From positions 47,412 through 111,411 of the forward strand of contig NZ_CP014803.1 of NCBI RefSeq assembly GCF_001969385.1: 64,000 nt of DNA. Reading direction: 5' to 3'. The notes beneath the pieces are model-generated. The model saw only the letters and a program-made list of their open reading frames with translations. It did not search any database and was not told the DNA's origin. Source of the DNA: Salipiger profundus (GTDB taxonomy: Bacteria > Pseudomonadota > Alphaproteobacteria > Rhodobacterales > Rhodobacteraceae). Positions 1 to 64,000 of the stretch are shown piece by piece. Position 1 is the first letter of the stretch; each line of letters opens with the position of its first letter. The translations under genes were made by a program, and so were the position numbers.

Positions 1-1
1 C

Positions 2-985
2 GCAGGCTCCGGCACGCTCGATCGCCTGGTCGACACGGCCCGCGACTACGCTAAGGCATCGACGGCCGAGAACACGAACAAGGCCTACGTGGCCGACTGG
101 AAACATTTTGCCCGCTGGTGCAGGCTCAAGGGGACCGAGCCCCTGCCCCCGTCCAATGAAATGATCGGGCTCTACCTCGCCGATCTGGCTGCCGGGTCGG
201 GGTCCTCCCCTGGCCTGTCTGTCTCGACGATCGAGCGGCGGCTCTCGGGTCTCGCCTGGAACTACGTACAGCGCGGGTTTGCCCTTGACCGCAAAGACCG
301 GCACATTGCCACGGTTCTGGCCGGTATCAAACGGCAGCATGCGCGGCCACCGGTCCAGAAAGAGGCCATTCTTCCGGACGACATCCTCGCCATGGTGGCC
401 ACCCTGCCCCACGACCTGCGCGGGCTCCGGGATCGTGCCATCCTGTTGATCGGCTTCGCCGGCGGGCTCCGGCGCTCCGAGATTGTCAGCCTCGATCACG
501 GCAAGGACGATACCCCGGTTTCGGGCGGCTGGATCGAGATCCTCAAGGATGGCGCCGTCCTGACGCTCAATGCCAAGACCGGCTGGCGCGAGGTCGAGGT
601 CGGCCGCGGCTCGTCGGAACAGACCTGCCCCGTTCACGCGCTGGAGCAGTGGCTGCACTTCGCACGCATCGATTTCGGTGCGGTCTTCGTGCGCACCTCG
701 CGGGACGGCAAGAAGGCCCTGGAATCCCGCCTCTCCGACAAGCATGTCGCGCGGCTCATCAAGCAGACCGTGCTGGATGCGGGTATTCGCGCGGACCTGC
801 CGGAGAAGGATCGGCTGGCTCTGTTTTCGGGGCACTCGCTTCGGGCTGGGCTCGCCAGTTCGGCCGAGGTCGATGAGCGCTACATTCAGAAGCAGCTCGG
901 GCACGCCTCGGCCGAGATGACCCGCCGTTATCAGCGTCGGCGCGACAGGTTCCGGGTCAACATGACCAAAGCCGCGGGGCTCTAG
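2..985 (+). CDS. tyrosine recombinase/integrase, 5' end cut by window edge
   Basis: Site-specific recombinase of the tyrosine (phage integrase) family. The reading frame is open from base 2, and the upstream codons encode a typical core-binding start (AENTNKAYVADWKHFARW), so the GTG at 89 is not the true start and the gene begins outside the window. Catalytic signatures are visible: an Arg in GLRRSEI, the HSLR box (His-x-x-Arg), a GH in QLGHAS, and the nucleophile Tyr in RRYQRRR. It converges on repC with about 8 bp between stop codons. Such enzymes often sit beside replication genes on Rhodobacteraceae plasmids and may resolve multimers; that role is inferred. Confidence 0.85.
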   Translation, partial: AGSGTLDRLVDTARDYAKASTAENTNKAYVADWKHFARWCRLKGTEPLPPSNEMIGLYLADLAAGSGSSPGLSVSTIERRLSGLAWNYVQRGFALDRKDRHIATVLAGIKRQHARPPVQKEAILPDDILAMVATLPHDLRGLRDRAILLIGFAGGLRRSEIVSLDHGKDDTPVSGGWIEILKDGAVLTLNAKTGWREVEVGRGSSEQTCPVHALEQWLHFARIDFGAVFVRTSRDGKKALESRLSDKHVARLIKQTVLDAGIRADLPEKDRLALFSGHSLRAGLASSAEVDERYIQKQLGHASAEMTRRYQRRRDRFRVNMTKAAGL

Positions 986-993
986 GTTCTCCA

Positions 994-2277
994 TCACGCC
1001 GCCTGCCCGCTCAACCGGCCATAGAAGCTGCGCTCGAGATGCAGCTCCCCTGCCCCGGCCTTCTCGATCATGCCGCGGAGATAGCCGCCCGGCGATGCCA
1101 CTTCGCCCTTGGCATGCTTGTCGAAGGTCAGGACCAGTGCCGCGGTGGCGATCTGAGGCCCGAGACGATCCTGCGCCAGGTTCCAGGCGTGCTGGGAGAC
1201 GCCGATCATCGGCCTCAACTGCCCCGCCACCCGGTGCAGATCGCCCCAATCCTTCAGGTATCCGCCCACATTGCGCGCCCAGGACGCGAATTCCGGACAG
1301 GCCTGCATCACCGTCGGCAGATCGAGCGCTGCTCCACGTTTCTTGCGCACCTCGGCAACCCAATCTTCCAGCTCCCTGTCCACGCGCTCTTCCGGTGGGG
1401 CATTTGGCGCGATGCCGGCCTCTTCCTCTTTTTCAGAGGAATTACTGGTTACAGGATTAAGTTTGGTTGTAGTTAGTATATGAGGTCCGGAAATGACCTC
1501 CCTGGGGTTCATTTCTTGAGTCTTCTCGGACACTTCTTCGATGGGCTCCGCCATGTTTTCCACAACCTCATCCGCTCGGACCGCCTTGAGGTAGGCTGCC
1601 TCAACCCGCTCCTGCAGCTCCCGAAACCAGTCCATGAGCCTCTCAAGCGTCTCTGACGCCGTGTGGCGGCGTGGAAGCCGCGCCAGGAGATCTTCGAACA
1701 GGGTCGTGAGCTGCGTCCAGGGGCCCTTCAGAGCGCCGCTCAGGGCCGCCTCGATCCGCGCCCGGATCATGCGCCGTGAGACGGTGATCTGGCGCTTCAG
1801 GCGCTGGCAGAGGGCACGTTCGGCCTGGATCTCGATATGCAGCTGCTCGAACTCCTCTGCACGGGCCGAGAGCGGCGACAGATCGAAGCCATAGGCCTCG
1901 ATGATGACGCCCTCCTCATCTCTCCGGCCCCACCGTTTGCCATTCGGGCTATCCTTGAAGGAGATCACCCCTGCCTCGACCAGGCGCCGAGCATGACGCT
2001 TAAGGGCAGACAGCGAGAAGCCCGTCTGCTCCATCAGATAGGCGTTCGACGCCCAGACGATCGGCCGCCTGCCCTCCTCCCAATCCTGGGTCTGGGTAAA
2101 CGCCCCGAGTGTGTCGAGGAGCAGGAGGTCGCCGGCTTTGAGGCCGATGTGCGCTCCGACTCGCTTGATTGCCACGAATGCTGTTGATTTGGGTACAGCT
2201 ACCCGTTCACCGGCTTGGGCGAGCTGCTCCGCTACGCCAAGTCCCGGTGTCGGCTTGCGCCAACCTGTATGTTTCAT
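994..2277 (-). CDS. repC: plasmid replication initiator RepC
   Basis: Replication initiator of the repABC plasmid family, expected to bind an origin within its own coding sequence. The N-terminal half contains a winged-helix style segment (TGFSLSALKRHARRLVEAGVISFKD) typical of RepC. A Ser/Glu-rich linker leads to a conserved C-terminal domain (WARNVGGYLKDWGDLHRVAGQLRPMI...). The ATG at 2277 is chosen because AGGAGG lies about 12 bases upstream; a TTG 36 bases earlier precedes that ribosome site and is unlikely. It is the last gene of repA-repB-repC on the minus strand, separated from repB by an interval that encodes a predicted antisense RNA. Confidence 0.9.
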   Translation of the reverse strand: MKHTGWRKPTPGLGVAEQLAQAGERVAVPKSTAFVAIKRVGAHIGLKAGDLLLLDTLGAFTQTQDWEEGRRPIVWASNAYLMEQTGFSLSALKRHARRLVEAGVISFKDSPNGKRWGRRDEEGVIIEAYGFDLSPLSARAEEFEQLHIEIQAERALCQRLKRQITVSRRMIRARIEAALSGALKGPWTQLTTLFEDLLARLPRRHTASETLERLMDWFRELQERVEAAYLKAVRADEVVENMAEPIEEVSEKTQEMNPREVISGPHILTTTKLNPVTSNSSEKEEEAGIAPNAPPEERVDRELEDWVAEVRKKRGAALDLPTVMQACPEFASWARNVGGYLKDWGDLHRVAGQLRPMIGVSQHAWNLAQDRLGPQIATAALVLTFDKHAKGEVASPGGYLRGMIEKAGAGELHLERSFYGRLSGQAA

Positions 2278-2343
2278 GGATAGTTCTCGCCTCCTCTGCT
2301 TGATGGAGGGCAAAAGAATCCCGTTCGCTCAGGAGCGTTGCTG

Positions 2344-2372
2344 TTGACAGTGATTCGCCGGAGAACTATCGT
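2344..2372 (+). promoter_or_regulatory. predicted promoter of the repABC counter-transcribed RNA
   Basis: A perfect -35 box TTGACA (2344-2349) and a TATCGT -10 box (2367-2372) are separated by exactly 17 bases on the strand opposite to repABC. It lies between repC and repB, where repABC plasmids encode their copy-number antisense RNA. Confidence 0.7.
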
Positions 2373-2378
2373 GATAGC

Positions 2379-2432
2379 GACCAAACTAATCTTGATAAGC
2401 TCTCAGGCCCTCAGCTTGGGGGCTTTTCTTTT
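2379..2432 (+). ncRNA. predicted repABC antisense RNA (ctRNA, incompatibility RNA)
   Basis: A short RNA of about 54 nt is predicted from the promoter just upstream. It ends at an intrinsic terminator with stem AGGCCCTC (2405-2412), loop AGCTT, stem GGGGGCTT (2418-2425) and a T-rich tail to 2432. In repABC plasmids such an RNA pairs with the repB-repC leader and lowers RepC synthesis, and is a main incompatibility determinant. Position, orientation and size all fit. The transcript is inferred from sequence signals only. Confidence 0.7.
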
Positions 2433-2511
2433 GCCGTTATCTCAAAGCATATCCGCTCCTGTTTCTTACCTCGTTTGGATCGAAGACCACCGTCTCCGCG
2501 GCTCCTGCCTC

Positions 2512-3555
2512 TTACTTCGATCCGTGCTTCTCCAAATACTCAGCGATGACATCACTCAAACCTCTGAGAATGTCCTCATCCAATGTTAGCCCCGTGGCAG
2601 CGACCGAGAGCTTCCCGCCCTGCCCTGTAACACTCAATTTCCGCGAACCGATCTTTCGCTGTACCGTGAGTTTCTTTGGGCTCTGCGATTTCTTTTTTGC
2701 AGGCTTGGACTGCTTCTCAGTCAGGTTACCAAGAACCTTTTCGAGGTCACGGTGGCTGAGATCGTAGACATCTTTGCACGCGTGCAAAATCTCAGCTCTA
2801 GCGGTATAGACAGCGCGACCACGTGATACCGCGCTGTTATGGACACCCACACGGTTGGCGAACTCGGTTGCAGTTATCTTCTCGTCCGGTTTGGCATCTT
2901 GTAGCCGCTCAAACATCTCGCCTATCGAAACCAGGCGCTCGAAAGCGCTGAGGTTTTCACGTTCCTCATTCTCCCGGAAGCGCATGAATAGCATCTCGAA
3001 CTGCTCTTCACGGGAACCCCGAAGGGATTGTGGAACCAGAATGGCGCGGACAGGCAATCCCAAAGCTTCAAGGATCGCATGGCGTCGCCGACCCACGATC
3101 AGCTGGAACGTCACGCCTTCTACGTTCTCGGGCTCACGTTCATCCGGTCGCCAATCAGGATCCGCTGGCCGAACATGAATGGGCGTATCTTGACCATTCT
3201 TCTCGATACTCTCTTTGAGCTTCTCGAATGCCTCTTGGTCGCGCCAATCTTCACGCCGGTCCGATCCAATCACGTCCACGATCTGAGACGGATCAATCTG
3301 CAACTCATGTCGACCCGCGAGAATGCGCTCCACGACCTGCGCGCGCTCAACGTGAAGCATCTGGCTGGCGTCTGAAAGCGCTCCGGCCTTCCAAGCACTG
3401 CCAGAGCCGCCCAGTCTTGGCTTAACCCCACCAACCAGTTTCGCTTCGTCTTCGTGAACTTGTTCGCTTGCACCAGATCCAGGAGCCGCAGACACATCCT
3501 CATCTGGGCGCGTGGGCTTTTTCTTGAGGACCGAGCTGCTCAGTGTTCGCTTCAT
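2512..3555 (-). CDS. repB: plasmid partition protein RepB (ParB family)
   Basis: Centromere-binding partition protein. An N-terminal ParB/sulfiredoxin-like domain includes the VGRRRHAILEALGLPVRAIL box. It is followed by the helix-turn-helix that reads parS (TATEFANRVGVHNSAVSRGRAVY), and by a Lys-rich C-terminal part. The start at 3555 overlaps the repA stop as ATGA, which indicates translational coupling; an in-frame start 39 bases upstream lies inside repA and is rejected. A 16-bp perfect palindrome identical to the core of the site upstream of repA lies inside this gene at 2773-2788. Confidence 0.9.
   Translation of the reverse strand: MKRTLSSSVLKKKPTRPDEDVSAAPGSGASEQVHEDEAKLVGGVKPRLGGSGSAWKAGALSDASQMLHVERAQVVERILAGRHELQIDPSQIVDVIGSDRREDWRDQEAFEKLKESIEKNGQDTPIHVRPADPDWRPDEREPENVEGVTFQLIVGRRRHAILEALGLPVRAILVPQSLRGSREEQFEMLFMRFRENEERENLSAFERLVSIGEMFERLQDAKPDEKITATEFANRVGVHNSAVSRGRAVYTARAEILHACKDVYDLSHRDLEKVLGNLTEKQSKPAKKKSQSPKKLTVQRKIGSRKLSVTGQGGKLSVAATGLTLDEDILRGLSDVIAEYLEKHGSK
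2773..2788. promoter_or_regulatory. parS-like palindrome inside repB
   Basis: The perfect 16-bp palindrome TTTGCACGCGTGCAAA lies within the repB coding sequence. The same 16 bases recur upstream of repA at 5070-5085. Two identical palindromes in one repABC locus are best explained as RepB-binding centromere sites; binding is inferred. Confidence 0.7.
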
Positions 3556-4907
3556 TCGGCTTCCTCCTCGAAATTGTAGAAGTTCTGCATCCAATCCTCG
3601 GCATAGCCACGCTCAAGACCAGGCCAGAGGCGTGAGACGATGGCGTCATTCACTGCGTCAGCATTCTCGATGAACCTGTTGATTCCTTTTCGCTTGCCTG
3701 GAGTATCTGGGTCGTACTCGTAGACGGATTGATAAACGTCCGACGCGTTCGAAATAGCATCAGAGCGAAGATAGAATACCGGCAGCACCTCATCTGGGCA
3801 GTTTTCGAGCAGGTTGCCGACCTGTGTGAGGTCTTGCTCATTTGTTCTCTGCACGATCGTGGGCAATAGCATATGTGCCGCACCGCCCATATCGATCCGA
3901 TCCGTCGCGAAAATGTGGCGCAGCATGGTGAGGAGACCAGTCACAAAGGTGGACAAGGTCGCAATGTCGAAACCCTTCATCGTCTGCGGGATAATCAACG
4001 AAGTAGACGCCATCACATTGTTCAGCTGGAACAGTGTCAGCGCAGGCTGATAATCGATAATGATGCAGTCCAAGGTCTCGTTGAGGGCACTTTCAAGCTT
4101 CGCTTGGTCGACCCTACCGTTGCTCACCAGTTCATTCGGACGGGTGACCGGTGGATGCCCCTCTTTCCAACGATCTATGGAGTCTCTTAGGAACCTGTAG
4201 AACCGCTTTTCCGGGGTTCCCGCTCGCAACAACCTCGCGATCTGAATTTCACCTTCTGAGGTTTCGCCATGCGCAGGTACTAGCCGCACGCCCGGCCAAG
4301 AGGTTTTCTTGAAAAACCCGTCAAGCGTCTCCGCATCATAGTCAGTGTAGGGGATGGATTCGTCGGTCTGAAACAGCCCCGCGAAGTCAACCATCGTTGG
4401 AGTTTCGTCATCTGGCAAAGTTGGCATTTCTTCGCCGCCGACAAAATAGAGCGTGATCGTGCTCTGGGGGTCAGCGTCCATGACGCCGACTCGCATGCCG
4501 TAGTGCAGACTCAGGTACTGAGCGAAGTGCGCAGCACTAAGCGACTTCGCGGTGCCACCTTTCTGACTTGCAAACGAAATGACGGGCAAAGGATCGTCGG
4601 GTTTGCGCCAAGCAAGAAAATGCTCAGGCCGCTTTGCTGAGGCAGCCATCAAAGCCCGGATGTGCATCAGCTCCGTTAGGGTGAAAACACGCTCGCGCCC
4701 TACATGCTTGCCGGCAGGAAAATCCTCATTATCCTTAGCGAACTTCGTCAGATGCTGATGGCTAATGTTCAGGAAGCGAGCACATTGGCGCATCGACCAA
4801 GAGCGCTTGATGCGCTCACGCATCGTCAACTCCTTGTTGACCGAGACCATGGTCCGGCCAAGGCCCCGCTCGAGCTCTTGAAGGAACTGTTCTATACTGC
4901 CGCCCAT
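3552..4907 (-). CDS. repA: plasmid partition ATPase RepA (ParA family)
   Basis: Walker-type ParA ATPase that segregates the plasmid with RepB and usually autoregulates the operon. An N-terminal helix-turn-helix-like stretch (RQCARFLNISHQHLTKFAKD, about 40-60) precedes the deviant Walker A motif QKGGTAKS (115-122) and the MDADPQST segment typical of ParA. At 451 aa it is long, as expected for RepA of repABC plasmids, which carry an extra DNA-binding region. It is the first gene of the operon and overlaps repB by four bases. A 15-bp palindrome about 70 bases upstream is a candidate operator. Confidence 0.92.
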   Translation of the reverse strand: MGGSIEQFLQELERGLGRTMVSVNKELTMRERIKRSWSMRQCARFLNISHQHLTKFAKDNEDFPAGKHVGRERVFTLTELMHIRALMAASAKRPEHFLAWRKPDDPLPVISFASQKGGTAKSLSAAHFAQYLSLHYGMRVGVMDADPQSTITLYFVGGEEMPTLPDDETPTMVDFAGLFQTDESIPYTDYDAETLDGFFKKTSWPGVRLVPAHGETSEGEIQIARLLRAGTPEKRFYRFLRDSIDRWKEGHPPVTRPNELVSNGRVDQAKLESALNETLDCIIIDYQPALTLFQLNNVMASTSLIIPQTMKGFDIATLSTFVTGLLTMLRHIFATDRIDMGGAAHMLLPTIVQRTNEQDLTQVGNLLENCPDEVLPVFYLRSDAISNASDVYQSVYEYDPDTPGKRKGINRFIENADAVNDAIVSRLWPGLERGYAEDWMQNFYNFEEEAE

Positions 4908-4977
4908 TGCACCGCTCTCATTTCGACTCTCTCACGGAATCGCTCCGAGTTATGAATAGCACGGTTTTTGAGGAAAT

Positions 4978-4992
4978 GTACAGATATTGTAC
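4978..4992. promoter_or_regulatory. palindrome upstream of repA, candidate operator
   Basis: GTACA and TGTAC arms are separated by five bases (GATAT) about 70 bases before the repA start, where the operon promoter should be. RepA proteins of this family repress their own promoter, so this is a plausible operator; no binding evidence is visible. Confidence 0.4.
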
Positions 4993-5068
4993 GCCTACAG
5001 GATTTCCGGCGCACAATATGGGCTACACCGATTGAAAATACGGACAGCAACTTGAGCCGCCGAGGTGA

Positions 5069-5086
5069 TTTTGCACGCGTGCAAAA
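5069..5086. promoter_or_regulatory. parS-like palindrome upstream of repA
   Basis: The perfect 18-bp palindrome TTTTGCACGCGTGCAAAA lies about 160 bases upstream of repA. Its inner 16 bases recur inside repB, supporting a role as the plasmid centromere. Confidence 0.75.
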
Positions 5087-5104
5087 ACCTCGGAGCCTGG
5101 TGCA

Positions 5105-5128
5105 GCCAGACCGCCGGAGCGGTCTGGC
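5105..5128 (-). terminator. perfect hairpin after the DUF736-like pseudogene
   Basis: A 10-bp perfect stem (GCCAGACCGC / GCGGTCTGGC) with a 4-base loop lies just beyond the stop of the pseudogene at 5136-5486 on the minus strand. There is no T-run, so it may be a weak or factor-assisted terminator. Confidence 0.4.
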
Positions 5129-5135
5129 CCTTGGC

Positions 5136-5486
5136 TTAGGCTGCGTCTTTGGGACCCCAGGGGATGATCGCTTGCAGGGAAAGATCGTCCTGGTTCGCGG
5201 CCTTGACGAGGTTGGCGTTGAAGCAGTGGTCGCGGATGGACAGCGTGTATTAGTCGGCGCCGGTCTCCTTGTTCTGCTTCTTCCAGATGCCGCCGCACTC
5301 GACCAGCTTGCCGCGCGGGAAGCGGTCGAGGACACGGTGTGTGGGGGCCATCGAGTTCGCGCTCCCGACGGGTTCGACCGTAATGTCGAGATCGAAGGTC
5401 AGGGTCGAGAAGGGGCCGGTGCCCTTGGCGGTTTCGATGTCGGCGCTGGTGAATTTGATGCAGTTCGTGGTCAAGGACCAGAGCAT
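5136..5486 (-). pseudogene. DUF736-like small protein gene broken by one stop codon
   Basis: The frame encodes about 116 residues interrupted once by TAA (KETGAD-stop-YTLSIRDH). Coding quality continues unchanged on both sides and ends at a normal stop (...IIPWGPKDAA). The core GGIWKKQNKETGAD-x-YTL resembles the conserved G-x-W-K-K ... Y-L-S pattern of DUF736 proteins encoded on alphaproteobacterial plasmids. A single base change in a Tyr codon would create the stop. The original start is uncertain. A shorter protein with a similar pattern is encoded at 63094-63300. No function is known. Confidence 0.5.
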
Positions 5487-6291
5487 CTCATTGAGACGGA
5501 TTCCAGCTGACTGCCCGTGAGGAGGCCGATGGTGATCTCGAGTACGTCGCCGTGCGAATTCGACTTCGACAGGCCGGAGCAGGGGGCAAAGATGGCTAAC
5601 GGTCAGGCCGAAGGCGAGCGCAAACTCCGGTATAGCTTTGCCGATCGAGGAGGCCCACCTGAGACCTTCGCCGAAGAAGAGATCGGGTCGCCGCTTGCCG
5701 GACCAGAAACGGATTGCGTGGCCCTGAAGCTACCCGAGGATCCGTTTGGGGACCTTGATCGCGGCCAAACTGCCGGCGGACGGGTCTAGTAGGGTGCGCG
5801 CACATCCAGCGAACTAGCCGCGATTTGTCGGTGACCATCGCCAGCCGGGCACAGGCCCACTACGGCGAATCAGGATCGTCCTCGCTGTGCTGCAAAGATG
5901 CCCGCAAGTGATAGCGAATTAGCTGGACCAAGCCATGTGATCCCACGCCATTGAAAATTGGTCGTGGCCAAATTGCCAAGCACCGGCTTGCCTGCTGCGA
6001 CGAGTGTCCGTGCCCGCGCTATGCGTTCGAGGATGCTGCGTTCGGAAGTTCTGACTAGTGAGATTCGTGAGGTGCGGTAAGGCCGGGGGGCTTCGCCGAA
6101 AACGGAATGAGCGTTTCTGAAGGCGTCCTTAAACGTGCCCAACCTAAGCCGTTCATGCAACATTTCGATCAGGTCTCTTAGCTGCCCGTCACACATCTGC
6201 CGGAAGCACGCAATTCTCTGAGAACTGTTACAAAGCCTTGAGCCGACGTCCACCGGCATCGACAACAAGATGCGTCTTCTAAACGCATGGA
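5487..6291. other. decayed plasmid backbone, no intact gene recognised
   Basis: No convincing gene is seen. On the minus strand around 5560-5790 there is protein-like sequence (FWSGKRRPDLFFGEGLRW, then IGKAIPEFALAFGL) interrupted by a stop, suggesting another eroded backbone gene. An open frame at 5870-6295 (minus, 141 codons) has no family match that I recognise. It starts next to the broken ParB fragment and is probably not a real gene. Confidence 0.4.
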
Positions 6292-6507
6292 TCACCGGTT
6301 TCTGCTGGTTGCCAGTCTCGCGGTTGCTGGCAAAAGCTCTGCTTCGTCCTTGGCGTTCGCGGCCAATTTAATGACGTTCAACTGGCTTGGCTCTAGCTGG
6401 TCGAGCGGCATCATCCGGATGTCGACTGCGCCGTCAGGCGCGACCGATCTGGTGATTTCGCTCTTCTTCGCAGTGGAAGACTTCGAGTGGTTTGTGGTCT
6501 TAGCCAT
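6292..6507 (-). pseudogene. N-terminal fragment of a ParB-like nuclease/partition protein
   Basis: The 71-codon frame starts like plasmid ParB/RepB/Spo0J-type proteins: a basic Ser/Lys-rich leader, then DIRMMPLDQLEPSQLNVIKLAANAKDEAEL, which matches the entry to the ParB domain. Full proteins run to several hundred residues with an 'I...G..QNL' box that is absent here. The frame ends after ATARLATSRNR, so the gene is truncated and the remainder is not recognisable next to it. It is evidence of an earlier deletion in the backbone. Confidence 0.55.
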
Positions 6508-6624
6508 GGCAAGGGACCTTGAGGCCGGACCCGGAAGAGACTCTCTCTATCCTTTTAAGCCCAGCACCAGGGCTTCCCTTTCACTAGCTCTCGGCAACGA
6601 CAGAACATGTCGTCGATTGACCAT

Positions 6625-7704
6625 TTAATCGAGCAGCTCACTCGCTGGGTTCTCCGCGACATCGACATCATCGTAGTATTTCTGCGCCTGTATTGGCGAA
6701 CGATGCAGGGACAGACGCATTGCGGAGGGCAGGGGGGTGCCGGCAAGAGCGGCTTGCGTCAGGAAACCAGAGCGAAGCCCGTGTGGAGACGCAAAGCTCC
6801 TATCCAGGCCAGAGTCTTCCAGAAGTCGCTTGACGATCTGATTGACCGCAGCATCCGACAACCGCTTCTTGCCCAGCGCACCCGTGCGGGTGATCCGGCG
6901 GAACAGCGGCCCGTCTTCAATCTCGGCCGCGTCGATCCAGGCGACGAGCGCCCGGGCGGCGCGGCCCTTGAGCACGAGTTTCGGCGTGTTGCCTGCGTCG
7001 GTCGTCTTGGTGCTGGGCAACTGTATCCAGACGATACCCGAAGCATCAAACGCCTCCAGATCAATGTCGCCGCGATCGAGGCTGACAATCTCCGACCGGC
7101 GGCGACCACCCGAAGCCCAGCCGAGCATCAAGATGGCGCGATCACGAATGCCGCGAAGACCGGGACCTGCTGCCTCGGCGAGTTGCAACAACAAATCTCT
7201 CGTGATCGGATGAGCCGATTTCGGGGCAGGGGGCCTTGCCGCGGCTTTACGCGCCTTCGCACGGGCCTGTCGCACGAGCGGCGCCTCGAAGGGCGAGGCA
7301 AAGTTGCGCATGCGGTGAAAAGCCCGCCAGGAGGCAATGCGCCGGTCCAGCGTCGAGGGGGCAGGGCAGCTAAGGCTCTTGCGCAGCCCCATGGCGATCA
7401 ACGCTCGCGCAACCTCACCGGCCTTCCGCGCATCGTTGCTCAGATCGCGACTGTGATCGAGGATGAAGCGCAGCGCGACATCTTCGCTTTCGGGCCATGC
7501 CAACGCCGGTTCATCAGCAAAGCGCATTTTCTTCCAGGCCGAGAGATAGATCAGATCCCGTTCATAGGCCCGCCGCGTGTTTTCAGGCGTGCCGCGCGCA
7601 TAGAGGTCATTGAGCGCTTCGCGGTCTTCTGCGTCGAGACGCGGAACCGGGTAGGGCAGGGGGCTCTCTCTCGTCGCGCTGAGTGTTTTTGGCCGTGGTT
7701 TCAT
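6625..7704 (-). CDS. tyrosine recombinase/integrase
   Basis: A full-length (359 aa) tyrosine recombinase. An N-terminal SAM-like core-binding domain (NTRRAYERDLIYLSAWKKM) is followed by the catalytic domain with Arg in GGRRRSEIVSLDRGDID, the HGLRSG box and the Tyr nucleophile in KYYDD. The usual second His is replaced in context by SLHRS. It is divergent from the plasmid HTH gene at 7817 with about 110 bp of AT-rich promoter DNA between them. It is unrelated in detail to the recombinase at the window start, so the plasmid carries two. Confidence 0.85.
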   Translation of the reverse strand: MKPRPKTLSATRESPLPYPVPRLDAEDREALNDLYARGTPENTRRAYERDLIYLSAWKKMRFADEPALAWPESEDVALRFILDHSRDLSNDARKAGEVARALIAMGLRKSLSCPAPSTLDRRIASWRAFHRMRNFASPFEAPLVRQARAKARKAAARPPAPKSAHPITRDLLLQLAEAAGPGLRGIRDRAILMLGWASGGRRRSEIVSLDRGDIDLEAFDASGIVWIQLPSTKTTDAGNTPKLVLKGRAARALVAWIDAAEIEDGPLFRRITRTGALGKKRLSDAAVNQIVKRLLEDSGLDRSFASPHGLRSGFLTQAALAGTPLPSAMRLSLHRSPIQAQKYYDDVDVAENPASELLD

Positions 7705-7816
7705 GCACTGAGAGTGACGAGAATGGCTGTTTCTGTCAACATTCGATAATTGTATCTTATCGTATGTTGGATTGCACCCCTTAAAACCCTTGAGTGGTGT
7801 TCATTAGGCATCTATT

Positions 7817-8929
7817 TTGCACATTATGCAGAGGCAACACTTTATTATCCGAGCTGATGACGAAGAGACCGAACGCGGTATCTACGATCCTGAGCCACTT
7901 CAAGATGAAGATCTCTGGTTCATGCCCGCGCCGGGTGGGGAGAACGCAAACGACCTTGCGCCGCCGCTGCCCCGGGCCGATCGCTCCAGGCTCATCAATG
8001 TCGACACATGGCGGAAGGCGGAAGCCAGTCTCGCCGTGCCGCTGGCTCAGGTCGCCGCGAAGCTTGGGGCCCTCGATGAACGTTTGCGGCGGGCTCCAGA
8101 GGGCTGGCGGCACCGGTTGGCTCTAATCGAAGCGTCCGGGTTGAGCTGGCTCGGGACCGAACGGATCTCGGCCGAGCGCCTGTCACTTTGGCGGGCCATG
8201 CGGCTCAGTGGCATTCAGGAGGACAACCGGGCTCTAGCACGCGCCGATTGGGCTTGTCGTCGCCTGACGGAGGGGCCAATGCCCGACGTGACGTCCGCCG
8301 AGAGCATCATGGACTTCCTTGGTCGTCAGGAACCCCTTGAGACGGATGATGTTCAGCATCCCTCTGGCGAGCCGATTGGGGAACAGCTTGCCGCATGGTG
8401 CGAAGAAATGGAAAGGGCGCGGGACTTCCATCCGATCAGTCAAGCCGCGTTCGGTCTGTTCCTGTGGGGACCAGCTGGCCTGCTAGCACATGTGCAAGGT
8501 GCCGAGATGGAGGCGGCGGTTTTGGCAGCGAGGCTTGCGACTAGTGGGCTGACAGGCGGGGCAGTATTCCTGCCGCTGGCGGGTGGCGGGTTGTCAAGGC
8601 TGCGTCGCGCCGGAAATCCGCAAGAGCGGCTTCGGCAATTTTTGGACGGGGCAGGGGCGGCGACATTGGCGGCGTTGCGTCATCTCGATCAGCTCGAGGC
8701 CTGGCAGGGCAGGGCAGAGCAAGCGTTGCAAGGCCGGTCGGGTCGTACACCGAAGCGATTGATTGAGGTTCTAACAGAATGGCCGCTGGTTTCCGCGCCG
8801 ATGGCCGAAGCAATAACCGGGGCCAGCCGGGCGGCCCTTCAACGCAATCTCAATGATATGGCTCAGATGGGACTCATCCGCGAAATCACCGGGCAGGGCC
8901 GATACAGAGTGTGGTGTGCACTTGTATAA
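7817..8929 (+). CDS. RHE_PE00001-family plasmid protein (DUF1612 / HTH)
   Basis: Recognised as the alphaproteobacterial plasmid family often annotated RHE_PE00001, with a DUF1612-like central part and a C-terminal helix-turn-helix (ISAERLSLWRAMRLSGIQEDNRALARADWACRRL in the centre; MAEAITGASRAALQRNLNDMAQMGLIREITGQGRYRVW at the end). Members commonly lie beside integrases, as here. The molecular role is unknown; a DNA-binding regulator is likely. The start may be nine bases further in (second Met, at 7826). Confidence 0.7.
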   Translation: MHIMQRQHFIIRADDEETERGIYDPEPLQDEDLWFMPAPGGENANDLAPPLPRADRSRLINVDTWRKAEASLAVPLAQVAAKLGALDERLRRAPEGWRHRLALIEASGLSWLGTERISAERLSLWRAMRLSGIQEDNRALARADWACRRLTEGPMPDVTSAESIMDFLGRQEPLETDDVQHPSGEPIGEQLAAWCEEMERARDFHPISQAAFGLFLWGPAGLLAHVQGAEMEAAVLAARLATSGLTGGAVFLPLAGGGLSRLRRAGNPQERLRQFLDGAGAATLAALRHLDQLEAWQGRAEQALQGRSGRTPKRLIEVLTEWPLVSAPMAEAITGASRAALQRNLNDMAQMGLIREITGQGRYRVWCALV

Positions 8930-8978
8930 AAGGTGTTCCCTGGAACGAACCCCGGGCCTGACTGCCAAATCCGAAGGC

Positions 8979-10028
8979 CTAACCGGCCGCCTTCGCGAGC
9001 CCCCTGCGTATTTCCGGAATGACGTTTGCGCCGAGAATCTCGATGGCCTCCAGCATGGATCGGTGGTCGATAACGCCCACACCGAATTGAAGCAGGATCC
9101 GGTCAAAACGCAAGACCTCATGTGCGGCGAGAATTTTCTCGGACAATTGCGAGGGGCCACCGGTAAAATAGCCGCCATTGGGACCGGAAAACTTCTCGAA
9201 CATCTCGCGGCTCTGCATGGGCATGCCGCGTTCGCGGCCGAGTTTTCCCATCTTCGCCGAATGCGCTGGATAGTAGATGTCCAGCGCGGATTTCATGCTG
9301 TTATGCACAAAACCATGGGCTGTCAGCGATGTCTTCAGGCGCGATGCCCTATGGCCCGCCTCATGCCCGGCCTGGTGATAAAGCTGGAACATTGGCGCGA
9401 CACGTTTCCATTCGCCGCCCAGAATCAATGCCATCGCCATCGGCAGTCCCATGGTGCCGGCCCGCATGGCCGATTGCGGCGTGCCGCCAACCCCCAGCCA
9501 GATCGGCAGTTGCAGCTGAACCGGCCGCGGATAAACACCGAGCCCATCGAGAGGCTGGGTGTGGGCGCTCCCCGGCCAGTTTGCGTGCTCGGCCTTGTTG
9601 ATCTCCAACAGCATGTGCAGCTTTTCGATGAACAGATCATCGTAGTCGTTCATGTCATAGCCAAAGAGTGGGAAGGATTCAGAGAACGCCCCCCGCCCGG
9701 CGATGATTTCGGCGCGACCATCGCTCAGTCCATCCAGCGTGGCGAATTGCTGAAACACCCGCACCGGGTCATCGGAACTGAGAACCGAGACCGTGCTGGT
9801 AAAGCGGATGCGCTTTGTCTGTGTCGCCGCGGCGGCGAGGGCAACCGCGATCGAGGAGACGGCGTAATCGTCCCGGTGATGTTCGCCGAGTCCGTAGACA
9901 TCAACCCCGACCTGATCGGCCAGAGTGATCTCTTCGACGATGTTGCGCAGGCGTTCGGGCGCGCCAACGACCTGCCCGGTAACCGGGTTGGGACCTATAT
10001 CGCCAAAGGTAAAAAGCCCGATTTCCAT
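8979..10028 (-). CDS. LLM-class flavin-dependent oxidoreductase (luciferase-like)
   Basis: A 349-aa luciferase-like monooxygenase with a TIM-barrel fold, expected to use reduced flavin. Family hallmarks are visible: MEIGLFTFGD at the start, YGLGEHHRDDYAVSS, the RIRFTSTVSVLSSDDPVRVFQQFATLDGLSDGR segment, and GRGAFSESFPLFGYD. It closes a minus-strand run of four reductase-type genes (11888-12766, 11058-11834, 10060-10965 and this gene), with about 30 bp to the previous one. Substrate unknown; the neighbours suggest electrophile or quinone detoxification. Confidence 0.85.
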   Translation of the reverse strand: MEIGLFTFGDIGPNPVTGQVVGAPERLRNIVEEITLADQVGVDVYGLGEHHRDDYAVSSIAVALAAAATQTKRIRFTSTVSVLSSDDPVRVFQQFATLDGLSDGRAEIIAGRGAFSESFPLFGYDMNDYDDLFIEKLHMLLEINKAEHANWPGSAHTQPLDGLGVYPRPVQLQLPIWLGVGGTPQSAMRAGTMGLPMAMALILGGEWKRVAPMFQLYHQAGHEAGHRASRLKTSLTAHGFVHNSMKSALDIYYPAHSAKMGKLGRERGMPMQSREMFEKFSGPNGGYFTGGPSQLSEKILAAHEVLRFDRILLQFGVGVIDHRSMLEAIEILGANVIPEIRRGLAKAAG

Positions 10029-10059
10029 TGCGGTTCGCTCGATTGTTCCAGGGTCCGGC

Positions 10060-10965
10060 TCAGCTTATCGCAATAATGAGCTTGCCGGTTACACGGCCCT
10101 CAGCGCTGAGTTCATGGGCTGGGCCGACCTGATCCAGGGGGAAGGTTTTTTCGATGCGTAGATCCAACGCGCCCTCGGAGTAGAGCCGCGCTGCCTCCTG
10201 TAGCGCCTGTTCCGGCTGTGCCTGCGGGGTGGGCGAGAATTGGGCACCATGTTCGGGGGCGGAGAAATCGACGATTGAGATAACCCGCGACGCCTCGCCG
10301 GTGATTTGGATCAGTTCGGGAATGTTGCCCGCGCCGACGAGGTCGAGGGTCGCGTCGATCCCTTCTGGCGCAAGGGTCTTCAGCCGGTCGGCGAGCCCCG
10401 GCTCGTAAGTGGTCGGCGTTGCTCCGAGACCGCTCAGATAGTCATGCTTGGCTTCGCTGGCTGTGCCGATGACGGTGATCCCGCGCGCCTTAGCGACCTG
10501 GACCGCAACCGAACCGACGCCGCCAGCCGCGCCGGAAATCAGGATCGTCTCGCCCGCCTTGGCTCCGACATAGTCGAGGCTGCGAATGGCGGTCTCCGAA
10601 GCGACTGTCATCCCGCCAGCCACGTCAAAGGGCATCGCATCAGGTTTGGCCGTCCAGTAGTTCAGCACTGCATAGTCCGCGAATGTGCCGATACCTGCAC
10701 CAAAGACGGCATCGCCCACGGCCACGCCGCTCACGCCTTCACCAACCTCATCGACCATTCCGGCGGCTTCGAACCCCACGCCAGCGGGAAACTCAACGGG
10801 CATGAAATCCTTGAAATACCCGGCCCGGATCTTCCACTCCGCCGGATTTACCCCGGCTGCGCGGACGGCAATCCGCACCTGGCCGGGCCCCGCATGGGGT
10901 TCGTCGACTTCGACCAGTTCAAGGACTTCAGGTCCGCCAAACTCATTGAATTTGATTGCTTTCAT
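10060..10965 (-). CDS. NADP-dependent MDR oxidoreductase (quinone-reductase-like)
   Basis: A medium-chain reductase without zinc ligands, related to quinone oxidoreductases and zeta-crystallin. The N-terminal GroES-like domain begins MKAIKFNEFGGPEVLELVEVDEPHAGPGQVRI. The nucleotide fold contains GETILISGAAGGVGSVAVQVAKARG (the AxxGxVG dinucleotide motif), and the C-terminus GRVTGKLIIAI is typical. At 301 aa it is normal for the group. It probably reduces quinones or enones with NADPH. Confidence 0.85.
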   Translation of the reverse strand: MKAIKFNEFGGPEVLELVEVDEPHAGPGQVRIAVRAAGVNPAEWKIRAGYFKDFMPVEFPAGVGFEAAGMVDEVGEGVSGVAVGDAVFGAGIGTFADYAVLNYWTAKPDAMPFDVAGGMTVASETAIRSLDYVGAKAGETILISGAAGGVGSVAVQVAKARGITVIGTASEAKHDYLSGLGATPTTYEPGLADRLKTLAPEGIDATLDLVGAGNIPELIQITGEASRVISIVDFSAPEHGAQFSPTPQAQPEQALQEAARLYSEGALDLRIEKTFPLDQVGPAHELSAEGRVTGKLIIAIS

Positions 10966-11057
10966 TGCCGTCTTCCTTAATTTACCCGCGAGCGGGACTA
11001 TCTATTTCTATGTGGTTTGCCGGGTCGGCATTTTGTCAACTTTGACCCGTAGGCCTT

Positions 11058-11834
11058 TCACCCGGGGTAGACTTTCAGCGCGACCAGGGTCTCCAACATC
11101 TGGCTCTTTTCGTAGGAAACGAAATCGACGCCGGTCACTGCCGGACCGGCAGCGATTGCGGCGGAAACCAGCCCGACTTCCCCATTCGCAACCCAGTTCG
11201 GATCAACGTGTTCGCGTGCACGTGTAACCACTGGGCCAAGGACCTGCGACGTAACGCGAAGCCGGTCACCAAGTTCAGCGGTCAGCACCTTGCGCATCAT
11301 CAAAAGCGCCGCCTGCTGCATGTTGATAATCGACGCGCCGGGCACCGGCATCTGGGCGCTTCCCCCGAGGATCAACTGGTAGGTTCCAGATTGCGGCAGA
11401 TGGGGAACCCAAGCGCGAACCGTCGCGACATGGGCGCTACTTACGCTGACAAAGAAGCTCTGCCAGTCTTCGTCCGAGATTTCCCACAGGGGGTTTTTCT
11501 GCCACCATCCGCCGATCGAAGCAACGATATCCGTAACCGGGCCGAATTCACTAATGACGAGCTTGGCCATCTCCTCAGCGTCTTCGAAGCTGGCGGAGTC
11601 GCCGGATACAAAATCCACCCTTCCCGGACCTTCGAGATCCGAAAGGATGCCTCGCAGCTCATCGATCTTGCGATCGGTTCTGGACGGAACGACGACATGT
11701 GCACCAGATTTCACCCATGCGCGAATAATCCCCTCGTCAACATCTCCGGTTCCTCCGGCAATGACCACACGGCGGTGACCTAGATCGGGATAACGGGCTT
11801 TTGCCAAATCAATAATCTCAGCCAAATTGAGCAC
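11058..11834 (-). CDS. SDR-family protein lacking the Tyr-x-x-x-Lys site
   Basis: A short-chain dehydrogenase fold: a Rossmann start VVIAGGTGDVDEGIIRAWVKSGAHVVV and the LILGGSAQMPVPGAS strand. The segment where YxxxK should occur reads INMQQAALLMMRK, so the catalytic Tyr and its Lys partner are not in place. The glycine motif is also altered (GDVDEG instead of GxxxGxG). It may bind nucleotide without classical SDR catalysis. It lies between two other reductase genes on the same strand and is probably co-transcribed with them. Confidence 0.75.
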   Translation of the reverse strand: MLNLAEIIDLAKARYPDLGHRRVVIAGGTGDVDEGIIRAWVKSGAHVVVPSRTDRKIDELRGILSDLEGPGRVDFVSGDSASFEDAEEMAKLVISEFGPVTDIVASIGGWWQKNPLWEISDEDWQSFFVSVSSAHVATVRAWVPHLPQSGTYQLILGGSAQMPVPGASIINMQQAALLMMRKVLTAELGDRLRVTSQVLGPVVTRAREHVDPNWVANGEVGLVSAAIAAGPAVTGVDFVSYEKSQMLETLVALKVYPG

Positions 11835-11887
11835 TCCTGTTGCTCGTAGCAGTCAGGCAAGGCCCGATGCTTGTTCGAGTTATTCGT

Positions 11888-12766
11888 TCAAAGTGCCTTC
11901 ACAGTGGCACGCACCGTTTCGGTCCAGGGGGTTGTCGGGCGCCCGATCAACTTTTGAAGCGTGTGGCTTTCATCCTTCAGCGCACCCTTGGCTGCATTGG
12001 CGTCGCTGTCGGCAAGCAGCGCGGCAATCGGGGCGGGCAGGCCGGCGCCTTCCAAAGCGCCAGCAAATTCCGCCTCGCTCATGTTGACATAGGCGACGGG
12101 CTTTCCGGCCGCCGCAGAGATCACCTCGACAAACTCGGCCATCGTGTAGCTTTCGTCCCCGGCCAACTCGTAGATCGCCCCGGACTGAATGGTATCGGCG
12201 GCCAAAACGGCAACGTCGCCTTCTGCATAGTCCTGACGGGTCGCGCTAGAGAACAGCCCGTCGCCAGCCGCGCCGAGATAGGCCCCATGTTCGAGCGCGG
12301 GCGGGATCGAAGCCGTCTGGTTCTCGGTATACCAGCCATGGCGCAGGAAGGCGTGAGGCAGGCCGGAGGCCTTGATCGCCGCTTCGGTTTCGCGATGGTC
12401 GGCGGCAAGTCCGATGCTGTTCGTCTCGGCCCTGAGAACCGAGGTATAGGCAAGAAAGCCAACACCGGCCGCCACAGCGGCATCAACCGCATTCTTGTGT
12501 TGCTCGGCACGTCTGCCCATTTCGGAAGCAGAGATCAGGAGCAGCCGGTCGATGCCCTGAAAGGCCTGCTCGAGCGATGCGCGGTCGTCGTAGTCGCCGA
12601 TGCGCACTTCAACGCCGTGCCCTTCCAGAGCGGCAGCCGCGTCGGGTCTACGCACAAGGGCCACGACGTTCTTGGCCGGAACCTTGCCGACCAGTTCGGC
12701 AACGACAAGCGCGCCGAGTTGGCCCGATGCACCTGTGACGAGGTATTTTGCCGTCTGATCCGCCAT
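11888..12766 (-). CDS. NmrA-type NAD(P)H:quinone oxidoreductase-like SDR
   Basis: An atypical SDR of the NmrA/QorB group that binds NADPH and reduces quinones or acts as a redox sensor. The N-terminus KYLVTGASGQLGALVVAEL carries GxxGxxG, followed by NVVALVRRPDAAAAL and LLLISASEMGRRAEQHKNAVDAA, close to QorB proteins. The start at 12766 has AAAGGA about seven bases upstream; an ATG six bases earlier is too close to that site. It is first in the minus-strand reductase run and divergent from an HxlR regulator, the common layout for HxlR-controlled quinone-stress genes. Confidence 0.82.
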   Translation of the reverse strand: MADQTAKYLVTGASGQLGALVVAELVGKVPAKNVVALVRRPDAAAALEGHGVEVRIGDYDDRASLEQAFQGIDRLLLISASEMGRRAEQHKNAVDAAVAAGVGFLAYTSVLRAETNSIGLAADHRETEAAIKASGLPHAFLRHGWYTENQTASIPPALEHGAYLGAAGDGLFSSATRQDYAEGDVAVLAADTIQSGAIYELAGDESYTMAEFVEVISAAAGKPVAYVNMSEAEFAGALEGAGLPAPIAALLADSDANAAKGALKDESHTLQKLIGRPTTPWTETVRATVKAL

Positions 12767-12779
12767 GAACATGTCCTTT

Positions 12780-12860
12780 ACTTTGATTCTGGTATACATA
12801 TGAGGTATGGTCTCTTTCAGTTACCTACTATTGCTCAGCATTGGAAGAAGGCAGTTGCAA
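12780..12860. promoter_or_regulatory. divergent promoter region of the NmrA-type gene and hxlR gene
   Basis: The short interval contains GGTATACATATGAGGTATGG-like sequence with repeated GTAT/ATAC elements. HxlR/YodB-type regulators bind TAC/GTA-containing dyads between divergent genes, so this is the likely operator; exact limits are not resolved. Confidence 0.4.
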
Positions 12861-13307
12861 ATGACCAGGGAACACCAAAGTAACCCTGCTGATGTGCTCG
12901 GTGACCTCATCAAGCATTTCGAGACCAGTCCGGAAGGCGGCATTGATACGGCAAGTTGTCCGGTCCGCGATGTGCTGGACCGTATCGGAGACAAATGGTC
13001 GGTTCTGATCCTGACGCTGCTCGCTCGTGAGCCAAAGAGGTTCAGCGCATTGAACAGGGTTGTCGGTGACATCTCCAAGAGGATGCTGACCCAGACGCTG
13101 CGCTCGCTGCAGCGCGATGGGCTGGTTGAGCGGACCGTCTACCCGACGACACCGCCGATGGTCGATTATCGTCTGACGGATCTTGGCCGGTCCGCGCTCG
13201 AACCTCTGGCCGGGCTGATTGTCTGGGCCGACCGAAGCCATGACCAGATCCGCCAGGCGCGTGAGGCGTTTGACCATAAGGGAGAGGATATGCCCCTGGT
13301 TTCCTAG
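12861..13307 (+). CDS. HxlR-family winged-helix regulator
   Basis: A 148-aa HxlR-type repressor. The signature [33 protein letters not shown] includes the conserved N-terminal Cys that in YodB/QorR-type members senses quinones or diamide, then [42 protein letters not shown]. The ATG at 12861 is preferred because AAGG lies nine bases upstream; the in-frame ATG at 12807 has no usable site. It probably controls the divergent reductase operon and perhaps the exporter downstream. Confidence 0.85.
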
Positions 13308-13435
13308 GGTCCGGGCCCCTGCCTTCAATGACCTGTCAGGTTTGTCACGGTCGACACGCCGGATGAGCCAGTCCTCGGGTCAACACATATGTCGATCGGC
13401 CCAAACGAATGGGCAGCCTTGGAAAGGTTCCTTTC

Positions 13436-14632
13436 ATGCGCAGTTTCTATCTCACAGCCCTCGTCCTGGGCCTGCTGACTGCGGTCGGCCCGCTGGCGAT
13501 CAACATGTATCTGCCCGCGCTTCCAGTCATCGAGGATGTCTTTGACACCGACACGGTGACCGTTCAGCTAAGCCTTCTTTCGTTCTTTGTCTCCATGTCA
13601 CTGGCTCAGCTCATCTATGGCCCGCTTTCGGACATGTTCGGCCGCAGGCTGCCGCTATTCATCGGTCTGACACTCTATCTGCTGGGGGCGGTCGGTTCCG
13701 CGCTGGCCCCGGACATTCAATGGCTGATCGCCGCGCGTGCGCTTCAGGGGCTGGGCGCAGCAGCGGGAATGGTGATCGCGCGTGCCGTCATTCGAGATCT
13801 CTATACCGGCCCTCAGGCCGCGCAGCTCATGGCCACGCTAATGCTGGTGGTCAGTATTGCGCCGGTCCTCGCTCCGCTGGCGGGAAGCGCTGCGCTCGCC
13901 GCAGGTGGTTGGCGCACGATCTTCTGGTCGATGGCGGCGGCGGCCATCGCGGCGCTTGTGCTTCTGACCACCGCGCTCAAGGAAACCCGCCCCCCCGAAC
14001 AGCGCGGCGACAGCAGCCTTGCACGCTCGCTCCGGGACTACGCAAGCCTTCTGCGCGAACCGAGGTTTCTCGGCATCGTCTTTGTTGGTGCATTCGGGTT
14101 GGCCAGCTTCATGGCCTATGTGGCGAACTCGTCCTTCATCCTGATCGAGTACTATGGACTGAGCCCGACGCAATACAGCCTCGCCTTTTCGATCAACGCC
14201 GCAGGGTTTATCGGCGTCGCCCAACTCAACGGGTATCTGAGCCGACGCTTCGGGCTAGGGCCGATGATCCGGTTTGCGACGGCGGCGAATGTGGCTGTCA
14301 TGCTGCTGCTGCTGATCACGGAACTGGTCGGGATCGCAACGCTGCCGGTGATGATTGTTCTGCTTCTATGCGGCTATGCGTTTCTGGGTCTCGTCGTGCC
14401 GGGCACGGCGGTGCTCGCTCTGGAAGATCATGGAGAAAAAGCCGGAACGGCGTCAGCGCTGATGGGTGCACTGCAATTCATGACGGCGACGGTCATGATC
14501 GGGATTGCGGGCGCATTCTTTGACGGCACGCCCATTCCGATGATCGTGGCCATCGCAGCCTGTTCCGTGATCGCTTTTGCTCTGGCGATGCTTTCTGTAC
14601 CTCGAAAGGAGGCGCAGATCCCCGCTGAATAG
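13436..14632 (+). CDS. Bcr/CflA-family drug:proton antiporter (MFS)
   Basis: An inner-membrane exporter of about 398 aa with twelve predicted helices. The first helix and LAINMYLPALPVIEDVF are typical of the Bcr/CflA drug-resistance group, followed by the MFS loop motif GPLSDMFGRRLPLFIG and the motif C-like region RALQGLGAAAGMVIARAVIRD. The start at 13436 follows GGAAAGG by about nine bases. It lies downstream of hxlR on the same strand, suggesting export of the compounds that trigger HxlR. Confidence 0.88.
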   Translation: MRSFYLTALVLGLLTAVGPLAINMYLPALPVIEDVFDTDTVTVQLSLLSFFVSMSLAQLIYGPLSDMFGRRLPLFIGLTLYLLGAVGSALAPDIQWLIAARALQGLGAAAGMVIARAVIRDLYTGPQAAQLMATLMLVVSIAPVLAPLAGSAALAAGGWRTIFWSMAAAAIAALVLLTTALKETRPPEQRGDSSLARSLRDYASLLREPRFLGIVFVGAFGLASFMAYVANSSFILIEYYGLSPTQYSLAFSINAAGFIGVAQLNGYLSRRFGLGPMIRFATAANVAVMLLLLITELVGIATLPVMIVLLLCGYAFLGLVVPGTAVLALEDHGEKAGTASALMGALQFMTATVMIGIAGAFFDGTPIPMIVAIAACSVIAFALAMLSVPRKEAQIPAE

Positions 14633-14646
14633 GGTGTCGGCGCCGG

Positions 14647-15321
14647 TCAGGCTGCGCCTGCGGCCACCTTCCCGATCCGGTAGGTGCAACGGCGGCCACC
14701 TCTCACAATATGCTCGACCCTCTCGATGGCGGTACCAGGGCCCAGAACCTGCTCAAAAACCGCCTGTTCGGACCGGCAGAAACCTTGACAGAAACGCGCG
14801 GCAGCGCAGATCGGGCAGTGGTTTTCGACAAATAGGAACGTCCCGTCACCGGCATCCTCGAAACTCGCCATATAGCCTTCGTCAGAGCGCAGTTCAGCCA
14901 GTCTGGCGACGCGCTCCTTCAGGCTGCCGCATCCCACCATCGCGGCTTCGTATTGTGCCCGTGTCCTAGTCTCTCTGGCCGAGATAACCCGATCCAGGGC
15001 CTCCGCACCCAACTCATCCTGAATGCTGCTCAGGATTTCAACGGTTAGCCCGGCGTGGGTATTCGGAAACCGTGCCTGCCCCTTTTCGGACAGGTGCCAG
15101 TAGGTCGATGGACGGCCTCGGCTCGCACTGCGCCGCTCTTCGCGGACCAGCCCGTCATTCGAGAGCTTCATGAGCTGCTGGCGCGCGCCCTCACCGGTGA
15201 TCCCAAGCCGTTCGCCGATCTGCGACGAGGTCAACGCGCCCTGCATCTTCAGGGTCATCAGGATGCGATCCGACGGCGCACGTGGTGCATCCGGGTATTT
15301 TTCCAAGTGATCGCTTGACAT
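14647..15321 (-). CDS. Cys-rich HTH regulator (SufR-like)
   Basis: A winged-helix regulator with DeoR/ArsR-like reading head (ILMTLKMQGALTSSQIGERLGITGEGARQQLMKLSNDGLV). A C-terminal Cys cluster, CPICAAARFCQGFC (C-x2-C-x5-C-x3-C), resembles Fe-S or metal-sensing SufR-type proteins. It is divergent from sodB, so it may couple superoxide dismutase expression to iron or oxidative status. An ATG at 15378 would add 19 residues but lies in AT-rich promoter sequence; neither start has a strong ribosome site, so the N-terminus is uncertain. Confidence 0.75.
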   Translation of the reverse strand: MSSDHLEKYPDAPRAPSDRILMTLKMQGALTSSQIGERLGITGEGARQQLMKLSNDGLVREERRSASRGRPSTYWHLSEKGQARFPNTHAGLTVEILSSIQDELGAEALDRVISARETRTRAQYEAAMVGCGSLKERVARLAELRSDEGYMASFEDAGDGTFLFVENHCPICAAARFCQGFCRSEQAVFEQVLGPGTAIERVEHIVRGGRRCTYRIGKVAAGAA

Positions 15322-15410
15322 ATTGGCCGGATTGTTTTTCAAAGTCTTCACTTGTTTAATTACCCGCTCACGTACCATGACGCAAGCCGGACCCGATAAG
15401 GAGAGACATG

Positions 15411-16013
15411 ATGGCCTTTGAATTGCCCGCCCTAACCTACGACCACGCAGCCCTTGCCGCGCGGGGGATGAGCCAGGAAACGTTGGAATTGCATCACGAC
15501 AAGCACCATCAGGCCTACGTAACCGCGCTCAACGGCTTTGTGGACGCGAACGCCGACCTGCAAGGCAAGACACTGGAAGAAATCATCGCGCTCACCTATG
15601 GCGATGCCGATCGTGCGCCCGTGTTCAACAATGCGGGCCAACACTGGAACCACATTCATTTCTGGAACGCACTTTCGCCTGTGGGTGGCGGCATCCCGGG
15701 TAAACTCGAAGGCAAGATTGTCGATGCCTTCGGTTCGGTCGAGCAATTCAAGGCCGATTTCAAGACCGCAGCCAACGGTCAGTTCGGCTCCGGCTGGGCG
15801 TGGCTGATCCAGAAATCTGATGGCACATTGGCCGTCACCAAAACACCGAACGGCGTGAACCCGCTGGCTACAGGAGAGGGCACGACGCTGCTGGGCCTCG
15901 ATGTCTGGGAACACAGCTACTACGTCGACTTCCGCAACCGGCGGCCCGACTATGTGACCAACTTCCTCGACAACCTGGCGAATTACGAATTTGCCGAAGC
16001 CAACCTCGCCTGA
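15411..16013 (+). CDS. sodB: superoxide dismutase, Fe/Mn family (probably Fe)
   Basis: A 200-aa cytoplasmic Fe/Mn superoxide dismutase, normal in length. Metal ligands are visible in LHHDKHHQAYV (His27 region), HWNHIHFW (His), and DVWEHSYYVDFRNRRPDYV (Asp and His). The Gln in NAGQHWNH is at the position typical of iron enzymes. An AAGGAG site lies seven bases before the ATG at 15411; the adjacent ATG at 15408 is less well spaced. Divergent from a Cys-rich regulator. Confidence 0.9.
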   Translation: MAFELPALTYDHAALAARGMSQETLELHHDKHHQAYVTALNGFVDANADLQGKTLEEIIALTYGDADRAPVFNNAGQHWNHIHFWNALSPVGGGIPGKLEGKIVDAFGSVEQFKADFKTAANGQFGSGWAWLIQKSDGTLAVTKTPNGVNPLATGEGTTLLGLDVWEHSYYVDFRNRRPDYVTNFLDNLANYEFAEANLA

Positions 16014-16371
16014 ACGCGAGTCGGTCTCGGCGTCGGGGCCCAGTTTGAAACAGGCTTTCTGCGTTCCGAGTCGGCTCGACAATTCGATGCGTATCGGCCA
16101 TTTCTTGATCTCAAACTCAAGAGAAGACCAAGTGAATACTCTTCTCGGATCTCACGTCAGACTTATGTAGGGCCTCCTTCAGTTGCCTTCCTCAAAAAAA
16201 GGCCTGGGGACAGCCGGCTCAAGCGAAGGAGAGTCACCAATTAGTGACCTAGCGACGGCGCATGGCAGAACGTTTGGAGGTGGGTGACACCGGGTGTAGC
16301 GCGGCTTATAGCATGAAATCGTCCAAGCAGTTTGGGCGATTATTCTCAAACAAGGAGGACGGGAACTGGAT
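16014..16371. other. intergenic region without recognised gene
   Basis: I see no coding frame with family resemblance. The last 20 bases hold an AAGGAGG ribosome site for the following TTG-start gene. No clear terminator with a T-run is present after sodB. Confidence 0.5.
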
Positions 16372-17031
16372 TTGCCAATTTCGCGACGCGCACCGAAACT
16401 CGTGATTTTTGACTGTGACGGTGTGCTCGTAGACTCCGAGCCGACCTTCAATCGCGTGCTGCACGCTTATTTGCTTTCGACTGGCGCAAGCTTGTCACTC
16501 GTTGAATGCCACGGCTTGTTCGTCGGCAAGAGCAGACATGATGTCGAACGTTATGTGAGCGAAAGGGGATTGCGCCTTCCTGCGAAATGGCCACACGACT
16601 TCTACGACAGAGTTCTCGAAGCCCTCGGAAAAGAGGTCGAGCCGATCCCGGGCGCCCGTGAGGCGGTGACGTTGATTTCGTCGGCTGGCATTCCGCTCTG
16701 CGTAGCCTCAAATGGGCTTCTGGCAAAGATGCGTGTCACACTGGAACGGGCGGGGCTGCTTCCCTGGTTCGAAGGAAATATGTTTTCGGCTTATGATGTC
16801 GGCGCCAGCAAACCCGCGCCCGATGTGTTTTTGCATGCGGCCGAAATGAATGGCGTTGCGCCAGAGGATTGCGTGGTAGTCGAAGATAGCATGAGCGGAT
16901 TCGAGGCGGCCTCCAACGCTGCGATGACCTGTTTTGCCTACCTCCCGAAGACAGCTTTGAATCCAGAGAACGTCTTCGGTGCGCGACGGCTAACCGATAT
17001 GGCTGACCTGCCGAAACTGTTGGGGCTTTGA
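16372..17031 (+). CDS. HAD-superfamily hydrolase (phosphoglycolate-phosphatase-like)
   Basis: A 219-aa HAD phosphatase. Motif I is FDCDGVLVDSE (nucleophile Asp14 and acid/base Asp16), motif II lies in CVASNG, motif III is the Lys in GASKPAPDVF, and motif IV is VVEDSMSGFEAA. The cap insert after motif I places it in the beta-phosphoglucomutase/phosphoglycolate-phosphatase branch. Starts with TTG behind AAGGAGG. The substrate cannot be read from sequence. Confidence 0.85.
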   Translation: MPISRRAPKLVIFDCDGVLVDSEPTFNRVLHAYLLSTGASLSLVECHGLFVGKSRHDVERYVSERGLRLPAKWPHDFYDRVLEALGKEVEPIPGAREAVTLISSAGIPLCVASNGLLAKMRVTLERAGLLPWFEGNMFSAYDVGASKPAPDVFLHAAEMNGVAPEDCVVVEDSMSGFEAASNAAMTCFAYLPKTALNPENVFGARRLTDMADLPKLLGL

Positions 17032-17158
17032 GTGGTCAATCCATAGACGGCAACCAGCTTCGCATGGACCGGACGACGTATACCCGGCTGCAAATCTCCA
17101 TCGGAACAAACAAAGTTTGTGACCTGCGAAGGAACACGGCCATCAAACAAGATAGTTG

Positions 17159-18223
17159 TTAAATTTTTGTATCCGCTTCACCAATTCTTGTTATTGATTG
17201 ACTGAGCGAGCAGCATGCACCCAACCCCCTCGCGGTTGCCATCAGCATTTGGGGGAGGACCATCCACTCCAAAGCCCAGGCTGCACCCGACCGTTCCTGT
17301 TCATGGATCAAGGCATGATGCATAGCCGAGACCTGTACCGAATTGAACCGTGCCAACGTCACCAAGAGCTCGGCAGCAATCGGGTTGTTCTTGTGAGGCA
17401 TGGCGGACGAGGTACCACCTCCTGAAATCGCGATCACACCGATGCCTTGCTGCGCCATGAGGGCGATGTCCTGCCCAATCTTGCCTAGAGTGCCAGAAAT
17501 CATTGAAAGCAGAGACGCATATTCCACAATCCCGTCACGCATCGTGTGCCAGGCCTTTTTAGTCGGCGCAAGATCGAGCTGGTTGGCGACATCGGCGACA
17601 ACTTCATCCGCCTTATTTCGGAGAGCCTTGCGGTCGCCGGAGGCCCCGCCAATCTGTACCCGCTCGATACGGGGACGGATTTGATCCAGCCGCACCCGAT
17701 GCTCGGCCAAAGGCAGGCGCCAGGGTAGAACCCGATCACGTACCTTGATCACCGTGGCGGCCTGCATTCTTGTGCGCCCCATTAACGGTTCATCCCCGAA
17801 CCGCTCTTCTAGCTCCTTGAGGAATTTCTCCAATTCAATCAATCTGTTGGTGATGAGCAATGAAGCCTCTCGCAGAACCAGGACTGTCGTGGTGTCGACC
17901 ACATCCTGAGAAGTAGCGCCCATGTGGACGGCTTCTTCAGGTGCGATAGCCTTAAGCTGTTTGACCAGACTCGGCACCGGCAGACCATCCTGCGCCGTAC
18001 CTTTGGTAAGATCGGTTAGATCGGGTTTGGCAACTTCGATTGCTTGTGCAGCTGTCTCGGCCAGAGTTGCGTCAATCAGTCCTGCCCGGCCACAGGCCCG
18101 CGACCATGCCGCCTCGAAGGCGAGCATGTGCTGAAGATGCCGTTCCGGAGAGAGGATCGCTGCCATAGCGTCATCGCCGAACAGACCGGATAGCCACGGA
18201 CTCTCAAACACTGAAGCGCTCAT
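17159..18223 (-). CDS. pcaB: 3-carboxy-cis,cis-muconate cycloisomerase
   Basis: Second step of the protocatechuate branch, turning 3-carboxy-cis,cis-muconate into gamma-carboxymuconolactone. A fumarase/aspartase-superfamily fold: the signature loop GGTSSAMPHKNNP contains the catalytic Ser, and MGATSQDVVDTT contributes to the carboxylate site. At 354 aa it is of the shorter alphaproteobacterial type. Last gene of pcaDCHGB, with about 70 bp from the pcaG stop. Confidence 0.92.
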   Translation of the reverse strand: MSASVFESPWLSGLFGDDAMAAILSPERHLQHMLAFEAAWSRACGRAGLIDATLAETAAQAIEVAKPDLTDLTKGTAQDGLPVPSLVKQLKAIAPEEAVHMGATSQDVVDTTTVLVLREASLLITNRLIELEKFLKELEERFGDEPLMGRTRMQAATVIKVRDRVLPWRLPLAEHRVRLDQIRPRIERVQIGGASGDRKALRNKADEVVADVANQLDLAPTKKAWHTMRDGIVEYASLLSMISGTLGKIGQDIALMAQQGIGVIAISGGGTSSAMPHKNNPIAAELLVTLARFNSVQVSAMHHALIHEQERSGAAWALEWMVLPQMLMATARGLGACCSLSQSITRIGEADTKI

Positions 18224-18293
18224 AGCGAGCTCCTTATGGTGCGCCGAAAGCGCGGGATGACCAATCTATATGATGCCGCTTTTCCCGATCTGG

Positions 18294-18899
18294 TCAGATG
18301 TCGAGGAAAACCGTCTCGCCCTCGCCCTGTAGTCGAATGTCGAAGCGGTACTTGCCGTCGCCGGTTTTCTTGGCGATCAGGGTATTCACCCGTGGTCGCT
18401 GTTCGATTCGGATCAGCAACGGGTCATTGGCGTTGTCCTCGTCTTCGAAATAGATCCGGGTATTGAGACCTACGTTAATCCCACGTGCGACGACCCAAAG
18501 GGAAATATGAGGCGCGCTCTCGACTCCACCGCGCCCCTGGTAAGAGCCAGGTTTGACTGTGCGCAAGGTAAACTCGCCGCTTTCCGCGTCGGCCGCAAAG
18601 CGGCAATGGCCTGTAAAGGCCGGATCGGCGCTTTTATCGCCCGGAAACACGCCCCCAGCATCGCATTGCCAGCTCTCGATCAACGCATCTCGCATCGCCC
18701 AGCCGGTGCCGTCAAATACGGAGCCAACGATCTCAACGATCTCACCCTTGGCCTTGCTTTCATCCAGAAAAGGCGTGGTGCCAATCTCTTCGTCATAGTA
18801 TCCTGCGTTTCCCGCATAGGTAGGCATCAGGCCGATATGGACATAAGGACCCGCCGTTTGCGAGGCGCTTTCGATCAGTGTTTCAAGTTTCTGAACCAT
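18294..18899 (-). CDS. pcaG: protocatechuate 3,4-dioxygenase, alpha subunit
   Basis: Non-catalytic partner subunit of the intradiol dioxygenase that opens protocatechuate between C3 and C4. It begins with SASQTAGPYVHIGLMP and shows the intradiol beta-sandwich pattern, but lacks the full iron ligand set, as expected for PcaG. The start at 18899 is one base from the pcaH stop; the longer frame upstream lies inside pcaH. Confidence 0.93.
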   Translation of the reverse strand: MVQKLETLIESASQTAGPYVHIGLMPTYAGNAGYYDEEIGTTPFLDESKAKGEIVEIVGSVFDGTGWAMRDALIESWQCDAGGVFPGDKSADPAFTGHCRFAADAESGEFTLRTVKPGSYQGRGGVESAPHISLWVVARGINVGLNTRIYFEDEDNANDPLLIRIEQRPRVNTLIAKKTGDGKYRFDIRLQGEGETVFLDI

Positions 18900-18900
18900 T

Positions 18901-19629
18901 TCACATGCCCTCCAGCTTGTTTTCAAACATGGTCTGACGGCGACCCCGCAAAACAATGTCAAATTTATAGGCGAGAAAATCGAGTGGGCGCGATTTCGAG
19001 AAATCGAGCGGCGCGACCAGCCGGTCGAGCTGGCTGCGATCCTTGATGGTCGCGGCGATCGGGCAGTGATTGATGAGCGGATCGCCCTCGAAATACATCT
19101 GCGAGATTAACCTTTGGCCGAAGCTGTGGCCAAATATCGAAAAGTGGATGTGCATCGGACGCCAGTCATTGGCACGGTTAGGCCAGGGGTAAGCCCCTGG
19201 ACGAATGGTCAAGAATTCGTAGTATCCGTTTTCATCCGTGATGGTCCGACCGCAGCCGCCGAAATTTGGGTCGAGCGGTGCGAAATAGGTGTCTTTCTTG
19301 TGCCGGTAGCGCCCACCCGCATTAGCCTGCCAGATCTCTATTAGCGCGTTCGGTATCGGGCGGTTCATCTCGTCCAGCAAGCGGCCATGCACCAGGATGC
19401 GTTCGCCCACGGCGGGAGCAGCACCCTTTGTCCAGTTCAAGATCAGGTTGTTGTCGAGCGCGCCGAGCTTCGTGTGGCCGAATCTCGGACCAGTCTCTTC
19501 CGAGGGAGTGCTCTCCATCGAAAGCAACGGCAGGAAGGGCGAGCGCGCGACGCTCGTTTTGTAGCCAGGATCATAGGGCTCGGGGTGGATCGCGCGGTTG
19601 CGCGGAATCAGTGGTCCATGGTCAGTCAT
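18901..19629 (-). CDS. pcaH: protocatechuate 3,4-dioxygenase, beta subunit
   Basis: Catalytic subunit of the Fe(III) intradiol dioxygenase. Iron ligands are all present: Tyr108 (GGRYRHK), Tyr147 (PGAYPW), and His160 and His162 (PMHIHFS), at positions matching the well-studied Pseudomonas enzyme. At 242 aa the length is normal. The start overlaps the pcaC stop as TAATG, so translation is coupled. An upstream in-frame extension lies within pcaC and is rejected. Confidence 0.95.
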   Translation of the reverse strand: MTDHGPLIPRNRAIHPEPYDPGYKTSVARSPFLPLLSMESTPSEETGPRFGHTKLGALDNNLILNWTKGAAPAVGERILVHGRLLDEMNRPIPNALIEIWQANAGGRYRHKKDTYFAPLDPNFGGCGRTITDENGYYEFLTIRPGAYPWPNRANDWRPMHIHFSIFGHSFGQRLISQMYFEGDPLINHCPIAATIKDRSQLDRLVAPLDFSKSRPLDFLAYKFDIVLRGRRQTMFENKLEGM

Positions 19630-20009
19630 TAGATACTTTCCTCCATTTCCGCATAAGTCTGCTTGGCCAGCTTTAGCGCGTGGTTGGCTTTCGGCACGCC
19701 AGCATAGATCGCGACGTGTTGCAGCGCCTCGGCGACATCCGCTTTCGAGGCACCGGTATTGGCGGTAGCCCGGATATGCATTGGAATTTCCTCGAAATTT
19801 CCTGTCGCGGCCAGCAGTGCGAGGGTCAACATCGAGCGTTCGCGTCGGGTGATCCGCTCCGACGCCCAAACAGTTCCCCATGCGCTTTCGGTGATCAACG
19901 ACTGAAACGGCAAGTCGAATTCGGTCTTGCCTGCCTCTGCCCGGTCCACATGGGCCTCGCCCAGCACCTCGCGGCGCACTTGCATGCCTTTGTCGAACGT
20001 CTCTGTCAT
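19629..20009 (-). CDS. pcaC: 4-carboxymuconolactone decarboxylase
   Basis: Decarboxylates gamma-carboxymuconolactone to 3-oxoadipate enol-lactone. A 126-aa all-helical CMD/AhpD-type protein with RREVLGEAHVDRAEAGKTEFDLPFQSLITESAWGTVW and a TLALLAATGNFEEIPMHIRAT stretch typical of stand-alone PcaC. It overlaps pcaD (ATGA) upstream and pcaH (TAATG) downstream, so the genes are tightly coupled. Confidence 0.93.
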   Translation of the reverse strand: MTETFDKGMQVRREVLGEAHVDRAEAGKTEFDLPFQSLITESAWGTVWASERITRRERSMLTLALLAATGNFEEIPMHIRATANTGASKADVAEALQHVAIYAGVPKANHALKLAKQTYAEMEESI

Positions 20010-20788
20010 GGGATGATCCTTTCCACGAAATTCATCAGGGTGTGGGCAAATACCTTTGGCTGCTCTACCGCAGGAAGATGGCCGGAGCGGTCGAACATGA
20101 CTAAATCGGAGCGGGGCAGGGCGGCGGCGAGCTTTTCGACCACGTCCGGCGGCGTCGCCTGATCGTGATAGCCGCCGATCACCAGCGCGGGCTGGGTGAT
20201 TTCGCGAAGGCGGTCGGTGATGTCGGTGCCGGCGATCGCCGCGCAAGTGGCTATATAGCCTTCCGTATCTGTCCGGGTGAGCAGCGCCCGCCACAGATCG
20301 GTTTCAAGAGTCGCAAGCATATCGGGGCCGAACCACCGCTGTAGGATGCCGTCTGCCATTGCCGCCATGCCATTAGTGCGTACACCCTCGATCCGACTCA
20401 GCCAGCTATCCGCATTTCCCAGCATTGGGGCGGTATTCGAAAGCACCAAGCCGATCACCCTATCCGGCGCCATGAGCGCGATGTGCTGCGCGATCAGGCC
20501 GCCGATGGAGCAACCGACGATCACCGCCTGAGCGAGACCGATATGGTCCATCGCGGCCAGCACGTCCTCGGCCAGCTCTGGAATGCCATATCCCCGCGGC
20601 GCGGTACTGCTCAGCCCGTGACCGCGCTTGTCCATGCGCAAGTTCGACCAGCCCGCGGGTAGAAGCGCGACGACATCGTCCCACATCCGCAGGTCTGTGC
20701 CGAGCGAATTGATGAAGACAAGCGCGACACCTTCGCCGTCAGTGGCGCGCAGATGCGTGGTGCCCCAATCGCGTTTCAATGCCTGCAT
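20006..20788 (-). CDS. pcaD: 3-oxoadipate enol-lactonase
   Basis: An alpha/beta hydrolase that opens the enol-lactone to 3-oxoadipate. Nucleophile elbow GCSIGG, a terminal His in RSGHLPAVEQP, and the family-typical FINSLGTDLRMWDDVVALLP. The start at 20788 has a good upstream site (AGGAGGATACC); a longer frame reaches into the pcaQ promoter and is rejected. First gene of pcaDCHGB and divergent from pcaQ, the standard alphaproteobacterial arrangement. Confidence 0.93.
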   Translation of the reverse strand: MQALKRDWGTTHLRATDGEGVALVFINSLGTDLRMWDDVVALLPAGWSNLRMDKRGHGLSSTAPRGYGIPELAEDVLAAMDHIGLAQAVIVGCSIGGLIAQHIALMAPDRVIGLVLSNTAPMLGNADSWLSRIEGVRTNGMAAMADGILQRWFGPDMLATLETDLWRALLTRTDTEGYIATCAAIAGTDITDRLREITQPALVIGGYHDQATPPDVVEKLAAALPRSDLVMFDRSGHLPAVEQPKVFAHTLMNFVERIIP

Positions 20789-20805
20789 GGTATCCTCCTG
20801 CCGAT

Positions 20806-20875
20806 AATTTGGCATAACTTTTCCCTTTACAAAAATATGATCTTGGCCAAAAGCTATAACCAAATGGATATACCT
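20806..20875. promoter_or_regulatory. pcaD-pcaQ divergent control region with PcaQ-like boxes
   Basis: The interval holds ATAATTTGGCATAAC near 20805-20820 and ATAACCAAATGGATAT overlapping the pcaQ start at about 20856-20871. The second resembles the described PcaQ box ATAACC-N4-GGTTAA in its left half, and the two sites face opposite ways. PcaQ binding here is inferred from family knowledge and half-site resemblance. Confidence 0.45.
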
Positions 20876-21781
20876 AATGGTCTGAAACTGCGCCATCTCG
20901 AAGCTTTCCTGACCGTTGCTCAAGCCGGAACAATCTCTGCTGCGGCGCGGCAACGGAACGTGTCGCAGCCGGCATTGTCAAAAACGATCTCGGAACTGGA
21001 GGGGCTGCTTGGCGCGCATCTCTTCGAGCGTACAGGGCGGCGGGCCGTCTTAACCCCGGCAGGTGAGAATTTTCGTGCTCATGCCCGCGCCGCGCTGCAA
21101 AGCCTCGAGGCAGGGGTGCGCGACCTGTCGGGGCAGGTGGCGGCGGGGCTGGTGAAGGTTGGGTTGCTGCCGACCGTGGCCGGTGGGTTCTTCCCCTCGG
21201 TCGCTCTTGCATTCTCGCAGGCGCGCCCGGATGCGCGGATCGGTATAATCACTGGGCCGAACCACTACCTGCTCGAACGACTGCGCGGCGGCAAGATTGA
21301 CCTTATGGTCGGGCGCATGCCACGGGCAGCCGACATGGCAGGCCTGTCTTTCGAGTATCTCTATGACGAGCCGATCTTGCTGGTGGCGCGCGCCGGACAT
21401 CCAGCGCTGGATCTGCCGGTGACCGACGCTCTGCTACGCTATCCCCTCATCCTGCCCAACCCCGGTGCGATCATTCGTCAGAGCGTGGATCAATACCTTG
21501 CCGCGATGGGGTTATCCGATCTCACACCGGTGTTCGAGACGGTGGCCCTGCCGGCGGCGCAAACGCTTCTCGAAGGTTCTGAGATGCTCTGGTTCATCTC
21601 GCGCGGCGTCGTGGCGCGGGAAATTGCGCGCGGCAGCCTTGCTGCGCTCGATCTAAAGTCGGATTACATGGCCGGGGCGGTTGGTCTGACACGCAAGTTC
21701 ACGTTCGACGAAGACAGCCATGCCGATCTGCTGGCGCGGCTTCTGCACCGGCGGGTTGAAGAGGATTGCGCCCGTCGTTGA
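20864..21781 (+). CDS. pcaQ: LysR-family activator of the pca operon
   Basis: A 305-aa LysR regulator with its winged helix near the N-terminus (LRHLEAFLTVAQAGTISAAARQRNVSQPALSKTISELEGLLGAHLFERTGR) and an effector domain. Family resemblance and position opposite pcaD identify PcaQ, which responds to carboxymuconate-type intermediates. The start is unclear: ATG 20864 lacks a ribosome site, and ATG 20837 would add nine residues. Confidence 0.85.
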   Translation: MDIPNGLKLRHLEAFLTVAQAGTISAAARQRNVSQPALSKTISELEGLLGAHLFERTGRRAVLTPAGENFRAHARAALQSLEAGVRDLSGQVAAGLVKVGLLPTVAGGFFPSVALAFSQARPDARIGIITGPNHYLLERLRGGKIDLMVGRMPRAADMAGLSFEYLYDEPILLVARAGHPALDLPVTDALLRYPLILPNPGAIIRQSVDQYLAAMGLSDLTPVFETVALPAAQTLLEGSEMLWFISRGVVAREIARGSLAALDLKSDYMAGAVGLTRKFTFDEDSHADLLARLLHRRVEEDCARR

Positions 21782-21786
21782 GCCAG

Positions 21787-22986
21787 TCAGACGGCTTCTA
21801 GCGCAATAGCAATACCCTGTCCTACACCGATACACATGGTGGATAGCGATTTCTCACCAGGCTTGAGGTCAAGCATCGCGGTGCCAGTAATCCGCGCACC
21901 CGACATGCCCAGCGGATGACCCAACGCGATTGCCCCGCCATTGGGGTTCACACGCACGTCATCATCAGCAATCCCAAGATTACGCAACGTGGCGAGGCCC
22001 TGCGAGGCGAAAGCTTCGTTAAGCTCAATCACTGCGAACTCCTCTTGGCGCAGGCCAAGACGCGCCAGAAGCTTTCTCGAGGCCGGAGCCGGGCCGAAGC
22101 CCATGATGCGCGGCGCCACGCCGGCGGTTGCCCCGCCGAGCACTCTGGCGATCGGCTTAAGCCCATGCTTTTCGGCAGCTTCTTTCGTCGAAAGGATCAA
22201 AGCGGCAGACCCGTCATTCACGCCAGAGGCGTTGCCCGCTGTCACAGTGCCATCGGCTTTCACGAAGGGCCGAAGTTTTTTCAGGCCTTCGTATGTAGTC
22301 GTGGAACGCGGATGCTCGTCGGTGTCGATGACCAGAGGATCACCTTTGCGCTGCGGGATCGTAACCGGCACGATCTCCTGGGCCAAACGGCCATTGACTT
22401 GGGCTTTGGCCGCTTTCTGCTGCGAGCGCAAGGCGAAGGCATCCTGATCGGGGCGCGAGATGCCAAAATCTTCGGCCACATTCTCTGCCGTCTCGGGCAT
22501 GCTGTCGACGCCATATTGTTCCTTCATCAGCTTGTTAACGAAACGCCAGCCGATAGTGGTGTCGTGGACCTCATTGGCCCGCGAGAAGGCGGAGGTGGCC
22601 TTGGGCATCACGAATGGCGCGCGCGACATGCTCTCTACCCCTCCGGCGACAAGCAGCTCGGCCTCGCCGGATTTGATCGCCCGAGCTGCAGTGATGACCG
22701 CATCCATACCCGAGCCGCAAAGTCGGTTCATCGTCGTACCCGGCACCGTCTCGGGATAGCCTGCGAGAAGCAGCGCCATGCGGGCGACGTTGCGGTTGTC
22801 TTCGCCAGCCTGATTGGCGCAGCCGAAGATCACCTCGTCGATCGCGGCAAGGTCGAGGCCCGGATTGCGCGCGGCAATGGCCCGAAGCGGAATCGCGGCA
22901 AGGTCGTCAGCGCGGACGGAGGAAAGCGCACCGCCAAAGCGGCCGATTGGTGTGCGGATGTAGTCGCATATGTATACGTCAGTCAT
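21787..22986 (-). CDS. pcaF: 3-oxoadipyl-CoA thiolase
   Basis: Cleaves 3-oxoadipyl-CoA to succinyl-CoA and acetyl-CoA. Thiolase residues: Cys90 in NRLCGSGMDA, His in NPNGGAIALGHPLGMSGAR, and the second Cys in STMCIGVGQG. At 399 aa it is typical. The start overlaps the pcaJ stop (ATGA). The order pcaI-pcaJ-pcaF on the minus strand completes the branch. It converges with pcaQ with only a few bases between. Confidence 0.93.
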   Translation of the reverse strand: MTDVYICDYIRTPIGRFGGALSSVRADDLAAIPLRAIAARNPGLDLAAIDEVIFGCANQAGEDNRNVARMALLLAGYPETVPGTTMNRLCGSGMDAVITAARAIKSGEAELLVAGGVESMSRAPFVMPKATSAFSRANEVHDTTIGWRFVNKLMKEQYGVDSMPETAENVAEDFGISRPDQDAFALRSQQKAAKAQVNGRLAQEIVPVTIPQRKGDPLVIDTDEHPRSTTTYEGLKKLRPFVKADGTVTAGNASGVNDGSAALILSTKEAAEKHGLKPIARVLGGATAGVAPRIMGFGPAPASRKLLARLGLRQEEFAVIELNEAFASQGLATLRNLGIADDDVRVNPNGGAIALGHPLGMSGARITGTAMLDLKPGEKSLSTMCIGVGQGIAIALEAV

Positions 22987-23678
22987 GAGATTCCCTCGGG
23001 AACATTGAGTTCGGCAACTTCGCCAACAATGTGCAACGTCGCGCCAGTCACCGCCTGCAAGGCGTCCAAAGTGATGCCCGGCAGTTTTTCACGAAGCACG
23101 AATTTGCTATCTTCGATGTCAATCACGGCCAGAGAGGTGTAGACGCGGGTCACGCACCCGACGCCTGTCAGCGGGAAAGTACAGGCCTCGACCAGTTTCG
23201 GGCCGCCATCCTTGGTTACATGGTCAGTTACAACCGCCACACGCTTGGCCCCATGCACAAGGTCCATTGCTCCACCCACGGCCGGCACGCCTTTGGTGCC
23301 TACGCGCCAGTTCGCCAGATCGCCGTTCTGGGCGACCTGATACGCGCCAAGAACGGCCAGATCGAGGTGGCCACCGCGCACCATCGAAAAGCTGTCGGCA
23401 TGATGGAAAAAGGATGCACCGGGCTTCAATGTAATCGCCTTTTTGCCCGCATTAATAAGATCCCAGTCTTCCTGTCCCTCCGCAGGGGCTTTTCCGAATC
23501 CCAGCACGCCGTTCTCGGTATGATAGGTTACATCGCGGCCATCGGGCTGGAACTTGGCGATCATCTCGGGAAATCCGATACCGAGGTTCACATAGGAACC
23601 ATCTTCGATATCCTGAGCGGCACGCCACGCGATCTGCGCGTTCGTCAGTTTGTCTTCCATTAAATTGAAACCGGACAT
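22983..23678 (-). CDS. pcaJ: 3-oxoadipate CoA-transferase, subunit B
   Basis: Catalytic half of succinyl-CoA:3-oxoadipate CoA-transferase. The active-site Glu lies in YHTENGVLGFG, and LGIGFPEMIAKF and FDLA-like LDLAVLGAYQV are family marks. It overlaps pcaI by one base (TGATG) and pcaF by four. Confidence 0.92.
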   Translation of the reverse strand: MSGFNLMEDKLTNAQIAWRAAQDIEDGSYVNLGIGFPEMIAKFQPDGRDVTYHTENGVLGFGKAPAEGQEDWDLINAGKKAITLKPGASFFHHADSFSMVRGGHLDLAVLGAYQVAQNGDLANWRVGTKGVPAVGGAMDLVHGAKRVAVVTDHVTKDGGPKLVEACTFPLTGVGCVTRVYTSLAVIDIEDSKFVLREKLPGITLDALQAVTGATLHIVGEVAELNVPEGIS

Positions 23679-24397
23679 CAGTAGACCACCCCCCTACGCA
23701 CGAGTACTTCTTCTTGTTGAGGCGCGGGAACCTCGACAATCTTGTCGACGAAGATTCCGGGGGTAACTACCGCCTCAGGATCGATGGAGCCGGGTGCGCG
23801 GAGGTTGGAGACCTGCGCAATCGTGCGATCGGCAGCCATCGCCATCAACGGATTGAAGTTCCGGCCAGCCAAACGATAGGTAAGGTTGCCGGTCTCGTCA
23901 CCATCATGGCCTTTGATCAGGGCGAAGTCGGCCTTCAACCACAACTCTTGCACGTACATCTTGCCGTCGAACGTCTCTGTCGGCTTGCCTTCGGCAAGCT
24001 CGGTACCAAAAGAAGTTGGCGTATAAAAAGCGGGAATGCCTGCTCCGCGCGCGCGAATGCGTTCGGCCAATGTACCCTGCGGGATCAACTCGAGCTCGAT
24101 TTCGCCTGCCAGGTATTTTTCGTTGAATGCCTCGGCGTTGGAGCTGCGCGGGAAAGAGCAGATCATCTTCCTGACCATCCCCGCTTTGATCATCGCGGCG
24201 ATTCCGATCGCGCCGTTTCCCGCGTTATTGTTTATCACGGTAAGATTCTTGGGGCTGCCGGTGGCACGAAAGCGGTCGATTAAAGCGTGGATCAGTTCGA
24301 TCGGGGCTCCGGAGCCTCCAAAGCCACCGATCATAACCTGTACGCCATCGGGGATATCCGCAACCGCGTCAGCGAGGCTGGGCGATGTTTTGTTCAT
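23678..24397 (-). CDS. pcaI: 3-oxoadipate CoA-transferase, subunit A
   Basis: CoA-binding half of the transferase: VMIGGFGGSGAPIELIHAL near the start, the NNNAGNGAIGIAAMIKAG segment, and YTPTSFGTELAEGKPTETFDGKMYV are characteristic. First gene of pcaIJF, divergent from the IclR gene at 24503, with a good ribosome site (AAGGAGGATCC) before the ATG. Confidence 0.92.
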   Translation of the reverse strand: MNKTSPSLADAVADIPDGVQVMIGGFGGSGAPIELIHALIDRFRATGSPKNLTVINNNAGNGAIGIAAMIKAGMVRKMICSFPRSSNAEAFNEKYLAGEIELELIPQGTLAERIRARGAGIPAFYTPTSFGTELAEGKPTETFDGKMYVQELWLKADFALIKGHDGDETGNLTYRLAGRNFNPLMAMAADRTIAQVSNLRAPGSIDPEAVVTPGIFVDKIVEVPAPQQEEVLVRRGVVY

Positions 24398-24502
24398 CAG
24401 GATCCTCCTTAGATACCCTTCGAAATATCCCTAGATTACCGCCGTAGCGAGTAAAATGTTCATATATTGATCTTTTTTCAACATGTGTATATCAGCGTTC
24501 GC

Positions 24503-25261
24503 ATGTTGAACAATCCCACCGACTACATCGCATCGCTCGCCAAGGGGCTGAAAGTGATCGAAGCCTTCGGACCCACATCCCCGCGTCTTTCGATATCCGA
24601 AGCTGCCGTCGCCAGTGGCTTGGATCGCGCTGCTACGCGACGCGTACTGTTGACGCTCCACCGCGAAGGTTACGCCGACTATGACGGTAAGTTTTTTACT
24701 CTTACCCCGCGCATCCTACGGCTCGGAGTGGCCGCACTTGCTTCCCTACCGCTCTCGCAGATTGTCCAACCTTGGCTTGACCAACTCTCCGAGCAAATTG
24801 GTCAAAGCTGTTCCGTGGCACTGCTCGATGAGACCGAGATCGTGTATATCGCGCGCGCGGCGCAGAAACGTGTGATGTCCATCGGGCTCATGCCTGGGTC
24901 ACGACTCCCCGCCCATTGCACCTCGATGGGAAGGGTTCTGTTGGCTGCGCTGCCTCGCGAAGAGGCTGACCTGCTTGTCAGACGCTCGGACCTTACCCCG
25001 CGGACCAAGTTCTCAATACTCGACCCAGTTCTGACCTTGTGCCGGATCGATGCTGCGAGAGAGGACGGATATGCGTTTGTGGACCAGGAAGTGGAAACGG
25101 GCTTACGGTCAATCGCTGTTCCGCTGAATGATCGCAAGGGTTTGACCGTCGCTGCTCTCAATATCGGTTTGTCGTCTGCCGGCTGGACACCGAAGCAGAC
25201 GATTGAAACATACTTGCCGCACTTGCTTGGCGTCCAATCGGCCCTCGGGCGGGTTCTCTGA
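24503..25261 (+). CDS. IclR-family regulator, PcaR-like
   Basis: An IclR-type regulator: N-terminal winged helix (SLAKGLKVIEAFGPTSPRLSISEAAVASGLDRAATRRVLLTLHREGYA) and a ligand domain with IGLMPGSRLPAHCTSMGRVLLAALP, typical of the PcaR/PcaU/PobR branch. It lies opposite pcaI and probably activates pcaIJF in response to 3-oxoadipate. The ATG at 24503 aligns with family starts; there is no strong ribosome site. A start 36 bases upstream seems less likely. Confidence 0.82.
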   Translation: MLNNPTDYIASLAKGLKVIEAFGPTSPRLSISEAAVASGLDRAATRRVLLTLHREGYADYDGKFFTLTPRILRLGVAALASLPLSQIVQPWLDQLSEQIGQSCSVALLDETEIVYIARAAQKRVMSIGLMPGSRLPAHCTSMGRVLLAALPREEADLLVRRSDLTPRTKFSILDPVLTLCRIDAAREDGYAFVDQEVETGLRSIAVPLNDRKGLTVAALNIGLSSAGWTPKQTIETYLPHLLGVQSALGRVL

Positions 25262-25291
25262 TTGACATTATTTAGAAGTCTAAGTTATTAG
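25262..25291 (+). promoter_or_regulatory. promoter with SlyA-type operator before the aldehyde dehydrogenase
   Basis: TTGACA (25262-25267) and TATTAG (25286-25291) are 18 bases apart, and the perfect palindrome TTAGAAGTCTAA (25272-25283) sits between them. A repressor there would block RNA polymerase. It matches the TTAG-N4-CTAA form shared by several promoters in this window. Confidence 0.6.
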
Positions 25292-25317
25292 GACCTCAAG
25301 CCGGGAGGATACCTTAG

Positions 25318-26796
25318 ATGGAAAATCTGAAACTAGACGCGAAGCTCTCTCTTCAAGAACCAGCCCATCTCTACTACGGCGGCGCATGGGTGCCGCCACT
25401 AGAGGGAAAGTACGAAGACACTTTCAACCCAGGAACCGGCGAGCGGATCGGGTCGGTTGCGACGGCAAGTCGCGCCGATGTCGATGCGGCGGTTGCGGCA
25501 GCGAAAGAAGGGTTCGAGGTATGGCGGGATGTTGTGCCGCTGGAACGCGCACGTATCCTGAAGGAAATCGCAAATCTCTTGCGAAAGCATGGCGATGAAC
25601 TGGCGATGATGGACGCTGCAAACTGTGGCAACCCCTATACTGAAATGCGCGGCGACGCCGCGATTGCGGCAGCGCAGATGGAGTTTTTCGCCGGTCTTGT
25701 GACCGAAATGAAGGGTGATACGATCCCTATGGGACCAGAGCGCATCAACATGACCCTACGCCAGCCGATGGGCGTGGTTGCAAGGATTCTTGCCTTTAAT
25801 CATCCGTTCATGTTCTGCGGCGGAAAGATGGCAGCGCCTCTGGCCGCAGGCAATGCCGTCATCATCAAGCCGCCGGTTCAGGCTCCGTTGTCTTCGCTGC
25901 GGCTGGCGGAGCTCATCGATGGCCTGCTGCCTAAAGGCACGTTCAATGTTCTGCCGGGCGGCGTCGAGGCAGGAGCTGGGCTGGCCGAACATCCCGACGT
26001 CGCCAAGGTCACACTCATCGGCTCCGTACCCGCGGGCCGGGCGGTGATGCGCAGCGCGAGCGACACCGTCAAACCAGTGCTGCTCGAACTCGGCGGCAAG
26101 AACGCGCTGATCGCCTATCCGGACAGCGATCCGAAGAAGATCGCCGATGCGATCGTCGGCGGCATGAATTTCGGCTGGTGCGGGCAATCTTGCGGATCGA
26201 CGAGCCGCGCTTTCTTGCATGTAGACATCCACGATGCGGTCATCTCACATCTCAAAGCGGCTGTCGAACGGTACAAGCCAGGCATTCCGACAGAGCCGGA
26301 GACCACGATGGGGGCGATCGTCAGCCGGACACAGTTCGATCGGATCATGGACTTCATCGAATCCGCCATGAGCGAAGGCGCGCGTGCCGTAACCGGCGGC
26401 CATGCGGTGACCGAAGGTGCGCTGGCACAGGGAAGCTTCATCGCGCCGACGATTTTTGCGGATGTAACGCCGCAGATGCGTATCGCTCGCGAAGAGATTT
26501 TCGGGCCAGTTCTGGCGGTCCGCAAATGGTCGGACGAAGATTCCATGCTGAACGAGGTCAACGCACTTGAGCTGGGGCTGACCTGCGCAATTTGGACTCG
26601 GGACTTGGTTACGGCTCATCGCACGGCTGCTCGTGTCGAGGCCGGGTTTGTTTGGGTTAACGAAGTTGGCCGGCATTTCCTTGGTGCCCCGTTCGGTGGG
26701 GTCAAACAATCGGGTATCGGGCGCGAAGAAGGTATTGGCGAGCTGATTTCCTTCACCCATGAAAAGAATGTGCATATCAATCTGTCGGGTCAGTAA
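25318..26796 (+). CDS. NAD(P)-dependent aldehyde dehydrogenase
   Basis: A 492-aa aldehyde dehydrogenase. The Glu general base lies in LELGGKNAL, the nucleophile Cys in GWCGQSCGSTSRAF, and the cofactor-binding stretch in IIKPPVQAPLSS and LIGSVPAGRAVM. The start follows GGGAGGATACC. It could oxidise an aromatic aldehyde: the downstream genes include a benzoylformate-decarboxylase-like enzyme whose product would be an aldehyde. Substrate is inferred from context only; betaine-aldehyde-type enzymes are also close in sequence. Confidence 0.85.
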   Translation: MENLKLDAKLSLQEPAHLYYGGAWVPPLEGKYEDTFNPGTGERIGSVATASRADVDAAVAAAKEGFEVWRDVVPLERARILKEIANLLRKHGDELAMMDAANCGNPYTEMRGDAAIAAAQMEFFAGLVTEMKGDTIPMGPERINMTLRQPMGVVARILAFNHPFMFCGGKMAAPLAAGNAVIIKPPVQAPLSSLRLAELIDGLLPKGTFNVLPGGVEAGAGLAEHPDVAKVTLIGSVPAGRAVMRSASDTVKPVLLELGGKNALIAYPDSDPKKIADAIVGGMNFGWCGQSCGSTSRAFLHVDIHDAVISHLKAAVERYKPGIPTEPETTMGAIVSRTQFDRIMDFIESAMSEGARAVTGGHAVTEGALAQGSFIAPTIFADVTPQMRIAREEIFGPVLAVRKWSDEDSMLNEVNALELGLTCAIWTRDLVTAHRTAARVEAGFVWVNEVGRHFLGAPFGGVKQSGIGREEGIGELISFTHEKNVHINLSGQ

Positions 26797-26922
26797 CCCG
26801 GTGCAGAGGTAATGTGCGAACGGGGTCTGGGATCCAAAAGCTTTTTCTTTATTGATTGCTTTGGCCGGGATGAGACCATCCCTTCCTACCCTTTCTGCAA
26901 ACCGACAAGGATCTGAAAAATA

Positions 26923-27774
26923 ATGAGCAATGTTGCGAACGTCCCCGATATCATCCTCGAACCTATGGTTCGGAACGCCATTGTGGAGGACCTGGGTGCA
27001 GCAGGCGACGTGACAACCCGTTCCGTTCTGCCTGAAGGCACGCGCTACAAGGCGCAAATGCGTGCACGGCAGGACGCGGTTGTTTCTGGGATGCAGGTGG
27101 CCTCTCTGGCGTTTCGGCTGATTGATCCCGATCTTATTGTCGAGACTGTTGTCGCGGATGGTACGGCCTGCAAAACGGGCGATACCTTGATGCGTATAGA
27201 GGGATCGGCGGCGTCGATCCTTGCCGCAGAGCGTGTTGCCCTGAACTTTGCCGGGCGGTTGTCCGGGACGGCAACTTTGACAGCGTCCTATGTGCAGGAA
27301 CTTGCGGGTACCAAGACACGTATCACCTGTACACGCAAAACCACACCGGGGCTGAAGCTTGTCGAGAAACTCGCGATTTTGCATGGCGGCGGCCACAATC
27401 ACCGGTTTTCCCTGTCCGATGCAATCCTGATCAAGGACAACCATATCGCAGCGGCTGGTGGCATCAAACAGGTGTTGGAAGCCGTTCAGCGAAATGTGGG
27501 TCACATGGTCGTGGTCGAGATCGAGATCGACGGTTTGCATCAGTTGGACGAGGTGCTTCAGACCGGGGGCGCAGATGTCATCATGTTTGACAATATGTCG
27601 ACCGAAGACATGGCCGAAGCCGTAAAGCGCATTGACGGGCGGGCGAAGACAGAAGCCAGCGGGAATGTGACCCTTGGCCGTTTGCGCGAAATCGCATCGG
27701 CAAATGTGGATTATATTTCCTCCGGTGCTTTGACCCATTCGGCGGGGACCGTCGATTTCGGTTTGGATTTCTGA
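26923..27774 (+). CDS. nadC: carboxylating nicotinate-nucleotide pyrophosphorylase (quinolinate PRTase)
   Basis: Converts quinolinate and PRPP to nicotinate mononucleotide and CO2. The phosphate/quinolinate-binding stretch TRKTTPGLKLVEKLAILHGGGHNHRF and IKDNHI are fully conserved, so an active enzyme is expected. At 283 aa it is standard. No nadA or nadB is nearby. It lies between catabolic genes and is followed by a strong hairpin, so it seems to belong to the aldehyde dehydrogenase transcript. Whether it serves NAD synthesis or removal of pyridine-2,3-dicarboxylate is not clear. Confidence 0.85.
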   Translation: MSNVANVPDIILEPMVRNAIVEDLGAAGDVTTRSVLPEGTRYKAQMRARQDAVVSGMQVASLAFRLIDPDLIVETVVADGTACKTGDTLMRIEGSAASILAAERVALNFAGRLSGTATLTASYVQELAGTKTRITCTRKTTPGLKLVEKLAILHGGGHNHRFSLSDAILIKDNHIAAAGGIKQVLEAVQRNVGHMVVVEIEIDGLHQLDEVLQTGGADVIMFDNMSTEDMAEAVKRIDGRAKTEASGNVTLGRLREIASANVDYISSGALTHSAGTVDFGLDF

Positions 27775-27810
27775 TCCTCTGAACCGCTCCAGACCGTCTG
27801 AAATGCAAAA

Positions 27811-27837
27811 TGCCCGCCCTTTCGGCGGGCAATAAAT
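27811..27837 (+). terminator. hairpin after nadC
   Basis: Perfect 8-bp stem TGCCCGCC / GGCGGGCA with a 5-base loop, followed by an A/T-rich stretch (ATAAATA) rather than a clean T-run. Probably separates nadC from the next gene. Confidence 0.6.
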
Positions 27838-27906
27838 ACCTATTGCGTACGCCTTTCAAAATGGGGCGCTGCTGCATCAACACTTCATAAGGAAAGGCCA
27901 AAACAC

Positions 27907-29676
27907 ATGACAGAGCACAGGCTGTATCAGGTTGAGCGCCCAGTATCGTCGGATAGTTTGGGAGTTTGGGGTAGCGATGTATTTGCGGATATGTTGCGAG
28001 GTTTGGGGGTGAAGTATGTTGCGCTGAACCCTGGGTCGAGCTTTCGGGGTTTGCATGACAGCCTTGTGAACCACCTTGGTAATGAAGATCCGCAGATGCT
28101 GTTGTGTCTGCACGAAGAGCATGCGGTTGCGATTGCACATGGCTATGCGAAGGTGACGGGGGAGCCATTGGCGGTGATTCTGCACAGCAACGTGGGTCTG
28201 ATGCATGGGACGATGGCGATCTTCAACGCATGGTGTGATCGGGTTCCTGTGCTGATCTATGGTGCGACGGGGCCGGTTGATGCGGCGCTGCGGCGTCCTT
28301 GGATTGACTGGCTCCATACCTGCCGTGACCAGGCGTCGATGATCCGGAATTATGTGAAATGGGACGATCAGCCTGGCTCGATGGAGGCGGCGCTGGAATC
28401 GATGTTGCGTGCGGATGTGATCGCGCGGAGCGAGCCGAAAGGGCCGACCTATGTGAACTTTGATGTGTCGATCCAGGAAAAGCAGCACGCGCAGGCCCCG
28501 GCGCTGCCGGATTTTGCGCGTTACCAGCCGCCTTTGCCTGCGGCTCCTTCGGCCGAAGGCGTGGCACGTGCGGCGGACCTGCTGAAGAACGCCAAGGCGC
28601 CTGTGGTGCTGGCGGGGCGGGTGTCGCGCGATCCGGCGGATTGGGCGCGGCGTGTGGCCTTTGTCGAGGGGCTGGGGGCGAAGGTTCTGACGGATATCCG
28701 GATCGGGGCGTCTTTCCCGACGGATCACCCGCGGCATCGGGGTAAACCAGCCTTCTTCATCGACGACGCGGCGGGCGCGGTGCTGCGCGAGGCCGATGTG
28801 ATCCTGAGTCTGGACTGGCTGGATGTCGCGGGTACGCTGAAACTGGCGGGCGAAGTGACGGCGCAGGTGATCCAGGCGTCGCTGGATTATCAGCTGCACA
28901 ATGGCTGGGGGATGGAGCATCAGGCGCTGCCTGCGCTGGATCTGCACCTGGCCTGTGGCCCGGATGTTGCGATGCATGCGATTGCCGATGCCCTGGGTGT
29001 AGGGGCGGGCGAGATGCCCGGTGATTTGCCGGTCAAACCCGCGCTGAACGCCCCCGATGCAGATGTTGAGCTTGATATCATGACGCTGGCCGGGGCGCTT
29101 GGCGAAGGTTTGGAAGGTGTCTGTGCCAGCTTTGTGCGTTGGCCGTTGGGTTGGGCGGGCGAGGCGTGGCACTTCCGTCATCCGCTGGACTTCCTGGGTT
29201 CGGATGGCGGCGCGGGGATCGGCTCGGGTCCTGGGATGCTGATCGGGGCGGCGCTGGCGCTGAAAGACAGCGACCGGCTGCCTGTTGCGGTTCTTGGGGA
29301 CGGCGACTTCATGATGGCGGCCTCGGCATTTTGGACGGCGGCGCATTATGGCACTCCGTTCCTGGCGGTGGTGTCGAACAATCGCTCGTTCTACAATGAC
29401 GAGGTGCACCAGGAACGCGTGGCAGTGGCCCGCAACCGCCCGGTCGAGAACAAGTGGATCGGCCAGCGTATCGGTGATCCGGATATCGACATTGCCGGAG
29501 TTGCGCGGGCGCAGGGCTGCGAAGGGATCGGCCCGGTCTTTACCGCGGGCGAGCTGGTCGAGGCGATCAAACAGGGCGTCGAGATGGTGCGCGCGGGCAA
29601 GAGCGTAGTGATCGATGCACGTGTCCAGCCGGGGTATAACCCCAACATGGTCGCTGGCCTGACGCGGAGCGACTGA
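27907..29676 (+). CDS. ThDP-dependent enzyme, benzoylformate-decarboxylase-like
   Basis: A 589-aa thiamin-diphosphate enzyme with three domains. Glu70 (CLHEEHAVAIAHGYA) activates the cofactor, and GDGDFMM...SNN (464-492) is the ThDP motif. Compared from memory with Pseudomonas benzoylformate decarboxylase, three active-site residues match: Ser44 (NPGSS, Ser26 there), His93 (ILHS, His70) and His274 (PTDHPRHRG, His281). This supports a 2-oxoacid decarboxylase on an aromatic substrate over an acetolactate synthase. It overlaps the next gene's start, so they are probably one operon. The true substrate is not known. Confidence 0.75.
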   Translation: MTEHRLYQVERPVSSDSLGVWGSDVFADMLRGLGVKYVALNPGSSFRGLHDSLVNHLGNEDPQMLLCLHEEHAVAIAHGYAKVTGEPLAVILHSNVGLMHGTMAIFNAWCDRVPVLIYGATGPVDAALRRPWIDWLHTCRDQASMIRNYVKWDDQPGSMEAALESMLRADVIARSEPKGPTYVNFDVSIQEKQHAQAPALPDFARYQPPLPAAPSAEGVARAADLLKNAKAPVVLAGRVSRDPADWARRVAFVEGLGAKVLTDIRIGASFPTDHPRHRGKPAFFIDDAAGAVLREADVILSLDWLDVAGTLKLAGEVTAQVIQASLDYQLHNGWGMEHQALPALDLHLACGPDVAMHAIADALGVGAGEMPGDLPVKPALNAPDADVELDIMTLAGALGEGLEGVCASFVRWPLGWAGEAWHFRHPLDFLGSDGGAGIGSGPGMLIGAALALKDSDRLPVAVLGDGDFMMAASAFWTAAHYGTPFLAVVSNNRSFYNDEVHQERVAVARNRPVENKWIGQRIGDPDIDIAGVARAQGCEGIGPVFTAGELVEAIKQGVEMVRAGKSVVIDARVQPGYNPNMVAGLTRSD

Positions 29677-30710
29677 TGATGACCCCGAAGATCTATATTG
29701 CGCAGGATCCTGTGCTGGAAGAGGTGTTGGACACCGCAACGGATCGGCTGCGGGCCGAAGGCTGGGAGGTCGTTCGCGGCCCCCAGATCACCCCGGGTGT
29801 TCCGCTGCGGCTGACGGAAGAGCAACGGCAGGCGCTGCTGTCGGACGTTGATATCATCGTGGCCAGCTCGCGGTCGCGGCTGAGCGAGGCGGATCTGGAT
29901 GCCTCACCACGGCTGCGGGCGCTGGTCTTTCCGACGATCGGGGTGGATGCGGTCGATCTGGAGGCCTGTGCCGCGCGTGGTCTGATCGTGGCCAATGGTG
30001 CAACGCCCGAGAACTTTCTGGCGATGTCAGAGGCGACAGTGATGCTGATGCTGGTGCTGCTGTACCGGCTGCATGAATCCGAACGCCTGCTACGCGAAAA
30101 TGCGGGCCGGCCGCAGCAGATGTATGCGCGGATGGTGCGGGGCCGGACGATCGGCCTGATCGGGTCTGGCCGGATTGGGGCCGGGGTGATCGAGCGACTG
30201 CTGGCGTTCGAGCCGGCACAGATCCTGGTGCACGATCCGTTCCTGACACCTGACACCGCACCCGCGGGCGTACGGTTGGTGGAGCGCGACGCGCTGCTGA
30301 CCACGTCCGATGTGGTCAGCCTGCATGTGCCGCTCAACGCGCAGACGCGAGGCATGATTGCCGAGGCGGAACTGCGCGCGATGAAGACAAATGCGGTTCT
30401 GATCAACACCTCGCGCGGGGGTCTCATTGACGAGGATGCGCTGGTGCGGGTGATGACAGCAGGACACCTGGCCGGTGCGGGGCTGGACGTGACGGAAACC
30501 GAACCGCTGCCCGCCGACCACCCGCTGCGCGGCCTCGACCGGGTGATCCTCACCCCGCATATCCTGGGCCACACCATTGATCTCTACACGGTCATGCCCG
30601 ACGTCCTCGTCGAAAACGCAACACGCATCATGAAAGGTGATCTGCCGACATATGTCAGGAACCCCGATGTGGTGGAACGCTGGCGACAAAAGTTGAACGA
30701 TCTGAACTGA
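29676..30710 (+). CDS. NAD-dependent D-2-hydroxyacid dehydrogenase
   Basis: A 344-aa D-isomer-specific dehydrogenase. The nucleotide motif is GLIGSGRIGAGV; catalytic residues are Arg (INTSRGGLIDEDAL), Glu (ETEPLPADHPL) and His (TPHILGHT). It interconverts a 2-hydroxyacid and 2-oxoacid. Coupled to the ThDP enzyme (TGATGATG overlap), it may supply a 2-oxoacid such as an aromatic glyoxylate from a D-mandelate-type substrate. Confidence 0.82.
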   Translation: MMTPKIYIAQDPVLEEVLDTATDRLRAEGWEVVRGPQITPGVPLRLTEEQRQALLSDVDIIVASSRSRLSEADLDASPRLRALVFPTIGVDAVDLEACAARGLIVANGATPENFLAMSEATVMLMLVLLYRLHESERLLRENAGRPQQMYARMVRGRTIGLIGSGRIGAGVIERLLAFEPAQILVHDPFLTPDTAPAGVRLVERDALLTTSDVVSLHVPLNAQTRGMIAEAELRAMKTNAVLINTSRGGLIDEDALVRVMTAGHLAGAGLDVTETEPLPADHPLRGLDRVILTPHILGHTIDLYTVMPDVLVENATRIMKGDLPTYVRNPDVVERWRQKLNDLN

Positions 30711-31096
30711 CCAACCCCTCCGCGCGAACGGTGTGCACAGCCGAACTGCAGAGCCTATGTTCCTTGCACCTATTGAATGGCCGTGAACCGCGCCGGGTTT
30801 GCCGGAGGCGTTACACAACGGTTGCCCGGCGCTGTGCGGCACAGTGGTGCAAGGCAGGTGTCGGCGCATGATGGTCGCGTACTGGAAAGCAACCGGCGCA
30901 CAATCCCGACACAGGGGCAAAACCACCCCGGAAGAAAGTCCATACTCGGGCCCAACGATAGGCACCCCGGCTTCCATGTCTTGACTTTGTACCAAGGCTC
31001 GGCACCTATGTTGCGCGCGCCACAACTCTGGAGTTCTTAGCTATCAAGTCCGGGCGGGCGCGCTGTTTGGATAAAAACCATGTGTGGAGACAGGCC
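30711..31096. other. intergenic region containing the marR promoter
   Basis: No gene is recognised. It ends with a possible -35 TTGACT (30981-30986), a weak -10 near 31007, the operator-like TTAGCTATCAAG at 31037-31048 and a GGAG ribosome site before a GTG start. Confidence 0.5.
31037..31048. promoter_or_regulatory. SlyA-type operator half-match upstream of marR
   Basis: TTAGCTATCAAG has a perfect left arm and a degenerate right arm of the TTAG-N4-CTAA palindrome, 49 bases before the marR start. Autoregulation through such a site is usual for MarR proteins. Confidence 0.45.
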
Positions 31097-31624
31097 GTGA
31101 GCGATGCGATGAAAGAAAAGCAATCAAGCCACGTACCTGTCCAACCCGACGAGCGCATGGCCCGGCTGGTACGACTGGCGGCCCGCGGGTTCAACCGGGC
31201 GCTTCAACTTCGACTGCAAACGGAAAATGTTACGTTCGGTCAGTGGATTTTCCTGCGCATCCTCTGGCAGGAAGACGGGTTGTCGCAACGCGAACTGAGC
31301 GACCGGGCGCATCTCACCGAACCCACCGCCCACACCGCGCTCATCAAAATGGAAGAATTGGGTTTCATAGAGCGACGCAACGTCGAGGGCAACAAACGGC
31401 GCCAGCACGCGTTTCTGACGCGGAAGGGCTTGGAGCTGCGCGACGTTCTCGAACCTCTGGCGCTCGAAGTGAACGATGCAGCGATGGCGGGACTGTCCAA
31501 GAAAGCTCAGGAAGACTTGCGACACGCACTTGCCGTGATGATCCGGAACCTCGAAAATGACGAACAGGATGCGGCCGCCAGAGGGGTCCGTGTTCCCCCG
31601 ACCAAGGGCAACACAGCAAACTGA
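31097..31624 (+). CDS. MarR-family regulator of the phthalate-type cluster
   Basis: A winged-helix MarR protein (175 aa). LRILWQEDGLSQRELSDRAHLTEPTAHTALIKMEELGFIERRNVEGNKRRQHAFLTRKG spans the recognition helix and wing. The GTG at 31097 is chosen because GGAGA lies about seven bases upstream; the preceding TTG at 31067 has none. The gene precedes the transporter genes. SlyA-type palindromes occur before it and before the following units, so it is the leading candidate for the local repressor. Confidence 0.82.
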   Translation: MSDAMKEKQSSHVPVQPDERMARLVRLAARGFNRALQLRLQTENVTFGQWIFLRILWQEDGLSQRELSDRAHLTEPTAHTALIKMEELGFIERRNVEGNKRRQHAFLTRKGLELRDVLEPLALEVNDAAMAGLSKKAQEDLRHALAVMIRNLENDEQDAAARGVRVPPTKGNTAN

Positions 31625-31934
31625 ATCGCGAGCCATGCGTGCCGAGTGTCCGGCGCGGGCCATTCAATGGCGGTTGCGGACATAGAGAGCCTATGGGGGC
31701 GGGGGTTTGAGGCCTGCTGCTCCGGGGCTCCACGGGTTGATAGTGCGTCACGACAAAGCACCTACGCCGGACACACGGCTTCGGCGTGTTCCGCGTCAGG
31801 AACTATGACTTGAGTGGCTTTCGCTGAACAATAGTCTCGACTTCAATCAGGGTTGACGGGTGCGAGTGGATAGACTACTAGCATTAAAGATAGATATCTA
31901 ATATTAGATGTCTACTGAAAACAGGGAGGAAGAC
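31625..31934. other. promoter region of the TRAP transporter genes
   Basis: No coding sequence is recognised. It holds the -35 candidate, the operator cluster listed separately, and the AGGGAGGAAG ribosome site of the binding-protein gene. Confidence 0.55.
31870..31915. promoter_or_regulatory. three clustered SlyA-type operator sites before the TRAP genes
   Basis: ATAGACTACTAG (31870-31881), ATAGATATCTAA (31890-31901) and TTAGATGTCTAC (31904-31915) lie downstream of a TTGACG -35 candidate (31853-31858). The last two together form a 22-bp near-perfect dyad around ATCTAATATTAGAT. This is the densest operator cluster in the region. Confidence 0.6.
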
Positions 31935-32924
31935 ATGAAATTTCCAATCAAAGCCGTTGCCGCATCGATCGGCCTCGCGGTTCTTGCGAGCGCTGCTTCC
32001 GCAGAAAGCGTTAATGTGACCCTTTCAGGCGGCAATCCCTCGGGGCTTTGGTCGCTTCTGGGCGCTGGTATTGACCGTGCCGTCAAGGCGGATGACCCGA
32101 GCGGCGTGGTGACCTATCAGGCCACCGGGGGTGGCTTTGCGAACATCGGCCTTCTGGGCCGTGAACGGACCGACCTGGGGATGGCACATGATGCCGAGAT
32201 CAAGCTGGCCCTCGCAGGGGACGAACCGTTTGACGCGCCGATCGAGAACCTTCAAGCCATCGGCTACATGTACAACTGGGCGCCGATGCACTTCTTCATC
32301 AAGAAGTCTCTTGCCGAAGAATATGGCATCGACAGCATTGACGACCTCGCGACGTCCGGCGCGGCGATCCGTGTTGCGAACAACAATGCCGGGAACATCG
32401 TCGCCAACATCACGACCTTCATGCTCGAAGAGGCGGGCTACGACGAAGCCACGATCGAGTCCAATGGCGGCGTGCTTGTCCGCGGTGGTTCGTCACAGCA
32501 AGCAGATCTGATTGCAGACGGCCGCACCGATATGGTGATCAACGGCATTTTCATCGGACATTCGTCGTTCCGTAAAGTTGACGAGGGCAATGACGTCGTG
32601 TTGCTCAGCGTTCCCGAAAACATCATCGCTGCGACCAACGAGCGTTTCGGAACCGGCACGTTCACAATTCCAGCCGACAGCTACAAGAACCAGACCGAAG
32701 ATGTCGTCACGCTCGCACTGGGTGCGATGGTAATCACTTCCGATGTACTGCCGGAAGAAACTGGCTACATGCTCGCAAAGAGCATCGCGTCCAATATCGA
32801 CGAGATCCGCGGCGTGCATAAGGCGATGCAGGCGCTCACACCGGAACTTCTGACGTCGCAGACCACGCTGCCGTTCCATCCTGGTGCGGAGCGTGCCTAC
32901 AAGGAACTGGGTCTGCTCAAGTAA
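31935..32924 (+). CDS. TAXI-type TRAP transporter substrate-binding protein
   Basis: A periplasmic solute receptor (329 aa) of the TAXI family. A Sec signal peptide (MKFPIKAVAASIGLAVLASAASA, cut near residue 24) is followed by VNVTLSGGNPSGLWSLLGAGIDRAVKADDP, the family's signature opening. VVTYQATGGGFANIGLL and IRVANNNAGNIVANITTFMLEEAGY are ligand-lobe elements. The start at 31935 lies seven bases after AGGGAGGAAG. With the fused permease downstream it forms a Na+-driven uptake system. In this context the ligand is probably phthalate or a related aromatic carboxylate. Confidence 0.88.
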   Translation: MKFPIKAVAASIGLAVLASAASAESVNVTLSGGNPSGLWSLLGAGIDRAVKADDPSGVVTYQATGGGFANIGLLGRERTDLGMAHDAEIKLALAGDEPFDAPIENLQAIGYMYNWAPMHFFIKKSLAEEYGIDSIDDLATSGAAIRVANNNAGNIVANITTFMLEEAGYDEATIESNGGVLVRGGSSQQADLIADGRTDMVINGIFIGHSSFRKVDEGNDVVLLSVPENIIAATNERFGTGTFTIPADSYKNQTEDVVTLALGAMVITSDVLPEETGYMLAKSIASNIDEIRGVHKAMQALTPELLTSQTTLPFHPGAERAYKELGLLK

Positions 32925-32941
32925 GGTCGATCCCGCGATCC

Positions 32942-32974
32942 GGCCGGCGCGCGCTGCAACGACACGCGCCGGCC
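32942..32974 (+). terminator. large intergenic hairpin between binding protein and permease
   Basis: A perfect 10-bp GC stem (GGCCGGCGCG / CGCGCCGGCC) with a 13-base loop and no T-run. Such hairpins behind binding-protein genes usually stabilise the upstream mRNA or dampen read-through, so the receptor is made in excess over the permease. Confidence 0.55.
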
Positions 32975-33090
32975 CACTCATGGACTGCACAGAGCAATGC
33001 CCCGCGGTGGCTACGTGAGATGTCACGTCATGTCATCGCGCGGCCCATACATCGCGGTTCTTTCTCTTCTCTGCCTTATACGGGGTCTAC

Positions 33091-34995
33091 ATGAATTTTC
33101 CTTCGCTTACAGAAACCGGTCGTCGTAGAAATTTAGGCTCGCCGATGAGAACCATCGTCATGGTTCTGGCGGCGGCATTCGCGGTTTGGGTAATCCACTC
33201 GAACCTCTTCATCATCTCCGATCCGCTCATTCAGGGCATTCTGTTCGTATCGGGCATTTTCACGATTCTCTTCCTCGCGATCGGCGCGACCTCGCGCGCG
33301 CCGGACAGCATTCCGATCTATGATTGGGTTCTCTCTGCGCTGAGCCTGGCCACAGGGGTGTATTTCTACGTGACCTCGGGAGCGATTGCGGACCGGATCA
33401 GTCTACTCGACGAATTCACAACCGATCAGTTTTTCTTTGGCTCAGCCTTGTTGTTTCTGACCATCGAAGCGACCCGCCGGACCACCGGCCTAGGCCTGAC
33501 CGGCGTTGTCGCCCTCTTCCTGATTTATAATCTGTTTGGCTCTCTTCTGCCGCCGCCATTCGGGCATCGCGTCAGCGAGTTCAGCTATCTCTTGGATATT
33601 CTGGTTTTCACCACCGATGGACTTTTTGGCGTGCCGCTTCAGGTCGTTGCCAGCTATGTTTTCCTGTTCGTGATGTTTGGAACATTCCTGGCCAAGGCCG
33701 GGGGAGGGGACTTCTTTTTCAACCTTGCAGCGCTTGTGACCGGCAATGCGCGCGGCGGCCCCGCCAAAATCGCGATCATTTCGTCGGGCCTGTACGGCAC
33801 GATGTCCGGGAGCCCAACATCCGATGTTGTTGCAACGGGGTCGATCACGATCCCTGTCATGAAGCGACTCGGCTATCGGGCACGGTTCGCGGGGGCGGTG
33901 GAAGTCGCGGCGTCGTCTGGCGGAAGCGCGATGCCTCCGATCATGGGGTCAGCAGCCTTCATCATGGCCGAGTATTCCGGCATTTCCTACAACGCCATCG
34001 TGCTCGCCGCTCTGGTGCCGGCGCTTCTATACTACACGGGTGTCTTCGCTCAGGTTCACTTCCGGTCAGTCAAGCACAACCTTCGACCCTCTGCAGACGA
34101 AATACCTTCAGCAAAGGAAACATTCAGGACCGGATGGGTTTTCCTGCTGCCGATCATCGGCATCATCGTCGCCCTCATTCTGGGGTATTCCCCGACCTTC
34201 ACAGCCGGTGTCGGAGTTCTGGTAACCATCCTGTCCGCGATGATGCTGAAAGACACACGGCTGTCACTGTGGCAGTTGGTGGAAGGGCTGGGGGCGACTA
34301 CGCTCCAGATTCTGCCAGTCGCCGGCGCTTGTGCCGCGGCCGGTCTTGTGATTGGCGGCTTGTCGATGACCGGCCTTGGAATGAAATCCGCGAACGTCAT
34401 TTTGACTGTCAGCAACATGCAACCACTGCTGACACTCGTTATCGCCGCGGTCGTCACGATTGTTCTCGGTCTCGGGATGCCAACGCCCAGTGCGTATATC
34501 CTGGCAGCCGTGCTGGTCGGACCGGCGCTGGCAAAGCTCGGTTTCCCGACGTTGCCGAGCCAGATGTTTCTGCTCTACTACGCGATTCTCTCGGCACTGA
34601 CGCCACCGATTGCTGTGGCTGCAATCGCGGCCTCAGCGATTGCCGACGAAGACCCCTTCAAGATCGCGTTCTCTGCAGTCCGGCTAGCCGTCGTCGGCTT
34701 CCTGCTGCCCTTCGCCTTCGTGTGGAACCCGGGTATCCTCCTAGAACTTGGCCCCCTGGCAAACACCTTGGCCGTCGTGGGTGCGTTTGCCGGAGCCCTC
34801 GCGGTCGCAGCCTCTCTGGAAGGCTTGGTCAAGACGCAACTCACTGCAATCGAAAGGGGCGTACTTCCCATCGCTGCGATTGGCGCCGTAAGCCCATATT
34901 TGGCGGTATCCGCGATCTGTATTTTGGTGATTGTCGCAATGCTAATCCGGCAGATCGCTTTCACGACAGAAAGCGCCCACGTCGACAGTGCCTAG
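33091..34995 (+). CDS. TRAP transporter fused permease (4TM-12TM)
   Basis: A 634-aa integral membrane protein combining the small (DctQ-like) and large (DctM-like) TRAP subunits, as is normal for TAXI systems. Conserved features are KIAIISSGLYGTMSGSPTSDVVATGSITIPVMKRLGY, AGAVEVAASSGGSAMPPIMGSAAFIMAEYSGISY and LGLGMPTPSAYILAAVLVGPAL, which form the transport core. It follows the binding protein gene directly and probably shares its promoter. Confidence 0.92.
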   Translation: MNFPSLTETGRRRNLGSPMRTIVMVLAAAFAVWVIHSNLFIISDPLIQGILFVSGIFTILFLAIGATSRAPDSIPIYDWVLSALSLATGVYFYVTSGAIADRISLLDEFTTDQFFFGSALLFLTIEATRRTTGLGLTGVVALFLIYNLFGSLLPPPFGHRVSEFSYLLDILVFTTDGLFGVPLQVVASYVFLFVMFGTFLAKAGGGDFFFNLAALVTGNARGGPAKIAIISSGLYGTMSGSPTSDVVATGSITIPVMKRLGYRARFAGAVEVAASSGGSAMPPIMGSAAFIMAEYSGISYNAIVLAALVPALLYYTGVFAQVHFRSVKHNLRPSADEIPSAKETFRTGWVFLLPIIGIIVALILGYSPTFTAGVGVLVTILSAMMLKDTRLSLWQLVEGLGATTLQILPVAGACAAAGLVIGGLSMTGLGMKSANVILTVSNMQPLLTLVIAAVVTIVLGLGMPTPSAYILAAVLVGPALAKLGFPTLPSQMFLLYYAILSALTPPIAVAAIAASAIADEDPFKIAFSAVRLAVVGFLLPFAFVWNPGILLELGPLANTLAVVGAFAGALAVAASLEGLVKTQLTAIERGVLPIAAIGAVSPYLAVSAICILVIVAMLIRQIAFTTESAHVDSA

Positions 34996-35195
34996 CTGTG
35001 GCGCCTCAGCAGGTTGCCCCTATTGAAGTGCAGTCTGGTCATCGAGGGATTCAACCCAGAGGCGGCATTTGGTCTGGGCCAATTTTTAAGGTTGGTCCGG
35101 GCCGGTCGGCCTATGACACCGAACACAGGCGGCCACTTCCGTAGGTGGGAACTGATCATTTCGCAACCGGCGCAAAGTATGTCGAGGTTCAGAAA

Positions 35196-35771
35196 ATGAA
35201 TGAAACACGGGGGCCGGAAGAACTTGGGCCAAAACAGCTTTGTATTGGCACCGACGCGATCTCCGAGCTGTCGGTTTCCATCAGAGCACCCCTTGTACAG
35301 GCCGCGGTCGTCGCGAAGGCGATCAACGATGCCGCTCTTGATCACCTAGATTGGAACCGATTTGACGCGCACATGTCCCTACAGAATCAGACTGGCATTG
35401 ACCAGATCATCTTCTCGGTGACCTTGCATGGGGAAGAAGCATCCGATTCGCTCCGAGACGGAATGGCCGCCTTGGGCCATGATCTCGAAGAGAGGCTGAG
35501 CTTCGCTTCGGTGACTGTAGGACACCAGGTGCCAGCCAGCGGTACGGACCCGAACCCATCGACCGCGCCACGTTTTTGGAAGGCCTGGGTGGCCAGCATG
35601 CTGGGTGTCTATCCCTTGCTGATCCTTATCTACTACGCGCTGCAACCGCTCACGCAAAACCTTCCAGGTCCGGTGTCTCTGTTCCTTGTTGCGCTGGTGC
35701 TCACCGGAGTGAACGGTGTCTACGTTGCGCCGTTTCTGGGCAATAGATTGCGTTTATGGCTCACACGGTGA
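35196..35771 (+). CDS. membrane-anchored small protein with ABM-like C-terminal tail
   Basis: A 191-aa protein not assigned to a pathway. The soluble N-terminal half has an alpha/beta pattern that may be a ferredoxin-like (antibiotic-biosynthesis-monooxygenase) fold. The C-terminal two helices, FWKAWVASMLGVYPLLILIYYALQPL and PGPVSLFLVALVLTGVNGVYVAPFLGNRLRLWL, match the membrane tail found in many ABM-type proteins. It sits between the transporter and the Rieske oxygenase, so it may be linked to aromatic uptake or oxidation. The start at 35196 is chosen by reading-frame quality. Confidence 0.5.
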   Translation: MNETRGPEELGPKQLCIGTDAISELSVSIRAPLVQAAVVAKAINDAALDHLDWNRFDAHMSLQNQTGIDQIIFSVTLHGEEASDSLRDGMAALGHDLEERLSFASVTVGHQVPASGTDPNPSTAPRFWKAWVASMLGVYPLLILIYYALQPLTQNLPGPVSLFLVALVLTGVNGVYVAPFLGNRLRLWLTR

Positions 35772-36082
35772 AGCGAGATGGCGCGCTTGCCGCGACTCAT
35801 GCGCAGGCTGGCTGCCATGGCACCTCAGTAACGGGCCCGGCAAGCCGCTGTCGGGGAGGTTCCGGAGCACAATTGCGCGAAAGTATCTCGGTCAGGCGAT
35901 CTCGTCAGATTGGTCTAGTTCAGAACCCGCTATTTCGGGCAACAAGTGAGGTCATGTCCTACAACGCAGGCAAAAAAAGTGGCAGGTTACGTTGACAGAC
36001 AAAACTTAGAGAGCTAAGAATAGTTGAGCGGTAGAGAACCACTCATCCACTGAAAGAGTCGGATGCCCTTGGAGGAGCCCAG
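35772..36082. other. promoter region of the Rieske oxygenase gene
   Basis: No gene is recognised. The interval ends with TTGACA at 35992-35997, the SlyA-type palindrome at 36006-36017, and GGAGGAG before the ATG. Confidence 0.55.
36005..36018. promoter_or_regulatory. SlyA-type operator before the Rieske oxygenase gene
   Basis: CTTAG-AGAG-CTAAG is a perfect dyad whose 12-bp core TTAGAGAGCTAA fits TTAG-N4-CTAA. It begins eight bases after a perfect TTGACA -35 box, where it would overlap the promoter spacer. Confidence 0.6.
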
Positions 36083-37363
36083 ATGCTTACACCCGAAGAG
36101 AATGAACTGCTTACACGCGTAACGGGGGATGCCCCGATGGCGCAACTCATGCGTCAACACTGGACGCCCGTATGCCTGATCGAAGAGGTTGAAGAGTCGG
36201 ACGGCAAACCGCTTCGAGTCGAAGTTCTCGGCGAAAGCTATGTCGCGTTCCGGGATACCAAGGGTCGTCTGGGAATGCTGGATGAGCTTTGCCCGCACAG
36301 AAAGGCCTCTCTGGTATATGGCCGAAACGAGGAATGTGGGCTGCGCTGCCTTTATCACGGCTGGAAGATGGACGTCGAAGGCAATGTCGTCGCCATGTCT
36401 TCGGAGCCGGAAGGCAGTCCATTGATGGACAAGGTCAAACATCGTTCCTACCCCGTGCGGGAGTGGGGCGGTTTCGTCTGGGCTTGGCTCGGCGAGAAAG
36501 ACGACATGCCCGAGTTCCAGCCGCCGGCCTTTGCGCCAACCGAAGACACCCCGGTTTCGATCCTGAAAATTCGCGTTCCTGCAAACTGGGCGCAGATCCA
36601 CGAGGGTCAGATCGACAGCGCGCACTCGTCGTCGCTCCATTCGTCGAATATGGTTCCGGCACGGGTCGAGGGCGCCGCGGCAGACGACAAATCATGGTAC
36701 CGCCCGTCGACCGACAAATCCCCACGTATGCAGACTGAGACCACGAGCTACGGTTTCCACTACGCGGCGATCCGAAAGCCAATCAAAAACGCTCAGACGC
36801 ACAACTACCTGCGTATCACCGAATTTATCGCGCCTTATTATTCGCTGATTCCGCCGAACAACAACTACCGGGTCGCCAGCGTCATCGTGCCGATCAATGA
36901 CGATGAGACAGCATTTCACTTCATAGCCTTCGACGGACCGAACGTTCCCTCCACCGAAGAGTGGCGCAAGTTTGCCCATGCCGTACCGGGTGAGGACGTG
37001 GACCACAAATGGCGCTCTCTCCGGACGTTGGAGAACGACTTCAAGCAGGACCGCGAAAGGATGAAAGAAGGCCACTTTACCGGCGTGGACGGCATTCCGA
37101 ACGAAGATATTGTGATGTGGGTTTCGATGGGTAGCCGCGTACAGCGTCACACGGACATTCTTGGGGCCTCCGACCTGGCGATTGTCGAGTTCCGCCGCCT
37201 CATGGCCGATGCGGCAAAGAAAGTCGCCGAAGGTGGCCAGGCAATCGGCACCGAGTCGAAGATTCCGCAAAGGGTAATCGCCTCTCACGAGGGAGTGTAT
37301 CCTAAGGACGTCGATTGGCGAACACTGGTGGACACGTCGAGCAAGACGGAAGCGGCGGAATAA
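36083..37363 (+). CDS. pht3: Rieske non-haem iron oxygenase, phthalate 4,5-dioxygenase type
   Basis: Catalytic oxygenase subunit (426 aa). The Rieske [2Fe-2S] ligands are Cys70, His72, Cys89 and His92 (CPHR...CLYHGW). The mononuclear iron site is Asp178, His181 and His186 (DSAHSSSLH). There is no beta subunit gene, and a PDR-type reductase is encoded downstream, which matches the class IA phthalate dioxygenase layout. The expected reaction is phthalate to cis-4,5-dihydroxy-4,5-dihydrophthalate. The assignment rests on the adjacent dihydrodiol dehydrogenase and dihydroxyphthalate decarboxylase genes. Followed by an intrinsic terminator. Confidence 0.82.
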   Translation: MLTPEENELLTRVTGDAPMAQLMRQHWTPVCLIEEVEESDGKPLRVEVLGESYVAFRDTKGRLGMLDELCPHRKASLVYGRNEECGLRCLYHGWKMDVEGNVVAMSSEPEGSPLMDKVKHRSYPVREWGGFVWAWLGEKDDMPEFQPPAFAPTEDTPVSILKIRVPANWAQIHEGQIDSAHSSSLHSSNMVPARVEGAAADDKSWYRPSTDKSPRMQTETTSYGFHYAAIRKPIKNAQTHNYLRITEFIAPYYSLIPPNNNYRVASVIVPINDDETAFHFIAFDGPNVPSTEEWRKFAHAVPGEDVDHKWRSLRTLENDFKQDRERMKEGHFTGVDGIPNEDIVMWVSMGSRVQRHTDILGASDLAIVEFRRLMADAAKKVAEGGQAIGTESKIPQRVIASHEGVYPKDVDWRTLVDTSSKTEAAE

Positions 37364-37388
37364 CTTGCGCACATGTTTCCTCCCTGAA

Positions 37389-37427
37389 CCGTCCAAGGCC
37401 TCAAGGGGTTTTGGGCGGCTCTTTTTT
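37389..37427 (+). terminator. intrinsic terminator after the Rieske oxygenase gene
   Basis: Eight-bp stem CCGTCCAA / TTGGGCGG (one G-U pair) followed closely by six T residues. It separates the oxygenase from the FMN enzyme gene. Confidence 0.75.
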
Positions 37428-37490
37428 CGTGGTGCCGTCGGACTTTCATAGCTTCCCTCGACGGATTCTGCTCGGCGGGCGACAGGCGTT

Positions 37491-38633
37491 ATGACGACAG
37501 CAATCAATATCGAAGACTTGCGGGCGCAGGCACGGCGTCGCCTGCCACGGGTGGTGTTCGATTATTTGGATGGGGGCGCGGAATCGGAGGTGACGCTGCG
37601 GCACAATCGCAGTTCCTTCACGAATATCGTTCTCACGCCGCGAATCCTCAAAGGGGGGAGCGTCGATCTCACCTTGGAGCTGTTCGGGGAAACATACTCG
37701 AAGCCGTTTTTCATAGGGCCGACAGGGCTGAACGGCCTCTACTGGCCCCAGGGAGATCTGCACCTCGCCGCTGCGGCCGAACGAGCCGGGGTCGGGTTCA
37801 CGGTTTCGACCGCCTCGAACACGACGCTGGAAGAGATCGCGCGGAGGAGCAAGGGTCCCCTCTGGTTCCAGCTTTATCCGTGGGGGAAGGGCGCATTCGC
37901 TGATGCGCTGATCGACCGGGCACAGGCGGCCGGTTACTCGGCTCTGGTACTGACTGTCGATTCACTCGTGGGCGGCAAGCGCGAACGTGATCTGCGGCAC
38001 GGCTTCGCCCACGAAATCCGCATTGGCCCTCGGACTGTTCTCGATGGGCTTCTGCATCCTGCTTGGCTGACCTCCGTATGGCTCGGGCCGCACCGTCCCA
38101 GACTTGAGAACCTCTTGGACTTTGTCGGAAACAGCGCGAGCGACAGAGAACTGGCCGAGTTTACCCGATCTCAGCGGAACCCGGAGTTTTCTTGGGGAGA
38201 TGTTCGCCGCATTCGGGAGAAATGGAAAGGCCCGCTGCTGATCAAGGGTATCATGTGCCCAGAAGATGCGATTGACGCGCAACGCGCCGGTGTGGATGGA
38301 ATCGTCGTCTCGAACCATGGTGGCCGTCAGCTTGATGGCGCTCCTGCCACCATCGACGTACTCGCAGATATCATCGCGGCTCTTGATCGGAAGTTTCCGG
38401 TTCTGCTGGACGGCGGCATTCGTCGCGGCAGTGACATCGTGAAAGCCCTCGCCTTGGGTGCGAAGGGCATTCTGCTGGGTCGCGCGCCGCTCTATGGCTT
38501 GGCGGCGCAAGGCGAGGCGGGCGTGTCACGGGCGCTTTCGATCCTTGAAGAGGAGATGACGAGGACCATGACCTTTGTGGGCGCAAGATCCGTGTCTGCG
38601 GTCTCTGATTTCAACGTCGAAATTCGACGGTAA
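37491..38633 (+). CDS. FMN-dependent alpha-hydroxyacid oxidase/dehydrogenase
   Basis: A 380-aa protein of the glycolate oxidase / L-lactate and (S)-mandelate dehydrogenase family. The catalytic HGGRQLD box with base His, ARRRLPRVVFDYLDGGAESE at the start, and LDGGIRRGSDIVKALALGAKGILLGR for phosphate binding are all present. It oxidises an L-2-hydroxyacid to a 2-oxoacid. With the D-2-hydroxyacid dehydrogenase and ThDP decarboxylase upstream it could process both enantiomers of a mandelate-type compound. Its substrate is unproven. Confidence 0.85.
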   Translation: MTTAINIEDLRAQARRRLPRVVFDYLDGGAESEVTLRHNRSSFTNIVLTPRILKGGSVDLTLELFGETYSKPFFIGPTGLNGLYWPQGDLHLAAAAERAGVGFTVSTASNTTLEEIARRSKGPLWFQLYPWGKGAFADALIDRAQAAGYSALVLTVDSLVGGKRERDLRHGFAHEIRIGPRTVLDGLLHPAWLTSVWLGPHRPRLENLLDFVGNSASDRELAEFTRSQRNPEFSWGDVRRIREKWKGPLLIKGIMCPEDAIDAQRAGVDGIVVSNHGGRQLDGAPATIDVLADIIAALDRKFPVLLDGGIRRGSDIVKALALGAKGILLGRAPLYGLAAQGEAGVSRALSILEEEMTRTMTFVGARSVSAVSDFNVEIRR

Positions 38634-38701
38634 TAAATGGTTCCTCCGCCAGTAGCGCTTGCACGATCAACGTTTTGGATGACTGCGTAGTTCAAGGTCG
38701 G

Positions 38702-38730
38702 TTGACACACATAACTTAGCTATCTAAACA
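38702..38730 (+). promoter_or_regulatory. promoter and SlyA-type operator before the reductase gene
   Basis: A perfect TTGACA (38702-38707) is followed after eight bases by TTAGCTATCTAA (38716-38727), a complete match to TTAG-N4-CTAA. The arrangement is nearly the same as at the oxygenase and esterase promoters. Confidence 0.65.
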
Positions 38731-38762
38731 AATTCACAATCACGACCATATGGGAGGACCTC

Positions 38763-39701
38763 ATGGAGAATATCAAGATGCGCGTCGAGAAACGGCGTGA
38801 CTTGACCCCGAGCATCGCCGAATTCACCCTGGTGCCGGTTGGGGCCGATGTGCTCCCTAGTTTCGATCCTGGTGCTCACATCACCTTGGAAACTCCGTCC
38901 GGAGCGATGCGTCGCTATTCACTGATCAACGATGGCAGCGACCCAAAGGAATTTGTTGTCGCGATCAAAAGAGAACCGAATTCGCGTGGGGGCTCCGCGT
39001 CGATGCACGAACAGGCGACCGTCGGGTCCGAGTTGACAGTCGAATTCCCGGAAAACGATTTCCCGCTAACCGATGTTCAGAAGTACCTGCTCATCGCCGG
39101 CGGTATCGGGATCACGCCGATTCTGTCGATGGCACGGTATCTCGACAAGAAGGGCAAGATGCTCAGAATCATCTACGTCAGCCGCAGTCCGGAGGAATCG
39201 GCCTATCTGGATGAACTGATGAGAGATTTCGATGGCCGGATCATTGTGCACCATGACGGCGGCGCTCCGGATGCAGTCTACGATTTCTGGGACGATCTCG
39301 TCACGCCCCGTGCCACTCACGTCTTCTGTTGTGGTCCGAAACCGCTGATGGATGAAATCAAGGCCGTTTCCGGGCACTGGCCGGAGGGGCGAGTTCACTT
39401 CGAGGATTTCAAGCCCGTCGATGTGGTGCGCCAAGACGATGTCTCTTTCGAAGTGGAGCTGAAAAAAAGTAGCGAAACCGTCACGGTGCCCGAAGATCGT
39501 TCGATCTTGGAGGCATTGCGTGACGCCGGATTCGCAACGTCCAGCTCCTGTGAAAGTGGCACATGCGGCACCTGCAAGATCCGCCTCCTCGAAGGGGAAG
39601 CTGACCATCGCGACATGGTGCTTATGGAAGAGGAAAAAAGCGACCATATAATGATTTGTGTATCGCGCGCGCTATCGGGGAGGCTGGTTCTTGACCTCTG
39701 A
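38763..39701 (+). CDS. pht2: phthalate-dioxygenase-type reductase (PDR/VanB family)
   Basis: A 312-aa FMN/NAD(H) reductase with a C-terminal plant-type ferredoxin domain. The flavin/NAD part includes MRRYSLINDGSD and IAGGIGITPILSMARYL. The [2Fe-2S] ligands are Cys263, Cys268, Cys271 and Cys299 (C-x4-C-x2-C-x27-C). This is the single-protein electron donor of phthalate dioxygenase and vanillate demethylase. It sits first in an operon with the dihydrodiol dehydrogenase and decarboxylase. Ribosome site GGGAGGACC precedes the ATG. Confidence 0.88.
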   Translation: MENIKMRVEKRRDLTPSIAEFTLVPVGADVLPSFDPGAHITLETPSGAMRRYSLINDGSDPKEFVVAIKREPNSRGGSASMHEQATVGSELTVEFPENDFPLTDVQKYLLIAGGIGITPILSMARYLDKKGKMLRIIYVSRSPEESAYLDELMRDFDGRIIVHHDGGAPDAVYDFWDDLVTPRATHVFCCGPKPLMDEIKAVSGHWPEGRVHFEDFKPVDVVRQDDVSFEVELKKSSETVTVPEDRSILEALRDAGFATSSSCESGTCGTCKIRLLEGEADHRDMVLMEEEKSDHIMICVSRALSGRLVLDL

Positions 39702-40878
39702 TCCCGTCCGCCTCGGAGTTGCGGGATTGGGGCGGGCTTTCATGCTGATGGTCCCCACCTTTGATGCCGACGCACGCGTCAAGCTCACGGCCGCGGCCGC
39801 GCCGAGGGCGGAAAGCCGGGCCGCATTCGAAGAGCAATACGGCGGTGTCGCCTATCCGACTGTCGAGGAACTATGCGCCGATCCATCTGTGGAAGCGATC
39901 TACATCGCCACCCCGCACCAAATGCATGTAGATCACGTTCTGGCCGCGGCGCGCGCTGGAAAGCACATTCTCGTGGAAAAGCCGCTCGCGATCTCGATGG
40001 AAGACGCCGAGACCATGGTCGCCGCCGCGAACGAGGCGGGGGTTCACCTGATCGTTGGGCCCAGCCACAGTTTCGATCCGCCGGTCGAGCTGGCCGCGCA
40101 GTTGATCGCGAGCGGCAAGTTCGGCCAGCTGAGAATGATCCAGGCCCTTAACTACACTGACTTCCTGTATCGTCCCCGACGCCCGGAGGAGCTGCGCACC
40201 GAAGAAGGAGGAGGGGTGCTGTTCAGCCAGGCCATCCACCAGATCGACGTGGTCCGACGGCTTGCGGGCGGCATGGGAGAGAAGATTTATGCCATGACCG
40301 GGGCATGGGATCCAAAGCGTCCAACAGAAGGCGCCTTTACGGCGCTGATGAACTTTGAGGGTGGATGCGTCGCCAATCTCACCTATTCGGGCTATGCCCA
40401 TTTCGATAGCGACATTTGGATGAACGACGTCGGAGAGCTGGGGCAGCGAAAACTCGCCGGCGCCTATGGCGATGCAAGGCGGGCGCTGATGGACCTCGAT
40501 CCCGATGACGAGGCGCGCCTCAAGACGACGCGCACATTCGGCAGCGGTAAGACGGTCGACGCAAAGCACAACGAGCATTTTGGCCCAGTCATCGCGCTTT
40601 GCGACCGTGCCGACCTAAAGCTGACTCCGGACGGAGTTGAAGTATTTGGTGACACCGAGCGTGGCTTCATCGAAGTGACATTCGGGCCCGCGCCACGTAG
40701 AACCGTGAACGATGCACTGGTAGCCGCTGTCCGCCAGAACAAGGCCCCCGTCCAGACGGGCGCGTGGGGTCTGGCAAGCCTGGAGGTTTGCCATGCGATC
40801 CTGCAGTCCGCCTCGACCGGCCAACCTGTCGACCTGCGGCAACAATGCAAAACAAATGAGGAGGAACAAACTGGATGA
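39691..40878 (+). CDS. pht4: cis-4,5-dihydrodiol-phthalate dehydrogenase (Gfo/Idh/MocA family)
   Basis: A 395-aa NAD(P)-dependent dehydrogenase. The Rossmann motif is RLGVAGLGRAFML; HILVEKPLAISMEDAE carries the EKP catalytic motif, and FSQAIHQIDVVRRL the His region. Placed between the PDR reductase and 4,5-dihydroxyphthalate decarboxylase, it fits Pht4, which rearomatises the dihydrodiol. The TTG at 39691 with an upstream GGGGAGG is preferred; it overlaps the reductase stop by 11 bases. A start at 39658 would need a longer overlap. Confidence 0.78.
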   Translation: MTSDPVRLGVAGLGRAFMLMVPTFDADARVKLTAAAAPRAESRAAFEEQYGGVAYPTVEELCADPSVEAIYIATPHQMHVDHVLAAARAGKHILVEKPLAISMEDAETMVAAANEAGVHLIVGPSHSFDPPVELAAQLIASGKFGQLRMIQALNYTDFLYRPRRPEELRTEEGGGVLFSQAIHQIDVVRRLAGGMGEKIYAMTGAWDPKRPTEGAFTALMNFEGGCVANLTYSGYAHFDSDIWMNDVGELGQRKLAGAYGDARRALMDLDPDDEARLKTTRTFGSGKTVDAKHNEHFGPVIALCDRADLKLTPDGVEVFGDTERGFIEVTFGPAPRRTVNDALVAAVRQNKAPVQTGAWGLASLEVCHAILQSASTGQPVDLRQQCKTNEEEQTG

Positions 40879-41867
40879 GCAATCTCAAACTATCCCTTGC
40901 CATGGGAAATTATGACCGGACGCGTGCCATTGTGGATGGAAGAGTGCAGATAGACGGTGTCGATCCCGTGCCCATGCTACTGTCCCCAGAGGAAATGTTC
41001 TTCCGGGCGTTCCGCCACGAAGCTTTCGATATCAGCGAAATTTCGTTGTCCTCCTATTCGATCTCGGTCGCCCGCGGAAATCCGCACTATGTCGCGATCC
41101 CGGTCTTTCTGAGCCGGGCGTTCCGTCACACTTCTGTCTACATTCGAACCGACAAAGGAATCGAAACGCCTCAGGATCTGAGGGGCAAGCGCATTGGGAT
41201 CGCCGAATACCAGCTGTCCGCCAATGTCTGGGTGCGCGGCATTCTCGAAGAGGAATACGGTGTCAAACCCTCCGACATCATCTGGGTGCGCGGCGGTATG
41301 GATACGCCGGGCCGGCCCGAAAAGATCAAGGTTCAGTTACCCGGCGATATCCGCATGGAAGAGGCGCCGGTCGGCAGCACGTTGAATGGCATGCTCGAAG
41401 CCGGTGAGATCGACGGCTTCGTCGGCCCGCGTTGGCCGCGTTGTTTCGCCGAGCGGCATCCGCACGTAGGTCGGCTTTTTGCAGACAGCATCGCTACGGC
41501 CGAAGCCTATTTCGAAAAGACCCGGATCTTTCCGATCATGCATGTTCTTGGGGTGCGCCGCAGCCTCGCCGAGGAATACCCGTTCCTACCCGCCGCCCTG
41601 CTCAAGGCGTTCACGCAATCGAAGCTAATAGCAGAAGAGGCCCTGTCGGACACCTCTGCAACGAAAGTAACGATGCCCTTCGTCGAGGATAATCTCAACC
41701 GCGTGCATGCGCTAATGGGTGACGACCCCTGGAGCTATGGCGTCGGCGGCAACGCCCATGTCCTGAACAAGTTTTTGGATTACCACGCGAGTCAGGGACT
41801 GTCGCCGCGCCGGGTGGAGATCGAAGAACTGTTCCATCCCTCGACCCTAGAAGCCTACAGCCTTTAA
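40875..41867 (+). CDS. pht5: 4,5-dihydroxyphthalate decarboxylase
   Basis: Removes one carboxylate from 4,5-dihydroxyphthalate to give protocatechuate. A 330-aa protein of the Pht5 group, which has a periplasmic-binding-protein-like fold without a signal peptide. Recognised by LKLSLAMGNYDRTRAIVDGRVQIDGVDPVP, FDISEISLSSYSISVARG, LRGKRIGIAEYQLSANVWVRGILEEEYGV and PVGSTLNGMLEAGEIDGFVGPRWPRCF. It overlaps the previous gene by four bases (ATGA). Its product enters the pca genes encoded at 17-24 kb. Confidence 0.88.
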   Translation: MSNLKLSLAMGNYDRTRAIVDGRVQIDGVDPVPMLLSPEEMFFRAFRHEAFDISEISLSSYSISVARGNPHYVAIPVFLSRAFRHTSVYIRTDKGIETPQDLRGKRIGIAEYQLSANVWVRGILEEEYGVKPSDIIWVRGGMDTPGRPEKIKVQLPGDIRMEEAPVGSTLNGMLEAGEIDGFVGPRWPRCFAERHPHVGRLFADSIATAEAYFEKTRIFPIMHVLGVRRSLAEEYPFLPAALLKAFTQSKLIAEEALSDTSATKVTMPFVEDNLNRVHALMGDDPWSYGVGGNAHVLNKFLDYHASQGLSPRRVEIEELFHPSTLEAYSL

Positions 41868-41880
41868 GAGGAGCGCCACA

Positions 41881-42324
41881 ATGGAAAAGTACGCACCCGG
41901 AGATATCGTCGAGGTCGAAACAACGAAGGGGCTGGCTTACGTACAGCTCACACATACCCACCCGAGCTATCCTCCCGTGGTCAAGTTCCTCCCGGGGTCT
42001 TACGAACACCGGCCCGACAATGTGACTGTATTGGCCGAAAAACCCGCACCGATAGCCATGGTCCCCCTAACGGGGGTATTGAATCGGTTAGGGTTGAAGC
42101 ACGCGCTTGCCGGAAGGTCGGACATTCCGCATTCGGAAAGAAGCTTCCCGATTTTCCGGATGCCGATTCGCGACAAGCAAGGCAAGATCATCTATTGGTG
42201 GTTCTGGGACGGCCAAGGGTTGACCTATTCTACCGAGCTGATGGAGCAGCAGGAGACGCTGCCAATGCGCGAGGTTATGTCTTCAGGCCACTTCCTGGAT
42301 CAGTTGCTGGCCCATGACGAGTAG
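41881..42324 (+). CDS. conserved hypothetical protein in the phthalate operon
   Basis: A 147-aa soluble protein with no confident family. It starts 13 bases after the decarboxylase stop behind GAGGAG and is surely co-transcribed. The N-terminal GDIVEVETTKGLAYVQLTHTHPSYPPVVKFLPG looks like a small beta-barrel of the type seen in Imm26-like and related domains. The C-terminal half is Trp-rich (KIIYWWFWDGQGLTYSTELM). No signal peptide or metal motif is evident. Its fixed place between decarboxylase and exporter suggests an accessory role. Confidence 0.6.
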   Translation: MEKYAPGDIVEVETTKGLAYVQLTHTHPSYPPVVKFLPGSYEHRPDNVTVLAEKPAPIAMVPLTGVLNRLGLKHALAGRSDIPHSERSFPIFRMPIRDKQGKIIYWWFWDGQGLTYSTELMEQQETLPMREVMSSGHFLDQLLAHDE

Positions 42325-42351
42325 CAGGAACAATCCGCGCCGACAGGCGCG

Positions 42352-43287
42352 ATGACCGCGGGGTTCGGTGGCCTCTTGGCCGCGTTCGGAGCGTTCTGCT
42401 ACGCCTTGAGTTCGGTTTCCATTGCCAAGAGCTCCCAATCGGTTCAGGGCCGCGGCAACGACGTTCTTATCTCTGTGCTGATGACCGCCGTTGTCTCCGG
42501 GGCGCTTTGGCTGCTCCTGGGTCCAACGATGCCGGAACTTGGACGCGGTGTACTCATTGGTGTGGCCTATTTCGTTGCAGCCGGGGTGCTTGGCAACGTT
42601 GTCGGCCGTCTTACGCTGTTTCGCTCCGTAGAGCTTGCCGGAGCCATCGAGACCGGTTTCATCCGACGCCTGATACCGGTGTTTGCGGCGCTGTTGGCGT
42701 TCTTTCTGCTGGGTGAGGTCATCACCACACCTGTGGTCATCGCCTTCTTTCTGGTTACCAGCGGCGTGGTGGTCATGATGTCACGCGCTTCTGTCAAATC
42801 GGCTTCTGACTTAGCGGTCGGAGAGCCCGACCCTCTAGAGAGGAACAAGGGCCGCGCGATGGCCGTAGCGTCGGCCGCCGGATATGGTGGCTCTTTCGTC
42901 TCCCGAAAACTCGCGATGCAGACTTTGCCAGACCCTCTGGCCGGCGTGTTCATCGGTGCGATGACGGGTCTAATGTGGTTCGCGGTCTCCTGGGTGTTCC
43001 GGTTCAAATCGCGCAACGCGCTGTCCTGGCGAATTCAGCGGCCGAGCGGGTGGCAACTTCTGGCTGGCGGTTCGATGACCGTTGGACAAGTGGCGCTGTT
43101 CTTTTCGCTTATATTTACTGATGTGACCGTCGTCGCGATCATGTCATCGATCGAGATGTTCTTTGCCGCCTGGCTCGCAGGCCATATCTTCAAAACCGAA
43201 CGGCGCCCAGGTCCCAGATTCTACCTGGCGTCTGCACTGGCCGCGACCGGTGTGACACTTCTCGCCCTTGCGCCAAGGTTTGGTTAG
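42352..43287 (+). CDS. EamA/DMT-family transporter
   Basis: A 311-aa membrane protein with ten predicted helices in two EamA repeats (LLAAFGAFCYALSSVSIAK; GYGGSFVSRKLAMQTLPDPLAGVFIGAMTGL). It ends SSIEMFFAAWLAGHIFKTERRPGPRFYLASALAATGVTLLAL, typical of the drug/metabolite superfamily. It follows the hypothetical gene by 27 bases on the same strand, so it may exchange an intermediate or protocatechuate. The stop overlaps the convergent marR gene by four bases. Confidence 0.8.
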   Translation: MTAGFGGLLAAFGAFCYALSSVSIAKSSQSVQGRGNDVLISVLMTAVVSGALWLLLGPTMPELGRGVLIGVAYFVAAGVLGNVVGRLTLFRSVELAGAIETGFIRRLIPVFAALLAFFLLGEVITTPVVIAFFLVTSGVVVMMSRASVKSASDLAVGEPDPLERNKGRAMAVASAAGYGGSFVSRKLAMQTLPDPLAGVFIGAMTGLMWFAVSWVFRFKSRNALSWRIQRPSGWQLLAGGSMTVGQVALFFSLIFTDVTVVAIMSSIEMFFAAWLAGHIFKTERRPGPRFYLASALAATGVTLLALAPRFG

Positions 43288-43736
43288 CGGGACTGGCAAC
43301 ACACGCTTGCGAGATTATCCAGAAGCTTGTCCATCGCAGCGAAAAGGCGACCCAACTCGTCGGGTTCAAATCCCGCCGAGGCGTGATCTGCCGCGAGACG
43401 CGCAGATTTCATTGCGCCATCGATCCTTCGAAGGCCTGTGTCAGTCAGGTCGACATGAACCACGCGCCGGTCGGACTGGCTGCGGTTACGCGTGATAAGA
43501 TCTCGCTTTTCGAGCTCGTCCAGTACGCGTGTAGATGACGCCTTTTCGATGCCCAGCAACCCGGAAAGCTCGGATTGTTTTAGTTTGCCTTCCTCTCTCA
43601 GGCACCGGAGATGAATGTACTGCGCCATGCTGAGCCCGGTTTCGCGCAACTGCTCCTGCAGCAGCTTACCATAAAGATGATGCGCCAGGCGGAGCGACGC
43701 CCCAAGACCACGTTTCCTAGAAGGTGATTGCGGCAC
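43284..43736 (-). CDS. second MarR-family regulator
   Basis: A 150-aa MarR protein: IHLRCLREEGKLKQSELSGLLGIEKASSTRVLDELEKRDLITRNRSQSDRRVVHVDLTDTG covers the winged helix. Starts with GTG. It is divergent from the Rieske ferredoxin operon, and a SlyA-type site (TTAGATGTCTTA, 43755-43766) lies just upstream of its start. It could share the regulon with the MarR encoded at 31097. Confidence 0.85.
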   Translation of the reverse strand: MPQSPSRKRGLGASLRLAHHLYGKLLQEQLRETGLSMAQYIHLRCLREEGKLKQSELSGLLGIEKASSTRVLDELEKRDLITRNRSQSDRRVVHVDLTDTGLRRIDGAMKSARLAADHASAGFEPDELGRLFAAMDKLLDNLASVCCQSR

Positions 43737-43754
43737 GATTTGCGCCCCCCTAAT

Positions 43755-43810
43755 TTAGATGTCTTATTTCTTGACAATTCTAAAGCCACTCTTATAGTAA
43801 GGCAATCTTA
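43755..43810. promoter_or_regulatory. divergent marR / ferredoxin-operon control region
   Basis: TTAGATGTCTTA (43755-43766) is a one-mismatch SlyA-type site. Towards the ferredoxin gene, TTGACA (43771-43776) and TATAGT (43793-43798) are 16 bases apart. A second dyad, TAAG-GCAAT-CTTA (43798-43810), overlaps the likely transcription start. On the other strand TTGCCT and TAGAAT, 17 bases apart, could drive marR. Confidence 0.65.
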
Positions 43811-43851
43811 CTAACTTGAAGCAAGACTGGGCAACAGACGGAGGAGCTAAG

Positions 43852-44217
43852 ATGCCAGAAAGATTGCTATGTGCGGTGTCGGACTTGAGCGACAAGACGG
43901 CAAAGATTTGCGAGGTCGACGGGGTCGAGATCGGGGTCATTCGGCACAAAGGAGACATCGTTGCATATAAGAACGTGTGTCCGCACCAAGGTGGCCCGGT
44001 ATGCGAAGGCCTAAAGATGCCGCAGGTCTGCGTCGAACTCGACGACCAGCAGCGCGCGCTCCGGCAGACCTTCAACGAAGACGAACTGCATTTCGTTTGC
44101 CCGTGGCATGGCTGGGAATTCAAGATTGCGACGGGCGAAGCCGTTGGCGATCCAAAGTACAAAATGAAACGTTACAACGTGGTGGAAAGAGGAGGTGAGG
44201 TCTATGTCGAAGTTTGA
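43852..44217 (+). CDS. Rieske-type [2Fe-2S] ferredoxin
   Basis: A 121-aa Rieske ferredoxin. Ligands are Cys43/His45 (NVCPHQGGP) and Cys83/His86 (CPWHGWEF); the loop between them is longer than in most Rieske ferredoxins. The start has GGAGGAG nine bases upstream. No oxygenase that would need a separate ferredoxin is encoded next to it; the oxygenase at 36083 belongs to a two-component class. It begins a unit with a 99-aa protein and an amidohydrolase. Confidence 0.85.
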   Translation: MPERLLCAVSDLSDKTAKICEVDGVEIGVIRHKGDIVAYKNVCPHQGGPVCEGLKMPQVCVELDDQQRALRQTFNEDELHFVCPWHGWEFKIATGEAVGDPKYKMKRYNVVERGGEVYVEV

Positions 44218-44503
44218 CCAGATAGCCGCTGAAGCTCCTGCTCTGGAGGCATCGGTCGATGCTGTCCTGAATGCACTGCGCAACCCCGAAAGCAGTGGCC
44301 TGCGCGCCGAGCAACTTCAGGCGCTGCTTTCACACGCTGTGACCGCATATGCGAAACTTCGCGAAACCAATGACGGCTTGCCCGCATTCCCACGAGACAA
44401 CGATGTCTCGGCGACAGCTGTCGCCATCGCCGCGACCGGCATTCTCGATGCCGCCGATATGGCGGTGTTCGAGTTGGGCATGTGGCAGACGCTGAATCCG
44501 TAA
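44204..44503 (+). CDS. small helical protein of unknown function
   Basis: A 99-aa, mostly alpha-helical, acidic protein (FDQIAAEAPALEASVDAVLNALRNPES..., LLSHAVTAYAKLRE..., ATAVAIAATGILDAADMAVFELGMWQTL). It overlaps the ferredoxin gene by 14 bases behind GGAGGTGAG, which indicates coupled translation. No known family is recognised. Its constant pairing with the ferredoxin and hydrolase suggests it acts as a subunit or adaptor; this is inference. Confidence 0.65.
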   Translation: MSKFDQIAAEAPALEASVDAVLNALRNPESSGLRAEQLQALLSHAVTAYAKLRETNDGLPAFPRDNDVSATAVAIAATGILDAADMAVFELGMWQTLNP

Positions 44504-44523
44504 CACGAGGGGAGAGAGATAAA

Positions 44524-45762
44524 ATGTCTTTGACGGGCAACACGATGAACTACAGCTCGGATAACGATCCGGCGATACAGGAATTTAACACCAGCAAGCT
44601 GCTGAAGAACGCACGTAAGCAAGCGGAAGACCGTAATTACAAAGACTTCTTCATTTGCGATGTGGACAGCCACCACTATGAGACTGAGGCCTTGCCGGAA
44701 ATCCTGCAATACATGGACGACCCGGTGATGCGCCATCTTGGCTTGTCAGCCGGTAACGTTGGCCGCGCCGGCCTTATTCCGCAGGCGATCGGTTCGCAGG
44801 ACATGGCTGGGCGCGTGACGCGCTATGCGGGTCGGAACAAGGAAATTGTCCCCGAAGAACCACACCGCGACATCACTTTGGCACGGCGCTGGATGGACGC
44901 GATGGGTACGGATATGGCGTGCCTTTTCCCAACCCCAATGCTGTTGTTGGCAACGCACCCCCAAGTCGAGGTCGAGGTGGCAATGGCCCGCGCCTATAAC
45001 CGTTGGCTGAGCGAGCGCATTCTTGAAGAAGACAATCGCCTCGTATCCATGGTCTATCTGCCCATGAACGAGCCGCACGAAGCCGAGAAGATGATTGACG
45101 AGTTCGCCGAAAAGAAAGGCGTCGTTGGGTTCCTTTCGACTGGGTATCTCAAGCGGCCAGTGCATGACAGCGCAAACATGCGTATTTATGCCAAACTGGA
45201 AGAGCATGGAATGCCTCTTGGCTTCCACGCGGCTTATCACTGGGCCGACACCTCGTTGGCACAGCTGAACAAGTTTATCTCAGTTCACGCGCTTGGTTTC
45301 AGCTTCTGTAACATCATCCACATGACCAACTGGGTTATGAACGGCATGCCCGAGCGTTTTCCAAAGCTGAAAACCATGTGGATCGAAAGTGGTCTGGCTT
45401 GGGTTCCTTTCCTGATGCAACGGCTGGACAACGAGTACATGATGCGTACGTCCGATGCTCCGCTCTTGAAGAAAAAACCCAGCGATTACATGCGTGAGAT
45501 GTACTACTCTACGCAGCCGATGGAGCTGGTGGACAACCGCGAAGCCTTGGAAGTCACCTTCAAGATGATAAACGCAGAATCGCAGTTGCTCTATTCGTCC
45601 GACTATCCGCATTGGGATATGGATCTTCCGAGCACGATCTATGACCTTCCGTTCTTGGACGAGAAGGCCAAGCGGAGCATTCTAGGTGGAAACGCGCAGA
45701 AACTGTTCAATCTTGACCCAGTTATGTCCGAGTGGAAACTGGAGGCAAACGCCAAAGGTTGA
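44524..45762 (+). CDS. amidohydrolase-superfamily metal enzyme (ACMSD-like fold)
   Basis: A 412-aa TIM-barrel hydrolase or decarboxylase of the amidohydrolase-2 group. DVDSHHYE (46-53) is the N-terminal metal motif, GFHAAYHW and FCNIIHMTNW provide His ligands, and YSSDYPHWDMDLPSTIYDL holds the catalytic Asp; GNAQKLFNL ends the fold. The start follows GGGGAGAGAG. Relatives hydrolyse or decarboxylate aromatic ring-derived acids. The substrate here is unknown, but the ferredoxin upstream suggests a hydroxylated or ring-opened aromatic. Confidence 0.82.
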   Translation: MSLTGNTMNYSSDNDPAIQEFNTSKLLKNARKQAEDRNYKDFFICDVDSHHYETEALPEILQYMDDPVMRHLGLSAGNVGRAGLIPQAIGSQDMAGRVTRYAGRNKEIVPEEPHRDITLARRWMDAMGTDMACLFPTPMLLLATHPQVEVEVAMARAYNRWLSERILEEDNRLVSMVYLPMNEPHEAEKMIDEFAEKKGVVGFLSTGYLKRPVHDSANMRIYAKLEEHGMPLGFHAAYHWADTSLAQLNKFISVHALGFSFCNIIHMTNWVMNGMPERFPKLKTMWIESGLAWVPFLMQRLDNEYMMRTSDAPLLKKKPSDYMREMYYSTQPMELVDNREALEVTFKMINAESQLLYSSDYPHWDMDLPSTIYDLPFLDEKAKRSILGGNAQKLFNLDPVMSEWKLEANAKG

Positions 45763-45813
45763 CGCCGTTCTCGTCGTCCGTCTTCAACAGGACACGCATA
45801 TACGGATCACTGC

Positions 45814-45847
45814 GAGGCTGCCCGGAGAACATCCGGGTGGCCTCTTT
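45814..45847 (+). terminator. hairpin after the amidohydrolase gene
   Basis: GAGGC-TG-CCCGG pairs with CCGGG-TG-GCCTC around a 7-base loop and is followed by TTT. A likely intrinsic terminator of the ferredoxin-amidohydrolase unit. Confidence 0.55.
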
Positions 45848-45919
45848 CATGCTTGAACGGCACGCAGTATGTCTGGCGGTTATCGCGACCTAGCTATCTC
45901 TTGAAGCGCGGCAAAAAAC

Positions 45920-45931
45920 ATAGACATCTAA
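45920..45931. promoter_or_regulatory. SlyA-type operator before the universal stress protein gene
   Basis: ATAGACATCTAA is a one-mismatch TTAG-N4-CTAA site 47 bases before the start codon. A weaker copy (CTAGCTATCTCT) lies 30 bases further upstream. Confidence 0.5.
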
Positions 45932-45977
45932 GTAGTCAAATGATAGCATGTCTTAGCGTTCGATCAGTGAGGCGAAG

Positions 45978-46802
45978 ATGAGCATCAAGAATATCCTTAT
46001 TACGCATTCCGGGAGTGCTGGATTCCCGAGTGGCGTAGGTCATGCGACAAAAATTGCGGCCAAGCACGATGCATGGCTGACGGCGGTTTATGGCAGCACT
46101 TCTTCCTACTTCGAACATGTTCTCGGCCTGACCGAGGAACTTCTCGACAAGCTCGGAAATGTGCGAAATGAGAAAATCGAAGCTGCTCGAGCCTTTTTTG
46201 AGGAGCAAGCTTCTTCGGCAGGAGTGGCCGAACGGTCGCGTTTTGTTATGCCAAGCGAGATCGGAAAGTTAAGTTTGCCCGAAATCGCACGTAATTTTGA
46301 TTTTGTGGTGACAGGCTACCAATCGAACCTTCCTACCGATGAATTTCGCGCTGTGAACCCAGATCTTATGGCACTACAAAGCGGCCGCCCAGTCCTTGTT
46401 GTACCCAATGGATACTCTACTGACAAACTCGGTTCACATGCTCTCGTCGCCTGGGACGGAAAGCGCTCGGCAGCCCGAGCGCTCAACGACGCAATGACGA
46501 TCTTGGAGGAGAGACCGCGCAAGGTCACGATCTTGAGCGTTGGCGCGAGCCTGCCGAAAATGCCCGAAGGAACAGACATTGTCACCCACCTCCAACGCCA
46601 TGGTGTTGACGTGGAACAGGTCGAGCGCCCCAAAGGCAAGAACGGCATAGCCGACGTTATTCAACGGACCGCTGCCGAGTTGGGGGCAAAGTTGATCGTG
46701 ATGGGGGCTTACGAACACAGCAAATTCTCACAAGACCTGTTCGGTGGCGTTACCCACGAAGTCATCAGGAACAGCCAAGTGCCGGTGTTCATGTCCCACT
46801 GA
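45978..46802 (+). CDS. tandem-domain universal stress protein
   Basis: A 274-aa UspA-type protein with two Usp domains. The C-terminal one carries the nucleotide-binding pattern MGAYEHSKFSQDLFGGVTHEVIRNSQVPVFMSH, although the usual G-x2-G-x9-G(S/T) motif is altered. The first half is more divergent. Lies after the amidohydrolase operon with its own operator-like site, so it may belong to the aromatic regulon. Confidence 0.82.
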   Translation: MSIKNILITHSGSAGFPSGVGHATKIAAKHDAWLTAVYGSTSSYFEHVLGLTEELLDKLGNVRNEKIEAARAFFEEQASSAGVAERSRFVMPSEIGKLSLPEIARNFDFVVTGYQSNLPTDEFRAVNPDLMALQSGRPVLVVPNGYSTDKLGSHALVAWDGKRSAARALNDAMTILEERPRKVTILSVGASLPKMPEGTDIVTHLQRHGVDVEQVERPKGKNGIADVIQRTAAELGAKLIVMGAYEHSKFSQDLFGGVTHEVIRNSQVPVFMSH

Positions 46803-46881
46803 CCGCATCGTCGCGCCTTTCGGAGGGCGTCCTTTGCGTGGCTAGCAGTGTCGTCCCCCGCGCGGAGCCTTCTGTCCATGA

Positions 46882-47871
46882 TCATGCAGGCTCGGCGAAG
46901 GATTGACGGATTCGGTCCATGAGCTGAATTTGCGGCGCGGAGAACACCGTCTTCTTGTCGTAGACCAGGAACAGCGGCATCGCAATTTCCAGCTCTGGTG
47001 TATGCACAAGGCGAAGCCCTGACACCTCTGGGTCCCTCGGCAATGCGCTCTTGAAGACGAAACCGGCCCCGACATCGGCGCGGATCGCATTTAAGATCGG
47101 CTCGGGATGCCCGAAGGCCAGTACGCTGTTGGTTCTCACGACCCCAGCGGCGCGCAGCACCTCATCGATGAGTTCTCGAGCCATTTGCCCCTTCGGCGGG
47201 GTGATCAGCGGCAATGTCCCTAGCTCATCGATGTAAGCGACATCGCCGACCAGTCGGCTCTCTATCGCGGCCACCAGATAAAGCGGCTCGCGCCAGAGCA
47301 ATTCGATTTCCAACCGTGAGGTGTCGCGATTGTGATCAACCAAAGTGATACCGAAGTCGCAATCCCCAAGCAGAACTGATTCCGTGGCCAGGTAGGGGCT
47401 GGCCATCGACACCGAAATCCTGGCCGATGGGAATTCCTTTTTGAACGCAATTATAGTTTCAGACAACTTGTAGGTGCCGGCCACCATCGACGAGGCGATC
47501 CGCGTTCGGCCAATCAGACCTTTCTTGATGTCTGCGAGGTCAAGAAACATATCTGAGCTGCGCTGAATAGTTTCCTTCGCCCAGGCAAGAGTGCGACGCC
47601 CGGCATGTGTCAGTTCGATGTTGCGCCCGGCCTTGCGCACCAACTTGACACCAAGGCTCTTCTCAAGACTGCGCAGGTGGGCGGTTACTGCGGGTTGCGC
47701 AATATTCAAATACTCCGCCGCGCGGGTTACACTGTTGAATTTGGCGATCGTGCAAAAGACGTGCAGCTTGTGCAGCGTGAGATTGCGCGACCGAAGCAAG
47801 TCTTTCGACGGCGTGTCGTTCGGTTCTTCTGGCCGATCTTTGCGCAATTCCTGTTCTCCCGTGTCAGGCAT
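46882..47871 (-). CDS. LysR-family regulator
   Basis: A 329-aa LysR protein: winged helix LHKLHVFCTIAKFNSVTRAAEYLNIAQPAVTAHLRSLEKSLGVKLVRKAGR followed by an effector-binding domain. It lies divergent from the truncated 3-hydroxyacyl-CoA dehydrogenase gene with about 280 bp between them, so that gene was probably its target before the transposon insertion. Start at 47871; the upstream extension is rejected because it starts with non-family residues. Confidence 0.82.
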   Translation of the reverse strand: MPDTGEQELRKDRPEEPNDTPSKDLLRSRNLTLHKLHVFCTIAKFNSVTRAAEYLNIAQPAVTAHLRSLEKSLGVKLVRKAGRNIELTHAGRRTLAWAKETIQRSSDMFLDLADIKKGLIGRTRIASSMVAGTYKLSETIIAFKKEFPSARISVSMASPYLATESVLLGDCDFGITLVDHNRDTSRLEIELLWREPLYLVAAIESRLVGDVAYIDELGTLPLITPPKGQMARELIDEVLRAAGVVRTNSVLAFGHPEPILNAIRADVGAGFVFKSALPRDPEVSGLRLVHTPELEIAMPLFLVYDKKTVFSAPQIQLMDRIRQSFAEPA

Positions 47872-48148
47872 CCGGTTTGATGGCTCGGAAGCATACCAAA
47901 ACCACAATAAATCAGTCGGGCAAGTTCAGGAATCAACTCTATTGATTGAGTGCCCGGCATTAAATCATAACCATAGCCATATATATTGTCGACGTTTGCG
48001 TATTGGACCCGAGACCGCTCGGCATCGCACAATCGGAACATTCCTGATCCTTGCGCGGCTATCGCAGCGGCTCGAGTGATACAGTCGGCTAGAAGCCTGT
48101 CGTCCAGAAGAGTCGAAGGTTCATACCATTTGAAGGGAGGAGGAAAGT

Positions 48149-48811
48149 TTGAAGGAATTTGCGTTCGGTACGGAGCCGCCCGGGTCCGGTAGGATTTGCG
48201 TCGTCGGGGCCGGATTCATGGGATGTGTCATCGCGACACTCTATGCGCATCACGGCTATGATGCGGTGATCTGCGACAGCAATCAGACCATGCTTGACAC
48301 TTACGTAGAGCGGGCCCGCCCGATCGCGGCAGGACTGGTCGAGGATTCGGATGCATCGGAGGCCATGCTAGCCGGAGTGACACTTGAGCCGGATCTTGCG
48401 AGCGCGATCGAAGGGGTCTTCCTCGTGCATGAAGCAGTGCAGGAATCCCTGGAAGTCAAACAGGCCCTGTTCGCGGAACTCGAAAGGATCTGTCCGGAAA
48501 ACGTGGTGCTGGCGACCAATACCTCGTCCTTCCTAATCTCCGACATCGCCGCTCAAATGACACGCAAAGAGCGGATGATGGGCATTCACTATGTTACTCC
48601 GGGTCATATCGTTCCCGTAATCGAGTTGATCCATGCGGCCGATACGCCAGCGGAGTTGGTGGCATGGAGCCGCATGCTGGTGCAGAACATCGAACATGTC
48701 GGTGTCGCGATCCTCGAACGTCCAGGCTTTCTTGTGAACCGGATCCAGTTCGCCATGCTGACCGAGATCTATCGTCTGATGGACGAAGGCCTGGTGTCGC
48801 GTAGCCCTTAA
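48149..48811 (+). pseudogene. 3-hydroxyacyl-CoA dehydrogenase-like gene truncated by transposon
   Basis: The N-terminal NAD domain is intact: GRICVVGAGFMGCVIATLYAHHGYDAVICD with GxGxxG, ATNTSSFLISDIA, and GIHYVTPGHIVPVIELIHA. It breaks off after FLVNRIQFAMLTEIYRLMDEGL because the transposon starts at 48795. The last codons and the TAA stop come from transposon DNA. About 100 or more C-terminal residues (substrate and dimer domain) are missing. The family includes L-carnitine and L-gulonate dehydrogenases. It starts with TTG behind GGAGGAGG. Confidence 0.82.
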
Positions 48812-48940
48812 TTGTGAGATGAGAAATCCAACGAAATCAACGGCCTTGCTTTGCCCTTAAATATGATATTTTGCCTTTAAATCCGATATTTTTGCCCTTA
48901 AACCTGAGACAGGGTTCGCAGCTTCGTGTGGCAAATATTG

Positions 48941-50575
48941 ATGGATGATGATCGCGAAGACTTCGTTGCCGCTGGTGCTGAGGAGGCGCGCAGGGCGGCC
49001 GTTCTGCGTCCGCTTGTTCAGGCATATCTCAAAGGAACTGGCAGTCTGGAAAGTGGCATCAATGACGCCGTTTGGGAGCTTGGTGTCAGCAGGGCGACTG
49101 TCTGGCGCTGGATAAAGCGTCTGGCCGAAGAGGGTGGGCGCACCAGCGCGCTGGCTTCTCGGAAACGGGGCCGCCCGACTGGTACAACCTTGATATCCGG
49201 CAAGGTGGAAGCGGTGATCGAAGAACATCTTCGCCGTTATTTCTTACGGCGGGAACGCCCAAGCCTGTCGCGCATCGTGACAGAAATCCGAAGCGCGTGC
49301 TGGCAGCAGGGCTTGCAACCGCCGACACGTCGGACGGTTCAGCGCAGGCTGGATGCAATGGATGCCCGTGAAATTGCCAAGGCACGCGAAGGCGCAAAGG
49401 CGGCCCGCCAGAAATTTGCGCCGGTCGTAGGCGACAACAAGGCAAACCGGCCACTGGAGGTCGTGCAAATCGACCATACGCCTGCGGACATCATTCTCGT
49501 CGACAGTTTTGAACGCAAACCAATTGGGCGGCCTTGGGTCACGCTGGCGATCGACGTCGCAACGCGGATGGTGACCGGATATTACACCTCTCTCGAGGCA
49601 CCTTCGCGTCTGTCGGTGGCGCTTTGCCTGACACAGGCTGTGGCCCCCAAGGCGGAACTTCTGGCGGAATTGGTGCGCAATGTTCCTTGGCCCGCGCAGG
49701 GTAAACCGCATAGCATCCACGTCGATAACGGGCGCGATTTCCGGTCGCATGCCTTTCGGTCGGCATGTGCAGAATGGGGGATCGATCTGGTCTATCGGCC
49801 GCCAGGCAGTCCTCATTTCGGAGGGCACATCGAACGATTGATCGGCACGATGATGGGGGCCGTGCACCTGTTGCCTGGAACAACGCAATCCTCGGTCGTG
49901 GCCAAGGGCGACTATGACGCCGAGGGCATGGCCACGATGACCTTAAGCGACTTCGATCGCTGGTTTGCTCTGGAAATCTGCCGCTACAACAACAGCATTC
50001 ATTCAAGTCTTGGCTGCACGCCCGTTGCCAAATGGGAGGCGCTCTCAGAGCAAATGATGGGCGATATCCCCTTCGAGATTGAAGCCTTTCGGGTGAGCTT
50101 TCTGCCAAGTGAACTGCGCAAGGTCAGGCGTGACGGCATCCATCTGTTCCAGATACGGTACTGGTCCGATGCGCTTGCAGGCCACATCGGGCGCGGGGAT
50201 GGAAAGGTGGTCGTCCGCTACGACCCTCGCGACCTCTCGGTGATCTGGGTCGAACTGGATAATGACCGATACGTCGAAGCTCGGTACCGAAACCTGGAAA
50301 TTCCGCCTGTGTCGCTCTGGGAATATCGCGAAGCCATGAGGAATGCCCGTGCCCTTGGCAAGTCCGGGTCCAATGAGCTGGTCCTGGCTGAGCTGATCCG
50401 ACAGCAACGCCAAATCGAGTCTGAAAGCCGGAGCCTGACGAGGGCCGAACGCCGATCCCGTGAAAGAAAAGGGACATTGGAGGGCGCCAACTCGGCCGTC
50501 TCAACAACCGAAGGGCTGCGCGCGATCGATACGGGTGATACATCGCGCCCATTGTTCAAGGTGGAGAGATGGTGA
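48941..50575 (+). CDS. tniA: DDE transposase TniA (TnsB-like), copy 1
   Basis: A 544-aa Mu/TnsB-class transposase. An N-terminal helix-turn-helix (VWELGVSRATVWRWIKRLAEEG) precedes the rve catalytic domain. The DDE triad is Asp178 (QIDHTPADI), Asp262 (VDNGRDF) and Glu298 (GGHIERLIGT), with the classical 35 residues between the last two. A C-terminal Mu-type beta-barrel part follows. The ATG at 48941 is preferred to a GTG five codons earlier. Confidence 0.92.
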   Translation: MDDDREDFVAAGAEEARRAAVLRPLVQAYLKGTGSLESGINDAVWELGVSRATVWRWIKRLAEEGGRTSALASRKRGRPTGTTLISGKVEAVIEEHLRRYFLRRERPSLSRIVTEIRSACWQQGLQPPTRRTVQRRLDAMDAREIAKAREGAKAARQKFAPVVGDNKANRPLEVVQIDHTPADIILVDSFERKPIGRPWVTLAIDVATRMVTGYYTSLEAPSRLSVALCLTQAVAPKAELLAELVRNVPWPAQGKPHSIHVDNGRDFRSHAFRSACAEWGIDLVYRPPGSPHFGGHIERLIGTMMGAVHLLPGTTQSSVVAKGDYDAEGMATMTLSDFDRWFALEICRYNNSIHSSLGCTPVAKWEALSEQMMGDIPFEIEAFRVSFLPSELRKVRRDGIHLFQIRYWSDALAGHIGRGDGKVVVRYDPRDLSVIWVELDNDRYVEARYRNLEIPPVSLWEYREAMRNARALGKSGSNELVLAELIRQQRQIESESRSLTRAERRSRERKGTLEGANSAVSTTEGLRAIDTGDTSRPLFKVERW

Positions 50576-50576
50576 A

Positions 50577-51458
50577 TTGAGGGCAGGAAAAACAGAGGAA
50601 GACGGTCGGATCACCCTCATTCAATCGGATATCTGGATTGGCTTTCCGCGGGCCGAACAAGTTCTGGACCGTTTGCAGTGTATGATCGAAGCGCCAAGGC
50701 AAACCCGTATGCCTGGCCTTCTTGTGCATGGCGCGTCCGGGATCGGAAAGACGATGATCGCCCGCAATCTTTCGCGCAGATATGCACCGGAATATGACCC
50801 AGCATCGGGAATTACGCGAACGCCGCTGTTACTGTTACAAGCACCACCAGCTCCCGACGAACGACGGTTCTATCTGCACATCCTGGCGACCGTCGGGGCA
50901 CCGGCCACGGCACTGAGCGCGCGCGCTCAAAATGTGGCCTCCCTCGAAGTCCGTGTCGTCGCGCTCTTGCGCGACCTTGGCCTGCGGATGATCATGATCG
51001 ACGAAGTCCACAACCTCTTGGCCGGGACCCACCGCGAACAGCGCCGCTTTCTCAATGTTCTGCGGTATCTCAGCAATGAACTCGAAGTGTCGCTGGTCTG
51101 CCTGGGGGTCAGCGAGGCCGTCGATGCCATCCGTGGTGATATCCAGCTTGCCAGGCGGCTGGACGAACATCACCTTCCAAACTGGCGCGACGACGCCGAG
51201 TTCTCGGACATGATCCAGACACTCATCGCGGCAATGCCCCTCGAGAAGAAATCCAATCTGAAGGTCAAGTCACTAAAGCAGATACTTGCGCTGACCGGCG
51301 GGGTGACCTCGCGCATCTTCGCCCTGATCAAGGATCTTTCCATCGACGCCATTGTCACAGGTGATGAATGCATCACCGATGACGCAATCGCAAAATGGAC
51401 GCCGGTTTGGTCGCGCCATGCGAACCCCCATCGGCGGCTCGAGAAGTCCGGGGTGTGA
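50577..51458 (+). CDS. tniB: transposition AAA+ ATPase TniB (TnsC-like), copy 1
   Basis: A 293-aa AAA+ target-selection ATPase. Walker A is GASGIGKT (52-59), Walker B is MIMIDEVHN (138-146). It starts with TTG two bases after the tniA stop, with GGAGAG about nine bases upstream. Upstream in-frame starts lie inside tniA. It would form filaments on target DNA and recruit the transposase. Confidence 0.88.
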   Translation: MRAGKTEEDGRITLIQSDIWIGFPRAEQVLDRLQCMIEAPRQTRMPGLLVHGASGIGKTMIARNLSRRYAPEYDPASGITRTPLLLLQAPPAPDERRFYLHILATVGAPATALSARAQNVASLEVRVVALLRDLGLRMIMIDEVHNLLAGTHREQRRFLNVLRYLSNELEVSLVCLGVSEAVDAIRGDIQLARRLDEHHLPNWRDDAEFSDMIQTLIAAMPLEKKSNLKVKSLKQILALTGGVTSRIFALIKDLSIDAIVTGDECITDDAIAKWTPVWSRHANPHRRLEKSGV

Positions 51459-52246
51459 AGCCGCACCCGCTGCCCAAGACTGTCGCGCCGCTGCCCGACG
51501 AGTTGTTGTCAGGTTGGTTGTCTAGGCTGGCGGCGGCCAACTACTGTGATGATGCGGAACTACTGGCTCATCTCAGAATCGATACCGCGCATGGCACCGC
51601 CTTGAACTTCAACGTCGACGCGGCTGCGGCGGCGAAGATTGCCAACGCCGCACGGATTGACCCAGATGTTGTGCGATCTTTGACCTTCCCAGCAATGACG
51701 ACACGAGAAGCCTCGCTGACGGCCCAGATACCATTCCAGCATTGCCTGCAATGTTCCAGAGAGGGCCTTTCGCTCAAGCATTGGAGGCGAGCCTGGGCAT
51801 TCGACTGCCAGGTTTGTGGGACGAGACTTGTGCCGACGCTCGGCAAGGCCAGTGGCGAACAGATGCCCGAAAAGCTGATAAATCGTGCGCGCAACGGCGC
51901 CGCGCGGCTTGAATACGCCGCGCGATTACGCAGCTCCAAGCAATTTCGGCGCGCAATGCGCGCGGTCACCTTTGCCATATCATTAAAGGCCTTCCGCGGA
52001 GATCCGTTATACGCTCTTCAGGGCCACAGGCTGGAAGTAAGGCTGTTTGGCCTTGCTGCAATTGATGCAGCCCAATCCCGTCCACTGGTCAAAGCGGCCA
52101 TCTCAAGCTCCGGCATCGACGACTATGCAAGGGTTGCTCTATTGCGCGCCTTCGATAAGGAGCCACGTCTGCTTGCCGCGGTTGTTTACATCGCCCGGCA
52201 GCGCGCGAAAAGCATAGGCGCGATGGCAGTGGAATCTCATAATTAA
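51455..52246 (+). CDS. tniQ: TniQ targeting protein, copy 1
   Basis: A 263-aa TniQ/TnsD-family protein. The N-terminal PLPDELLSGWLSRLAAAN block and the zinc knuckle Cys97, Cys100, Cys118, Cys121 (HCLQC...DCQVCG) are diagnostic. The GTG start overlaps the tniB stop as GTGA. It is short for the family (Tn402 TniQ is about 400 aa). Its stop codon lies inside one of the right-end binding sites. Confidence 0.88.
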   Translation: MKPHPLPKTVAPLPDELLSGWLSRLAAANYCDDAELLAHLRIDTAHGTALNFNVDAAAAAKIANAARIDPDVVRSLTFPAMTTREASLTAQIPFQHCLQCSREGLSLKHWRRAWAFDCQVCGTRLVPTLGKASGEQMPEKLINRARNGAARLEYAARLRSSKQFRRAMRAVTFAISLKAFRGDPLYALQGHRLEVRLFGLAAIDAAQSRPLVKAAISSSGIDDYARVALLRAFDKEPRLLAAVVYIARQRAKSIGAMAVESHN

Positions 52247-52300
52247 GGGCAAAAAATATCCCCGAACGCGTCGTGTCTCAGATTTAAGGGCAACGCGACA

Positions 52301-52409
52301 AGCACGCAAGCGACCGAAAGTCGTTGCGGTCGCGCTCGCCAACAAGACTGCCCGGATCGCTTGGGCGCTCCTGCGCCGCAACGAGATCTACGCGGCCCCT
52401 GTCTCCTGA
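52301..52409 (+). pseudogene. 3' tail of an IS110-family transposase gene
   Basis: The frame encodes ARKRPKVVAVALANKTARIAWALLRRN and stops, matching the C-terminus of IS110/IS1111 transposases. It starts exactly at the right end of transposon copy 1, so the 5' part is missing. Confidence 0.7.
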
Positions 52410-52755
52410 GCGCGGAACCGCTGACGGAATGCGTGAAGCTGAGAAGAGATGACAAACCGGTCGAACCGGGGATCGGGACACCCCAGGGGGTCAAGGCGCA
52501 GAAAGCGCGCAATTTTGATTGGGACCCGATCCGCGGACTTCATCTGGGCCAGCGGCTAGACCGCACCACAAAGGCCGTAGACATGACTGCTTTCGGCATA
52601 GGCGCGTCAATTCCCAGCTTGCGCAGCAGGGGTCGTCCAGACATGGGAACACTTGCCCTCGCCAGAGATGCCCACTGCGCGTTGGCGACGGTCCACCAAT
52701 GACTTGCGCCACCGGACCTGTGGGGGAACCGGCGCAGCGCCAGTTCCCCATCGGC
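52410..52755. other. probable IS110 flank, no gene recognised
   Basis: GC-rich sequence after the transposase tail, probably the untranslated end of that insertion sequence followed by host DNA. No gene or clear terminator is seen before the convergent esterase stop. Confidence 0.4.
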
Positions 52756-54195
52756 TCATTCTGCCGGAACCCAGGGCCGGTTATAGGCTGCCACGCGCCA
52801 ATCACCGTGTTCGATGAACCGGGGGGCGCTCCCGGTTTCCAGCGCCTCGGCTGCGGCGTTCAGCGCCTCGGGCGATGTCTCGGGCCAGGCGCCCGTTTCG
52901 ATCCGTTCGACCAGGGTCTCGACGATGGCCGTGCTTTCGGCAGCCGTGAACTCGCAATGGCCCGTGCCCTGGACCAGCGACTGCCGATACAGATCGCCGG
53001 TACCCTGCTCCTGCACCAGCGCGCCGTAGCCTTCCATCAGCGTGTAGGGAATGGCCCAGTCGCCCAGCATGTGGATGCGGATCGCCGGAACCTGCAGATC
53101 GCCGGTCGTCGTGCGCCCGTCTGCGGCCCAGAAATCGCGCGCATAATCCGAGGCCGCGATGCGGGGGGCGGCGTCGATCCTGGCAATGTCGGCCTGAAGG
53201 TCCAAACCGGCCTGTTCGTAGAGCGCCTCAACCGTCCGCGCCATCGCGGGTGCGGCATTCTGGTAGAAGGCGGCATAGTCGACCCCCTCGTTCCCGGAAA
53301 GTTGCTGCCCCGATGCGGCGTTTTCGAACAGAAGCCGCGAGGACCCGCCAACATTACCGCCGATGCGCAGCGCCGAGGCCACGATCATGTCGGCCATGGC
53401 GCCGGCATCCGCGGTGTCGGGTAGTTCGGTCCCCTCGACCATCCACGGCGACCACTGTCCGATGGCGAAGGCAAGCGCCAGCCGCGCGCGGCCCTCCGGG
53501 CTTTCGCCCGCCGTTTCGATGGCGGCCATCCAGGACGCACGGATCGCGTCAAGGCTGCGCTCGCCACCCGCTCCGGCATTGGGCAGGCCGACGATGGCGA
53601 GATCGCTGGCCGGACCGTGCCCAGCGGCCTCATAGCTTTCGCCCAGCAGGGTCTGCATGGCGAACCAGCCATCCAGGAAACTGCTCATGATCCAGACCGG
53701 CGTATGGGCGGCAAGCACGGCGGCACCGTCGATCCTGTCCGGGTAATCCTCGGCCGAAGCGAGGCTGTCGAGCCCTCCGCCAGAACAGCCGTATTGCAGC
53801 ACCATGTCAGGAGCGCGCTCCAGGTCCGTGAAAATGTCCTGAACAGCTTGTAGATTCAGGATTTCACGCTGCGGATCGTATTGCCACAGGCGCAGCGGGT
53901 GCCGGGCGAGCCCGGCGAAGGCATAGCCACGACCGAGCAGGTCGTCATACCGCTGGACCGCTGACGCGACCGAAACGTTGCTGGCGAAATCCAGATCCCT
54001 GAGTAGTCGACCATTCCAGTTCTCGGGCACGCGGATCAGCCATGCCGTCCCGTCCGGCAGGGTTCCCGCATGTTCGTTGAAGGCGGGCTGCTCCTGCGCC
54101 GACGCGAGCGGGGCGAAGCCCGCGGTCAGAGCGAGGCAAAGCACCACCATTCCGGTCCGCGAACGCGGGCCGGCCAAATTGGCTGTCCGTGACAT
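52756..54195 (-). CDS. secreted alpha/beta-hydrolase (putative esterase)
   Basis: A 479-aa exported hydrolase. A signal peptide (MVVLCLALTAGFAPLASA, cleavage near residue 33) precedes the mature protein. The nucleophile Ser138 lies in YGCSGGG; candidates for the acid and His are Asp379 (HMLGDW) and His413 (GTGHCEF). The large insert between elbow and acid suggests a lid. Its promoter carries a SlyA-type operator like those of the phthalate genes, so it may release aromatic acids from esters in the periplasm. No closer family is recognised. Confidence 0.75.
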   Translation of the reverse strand: MSRTANLAGPRSRTGMVVLCLALTAGFAPLASAQEQPAFNEHAGTLPDGTAWLIRVPENWNGRLLRDLDFASNVSVASAVQRYDDLLGRGYAFAGLARHPLRLWQYDPQREILNLQAVQDIFTDLERAPDMVLQYGCSGGGLDSLASAEDYPDRIDGAAVLAAHTPVWIMSSFLDGWFAMQTLLGESYEAAGHGPASDLAIVGLPNAGAGGERSLDAIRASWMAAIETAGESPEGRARLALAFAIGQWSPWMVEGTELPDTADAGAMADMIVASALRIGGNVGGSSRLLFENAASGQQLSGNEGVDYAAFYQNAAPAMARTVEALYEQAGLDLQADIARIDAAPRIAASDYARDFWAADGRTTTGDLQVPAIRIHMLGDWAIPYTLMEGYGALVQEQGTGDLYRQSLVQGTGHCEFTAAESTAIVETLVERIETGAWPETSPEALNAAAEALETGSAPRFIEHGDWRVAAYNRPWVPAE

Positions 54196-54264
54196 GAATT
54201 TCCTCCAGTTTGATGCAGCGATGAAATCCGGCTCCTCTTCCGGGGAACCATCGCCGGGAAAAAC

Positions 54265-54289
54265 ATAGATAGCTAATTATTAGTGTCAA
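54265..54289 (-). promoter_or_regulatory. esterase promoter with SlyA-type operator
   Basis: On the minus strand TTGACA is followed after seven bases by TTAGCTATCTAT, almost the same as the reductase promoter at 38702 (TTGACA, eight bases, TTAGCTATCTAA). The start codon is 70 bases downstream. The IS5-type element abuts the -35 box. Confidence 0.65.
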
Positions 54290-55340
54290 GGGCTCTGATG
54301 CACAAATCGGCTTAAGGCCGAGGTTCCCCTTTCCCCGGACGGACTTATCCCACAGCTTCCGTGACGGGTATTCCGAGCGCGGTGTAGCCGTTCAGGACGG
54401 CGATGCGGACCTGGAGTTCGGCGACCTGTCGATCGAAGTCCCGTGCCATGAGCCGCTGGCCCAGCAACTTGATACAATGCATCTTTGTCTCGACGCGGCT
54501 TCGGCGGTGGTATCCACTCCATCGTCGCCAGAGCGCGCGGCCCAGGTATTTCGCCGCGCGCAGGGCCTCATTTCGCGCCACGGCTCCGGCGGTGATCGTC
54601 TTCCAGGGCTTCGCGTTCTTGCGGGGCGGGATGACGGCATGGGCACCGCGATCTGCAATCGCATCGTGGCATTTGCGCGTGTCGTAGGCGCCATCAGCCG
54701 TAACGCTACCGATTTCCTGGTCCTGCGGGATTTGGTCGAGAAGGTGGGTAGGATGGGCGCATCACCGATGTGGCTCCCGGTGACTTCGACGGCCCGGATC
54801 TCCAACGTTTCTTCATCGATCCCAAGGTGGAGCTTGCGCCAGACGCGCCGTTTCGGGCCGCCATGCTTGCGTGCGTGCCACTCGCCTTCACCTTCGACCT
54901 TGATCCCGGTGCTGTCGATCAGCAGGTGCAACGGCCCCTTGGAGCCGCGGTAGGGGATGTTCACGGCCAAGGTCTTCTGGCGGCGAGATAGCGTGCTGAA
55001 GTCGGGCACCGTCCAGTTCAGGCCGACCAGCCGTAGCAGGCTCTCGACGAACCCGGTCGTCTGCCGGAGCGCCATGCCGAACAGCACTTTCATCGAGAGG
55101 CACGTCTGGATAGCGGCATCGCTGTAGGTCTGCTGGCGGCCACGCCTGCCTGTCGGCGCGGCATCCCAGCTCATCTCGGGGTCAAACCAGATCGTCAGCG
55201 AGCCCCGGCGCTTGACTGCTTCATTGTAGGCTGGCCAGTTCCTGGTCTTGTAGGTCGGGGGTATGGGTCTGCTCATGCAGCCTGACTAACAGACTGGATT
55301 CGCAAGGTGAAACCTTCACAGCATTTGCGCAACATGTATA
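54290..55340 (-). mobile_element. IS5-family insertion sequence
   Basis: About 1.05 kb. Imperfect terminal repeats are visible: TGATGCACAAAT near the left end and the inverse of TGTTGCGCAAAT near the right end (10 of 12 positions). Ends are approximate and no target duplication was identified. It carries one transposase gene, now frameshifted. Confidence 0.65.
54345..55276 (-). pseudogene. IS5-family transposase gene with a frameshift
   Basis: The N-terminal part (TRNWPAYNEAVKRRGSLTIWFDPEMSW...; LLIDSTGIKVEGEGEW with the first Asp) is in one frame to GDAPILPT. The rest (NEALRAAKYLGRALWRRWSGYHRRSRVETKM with the final Glu) continues in another. Comparison with the family suggests one base is missing around 54744-54748, so the copy is probably inactive unless frameshifting occurs. 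Confidence 0.75.
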
Positions 55341-55588
55341 ACCGCCCCTTGCGCAAGAGGGTTTCTGGATCAGTTTCGCGCGGTGTCGGGTGCTGACATG
55401 TATCCGGCCTCTGTTGCGGCCATCATCACGCCGCGGGCCCGTATGGTGTTCGCAGGTCGGGTCCAGATCAAAGCCGCGTGCTCGATGGCACTCTGTTGCG
55501 CTCTGGTTCTCCCGATCCCGTCTCACGACCGTGCGCCAAACGTCTCCTTGCCCTCTTCCGCTCCGACGTCCTCGCGACCAGTGACGGC

Positions 55589-55752
55589 TTACGCCGCAGC
55601 GGTCGGAGACTGGTAGGCGCCGCCTCGGGCCATCAGCGCCCAGACGATCCGCGCCATTTTGTTCGCCAGCGCGACCCGCACCAGCATCGGCGGCTTGCGC
55701 GTCAGCATCTCGCCAAGCCATGTGCCCGGCCGGGCAGCGGCATGAACATGCC
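55589..55752 (-). pseudogene. 3' tail of a second IS110-family transposase gene
   Basis: The minus-strand frame reads TWLGEMLTRKPPMLVRVALANKMARIVWALMARGG to a stop. It is similar to but distinct from the tail at 52301 and ends exactly at the left end of transposon copy 2. Its 5' part is missing. Confidence 0.7.
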
Positions 55753-55898
55753 TGTCGCGTAGCCCTTAATTGTGAGATGAGAAATCCAACGAAATCAACG
55801 GCCTTGCTTTGCCCTTAAATATGATATTTTGCCTTTAAATCCGATATTTTTGCCCTTAAACCTGAGACAGGGTTCGCAGCTTCGTGTGGCAAATATTG

Positions 55899-57533
55899 AT
55901 GGATGATGATCGCGAAGACTTCGTTGCCGCTGGTGCTGAGGAGGCGCGCAGGGCGGCCGTTCTGCGTCCGCTTGTTCAGGCATATCTCAAAGGAACTGGC
56001 AGTCTGGAAAGTGGCATCAATGACGCCGTTTGGGAGCTTGGTGTCAGCAGGGCGACTGTCTGGCGCTGGATAAAGCGTCTGGCCGAAGAGGGTGGGCGCA
56101 CCAGCGCGCTGGCTTCTCGGAAACGGGGCCGCCCGACTGGTACAACCTTGATATCCGGCAAGGTGGAAGCGGTGATCGAAGAACATCTTCGCCGTTATTT
56201 CTTACGGCGGGAACGCCCAAGCCTGTCGCGCATCGTGACAGAAATCCGAAGCGCGTGCTGGCAGCAGGGCTTGCAACCGCCGACACGTCGGACGGTTCAG
56301 CGCAGGCTGGATGCAATGGATGCCCGTGAAATTGCCAAGGCACGCGAAGGCGCAAAGGCGGCCCGCCAGAAATTTGCGCCGGTCGTAGGCGACAACAAGG
56401 CAAACCGGCCACTGGAGGTCGTGCAAATCGACCATACGCCTGCGGACATCATTCTCGTCGACAGTTTTGAACGCAAACCAATTGGGCGGCCTTGGGTCAC
56501 GCTGGCGATCGACGTCGCAACGCGGATGGTGACCGGATATTACACCTCTCTCGAGGCACCTTCGCGTCTGTCGGTGGCGCTTTGCCTGACACAGGCTGTG
56601 GCCCCCAAGGCGGAACTTCTGGCGGAATTGGTGCGCAATGTTCCTTGGCCCGCGCAGGGTAAACCGCATAGCATCCACGTCGATAACGGGCGCGATTTCC
56701 GGTCGCATGCCTTTCGGTCGGCATGTGCAGAATGGGGGATCGATCTGGTCTATCGGCCGCCAGGCAGTCCTCATTTCGGAGGGCACATCGAACGATTGAT
56801 CGGCACGATGATGGGGGCCGTGCACCTGTTGCCTGGAACAACGCAATCCTCGGTCGTGGCCAAGGGCGACTATGACGCCGAGGGCATGGCCACGATGACC
56901 TTAAGCGACTTCGATCGCTGGTTTGCTCTGGAAATCTGCCGCTACAACAACAGCATTCATTCAAGTCTTGGCTGCACGCCCGTTGCCAAATGGGAGGCGC
57001 TCTCAGAGCAAATGATGGGCGATATCCCCTTCGAGATTGAAGCCTTTCGGGTGAGCTTTCTGCCAAGTGAACTGCGCAAGGTCAGGCGTGACGGCATCCA
57101 TCTGTTCCAGATACGGTACTGGTCCGATGCGCTTGCAGGCCACATCGGGCGCGGGGATGGAAAGGTGGTCGTCCGCTACGACCCTCGCGACCTCTCGGTG
57201 ATCTGGGTCGAACTGGATAATGACCGATACGTCGAAGCTCGGTACCGAAACCTGGAAATTCCGCCTGTGTCGCTCTGGGAATATCGCGAAGCCATGAGGA
57301 ATGCCCGTGCCCTTGGCAAGTCCGGGTCCAATGAGCTGGTCCTGGCTGAGCTGATCCGACAGCAACGCCAAATCGAGTCTGAAAGCCGGAGCCTGACGAG
57401 GGCCGAACGCCGATCCCGTGAAAGAAAAGGGACATTGGAGGGCGCCAACTCGGCCGTCTCAACAACCGAAGGGCTGCGCGCGATCGATACGGGTGATACA
57501 TCGCGCCCATTGTTCAAGGTGGAGAGATGGTGA
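55899..57533 (+). CDS. tniA: DDE transposase TniA, copy 2
   Basis: Protein identical to the copy-1 TniA (544 aa, Asp178/Asp262/Glu298), with no disabling change. Because both copies are intact, either could supply transposase for the other and for the extra right end. Confidence 0.92.
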   Translation: MDDDREDFVAAGAEEARRAAVLRPLVQAYLKGTGSLESGINDAVWELGVSRATVWRWIKRLAEEGGRTSALASRKRGRPTGTTLISGKVEAVIEEHLRRYFLRRERPSLSRIVTEIRSACWQQGLQPPTRRTVQRRLDAMDAREIAKAREGAKAARQKFAPVVGDNKANRPLEVVQIDHTPADIILVDSFERKPIGRPWVTLAIDVATRMVTGYYTSLEAPSRLSVALCLTQAVAPKAELLAELVRNVPWPAQGKPHSIHVDNGRDFRSHAFRSACAEWGIDLVYRPPGSPHFGGHIERLIGTMMGAVHLLPGTTQSSVVAKGDYDAEGMATMTLSDFDRWFALEICRYNNSIHSSLGCTPVAKWEALSEQMMGDIPFEIEAFRVSFLPSELRKVRRDGIHLFQIRYWSDALAGHIGRGDGKVVVRYDPRDLSVIWVELDNDRYVEARYRNLEIPPVSLWEYREAMRNARALGKSGSNELVLAELIRQQRQIESESRSLTRAERRSRERKGTLEGANSAVSTTEGLRAIDTGDTSRPLFKVERW

Positions 57534-57534
57534 A

Positions 57535-58416
57535 TTGAGGGCAGGAAAAACAGAGGAAGACGGTCGGATCACCCTCATTCAATCGGATATCTGGATTGGC
57601 TTTCCGCGGGCCGAACAAGTTCTGGACCGTTTGCAGTGTATGATCGAAGCGCCAAGGCAAACCCGTATGCCTGGCCTTCTTGTGCATGGCGCGTCCGGGA
57701 TCGGAAAGACGATGATCGCCCGCAATCTTTCGCGCAGATATGCACCGGAATATGACCCAGCATCGGGAATTACGCGAACGCCGCTGTTACTGTTACAAGC
57801 ACCACCAGCTCCCGACGAACGACGGTTCTATCTGCACATCCTGGCGACCGTCGGGGCACCGGCCACGGCACTGAGCGCGCGCGCTCAAAATGTGGCCTCC
57901 CTCGAAGTCCGTGTCGTCGCGCTCTTGCGCGACCTTGGCCTGCGGATGATCATGATCGACGAAGTCCACAACCTCTTGGCCGGGACCCACCGCGAACAGC
58001 GCCGCTTTCTCAATGTTCTGCGGTATCTCAGCAATGAACTCGAAGTGTCGCTGGTCTGCCTGGGGGTCAGCGAGGCCGTCGATGCCATCCGTGGTGATAT
58101 CCAGCTTGCCAGGCGGCTGGACGAACATCACCTTCCAAACTGGCGCGACGACGCCGAGTTCTCGGACATGATCCAGACACTCATCGCGGCAATGCCCCTC
58201 GAGAAGAAATCCAATCTGAAGGTCAAGTCACTAAAGCAGATACTTGCGCTGACCGGCGGGGTGACCTCGCGCATCTTCGCCCTGATCAAGGATCTTTCCA
58301 TCGACGCCATTGTCACAGGTGATGAATGCATCACCGATGACGCAATCGCAAAATGGACGCCGGTTTGGTCGCGCCATGCGAACCCCCATCGGCGGCTCGA
58401 GAAGTCCGGGGTGTGA
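57535..58416 (+). CDS. tniB: transposition ATPase TniB, copy 2
   Basis: Identical to the copy-1 protein: TTG start two bases after tniA, Walker A GASGIGKT, Walker B MIMIDEVHN. Confidence 0.88.
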   Translation: MRAGKTEEDGRITLIQSDIWIGFPRAEQVLDRLQCMIEAPRQTRMPGLLVHGASGIGKTMIARNLSRRYAPEYDPASGITRTPLLLLQAPPAPDERRFYLHILATVGAPATALSARAQNVASLEVRVVALLRDLGLRMIMIDEVHNLLAGTHREQRRFLNVLRYLSNELEVSLVCLGVSEAVDAIRGDIQLARRLDEHHLPNWRDDAEFSDMIQTLIAAMPLEKKSNLKVKSLKQILALTGGVTSRIFALIKDLSIDAIVTGDECITDDAIAKWTPVWSRHANPHRRLEKSGV

Positions 58417-59204
58417 AGCCGCACCCGCTGCCCAAGACTGTCGCGCCGCTGCCCGACGAGTTGTTGTCAGGTTGGTTGTCTAGGCTGGCGGCGGCCAACT
58501 ACTGTGATGATGCGGAACTACTGGCTCATCTCAGAATCGATACCGCGCATGGCACCGCCTTGAACTTCAACGTCGACGCGGCTGCGGCGGCGAAGATTGC
58601 CAACGCCGCACGGATTGACCCAGATGTTGTGCGATCTTTGACCTTCCCAGCAATGACGACACGAGAAGCCTCGCTGACGGCCCAGATACCATTCCAGCAT
58701 TGCCTGCAATGTTCCAGAGAGGGCCTTTCGCTCAAGCATTGGAGGCGAGCCTGGGCATTCGACTGCCAGGTTTGTGGGACGAGACTTGTGCCGACGCTCG
58801 GCAAGGCCAGTGGCGAACAGATGCCCGAAAAGCTGATAAATCGTGCGCGCAACGGCGCCGCGCGGCTTGAATACGCCGCGCGATTACGCAGCTCCAAGCA
58901 ATTTCGGCGCGCAATGCGCGCGGTCACCTTTGCCATATCATTAAAGGCCTTCCGCGGAGATCCGTTATACGCTCTTCAGGGCCACAGGCTGGAAGTAAGG
59001 CTGTTTGGCCTTGCTGCAATTGATGCAGCCCAATCCCGTCCACTGGTCAAAGCGGCCATCTCAAGCTCCGGCATCGACGACTATGCAAGGGTTGCTCTAT
59101 TGCGCGCCTTCGATAAGGAGCCACGTCTGCTTGCCGCGGTTGTTTACATCGCCCGGCAGCGCGCGAAAAGCATAGGCGCGATGGCAGTGGAATCTCATAA
59201 TTAA
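58413..59204 (+). CDS. tniQ: TniQ, copy 2
   Basis: Identical to the copy-1 protein, with the GTGA overlap and the four-Cys zinc knuckle. It encodes VVYIARQ near its end, where the truncated duplicate downstream encodes VDYIARQ. Confidence 0.88.
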   Translation: MKPHPLPKTVAPLPDELLSGWLSRLAAANYCDDAELLAHLRIDTAHGTALNFNVDAAAAAKIANAARIDPDVVRSLTFPAMTTREASLTAQIPFQHCLQCSREGLSLKHWRRAWAFDCQVCGTRLVPTLGKASGEQMPEKLINRARNGAARLEYAARLRSSKQFRRAMRAVTFAISLKAFRGDPLYALQGHRLEVRLFGLAAIDAAQSRPLVKAAISSSGIDDYARVALLRAFDKEPRLLAAVVYIARQRAKSIGAMAVESHN

Positions 59205-59258
59205 GGGCAAAAAATATCCCCGAACGCGTCGTGTCTCAGATTTAAGGGCAACGCGACA

Positions 59259-59465
59259 GCGGCCATCTCAAGCTCCGGCATCGACGACTATGCAAGGGTT
59301 GCTCTATTGCGCGCCTTCGATAAGGAGCCACGTCTGCTTGCCGCGGTTGATTACATCGCCCGGCAGCGCGCGAAAAGCATAGGCGCGATGGCAGTGGAAT
59401 CTCATAATTAAGGGCAAAAAATATCCCCGAACGCGTCGTGTCTCAGATTTAAGGGCAACGCGACA
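59259..59465 (+). repeat. tandem 207-bp duplicate of the transposon right end
   Basis: Repeats 59052-59258 (the last codons of tniQ plus the right end with both binding sites and ACGCGACA). The one difference seen is T to A at 59350, which changes Val to Asp in the tniQ frame. It is joined directly to the end of copy 2 and is probably a remnant of an earlier element insertion. Confidence 0.9.
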
Positions 59466-59466
59466 G

Positions 59467-59826
59467 CCGCTTATTCTGGATTCCAAGAACCAGATCACCC
59501 GGGTTCTGCTGGAGTCGATGGCCGAAGCCGAAGGCATCGCGCTGAATGTCGTCATGGAGGTTGAAGCGGTCAACCTGAAGCGCGAGTTGATGGAAAGCCG
59601 GCGCGCCTTTTCCATCGTGCCCTTCGGGCTTTTTTCCGATGACATCGCCAATGGTCGATTTGCCATCAGGCCCATCGTGAGCCCGCGGATCACCCGTACG
59701 CTGTGCCTTGTGAACCGGTGCAACGGGCGGCATGGGGCGCATAAAGAGCTGGTCACGATCCTGTTGAAAATACTGTCGGACAAGATCGGCACACAGTTGA
59801 ACTGGCATACGGGCGATCCGGCTTAG
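59467..59826 (+). pseudogene. C-terminal fragment of a LysR-family regulator gene
   Basis: The frame opens at the transposon end and encodes LILDSKNQITRVLLESMAEAEGIALNVVMEVEAVNLKRELM...FSIVPFGLFSDDIANGRFAIRPIVSP, the effector-binding half of a LysR protein. The DNA-binding half is absent from the window. The stop overlaps the convergent IclR gene. Confidence 0.72.
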
Positions 59827-60575
59827 GATGCGGGAGCTTTCTTAAGGGTTTGGGAAATTTCCTGCGCCGCCCCCGCAACGGTTACGCCAAGCGTGCGAAT
59901 GTCTTCGGAGGTCACGTTTCCGGCCGGAAGGGTCAGGCTGTAACTGCCGGTGATGTCGCCGCGTTCGTCAAATAGCGGGGCGGCAATGCCGACGACACCG
60001 GGAGTTACCTGACCTTCGGTCGCGTGCCACCCGACGGCGCGAATGGCGCTAAGCGATTGCCGCACACCGGCCAGATCATCGCCCAGACGCGCTTCGCTGA
60101 ACGCTGCCGCGTTCGGTGTGTATAGGCGGTTAAGCTGATAGGCGGACAGATGCGCAAGGATGACCTGTGACGCGGCCCCCCGAAAGATCGGGCGCGCTTT
60201 GCCCCGTTCGTAACTGCTGTGAATCTTGGTCGTGGCCGTGTGTTGAAAGACGCATAGAACCTTGTCCGAATAGCGCCGACACAGCAGACCAACGCAGGCA
60301 TTCGTCTCGGCAAGTTGGGTCAGAACCGGCCCGGCAAGGCGAATCAGCGGATCGGTGACCCGAATCAGATAATCAAATTCGACAAACCGCGATCCCAAAC
60401 TGTACCCGCGCCCGGGAAAGGTCGTCAGCAACCCCGCGTCGGTCAGGGTTTTCAGATAGCGATACAGCGTCGATTTGCTATGCCCAAGGGCTGTATGAAT
60501 CTCCTCCAGCTCCCAATTGGGCTTTTCCTGAGAAAACAGATCAAGGATCTGAATAAGCCGCTCGTGGCGCTGCAT
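59823..60575 (-). CDS. IclR-family regulator
   Basis: A 250-aa IclR protein: N-terminal winged helix (LIQILDLFSQEKPNWELEEIHTALGHSKSTLYRYLKTLTDAGLL) and ligand domain (RGAASQVILAHLS..., GVVGIAAPLFDERGDITGSYSLTLPA). It is divergent from the flavoprotein hydroxylase gene and probably controls it. The Met at 60575 fits the family; the longer frame starts with a poor match. Confidence 0.85.
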   Translation of the reverse strand: MQRHERLIQILDLFSQEKPNWELEEIHTALGHSKSTLYRYLKTLTDAGLLTTFPGRGYSLGSRFVEFDYLIRVTDPLIRLAGPVLTQLAETNACVGLLCRRYSDKVLCVFQHTATTKIHSSYERGKARPIFRGAASQVILAHLSAYQLNRLYTPNAAAFSEARLGDDLAGVRQSLSAIRAVGWHATEGQVTPGVVGIAAPLFDERGDITGSYSLTLPAGNVTSEDIRTLGVTVAGAAQEISQTLKKAPAS

Positions 60576-60639
60576 TGTGTGCCTCCTGCCAGTGCTGGGG
60601 TGAAAATGGAACAAAGCCGGGGCCGGGGCAATATGGATC

Positions 60640-60739
60640 GCGGCATCATTTAAAATTCCTACATAATGATAAAATTAATTGATTATTGCGCCCGTGACAG
60701 TAGGGTCGCCCTGCGTATTGCCACCTGACGGAGAGATCA
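60640..60739. promoter_or_regulatory. divergent IclR / hydroxylase promoter region
   Basis: AT-rich DNA (TAAAATTCCTACATAATGATAAAATTAATTG) stands out from the GC-rich surroundings and holds overlapping A/T dyads suited to an IclR operator. GGAGAG precedes the hydroxylase ATG. Confidence 0.4.
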
Positions 60740-62392
60740 ATGCAAACGGACGTTCTGATTGTCGGCGCCGGACCAGTGGGTCTGGTTCTTGCCATTGCCC
60801 TTGGCCAAAAGGGCGTGCGCTGTACGCTTGTGGAAAAGAAAGACGCGCCGGAATTCCTGCCCAAGATGGAGCGTTGCAACGCACGGACGATGGAAATTTT
60901 CCGCCGTATGGGCATTGCCGACAAGATACGCGCCGCCGGGCTGGATGCCGATGTGCCGATGGATGTTTTCGTCGTCACCAAGATGACAGAGGCGCCATTG
61001 CTGCATCTGGAATACCCGTCTGTCAGCACGGCGCAGGCAGAAATTGCGGCCACCGAGGACAGTTCGCAACCCGCCGAGGCATATCAGCTTGTGTCGCAAT
61101 ACACGCTGGAACCGTTGTTGAAGGACATCGCTGAGGCGTTGCCTTCGGTCACGGTCATGTATGGCGTCGAATTCGAAGGCCAGCATCAGGATCACAACGG
61201 TGTCACGGCGCATCTGTGCCGAGCGGACGGAACCCCGGTAACGGTGAATGCAAACTATCTAGTCGGCTGCGATGGCGGGGCCAGCCCGGTGCGTAAATCG
61301 CTGGATATTTCGCTGCGCGGCGAAGGCAATTTGTTGAAACTGCGCCAAGCGCTTTATCGGTGTGACGATCTGTTTGACCGGCTGCCGCTCGGAAATGGGC
61401 CGGGGCAGGGGCGGCACTACCATGTGGCTGACAATCAGGCCTCGTTCCTGATCATGCAGGATTCGACCAGACACTGGACCCTGCACGCGGTGGTCGAGGA
61501 CGACGCGGCGATGGCGCGTCAGTTCGAACAGGTCGTCGGCGCTCACGTCGATTACGAAATGCTGTATGTCGGCGAATGGAAGCAGAACCTGTTGTTGGCC
61601 GACCGCTATGGCGAAGGGCGCATTTTCCTTGCCGGGGATTCCGCGCATCTGGTCATTCCGACGGGTGGGCTGGGCATGAACACCGGGGTTGGAGACGCGA
61701 TCGATCTGGCATGGAAACTGGCCGCCACCCTACAGGGCTGGGCCGGGCCAAATCTGTTGCGATCCTATGAAGTTGAGCGTCGCCAGATCGGTGACCGCAA
61801 TATAGGCGCCTCAAGATACGCATCGACCGGGCGGCGGAAATGGCGGGGGCAATGGCAGCCGGGGTTCAACGACGACACGCCCGAGGGTGCGGCCAAGCGC
61901 CGGAACCTGGCGGATGTCGCGGATGTCGAACAGCGCAAGACCAATGAAATGATCGGGGCCGAACTGGGATACCGCTATGTCGACAGCCCGGTGATCTGGG
62001 ATGAACCCGGCGGGCCCGAGCCGTTGTTTCGGACCTATGTTCCCACCGCTTGGACCGGCGTGCGGTTCCCGCATGTGTGGATTTCCAAAGGTGTCTCCAT
62101 TCACGACGTGATCGGGGGCGGGTTCACCCTTGTCTGTTTTGGCGCGGGGAATGCGACCGATCCAATTGAAAAAGCCTTTCTCGCCTGTGGTTTGCCGTTG
62201 GAGGTCAAGATCTTCCCGGACGACCGCCTGCGCGCGATTTATGGCCGGGATTATTTCCTGCTGCGCCCCGATTTGCACATCGCCTGGCGCGGCAATGCGC
62301 TGGACGTCGATGCCGATACCCTTGCCGCGTTGGTCAGCGGTCATCACGTCGGCCACATGTCCCGGTGCCACGAGGTAGGTGCGCACGCTTGA
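60740..62392 (+). CDS. FAD-dependent aromatic hydroxylase (MhpA/PheA-type)
   Basis: A 550-aa class A flavoprotein monooxygenase. The FAD motif is DVLIVGAGPVGLVLAIALGQKG, the DG motif VGCDGGASPVRKSL, and the GD motif IFLAGDSAHLVIPTGGLGMNTGVGDAIDLAWKL. A thioredoxin-like C-terminal region ends it. Relatives hydroxylate phenolic acids such as 3-hydroxyphenylpropionate, resorcinols and 3-hydroxybenzoate. It starts a unit that continued into a class II aldolase gene now lost. Confidence 0.85.
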   Translation: MQTDVLIVGAGPVGLVLAIALGQKGVRCTLVEKKDAPEFLPKMERCNARTMEIFRRMGIADKIRAAGLDADVPMDVFVVTKMTEAPLLHLEYPSVSTAQAEIAATEDSSQPAEAYQLVSQYTLEPLLKDIAEALPSVTVMYGVEFEGQHQDHNGVTAHLCRADGTPVTVNANYLVGCDGGASPVRKSLDISLRGEGNLLKLRQALYRCDDLFDRLPLGNGPGQGRHYHVADNQASFLIMQDSTRHWTLHAVVEDDAAMARQFEQVVGAHVDYEMLYVGEWKQNLLLADRYGEGRIFLAGDSAHLVIPTGGLGMNTGVGDAIDLAWKLAATLQGWAGPNLLRSYEVERRQIGDRNIGASRYASTGRRKWRGQWQPGFNDDTPEGAAKRRNLADVADVEQRKTNEMIGAELGYRYVDSPVIWDEPGGPEPLFRTYVPTAWTGVRFPHVWISKGVSIHDVIGGGFTLVCFGAGNATDPIEKAFLACGLPLEVKIFPDDRLRAIYGRDYFLLRPDLHIAWRGNALDVDADTLAALVSGHHVGHMSRCHEVGAHA

Positions 62393-62441
62393 TCAATAAA
62401 TTTCTCGATATATAGGAAAATTAACGCAACTTATTGACACG

Positions 62442-62555
62442 ATGTCCCTGCACCATACGATGTGGGCGCGCAGTGCCGGAACAGAACAGGACGCAAATTT
62501 CATGACCCAGATTTCAGACATCATCGACGATCTTGTCGTCGCCAGCCATATCTTG
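62442..62555 (+). pseudogene. 5' stub of a class II aldolase/adducin-family gene
   Basis: The first 38 codons (HHTMWARSAGTEQDANFMTQISDIIDDLVVASHIL) look like the start of a class II aldolase-type protein, where ADQGVVD...GHVSVR would be expected next. Instead the frame runs into unrelated sequence. The break near 62556 marks the junction between catabolic genes and plasmid backbone. Confidence 0.55.
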
Positions 62556-62966
62556 CCACCTTCATACGTGGCCGCACGCTCACATTACGAAACTATACCA
62601 ATGTGTCAATGCTATATGTTTGGTCTTCAACTATACGCGGCCTCGTATTCCGCTTCTGGCCGAGCACCGCAGGTGCGAGGCCCCGCCCGAAGGGCCAAAA
62701 AGTCGCCCCCTTCTCCGTCCGCACTCCGTCCGATCTTCCCAATGCCCGCGCCCGAGGTTCCGTCCAAACACGCATGTGTTCGGACGGAAGCGAGGGGCGG
62801 CGCATCTCTTCTCCGACGGGGCTGACGGACAGGGTCAAGGGAGGCCAGATTTGGCCCGCCAAATCTCTGCCGGAAAAACCGGCGGGCTTCAGCCCGACTG
62901 TTATTCCGGATGGCCCCCTTGGGGCTGGCCGGCAGTCCTGTTCCAGCGGCTGTCTTTGATCTCCAG

Positions 62967-62995
62967 CAGGACCGCTTGCGGTCCTGGCTTTTACC
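62967..62995 (+). terminator. terminator-like hairpin in the backbone
   Basis: Perfect 9-bp stem CAGGACCGC / GCGGTCCTG with a 2-base loop, followed by GCTTTTA. The T-run is short. Confidence 0.4.
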
Positions 62996-63058
62996 CAGAG
63001 ACACCGGCCGCAGGCAGGGGTCTCTGGGTCTGGCGCAGCCTTCCCTGAAGCAGGGAAA

Positions 63059-63078
63059 GGGCCGCCTCACGGCGGCCC
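63059..63078 (-). terminator. hairpin after the small DUF736-like gene
   Basis: Perfect 8-bp stem GGGCCGCC / GGCGGCCC with a 4-base loop; on the minus strand it is followed by TTTCCC. It lies about 15 bases beyond the stop of the gene at 63094. Confidence 0.5.
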
Positions 63079-63093
63079 ATCCTCGTGAGAGGA

Positions 63094-63300
63094 TTACTCC
63101 TGTGGTTCCTTCGCGCTCGGCGGGAACATCACCAGCTCCTGGACTGCGACCGGGAAGTCGAGCTTGAGGCTGAAGAACTCCGAGCCGTCCCCGTTGCGGG
63201 TGTTGCGGAACATCGCGCCGACGCGCTGGAACCGGGTGCGTTCATTGCCGTCGTTGTCGGTGAACTTGACGGGAACGGTGGCGACGTAGTGGTTGGTCAT
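63094..63300 (-). CDS. small DUF736-like plasmid protein
   Basis: A 68-aa protein: VGAMFRNTRNGDGSEFFSLKLDFPV resembles the G-x-W-K-K...Y-L-S-L pattern of DUF736 proteins and the pseudogene at 5136. Start ATG at 63300 with AAGGAG eight bases upstream. No function is known; such genes are common near plasmid transfer or maintenance loci. Confidence 0.6.
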   Translation of the reverse strand: MTNHYVATVPVKFTDNDGNERTRFQRVGAMFRNTRNGDGSEFFSLKLDFPVAVQELVMFPPSAKEPQE

Positions 63301-63722
63301 TTGGGTCTCTCCTTTTTGCGATGGGGATCGACCGGCACGGGGGACAAGGGGCGGCCGCAAATGCAAATGCGGAGGGTCCGCGCGCCCCGCGCGTGGAAAC
63401 CGTATTTGTGTTTGCCGGAGCGAAGCGGAGGGCACGGACGGCCCGACCCCGTGCGATCCACATCTGTGAGCAAAAAAGAGAGACCCGGGTGAGCGGCCCT
63501 GATCTTAACGCCATCGATCCCGCTCAGTTGCCAAGACCGGAGCAGGATAGACCACCCCGGTTTGAGCCATTGGCACGATGATCGACCCACCCGGCGAATC
63601 GGCACAGCAGGTGTCAGCTTCGATGACTTCGCAGCGCCGCGGCCATGAGCGCGACCAGTCCCGCGAGCAGGGTGTGACCGGTCACCGGATGTTGTTGAGC
63701 GAAGGAGACGAAAGCTTTGCGT
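63301..63722. other. intergenic region, no gene recognised
   Basis: Contains the ribosome site of the small DUF736-like gene. Other open frames here have no family resemblance and unusual composition. Confidence 0.4.
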
Positions 63723-63998
63723 TCAGGAACCGATACCTTCAAAGATGGCACGCGTCTCTTCCAACCGGTCCAGCGAAGCGCCAATGTGATCGCGCCAGCG
63801 CGGCCCGACGTCCATCGCAGTGGTGTAAGCTTCAGACAGATCATCAGGACGATCCTCTGCCAGCACCTTGACGAGAAATGCCGCCTGCTCCCGGTCCTTC
63901 GCCGATTTGAGGCTCCCTGCCCCGTCACGGCGCCGGTCGGCAATGATCAGCTTGTGGATCGCATAACGTTCCGGGCGCGGGACCTGGACCAGAACGCC
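63723..63998 (-). CDS. C-terminal part of a GSU2403-family nucleotidyltransferase-fold protein (partial)
   Basis: The frame enters from beyond the right edge and encodes GVLVQVPRPERYAIHKLIIADRRRDG, SLKSAKDREQAAFLVKVLAEDRPDDLSEAY and GPRWRDHIGASLDRLEETRAIFEGIGS, then stops. RYAIHKLI and the helical AKDxEQAxxLxxxLAEDRPDDL pattern match the tail of GSU2403-type nucleotidyltransferases, which are of unknown role and frequent on plasmids and near toxin-antitoxin loci. The catalytic part lies outside the window. Confidence 0.6.
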   Translation of the reverse strand, partial: GVLVQVPRPERYAIHKLIIADRRRDGAGSLKSAKDREQAAFLVKVLAEDRPDDLSEAYTTAMDVGPRWRDHIGASLDRLEETRAIFEGIGS

Positions 63999-64000
63999 GG

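Follow-up and report, generated by a model that had tools for sequence, protein, structure and literature searches.

The window analyzed here is a 64,000-nucleotide stretch of Salipiger profundus contig NZ_CP014803.1. Its sequence points to a gene cluster for phthalate catabolism that also includes genes for an MHETase-like esterase and a second NadC. The dyad TTAG-N4-CTAA recurs in promoter regions across the cluster. Is this dyad the operator of one local regulon, and which protein reads it?

The phthalate cluster

The oxygenase (Rieske plus LigXa C-terminal), reductase, Gfo/Idh dehydrogenase, and a 330-aa decarboxylase-like protein are encoded side by side, which is the layout of a phthalate 4,5-dioxygenase cluster, and the oxygenase is 99% identical to the Pelagimonas phthalicica enzyme. 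The cluster putatively acts on ortho-phthalate. Comparison with the annotation in the accessible part of PMC6051330 and with that of Polaromonas makes the 330-aa protein a putative 4,5-dihydroxyphthalate decarboxylase. The predicted model of the esterase has a pLDDT of 90.9 and its best structural matches are MHETase, and the protein scores below the PF07519 tannase/feruloyl esterase cut-off (15.6 bits versus 29.8, E 0.0076). Members of PF07519 carry the arrangement Cys-Ser, Asp, His-Cys. In an alignment of 37 sequences, C137-S138, D379, and H413 are invariant and C414 is present in at least 90%, at the sequence level.

The genome contains two NadC copies. For the one in the cluster no separate operator was seen, and none of 6 non-redundant upstream regions has a site. 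A phthalate-resistant second NadC was considered as a novel proposal and set aside. Inspection by eye shows the same conserved sequence motifs as in the chromosomal copy, and published work already ties quinolinate phosphoribosyltransferase to growth on phthalate (Chang and Zylstra 1999, as cited in the accessible part of PMC6051330).

Table 1. Operator sites, proposed regulator, and genes of the window (positions are those of the window).
Feature	Position	Strand	Evidence or context
Exact operator TTAGAAGTCTAA	25272..25283	.	Aldehyde dehydrogenase promoter; TTGACA ends 4 bases before
Aldehyde dehydrogenase, target	25318..26796	+	PF00171
Second NadC (quinolinate phosphoribosyltransferase)	26923..27774	+	TIGR00078 307.9 bits, cut-off 198.4
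MarR1, proposed regulator	31067..31624	+	PF01047 39.6 bits, cut-off 24.6
Operator ATAGATATCTAA, one mismatch, first of pair	31890..31901	.	TAXI/TRAP uptake promoter
Operator TTAGATGTCTAC, one mismatch, second of pair	31904..31915	.	14 bases after first
TAXI solute-binding protein, target	31908..32924	+	PF16868
Fused TRAP permease, target	33091..34995	+	PF06808
Exact operator TTAGAGAGCTAA	36006..36017	.	Rieske oxygenase promoter; 8 bases past TTGACA
Rieske oxygenase with LigXa C-terminus, target	36083..37363	+	PF00355, PF19301
FMN-dependent 2-hydroxyacid dehydrogenase, target	37491..38633	+	PF01070
Exact operator TTAGCTATCTAA	38716..38727	.	Reductase operon promoter; 8 bases past TTGACA
Reductase, Gfo/Idh dehydrogenase, 330-aa putative decarboxylase, 147-aa protein, EamA transporter; targets	38763..43287	+	
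marR2	43284..43736	-	
Imperfect operator TTAGATGTCTTA	43755..43766	.	Between marR2 and Rieske ferredoxin
Rieske ferredoxin	43816..44217	+	
Imperfect operator ATAGACATCTAA	45920..45931	.	Universal stress protein promoter
Universal stress protein	45978..46802		
Tannase/MHETase-like hydrolase, target	52756..54195	-	Signal-like N-terminus by eye
Imperfect operator TTAGCTATCTAT (- strand reading)	54265..54276	.	Esterase promoter; 7 bases past TTGACA

Counts, conservation, and placement of the dyad

An earlier note on this DNA had listed exact dyads at 25272, 36006, and 38716, and the window has no others; over 100 dinucleotide shuffles the mean was 0.15 and the maximum 2. The whole 5.42 Mb genome has five, three of them in the window. 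The five one-mismatch dyads listed at 31890, 31904, 43755, 45920, and 54265 are all present, and two more, at 7804 and 16241, had been missed. With up to one mismatch allowed, 52 sites occur genome-wide and 10 in the window, against a dinucleotide-shuffle mean of 5.33 (10 was reached in 2 of 100). Between 25001 and 54500 there are 8, compared to a mononucleotide-shuffle mean of 6.0 and maximum of 15. The excess over chance in the window is thus modest. Because these totals lie near the shuffle expectation, counting alone gives no case for the imperfect sites, and the deciding evidence for the operator is conservation. Contig C7 was rejected as a second site group: its 8 one-mismatch sites in 19.9 kb compare with 6.4 in mononucleotide shuffles and look like chance, and tblastn with 24 cluster proteins gave no match there.

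Conservation was measured across 87 related loci (1.75 Mb), and the counts are of related sequences rather than independent events. Of 58 non-redundant upstream regions of the oxygenase, 55 contain the dyad (84 of 87 before redundancy removal). It ranks first among 2,816 dyads in these regions, where the best unrelated dyad reaches 6/58. The N4 spacer varies among these promoters, and the outer eight letters are those of the SlyA word. The earlier note had proposed comparing the motif's frequency in coding sequence and in promoters. Across the 87 loci, 175 exact dyads fall outside the coding sequence supported by homology and none within its 880 kb, from which 15 bases were trimmed at each end. 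An exact site at 1500 in locus L010 overlaps the MarR1 start and was scored as outside solely through this trimming. Upstream regions of operon-internal control genes (Gfo, decarboxylase, 147-aa, TRAP) have 0/158 exact sites and 3/158 with at most one mismatch.

The sites before the aldehyde dehydrogenase, TAXI/TRAP, oxygenase, reductase, marR2/ferredoxin, universal stress protein, and esterase genes recur in the same places in diverged relatives. The reductase has an exact dyad in 38/44 non-redundant upstream regions. Sites with at most one mismatch precede TAXI in 25/34 (many paired), the universal stress protein in 5/5 (none exact), and the esterase homologues in 5/5 (three exact). Recurrence is weakest for the aldehyde dehydrogenase (7/20) and marR2 (3/4, with TAAG always on the same side); exact sites lie 33 and 38 bases upstream of the aldehyde dehydrogenase homologue in L008 and L010. 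The second operator of the TAXI pair overlaps the first ATG of that open reading frame, and a true start near 31935 is more likely. Halomonas A40-4 and Limnohabitans have 10 and 9 exact sites, respectively, one of each in the cluster, so the dyad is not exclusive to the cluster in these two genomes.

Support was obtained for seven of the eight promoter regions to which the dyad had been assigned, and not for the eighth, the marR promoter. The sequence at 31037 (TTAGCTATCAAG) has two mismatches, near relatives have CTAGCTATCAAG with three at the same position, and a site with at most one mismatch precedes MarR1 in only 4 of 52 non-redundant regions. Autoregulation of marR through 31037 was dropped as unsupported.

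The gaps between TTGACA and the dyad of 8, 8, 7, and 4 bases at 36006, 38716, 54265 (- strand), and 25272 are as the earlier note gave them. Among promoters with a -35 matching at least 5 of 6 positions, the gap from the end of TTGACA to the dyad is 7-8 bases in 18/24 oxygenase and 28/31 reductase cases; the spacing differs in 6/24 and 3/31. The 32 oxygenase and 7 reductase promoters with no 5-of-6 TTGACA in the stretch searched are uninformative on geometry. Beta- and gammaproteobacterial oxygenase genes are among these. Most promoters with a recognizable -35 thus have the dyad downstream of it, inside the spacer, an arrangement that suggests a repressor.

MarR1 as the probable regulator

The earlier note had pointed to two MarR genes in the region. 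Both proteins pass PF01047 (MarR2 at 59.6 bits, cut-off 24.6), and of the two MarR1 stands as the general partner: among 57 well-flanked loci, homologues of MarR1 are present in 53, of MarR2 in 11, and of IclR in 5. The MarR1 open reading frame begins with TTG, 30 bases ahead of the start in the Phaeobacter annotation. Ten plasmid loci selected by MarR1 were inspected, and 9 have an exact dyad. The best MarR1 match, judged by coordinates, lies in or adjoining the cluster in 16 of 20 genomes and is elsewhere, unlinked, or weak in 4. This genomic link to the MarR1 subfamily is an observation, and so are the existence and conservation of the sites, the lack of sites in coding sequence, and the -35 spacing.

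The dyad is very probably the on/off switch of one MarR-type protein, because it recurs at matching promoters in distantly related bacteria. The proposal of one local MarR regulon is supported by this recurrence in relatives and by the absence of sites from coding sequence. We propose, with a probability of about 0.8, that TTAG-N4-CTAA is the MarR1 operator, through which MarR1 represses seven units until released by phthalate or an early product. A MarR1 dimer would occupy the core promoter, or DNA adjoining it, in each of the units for TAXI/TRAP uptake, oxygenase, reductase/dehydrogenase/decarboxylase, aldehyde dehydrogenase, ferredoxin/amidohydrolase, universal stress protein, and esterase. 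Without inducer, bound MarR1 would block RNA polymerase; phthalate or an early breakdown product would free it, and the units would be switched on together. From these patterns we infer that MarR1 binds the dyad, that it represses rather than activates, and what the inducer is.

The same operator and regulator could also work in the opposite sense, with MarR1 as an activator or dual regulator that aids RNA polymerase when phthalate is present. The accessible text on BhbR2 describes a MarR activator of an aromatic operon that covers the -35 (PMC12016517), and that on SlyA describes action in both directions (PMC5797941). However, where a -35 can be recognized, the dyad mostly lies past it in the spacer, a position from which a dimer on the DNA would obstruct RNA polymerase, and we regard activation as unlikely. 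A different reader of the dyad (MarR2, IclR, or an unlinked protein), with other causes behind the MarR1 linkage, is quite improbable. Genes for MarR2 and IclR are in the window, and 21 of the 27 MarR-domain matches in the genome exceed the cut-off, but MarR2 and IclR lag far behind MarR1 in the well-flanked loci, L008, L009, and L011 keep their sites without a homologue of either, and loci chosen by MarR1 hold the dyad in 9/10.

The near-expectation counts of one-mismatch sites and the chance-like C7 group would agree with a smaller regulon of the oxygenase, reductase, and aldehyde dehydrogenase units only, in which the exact sites are real and the others are accidental AT-rich palindromes. 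This reading is very unlikely given the recurrence before the universal stress protein, esterase, TAXI, and marR2 genes, compared to 3/158 in the controls. MarR1 repression through all seven units remains our preferred reading.

Wider meaning and known systems

In the mostly non-subscription literature searched for spellings of the operator, the papers listed deal, by title, with SlyA or further MarR regulators, with a cyanobacterium, and with human TCF7L2 or diabetes genetics, and none of them with phthalate. Among the matches listed for MarR together with phthalate, and for the gene cluster, the annotation in PMC6051330 is the only phthalate MarR gene noticed. A 2026 review states that the known clusters for ortho-phthalate carry genes for transcription factors of their own, which likely discriminate isomers and are parts for biosensors; its accessible text names none of MarR type (PMC13040137). 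Here regulator, operator, and target list are predicted jointly across 87 loci. Whether the dyad and the Glu-Pro-Thr MarR subfamily form a general ortho-phthalate switch of Proteobacteria, which new units join through the word or an operon, is in our estimate an even bet. If so, one pair has been kept across alpha-, beta-, and gammaproteobacteria with oxygenase identity down to 60%, and transporters, esterases, and gene order have been exchanged around it. The MHETase-like esterase and the spare NadC would then be recruits to the regulon, each acquiring the 12-base word itself or coming to lie within an operon already carrying it. The operator can flag phthalate-induced genes of unknown function, such as the esterase unnamed by Pfam, and could serve ortho-phthalate sensors.

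CbaR, which Providenti and Wyndham are said to have described in 2001 (as cited in PMC12016517), is reportedly a MarR modulator of the cbaABC chlorobenzoate genes; it resembles MarR1, by available description only, in MarR control over an oxygenase operon. CbaA is presumably related to the oxygenase family of this cluster. In the accessible account of CouR of Rhodococcus jostii, a MarR repressor of aromatic-acid catabolism is likewise released by a pathway compound, but that effector is a CoA thioester and the genes are others (PMC4737184); the likeness is of description, not operator. BhbR2 of Pigmentiphaga kullae H8 shares the MarR family, a palindromic site, and an aromatic catabolic promoter, whereas in the text available it binds TTGATT-N5-AATCAA and activates (PMC12016517). 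The phtR gene of Sphingobium yanoikuyae SHJ is an annotated MarR gene in a phthalate cluster, next to genes for phthalate 4,5-dioxygenase, a dehydrogenase, a decarboxylase, and a quinolinate phosphoribosyltransferase; in the accessible text it is known by annotation, without an operator or target list, and is likened by gene neighborhood (PMC6051330).

SlyA of Salmonella and E. coli has the consensus TTAGCAAGCTAA in the part of PMC5797941 available. It is likewise of the MarR family and has the identical TTAG-N4-CTAA word, and sites of the TTAGCAAGCTAA form are found here. The label "SlyA-type" suits the DNA word and not the protein: MarR1 scores 27.2 bits against the SlyA model NCBIfam PRK03573 (cut-off 120), and it is also below the HpaR model TIGR02337 (41.7 bits, cut-off 121.2). 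SlyA is a global H-NS antagonist, whereas the regulon proposed here would be local and catabolic.

The TTAG-N4-CTAA dyad at oxygenase promoters and across genomes

The dyad was examined in 87 loci consisting of the window, six plasmid records (L006–L011), and the best 80 of 315 confirmed oxygenase matches on genome contigs (L014–L093). Twenty-four window proteins were placed in the related loci by tblastn, and the hosts include Roseobacteraceae, Rhizobiaceae, Devosia, Tistlia, Pigmentiphaga, Halomonas, Marinobacter, and Comamonadaceae. We compared 2,816 dyads (256 half-sites, gaps of 0–10) in 180 bases around the oxygenase start. TTAG-N4-CTAA was present in 84 of the 87 regions and in 55 of 58 non-redundant regions, which are not independent events because redundancy was cut by shared 8-mers and not by phylogeny. 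The best dyad other than its shifted or extended forms reached 6/58. The outer eight letters are kept and the N4 is widely variable. The three misses are L017, with one mismatch, L049, with no dyad, and L077, where an exact dyad just past the 160-base limit was recovered by stretching the search to 170 bases.

The earlier note had asked if the dyad is as common in coding sequence as in promoters. Of the exact dyads in these loci (1.75 Mb in all), 0 lie inside homology-supported coding sequence (880 kb, trimmed by 15 bases at either end before counting) and 175 lie outside, and letter-permuted control dyads occur at most 50 times inside and at most 31 outside. A dyad at 1500 in L010 overlaps the MarR1 start and was flagged as inside before trimming.

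The three exact dyads that the note had reported are the sole exact ones in the window (0.15 expected), and its five one-mismatch dyads were found; its weaker site is present with two mismatches. Two extra one-mismatch dyads, at 7804 and 16241, are in no ORF of 120 aa or longer. The whole genome (5,424,264 bases, 9 contigs), in which the window occupies C8:47412–111411, has five exact dyads, three of them within the window, and 52 dyads with at most one mismatch; the tally of one-mismatch dyads by itself is not convincing. In 12 genomes reached via the loci, with contigs matched to loci by coordinates, 26 of 68 exact dyads fall within the fetched cluster stretches (~0.5% of the sequence), and two more lie within 1 kb of their ends. 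All exact dyads belong to the cluster in Salipiger bermudensis HTCC2601 (3/3; two in L014, the third at the aldehyde dehydrogenase position) and Rhizobium albus (2/2), as do 3/4 each in Devosia LC5, Tistlia, and Stappia MMSF_3263, but only 1/10 in Halomonas A40-4 and 1/9 in Limnohabitans. The dyad is specific to the cluster in some hosts and occurs elsewhere too in others.

The proposed regulator of the dyad

The earlier note had pointed to two MarR genes in the region. In 57 loci the flanks reach 9 kb or more on either side; a MarR1 homologue is present in 53 of them (all except L020, L036, L057, and L058) and a MarR2 homologue (≥55% identity) in 11. IclR occurs in 5 and the LysR of 46882–47907 in 10. 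A search of 20 whole genomes placed the best MarR1 match, by coordinates, in or beside the cluster in 16, including the L020, L057, and L058 genomes. The cluster copy ranks second by E-value in the L050 genome, linkage could not be placed in the L032 and L036 genomes, and the incomplete L025 assembly gave no convincing MarR1 match.

For the converse test, the L080 MarR served as query, and 10 of 40 listed plasmid records (121 matched) were taken with 8 kb on each side (MarR identity 37–71%). Nine of the 10 loci have an exact dyad, and the tenth, L103, has two one-mismatch dyads between nadC and marR. Because a Rieske oxygenase is annotated in six of the ten, this test is not wholly independent of the oxygenase-picked one. 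Judged from sequence, the MarR1 proteins form one kind; 18 aligned sequences have 25 invariant positions, including Gly-x-Trp-x-Phe-Leu-Arg and Glu-Pro-Thr.

Genes and promoters in the cluster

Pfam and NCBIfam scans gave the gene list from window position 24467 onward. Pelagimonas phthalicica has an oxygenase with 99% identity to the one in the window. The 330-aa protein is a putative 4,5-dihydroxyphthalate decarboxylase based on its length and the name of a Polaromonas cluster protein. The aldehyde dehydrogenase, TPP enzyme, and NAD and FMN 2-hydroxyacid dehydrogenases (25318–30710, 37491–38633) resemble a mandelate-like side-chain pathway. The four EamA dyads are in L059, L062, L064, and L065, and in three of these the same dyad also precedes TAXI.

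Window features in gene order, and non-redundant upstream regions holding a dyad with at most one mismatch (loci including the best 80 of 315; divergent oxygenase and reductase genes share one intergenic region, so their counts overlap)
Feature	Window position	Regions with dyad
IclR		
Aldehyde dehydrogenase		7/20
NadC	26923–27774	0/6
TPP enzyme		2/16
2-Hydroxyacid dehydrogenase		0/3
MarR1	31067–31624 (+)	4/52
TAXI/TRAP uptake		TAXI 25/34; TRAP (operon-internal) 1/38
208-aa protein		
Rieske oxygenase, LigXa C-terminus		57/58
FMN 2-hydroxyacid dehydrogenase		0/6
Reductase		39/44
Gfo/Idh dehydrogenase (operon-internal)		0/39
330-aa binding-protein-like protein (operon-internal)		1/47
147-aa protein (operon-internal)		1/34
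EamA		4/22
MarR2	43284–43736 (−)	3/4
Rieske ferredoxin		
102-aa protein		
Amidohydrolase		
Universal stress protein		5/5
LysR	46882–47907	
Hydroxyacyl-CoA dehydrogenase		
Mu-transposase/TniB/TniQ-type set 1	48926–52246	
Esterase	52756–54195	5/5
Mu-transposase/TniB/TniQ-type set 2	55884–59204	
Exact dyads	25272, 36006, 38716	
One-mismatch dyads of the earlier note	31890, 31904, 43755, 45920, 54265	
Two-mismatch site	31037	

As a −35 element we counted any hexamer that matches TTGACA at five or more of its six positions in the stretch scanned before an exact dyad. It was found in 24/56 oxygenase promoters, ending 7–8 bases before the dyad in 18 of the 24, and in 31/38 reductase promoters, with this spacing in 28 of the 31. 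Beta- and gammaproteobacterial oxygenase promoters mostly lack the hexamer, so the geometry is not readable there. With a 17-base spacer, the dyad would fill most of the −35/−10 gap and its last three letters would start the −10, so that a bound dimer would occlude RNA polymerase. We infer the inducer from the pathway. In many Rhizobiaceae-type loci, the region between the divergent reductase and oxygenase genes has two dyads spaced ~58–63 bases, and the dyad pairs of TAXI promoters are spaced 14, 43–47, or 112–124 bases; cooperative binding is therefore possible.

Hydrolases, NadC, and known systems

The esterase has no Pfam match above cut-off, a weak tannase match, and a signal-like N-terminus by eye. 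The best structural matches of its predicted structure (pLDDT 90.9) are to MHETase (E 8.1e-11, TM 0.39, rmsd 14), and the model suggests a common core at most. Cys-Ser, Asp, and His-Cys positions are conserved in 37 relatives, and exact dyads lie upstream of the gene in L057, L060, and L061. In Pigmentiphaga (L080, 6110; L082, 6110; L090, 6130), exact dyads precede a different hydrolase of ~490 aa, with weak alpha/beta-hydrolase matches below cut-off in the two of these three that were scanned with Pfam; ester cleavage may therefore have joined the regulon more than once. Exact dyads also precede genes outside the window's set: a phenol-hydroxylase-type monooxygenase (L081, 5991), an M20 peptidase-like gene (L048, 17840), and an alpha/beta-fold hydrolase (L101, 4232). 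The esterase and a DDE transposase lie between the two Mu-transposase/TniB/TniQ-type gene sets, which are 6,958 bases apart, have ORFs of the same sizes (families identified for the first set), and may have brought the esterase in.

A second NadC lies in or beside the cluster in 23/87 oxygenase loci (including the best 80 of 315) and in 4/10 MarR-picked plasmid loci. It was seen in the window, L023, L065, L066, L068, L074, L096, L100, L101, and L103, is of several diverged types (identity 39–100%), and is immediately 3′ of the oxygenase in five loci. Human QPRT binds phthalic acid (Kd 5.2 μM) and quinolinate (4.8 μM) about equally tightly (PMC4726147), and such an enzyme aiding growth on phthalate has already been reported (cited in PMC6051330). 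Compared with window 25000–31100, the aldehyde dehydrogenase, TPP, and hydroxyacid dehydrogenase genes of L008 (7900–13100) look broken or unannotated. The nadC between them is intact, with 94–98% DNA identity to the window nadC versus 70–77% for most of the remaining cluster, which would reflect either strong selection or a recent exchange. On the Thioclava plasmid, a BKC-1 beta-lactamase stretch of 213 bases is predicted by PLSDB close to the cluster (L010, 28362–28574).

That MarR proteins control aromatic catabolism is well established. In the papers searched, none gives TTAG-N4-CTAA for phthalate genes; a CbaR operator of the same form may already have been described. The earlier label "SlyA-type" holds for the DNA word, which is that of SlyA (PMC5797941), but MarR1 is not SlyA. 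In the phthalate cluster of Sphingobium SHJ, which has dioxygenase, dehydrogenase, 993-base decarboxylase, and MarR genes, the MarR gene is annotated as phtR (PMC6051330). The window has dioxygenase, dehydrogenase, decarboxylase-type, and MarR genes as well, but its electron carriers differ from those of Sphingobium SHJ.
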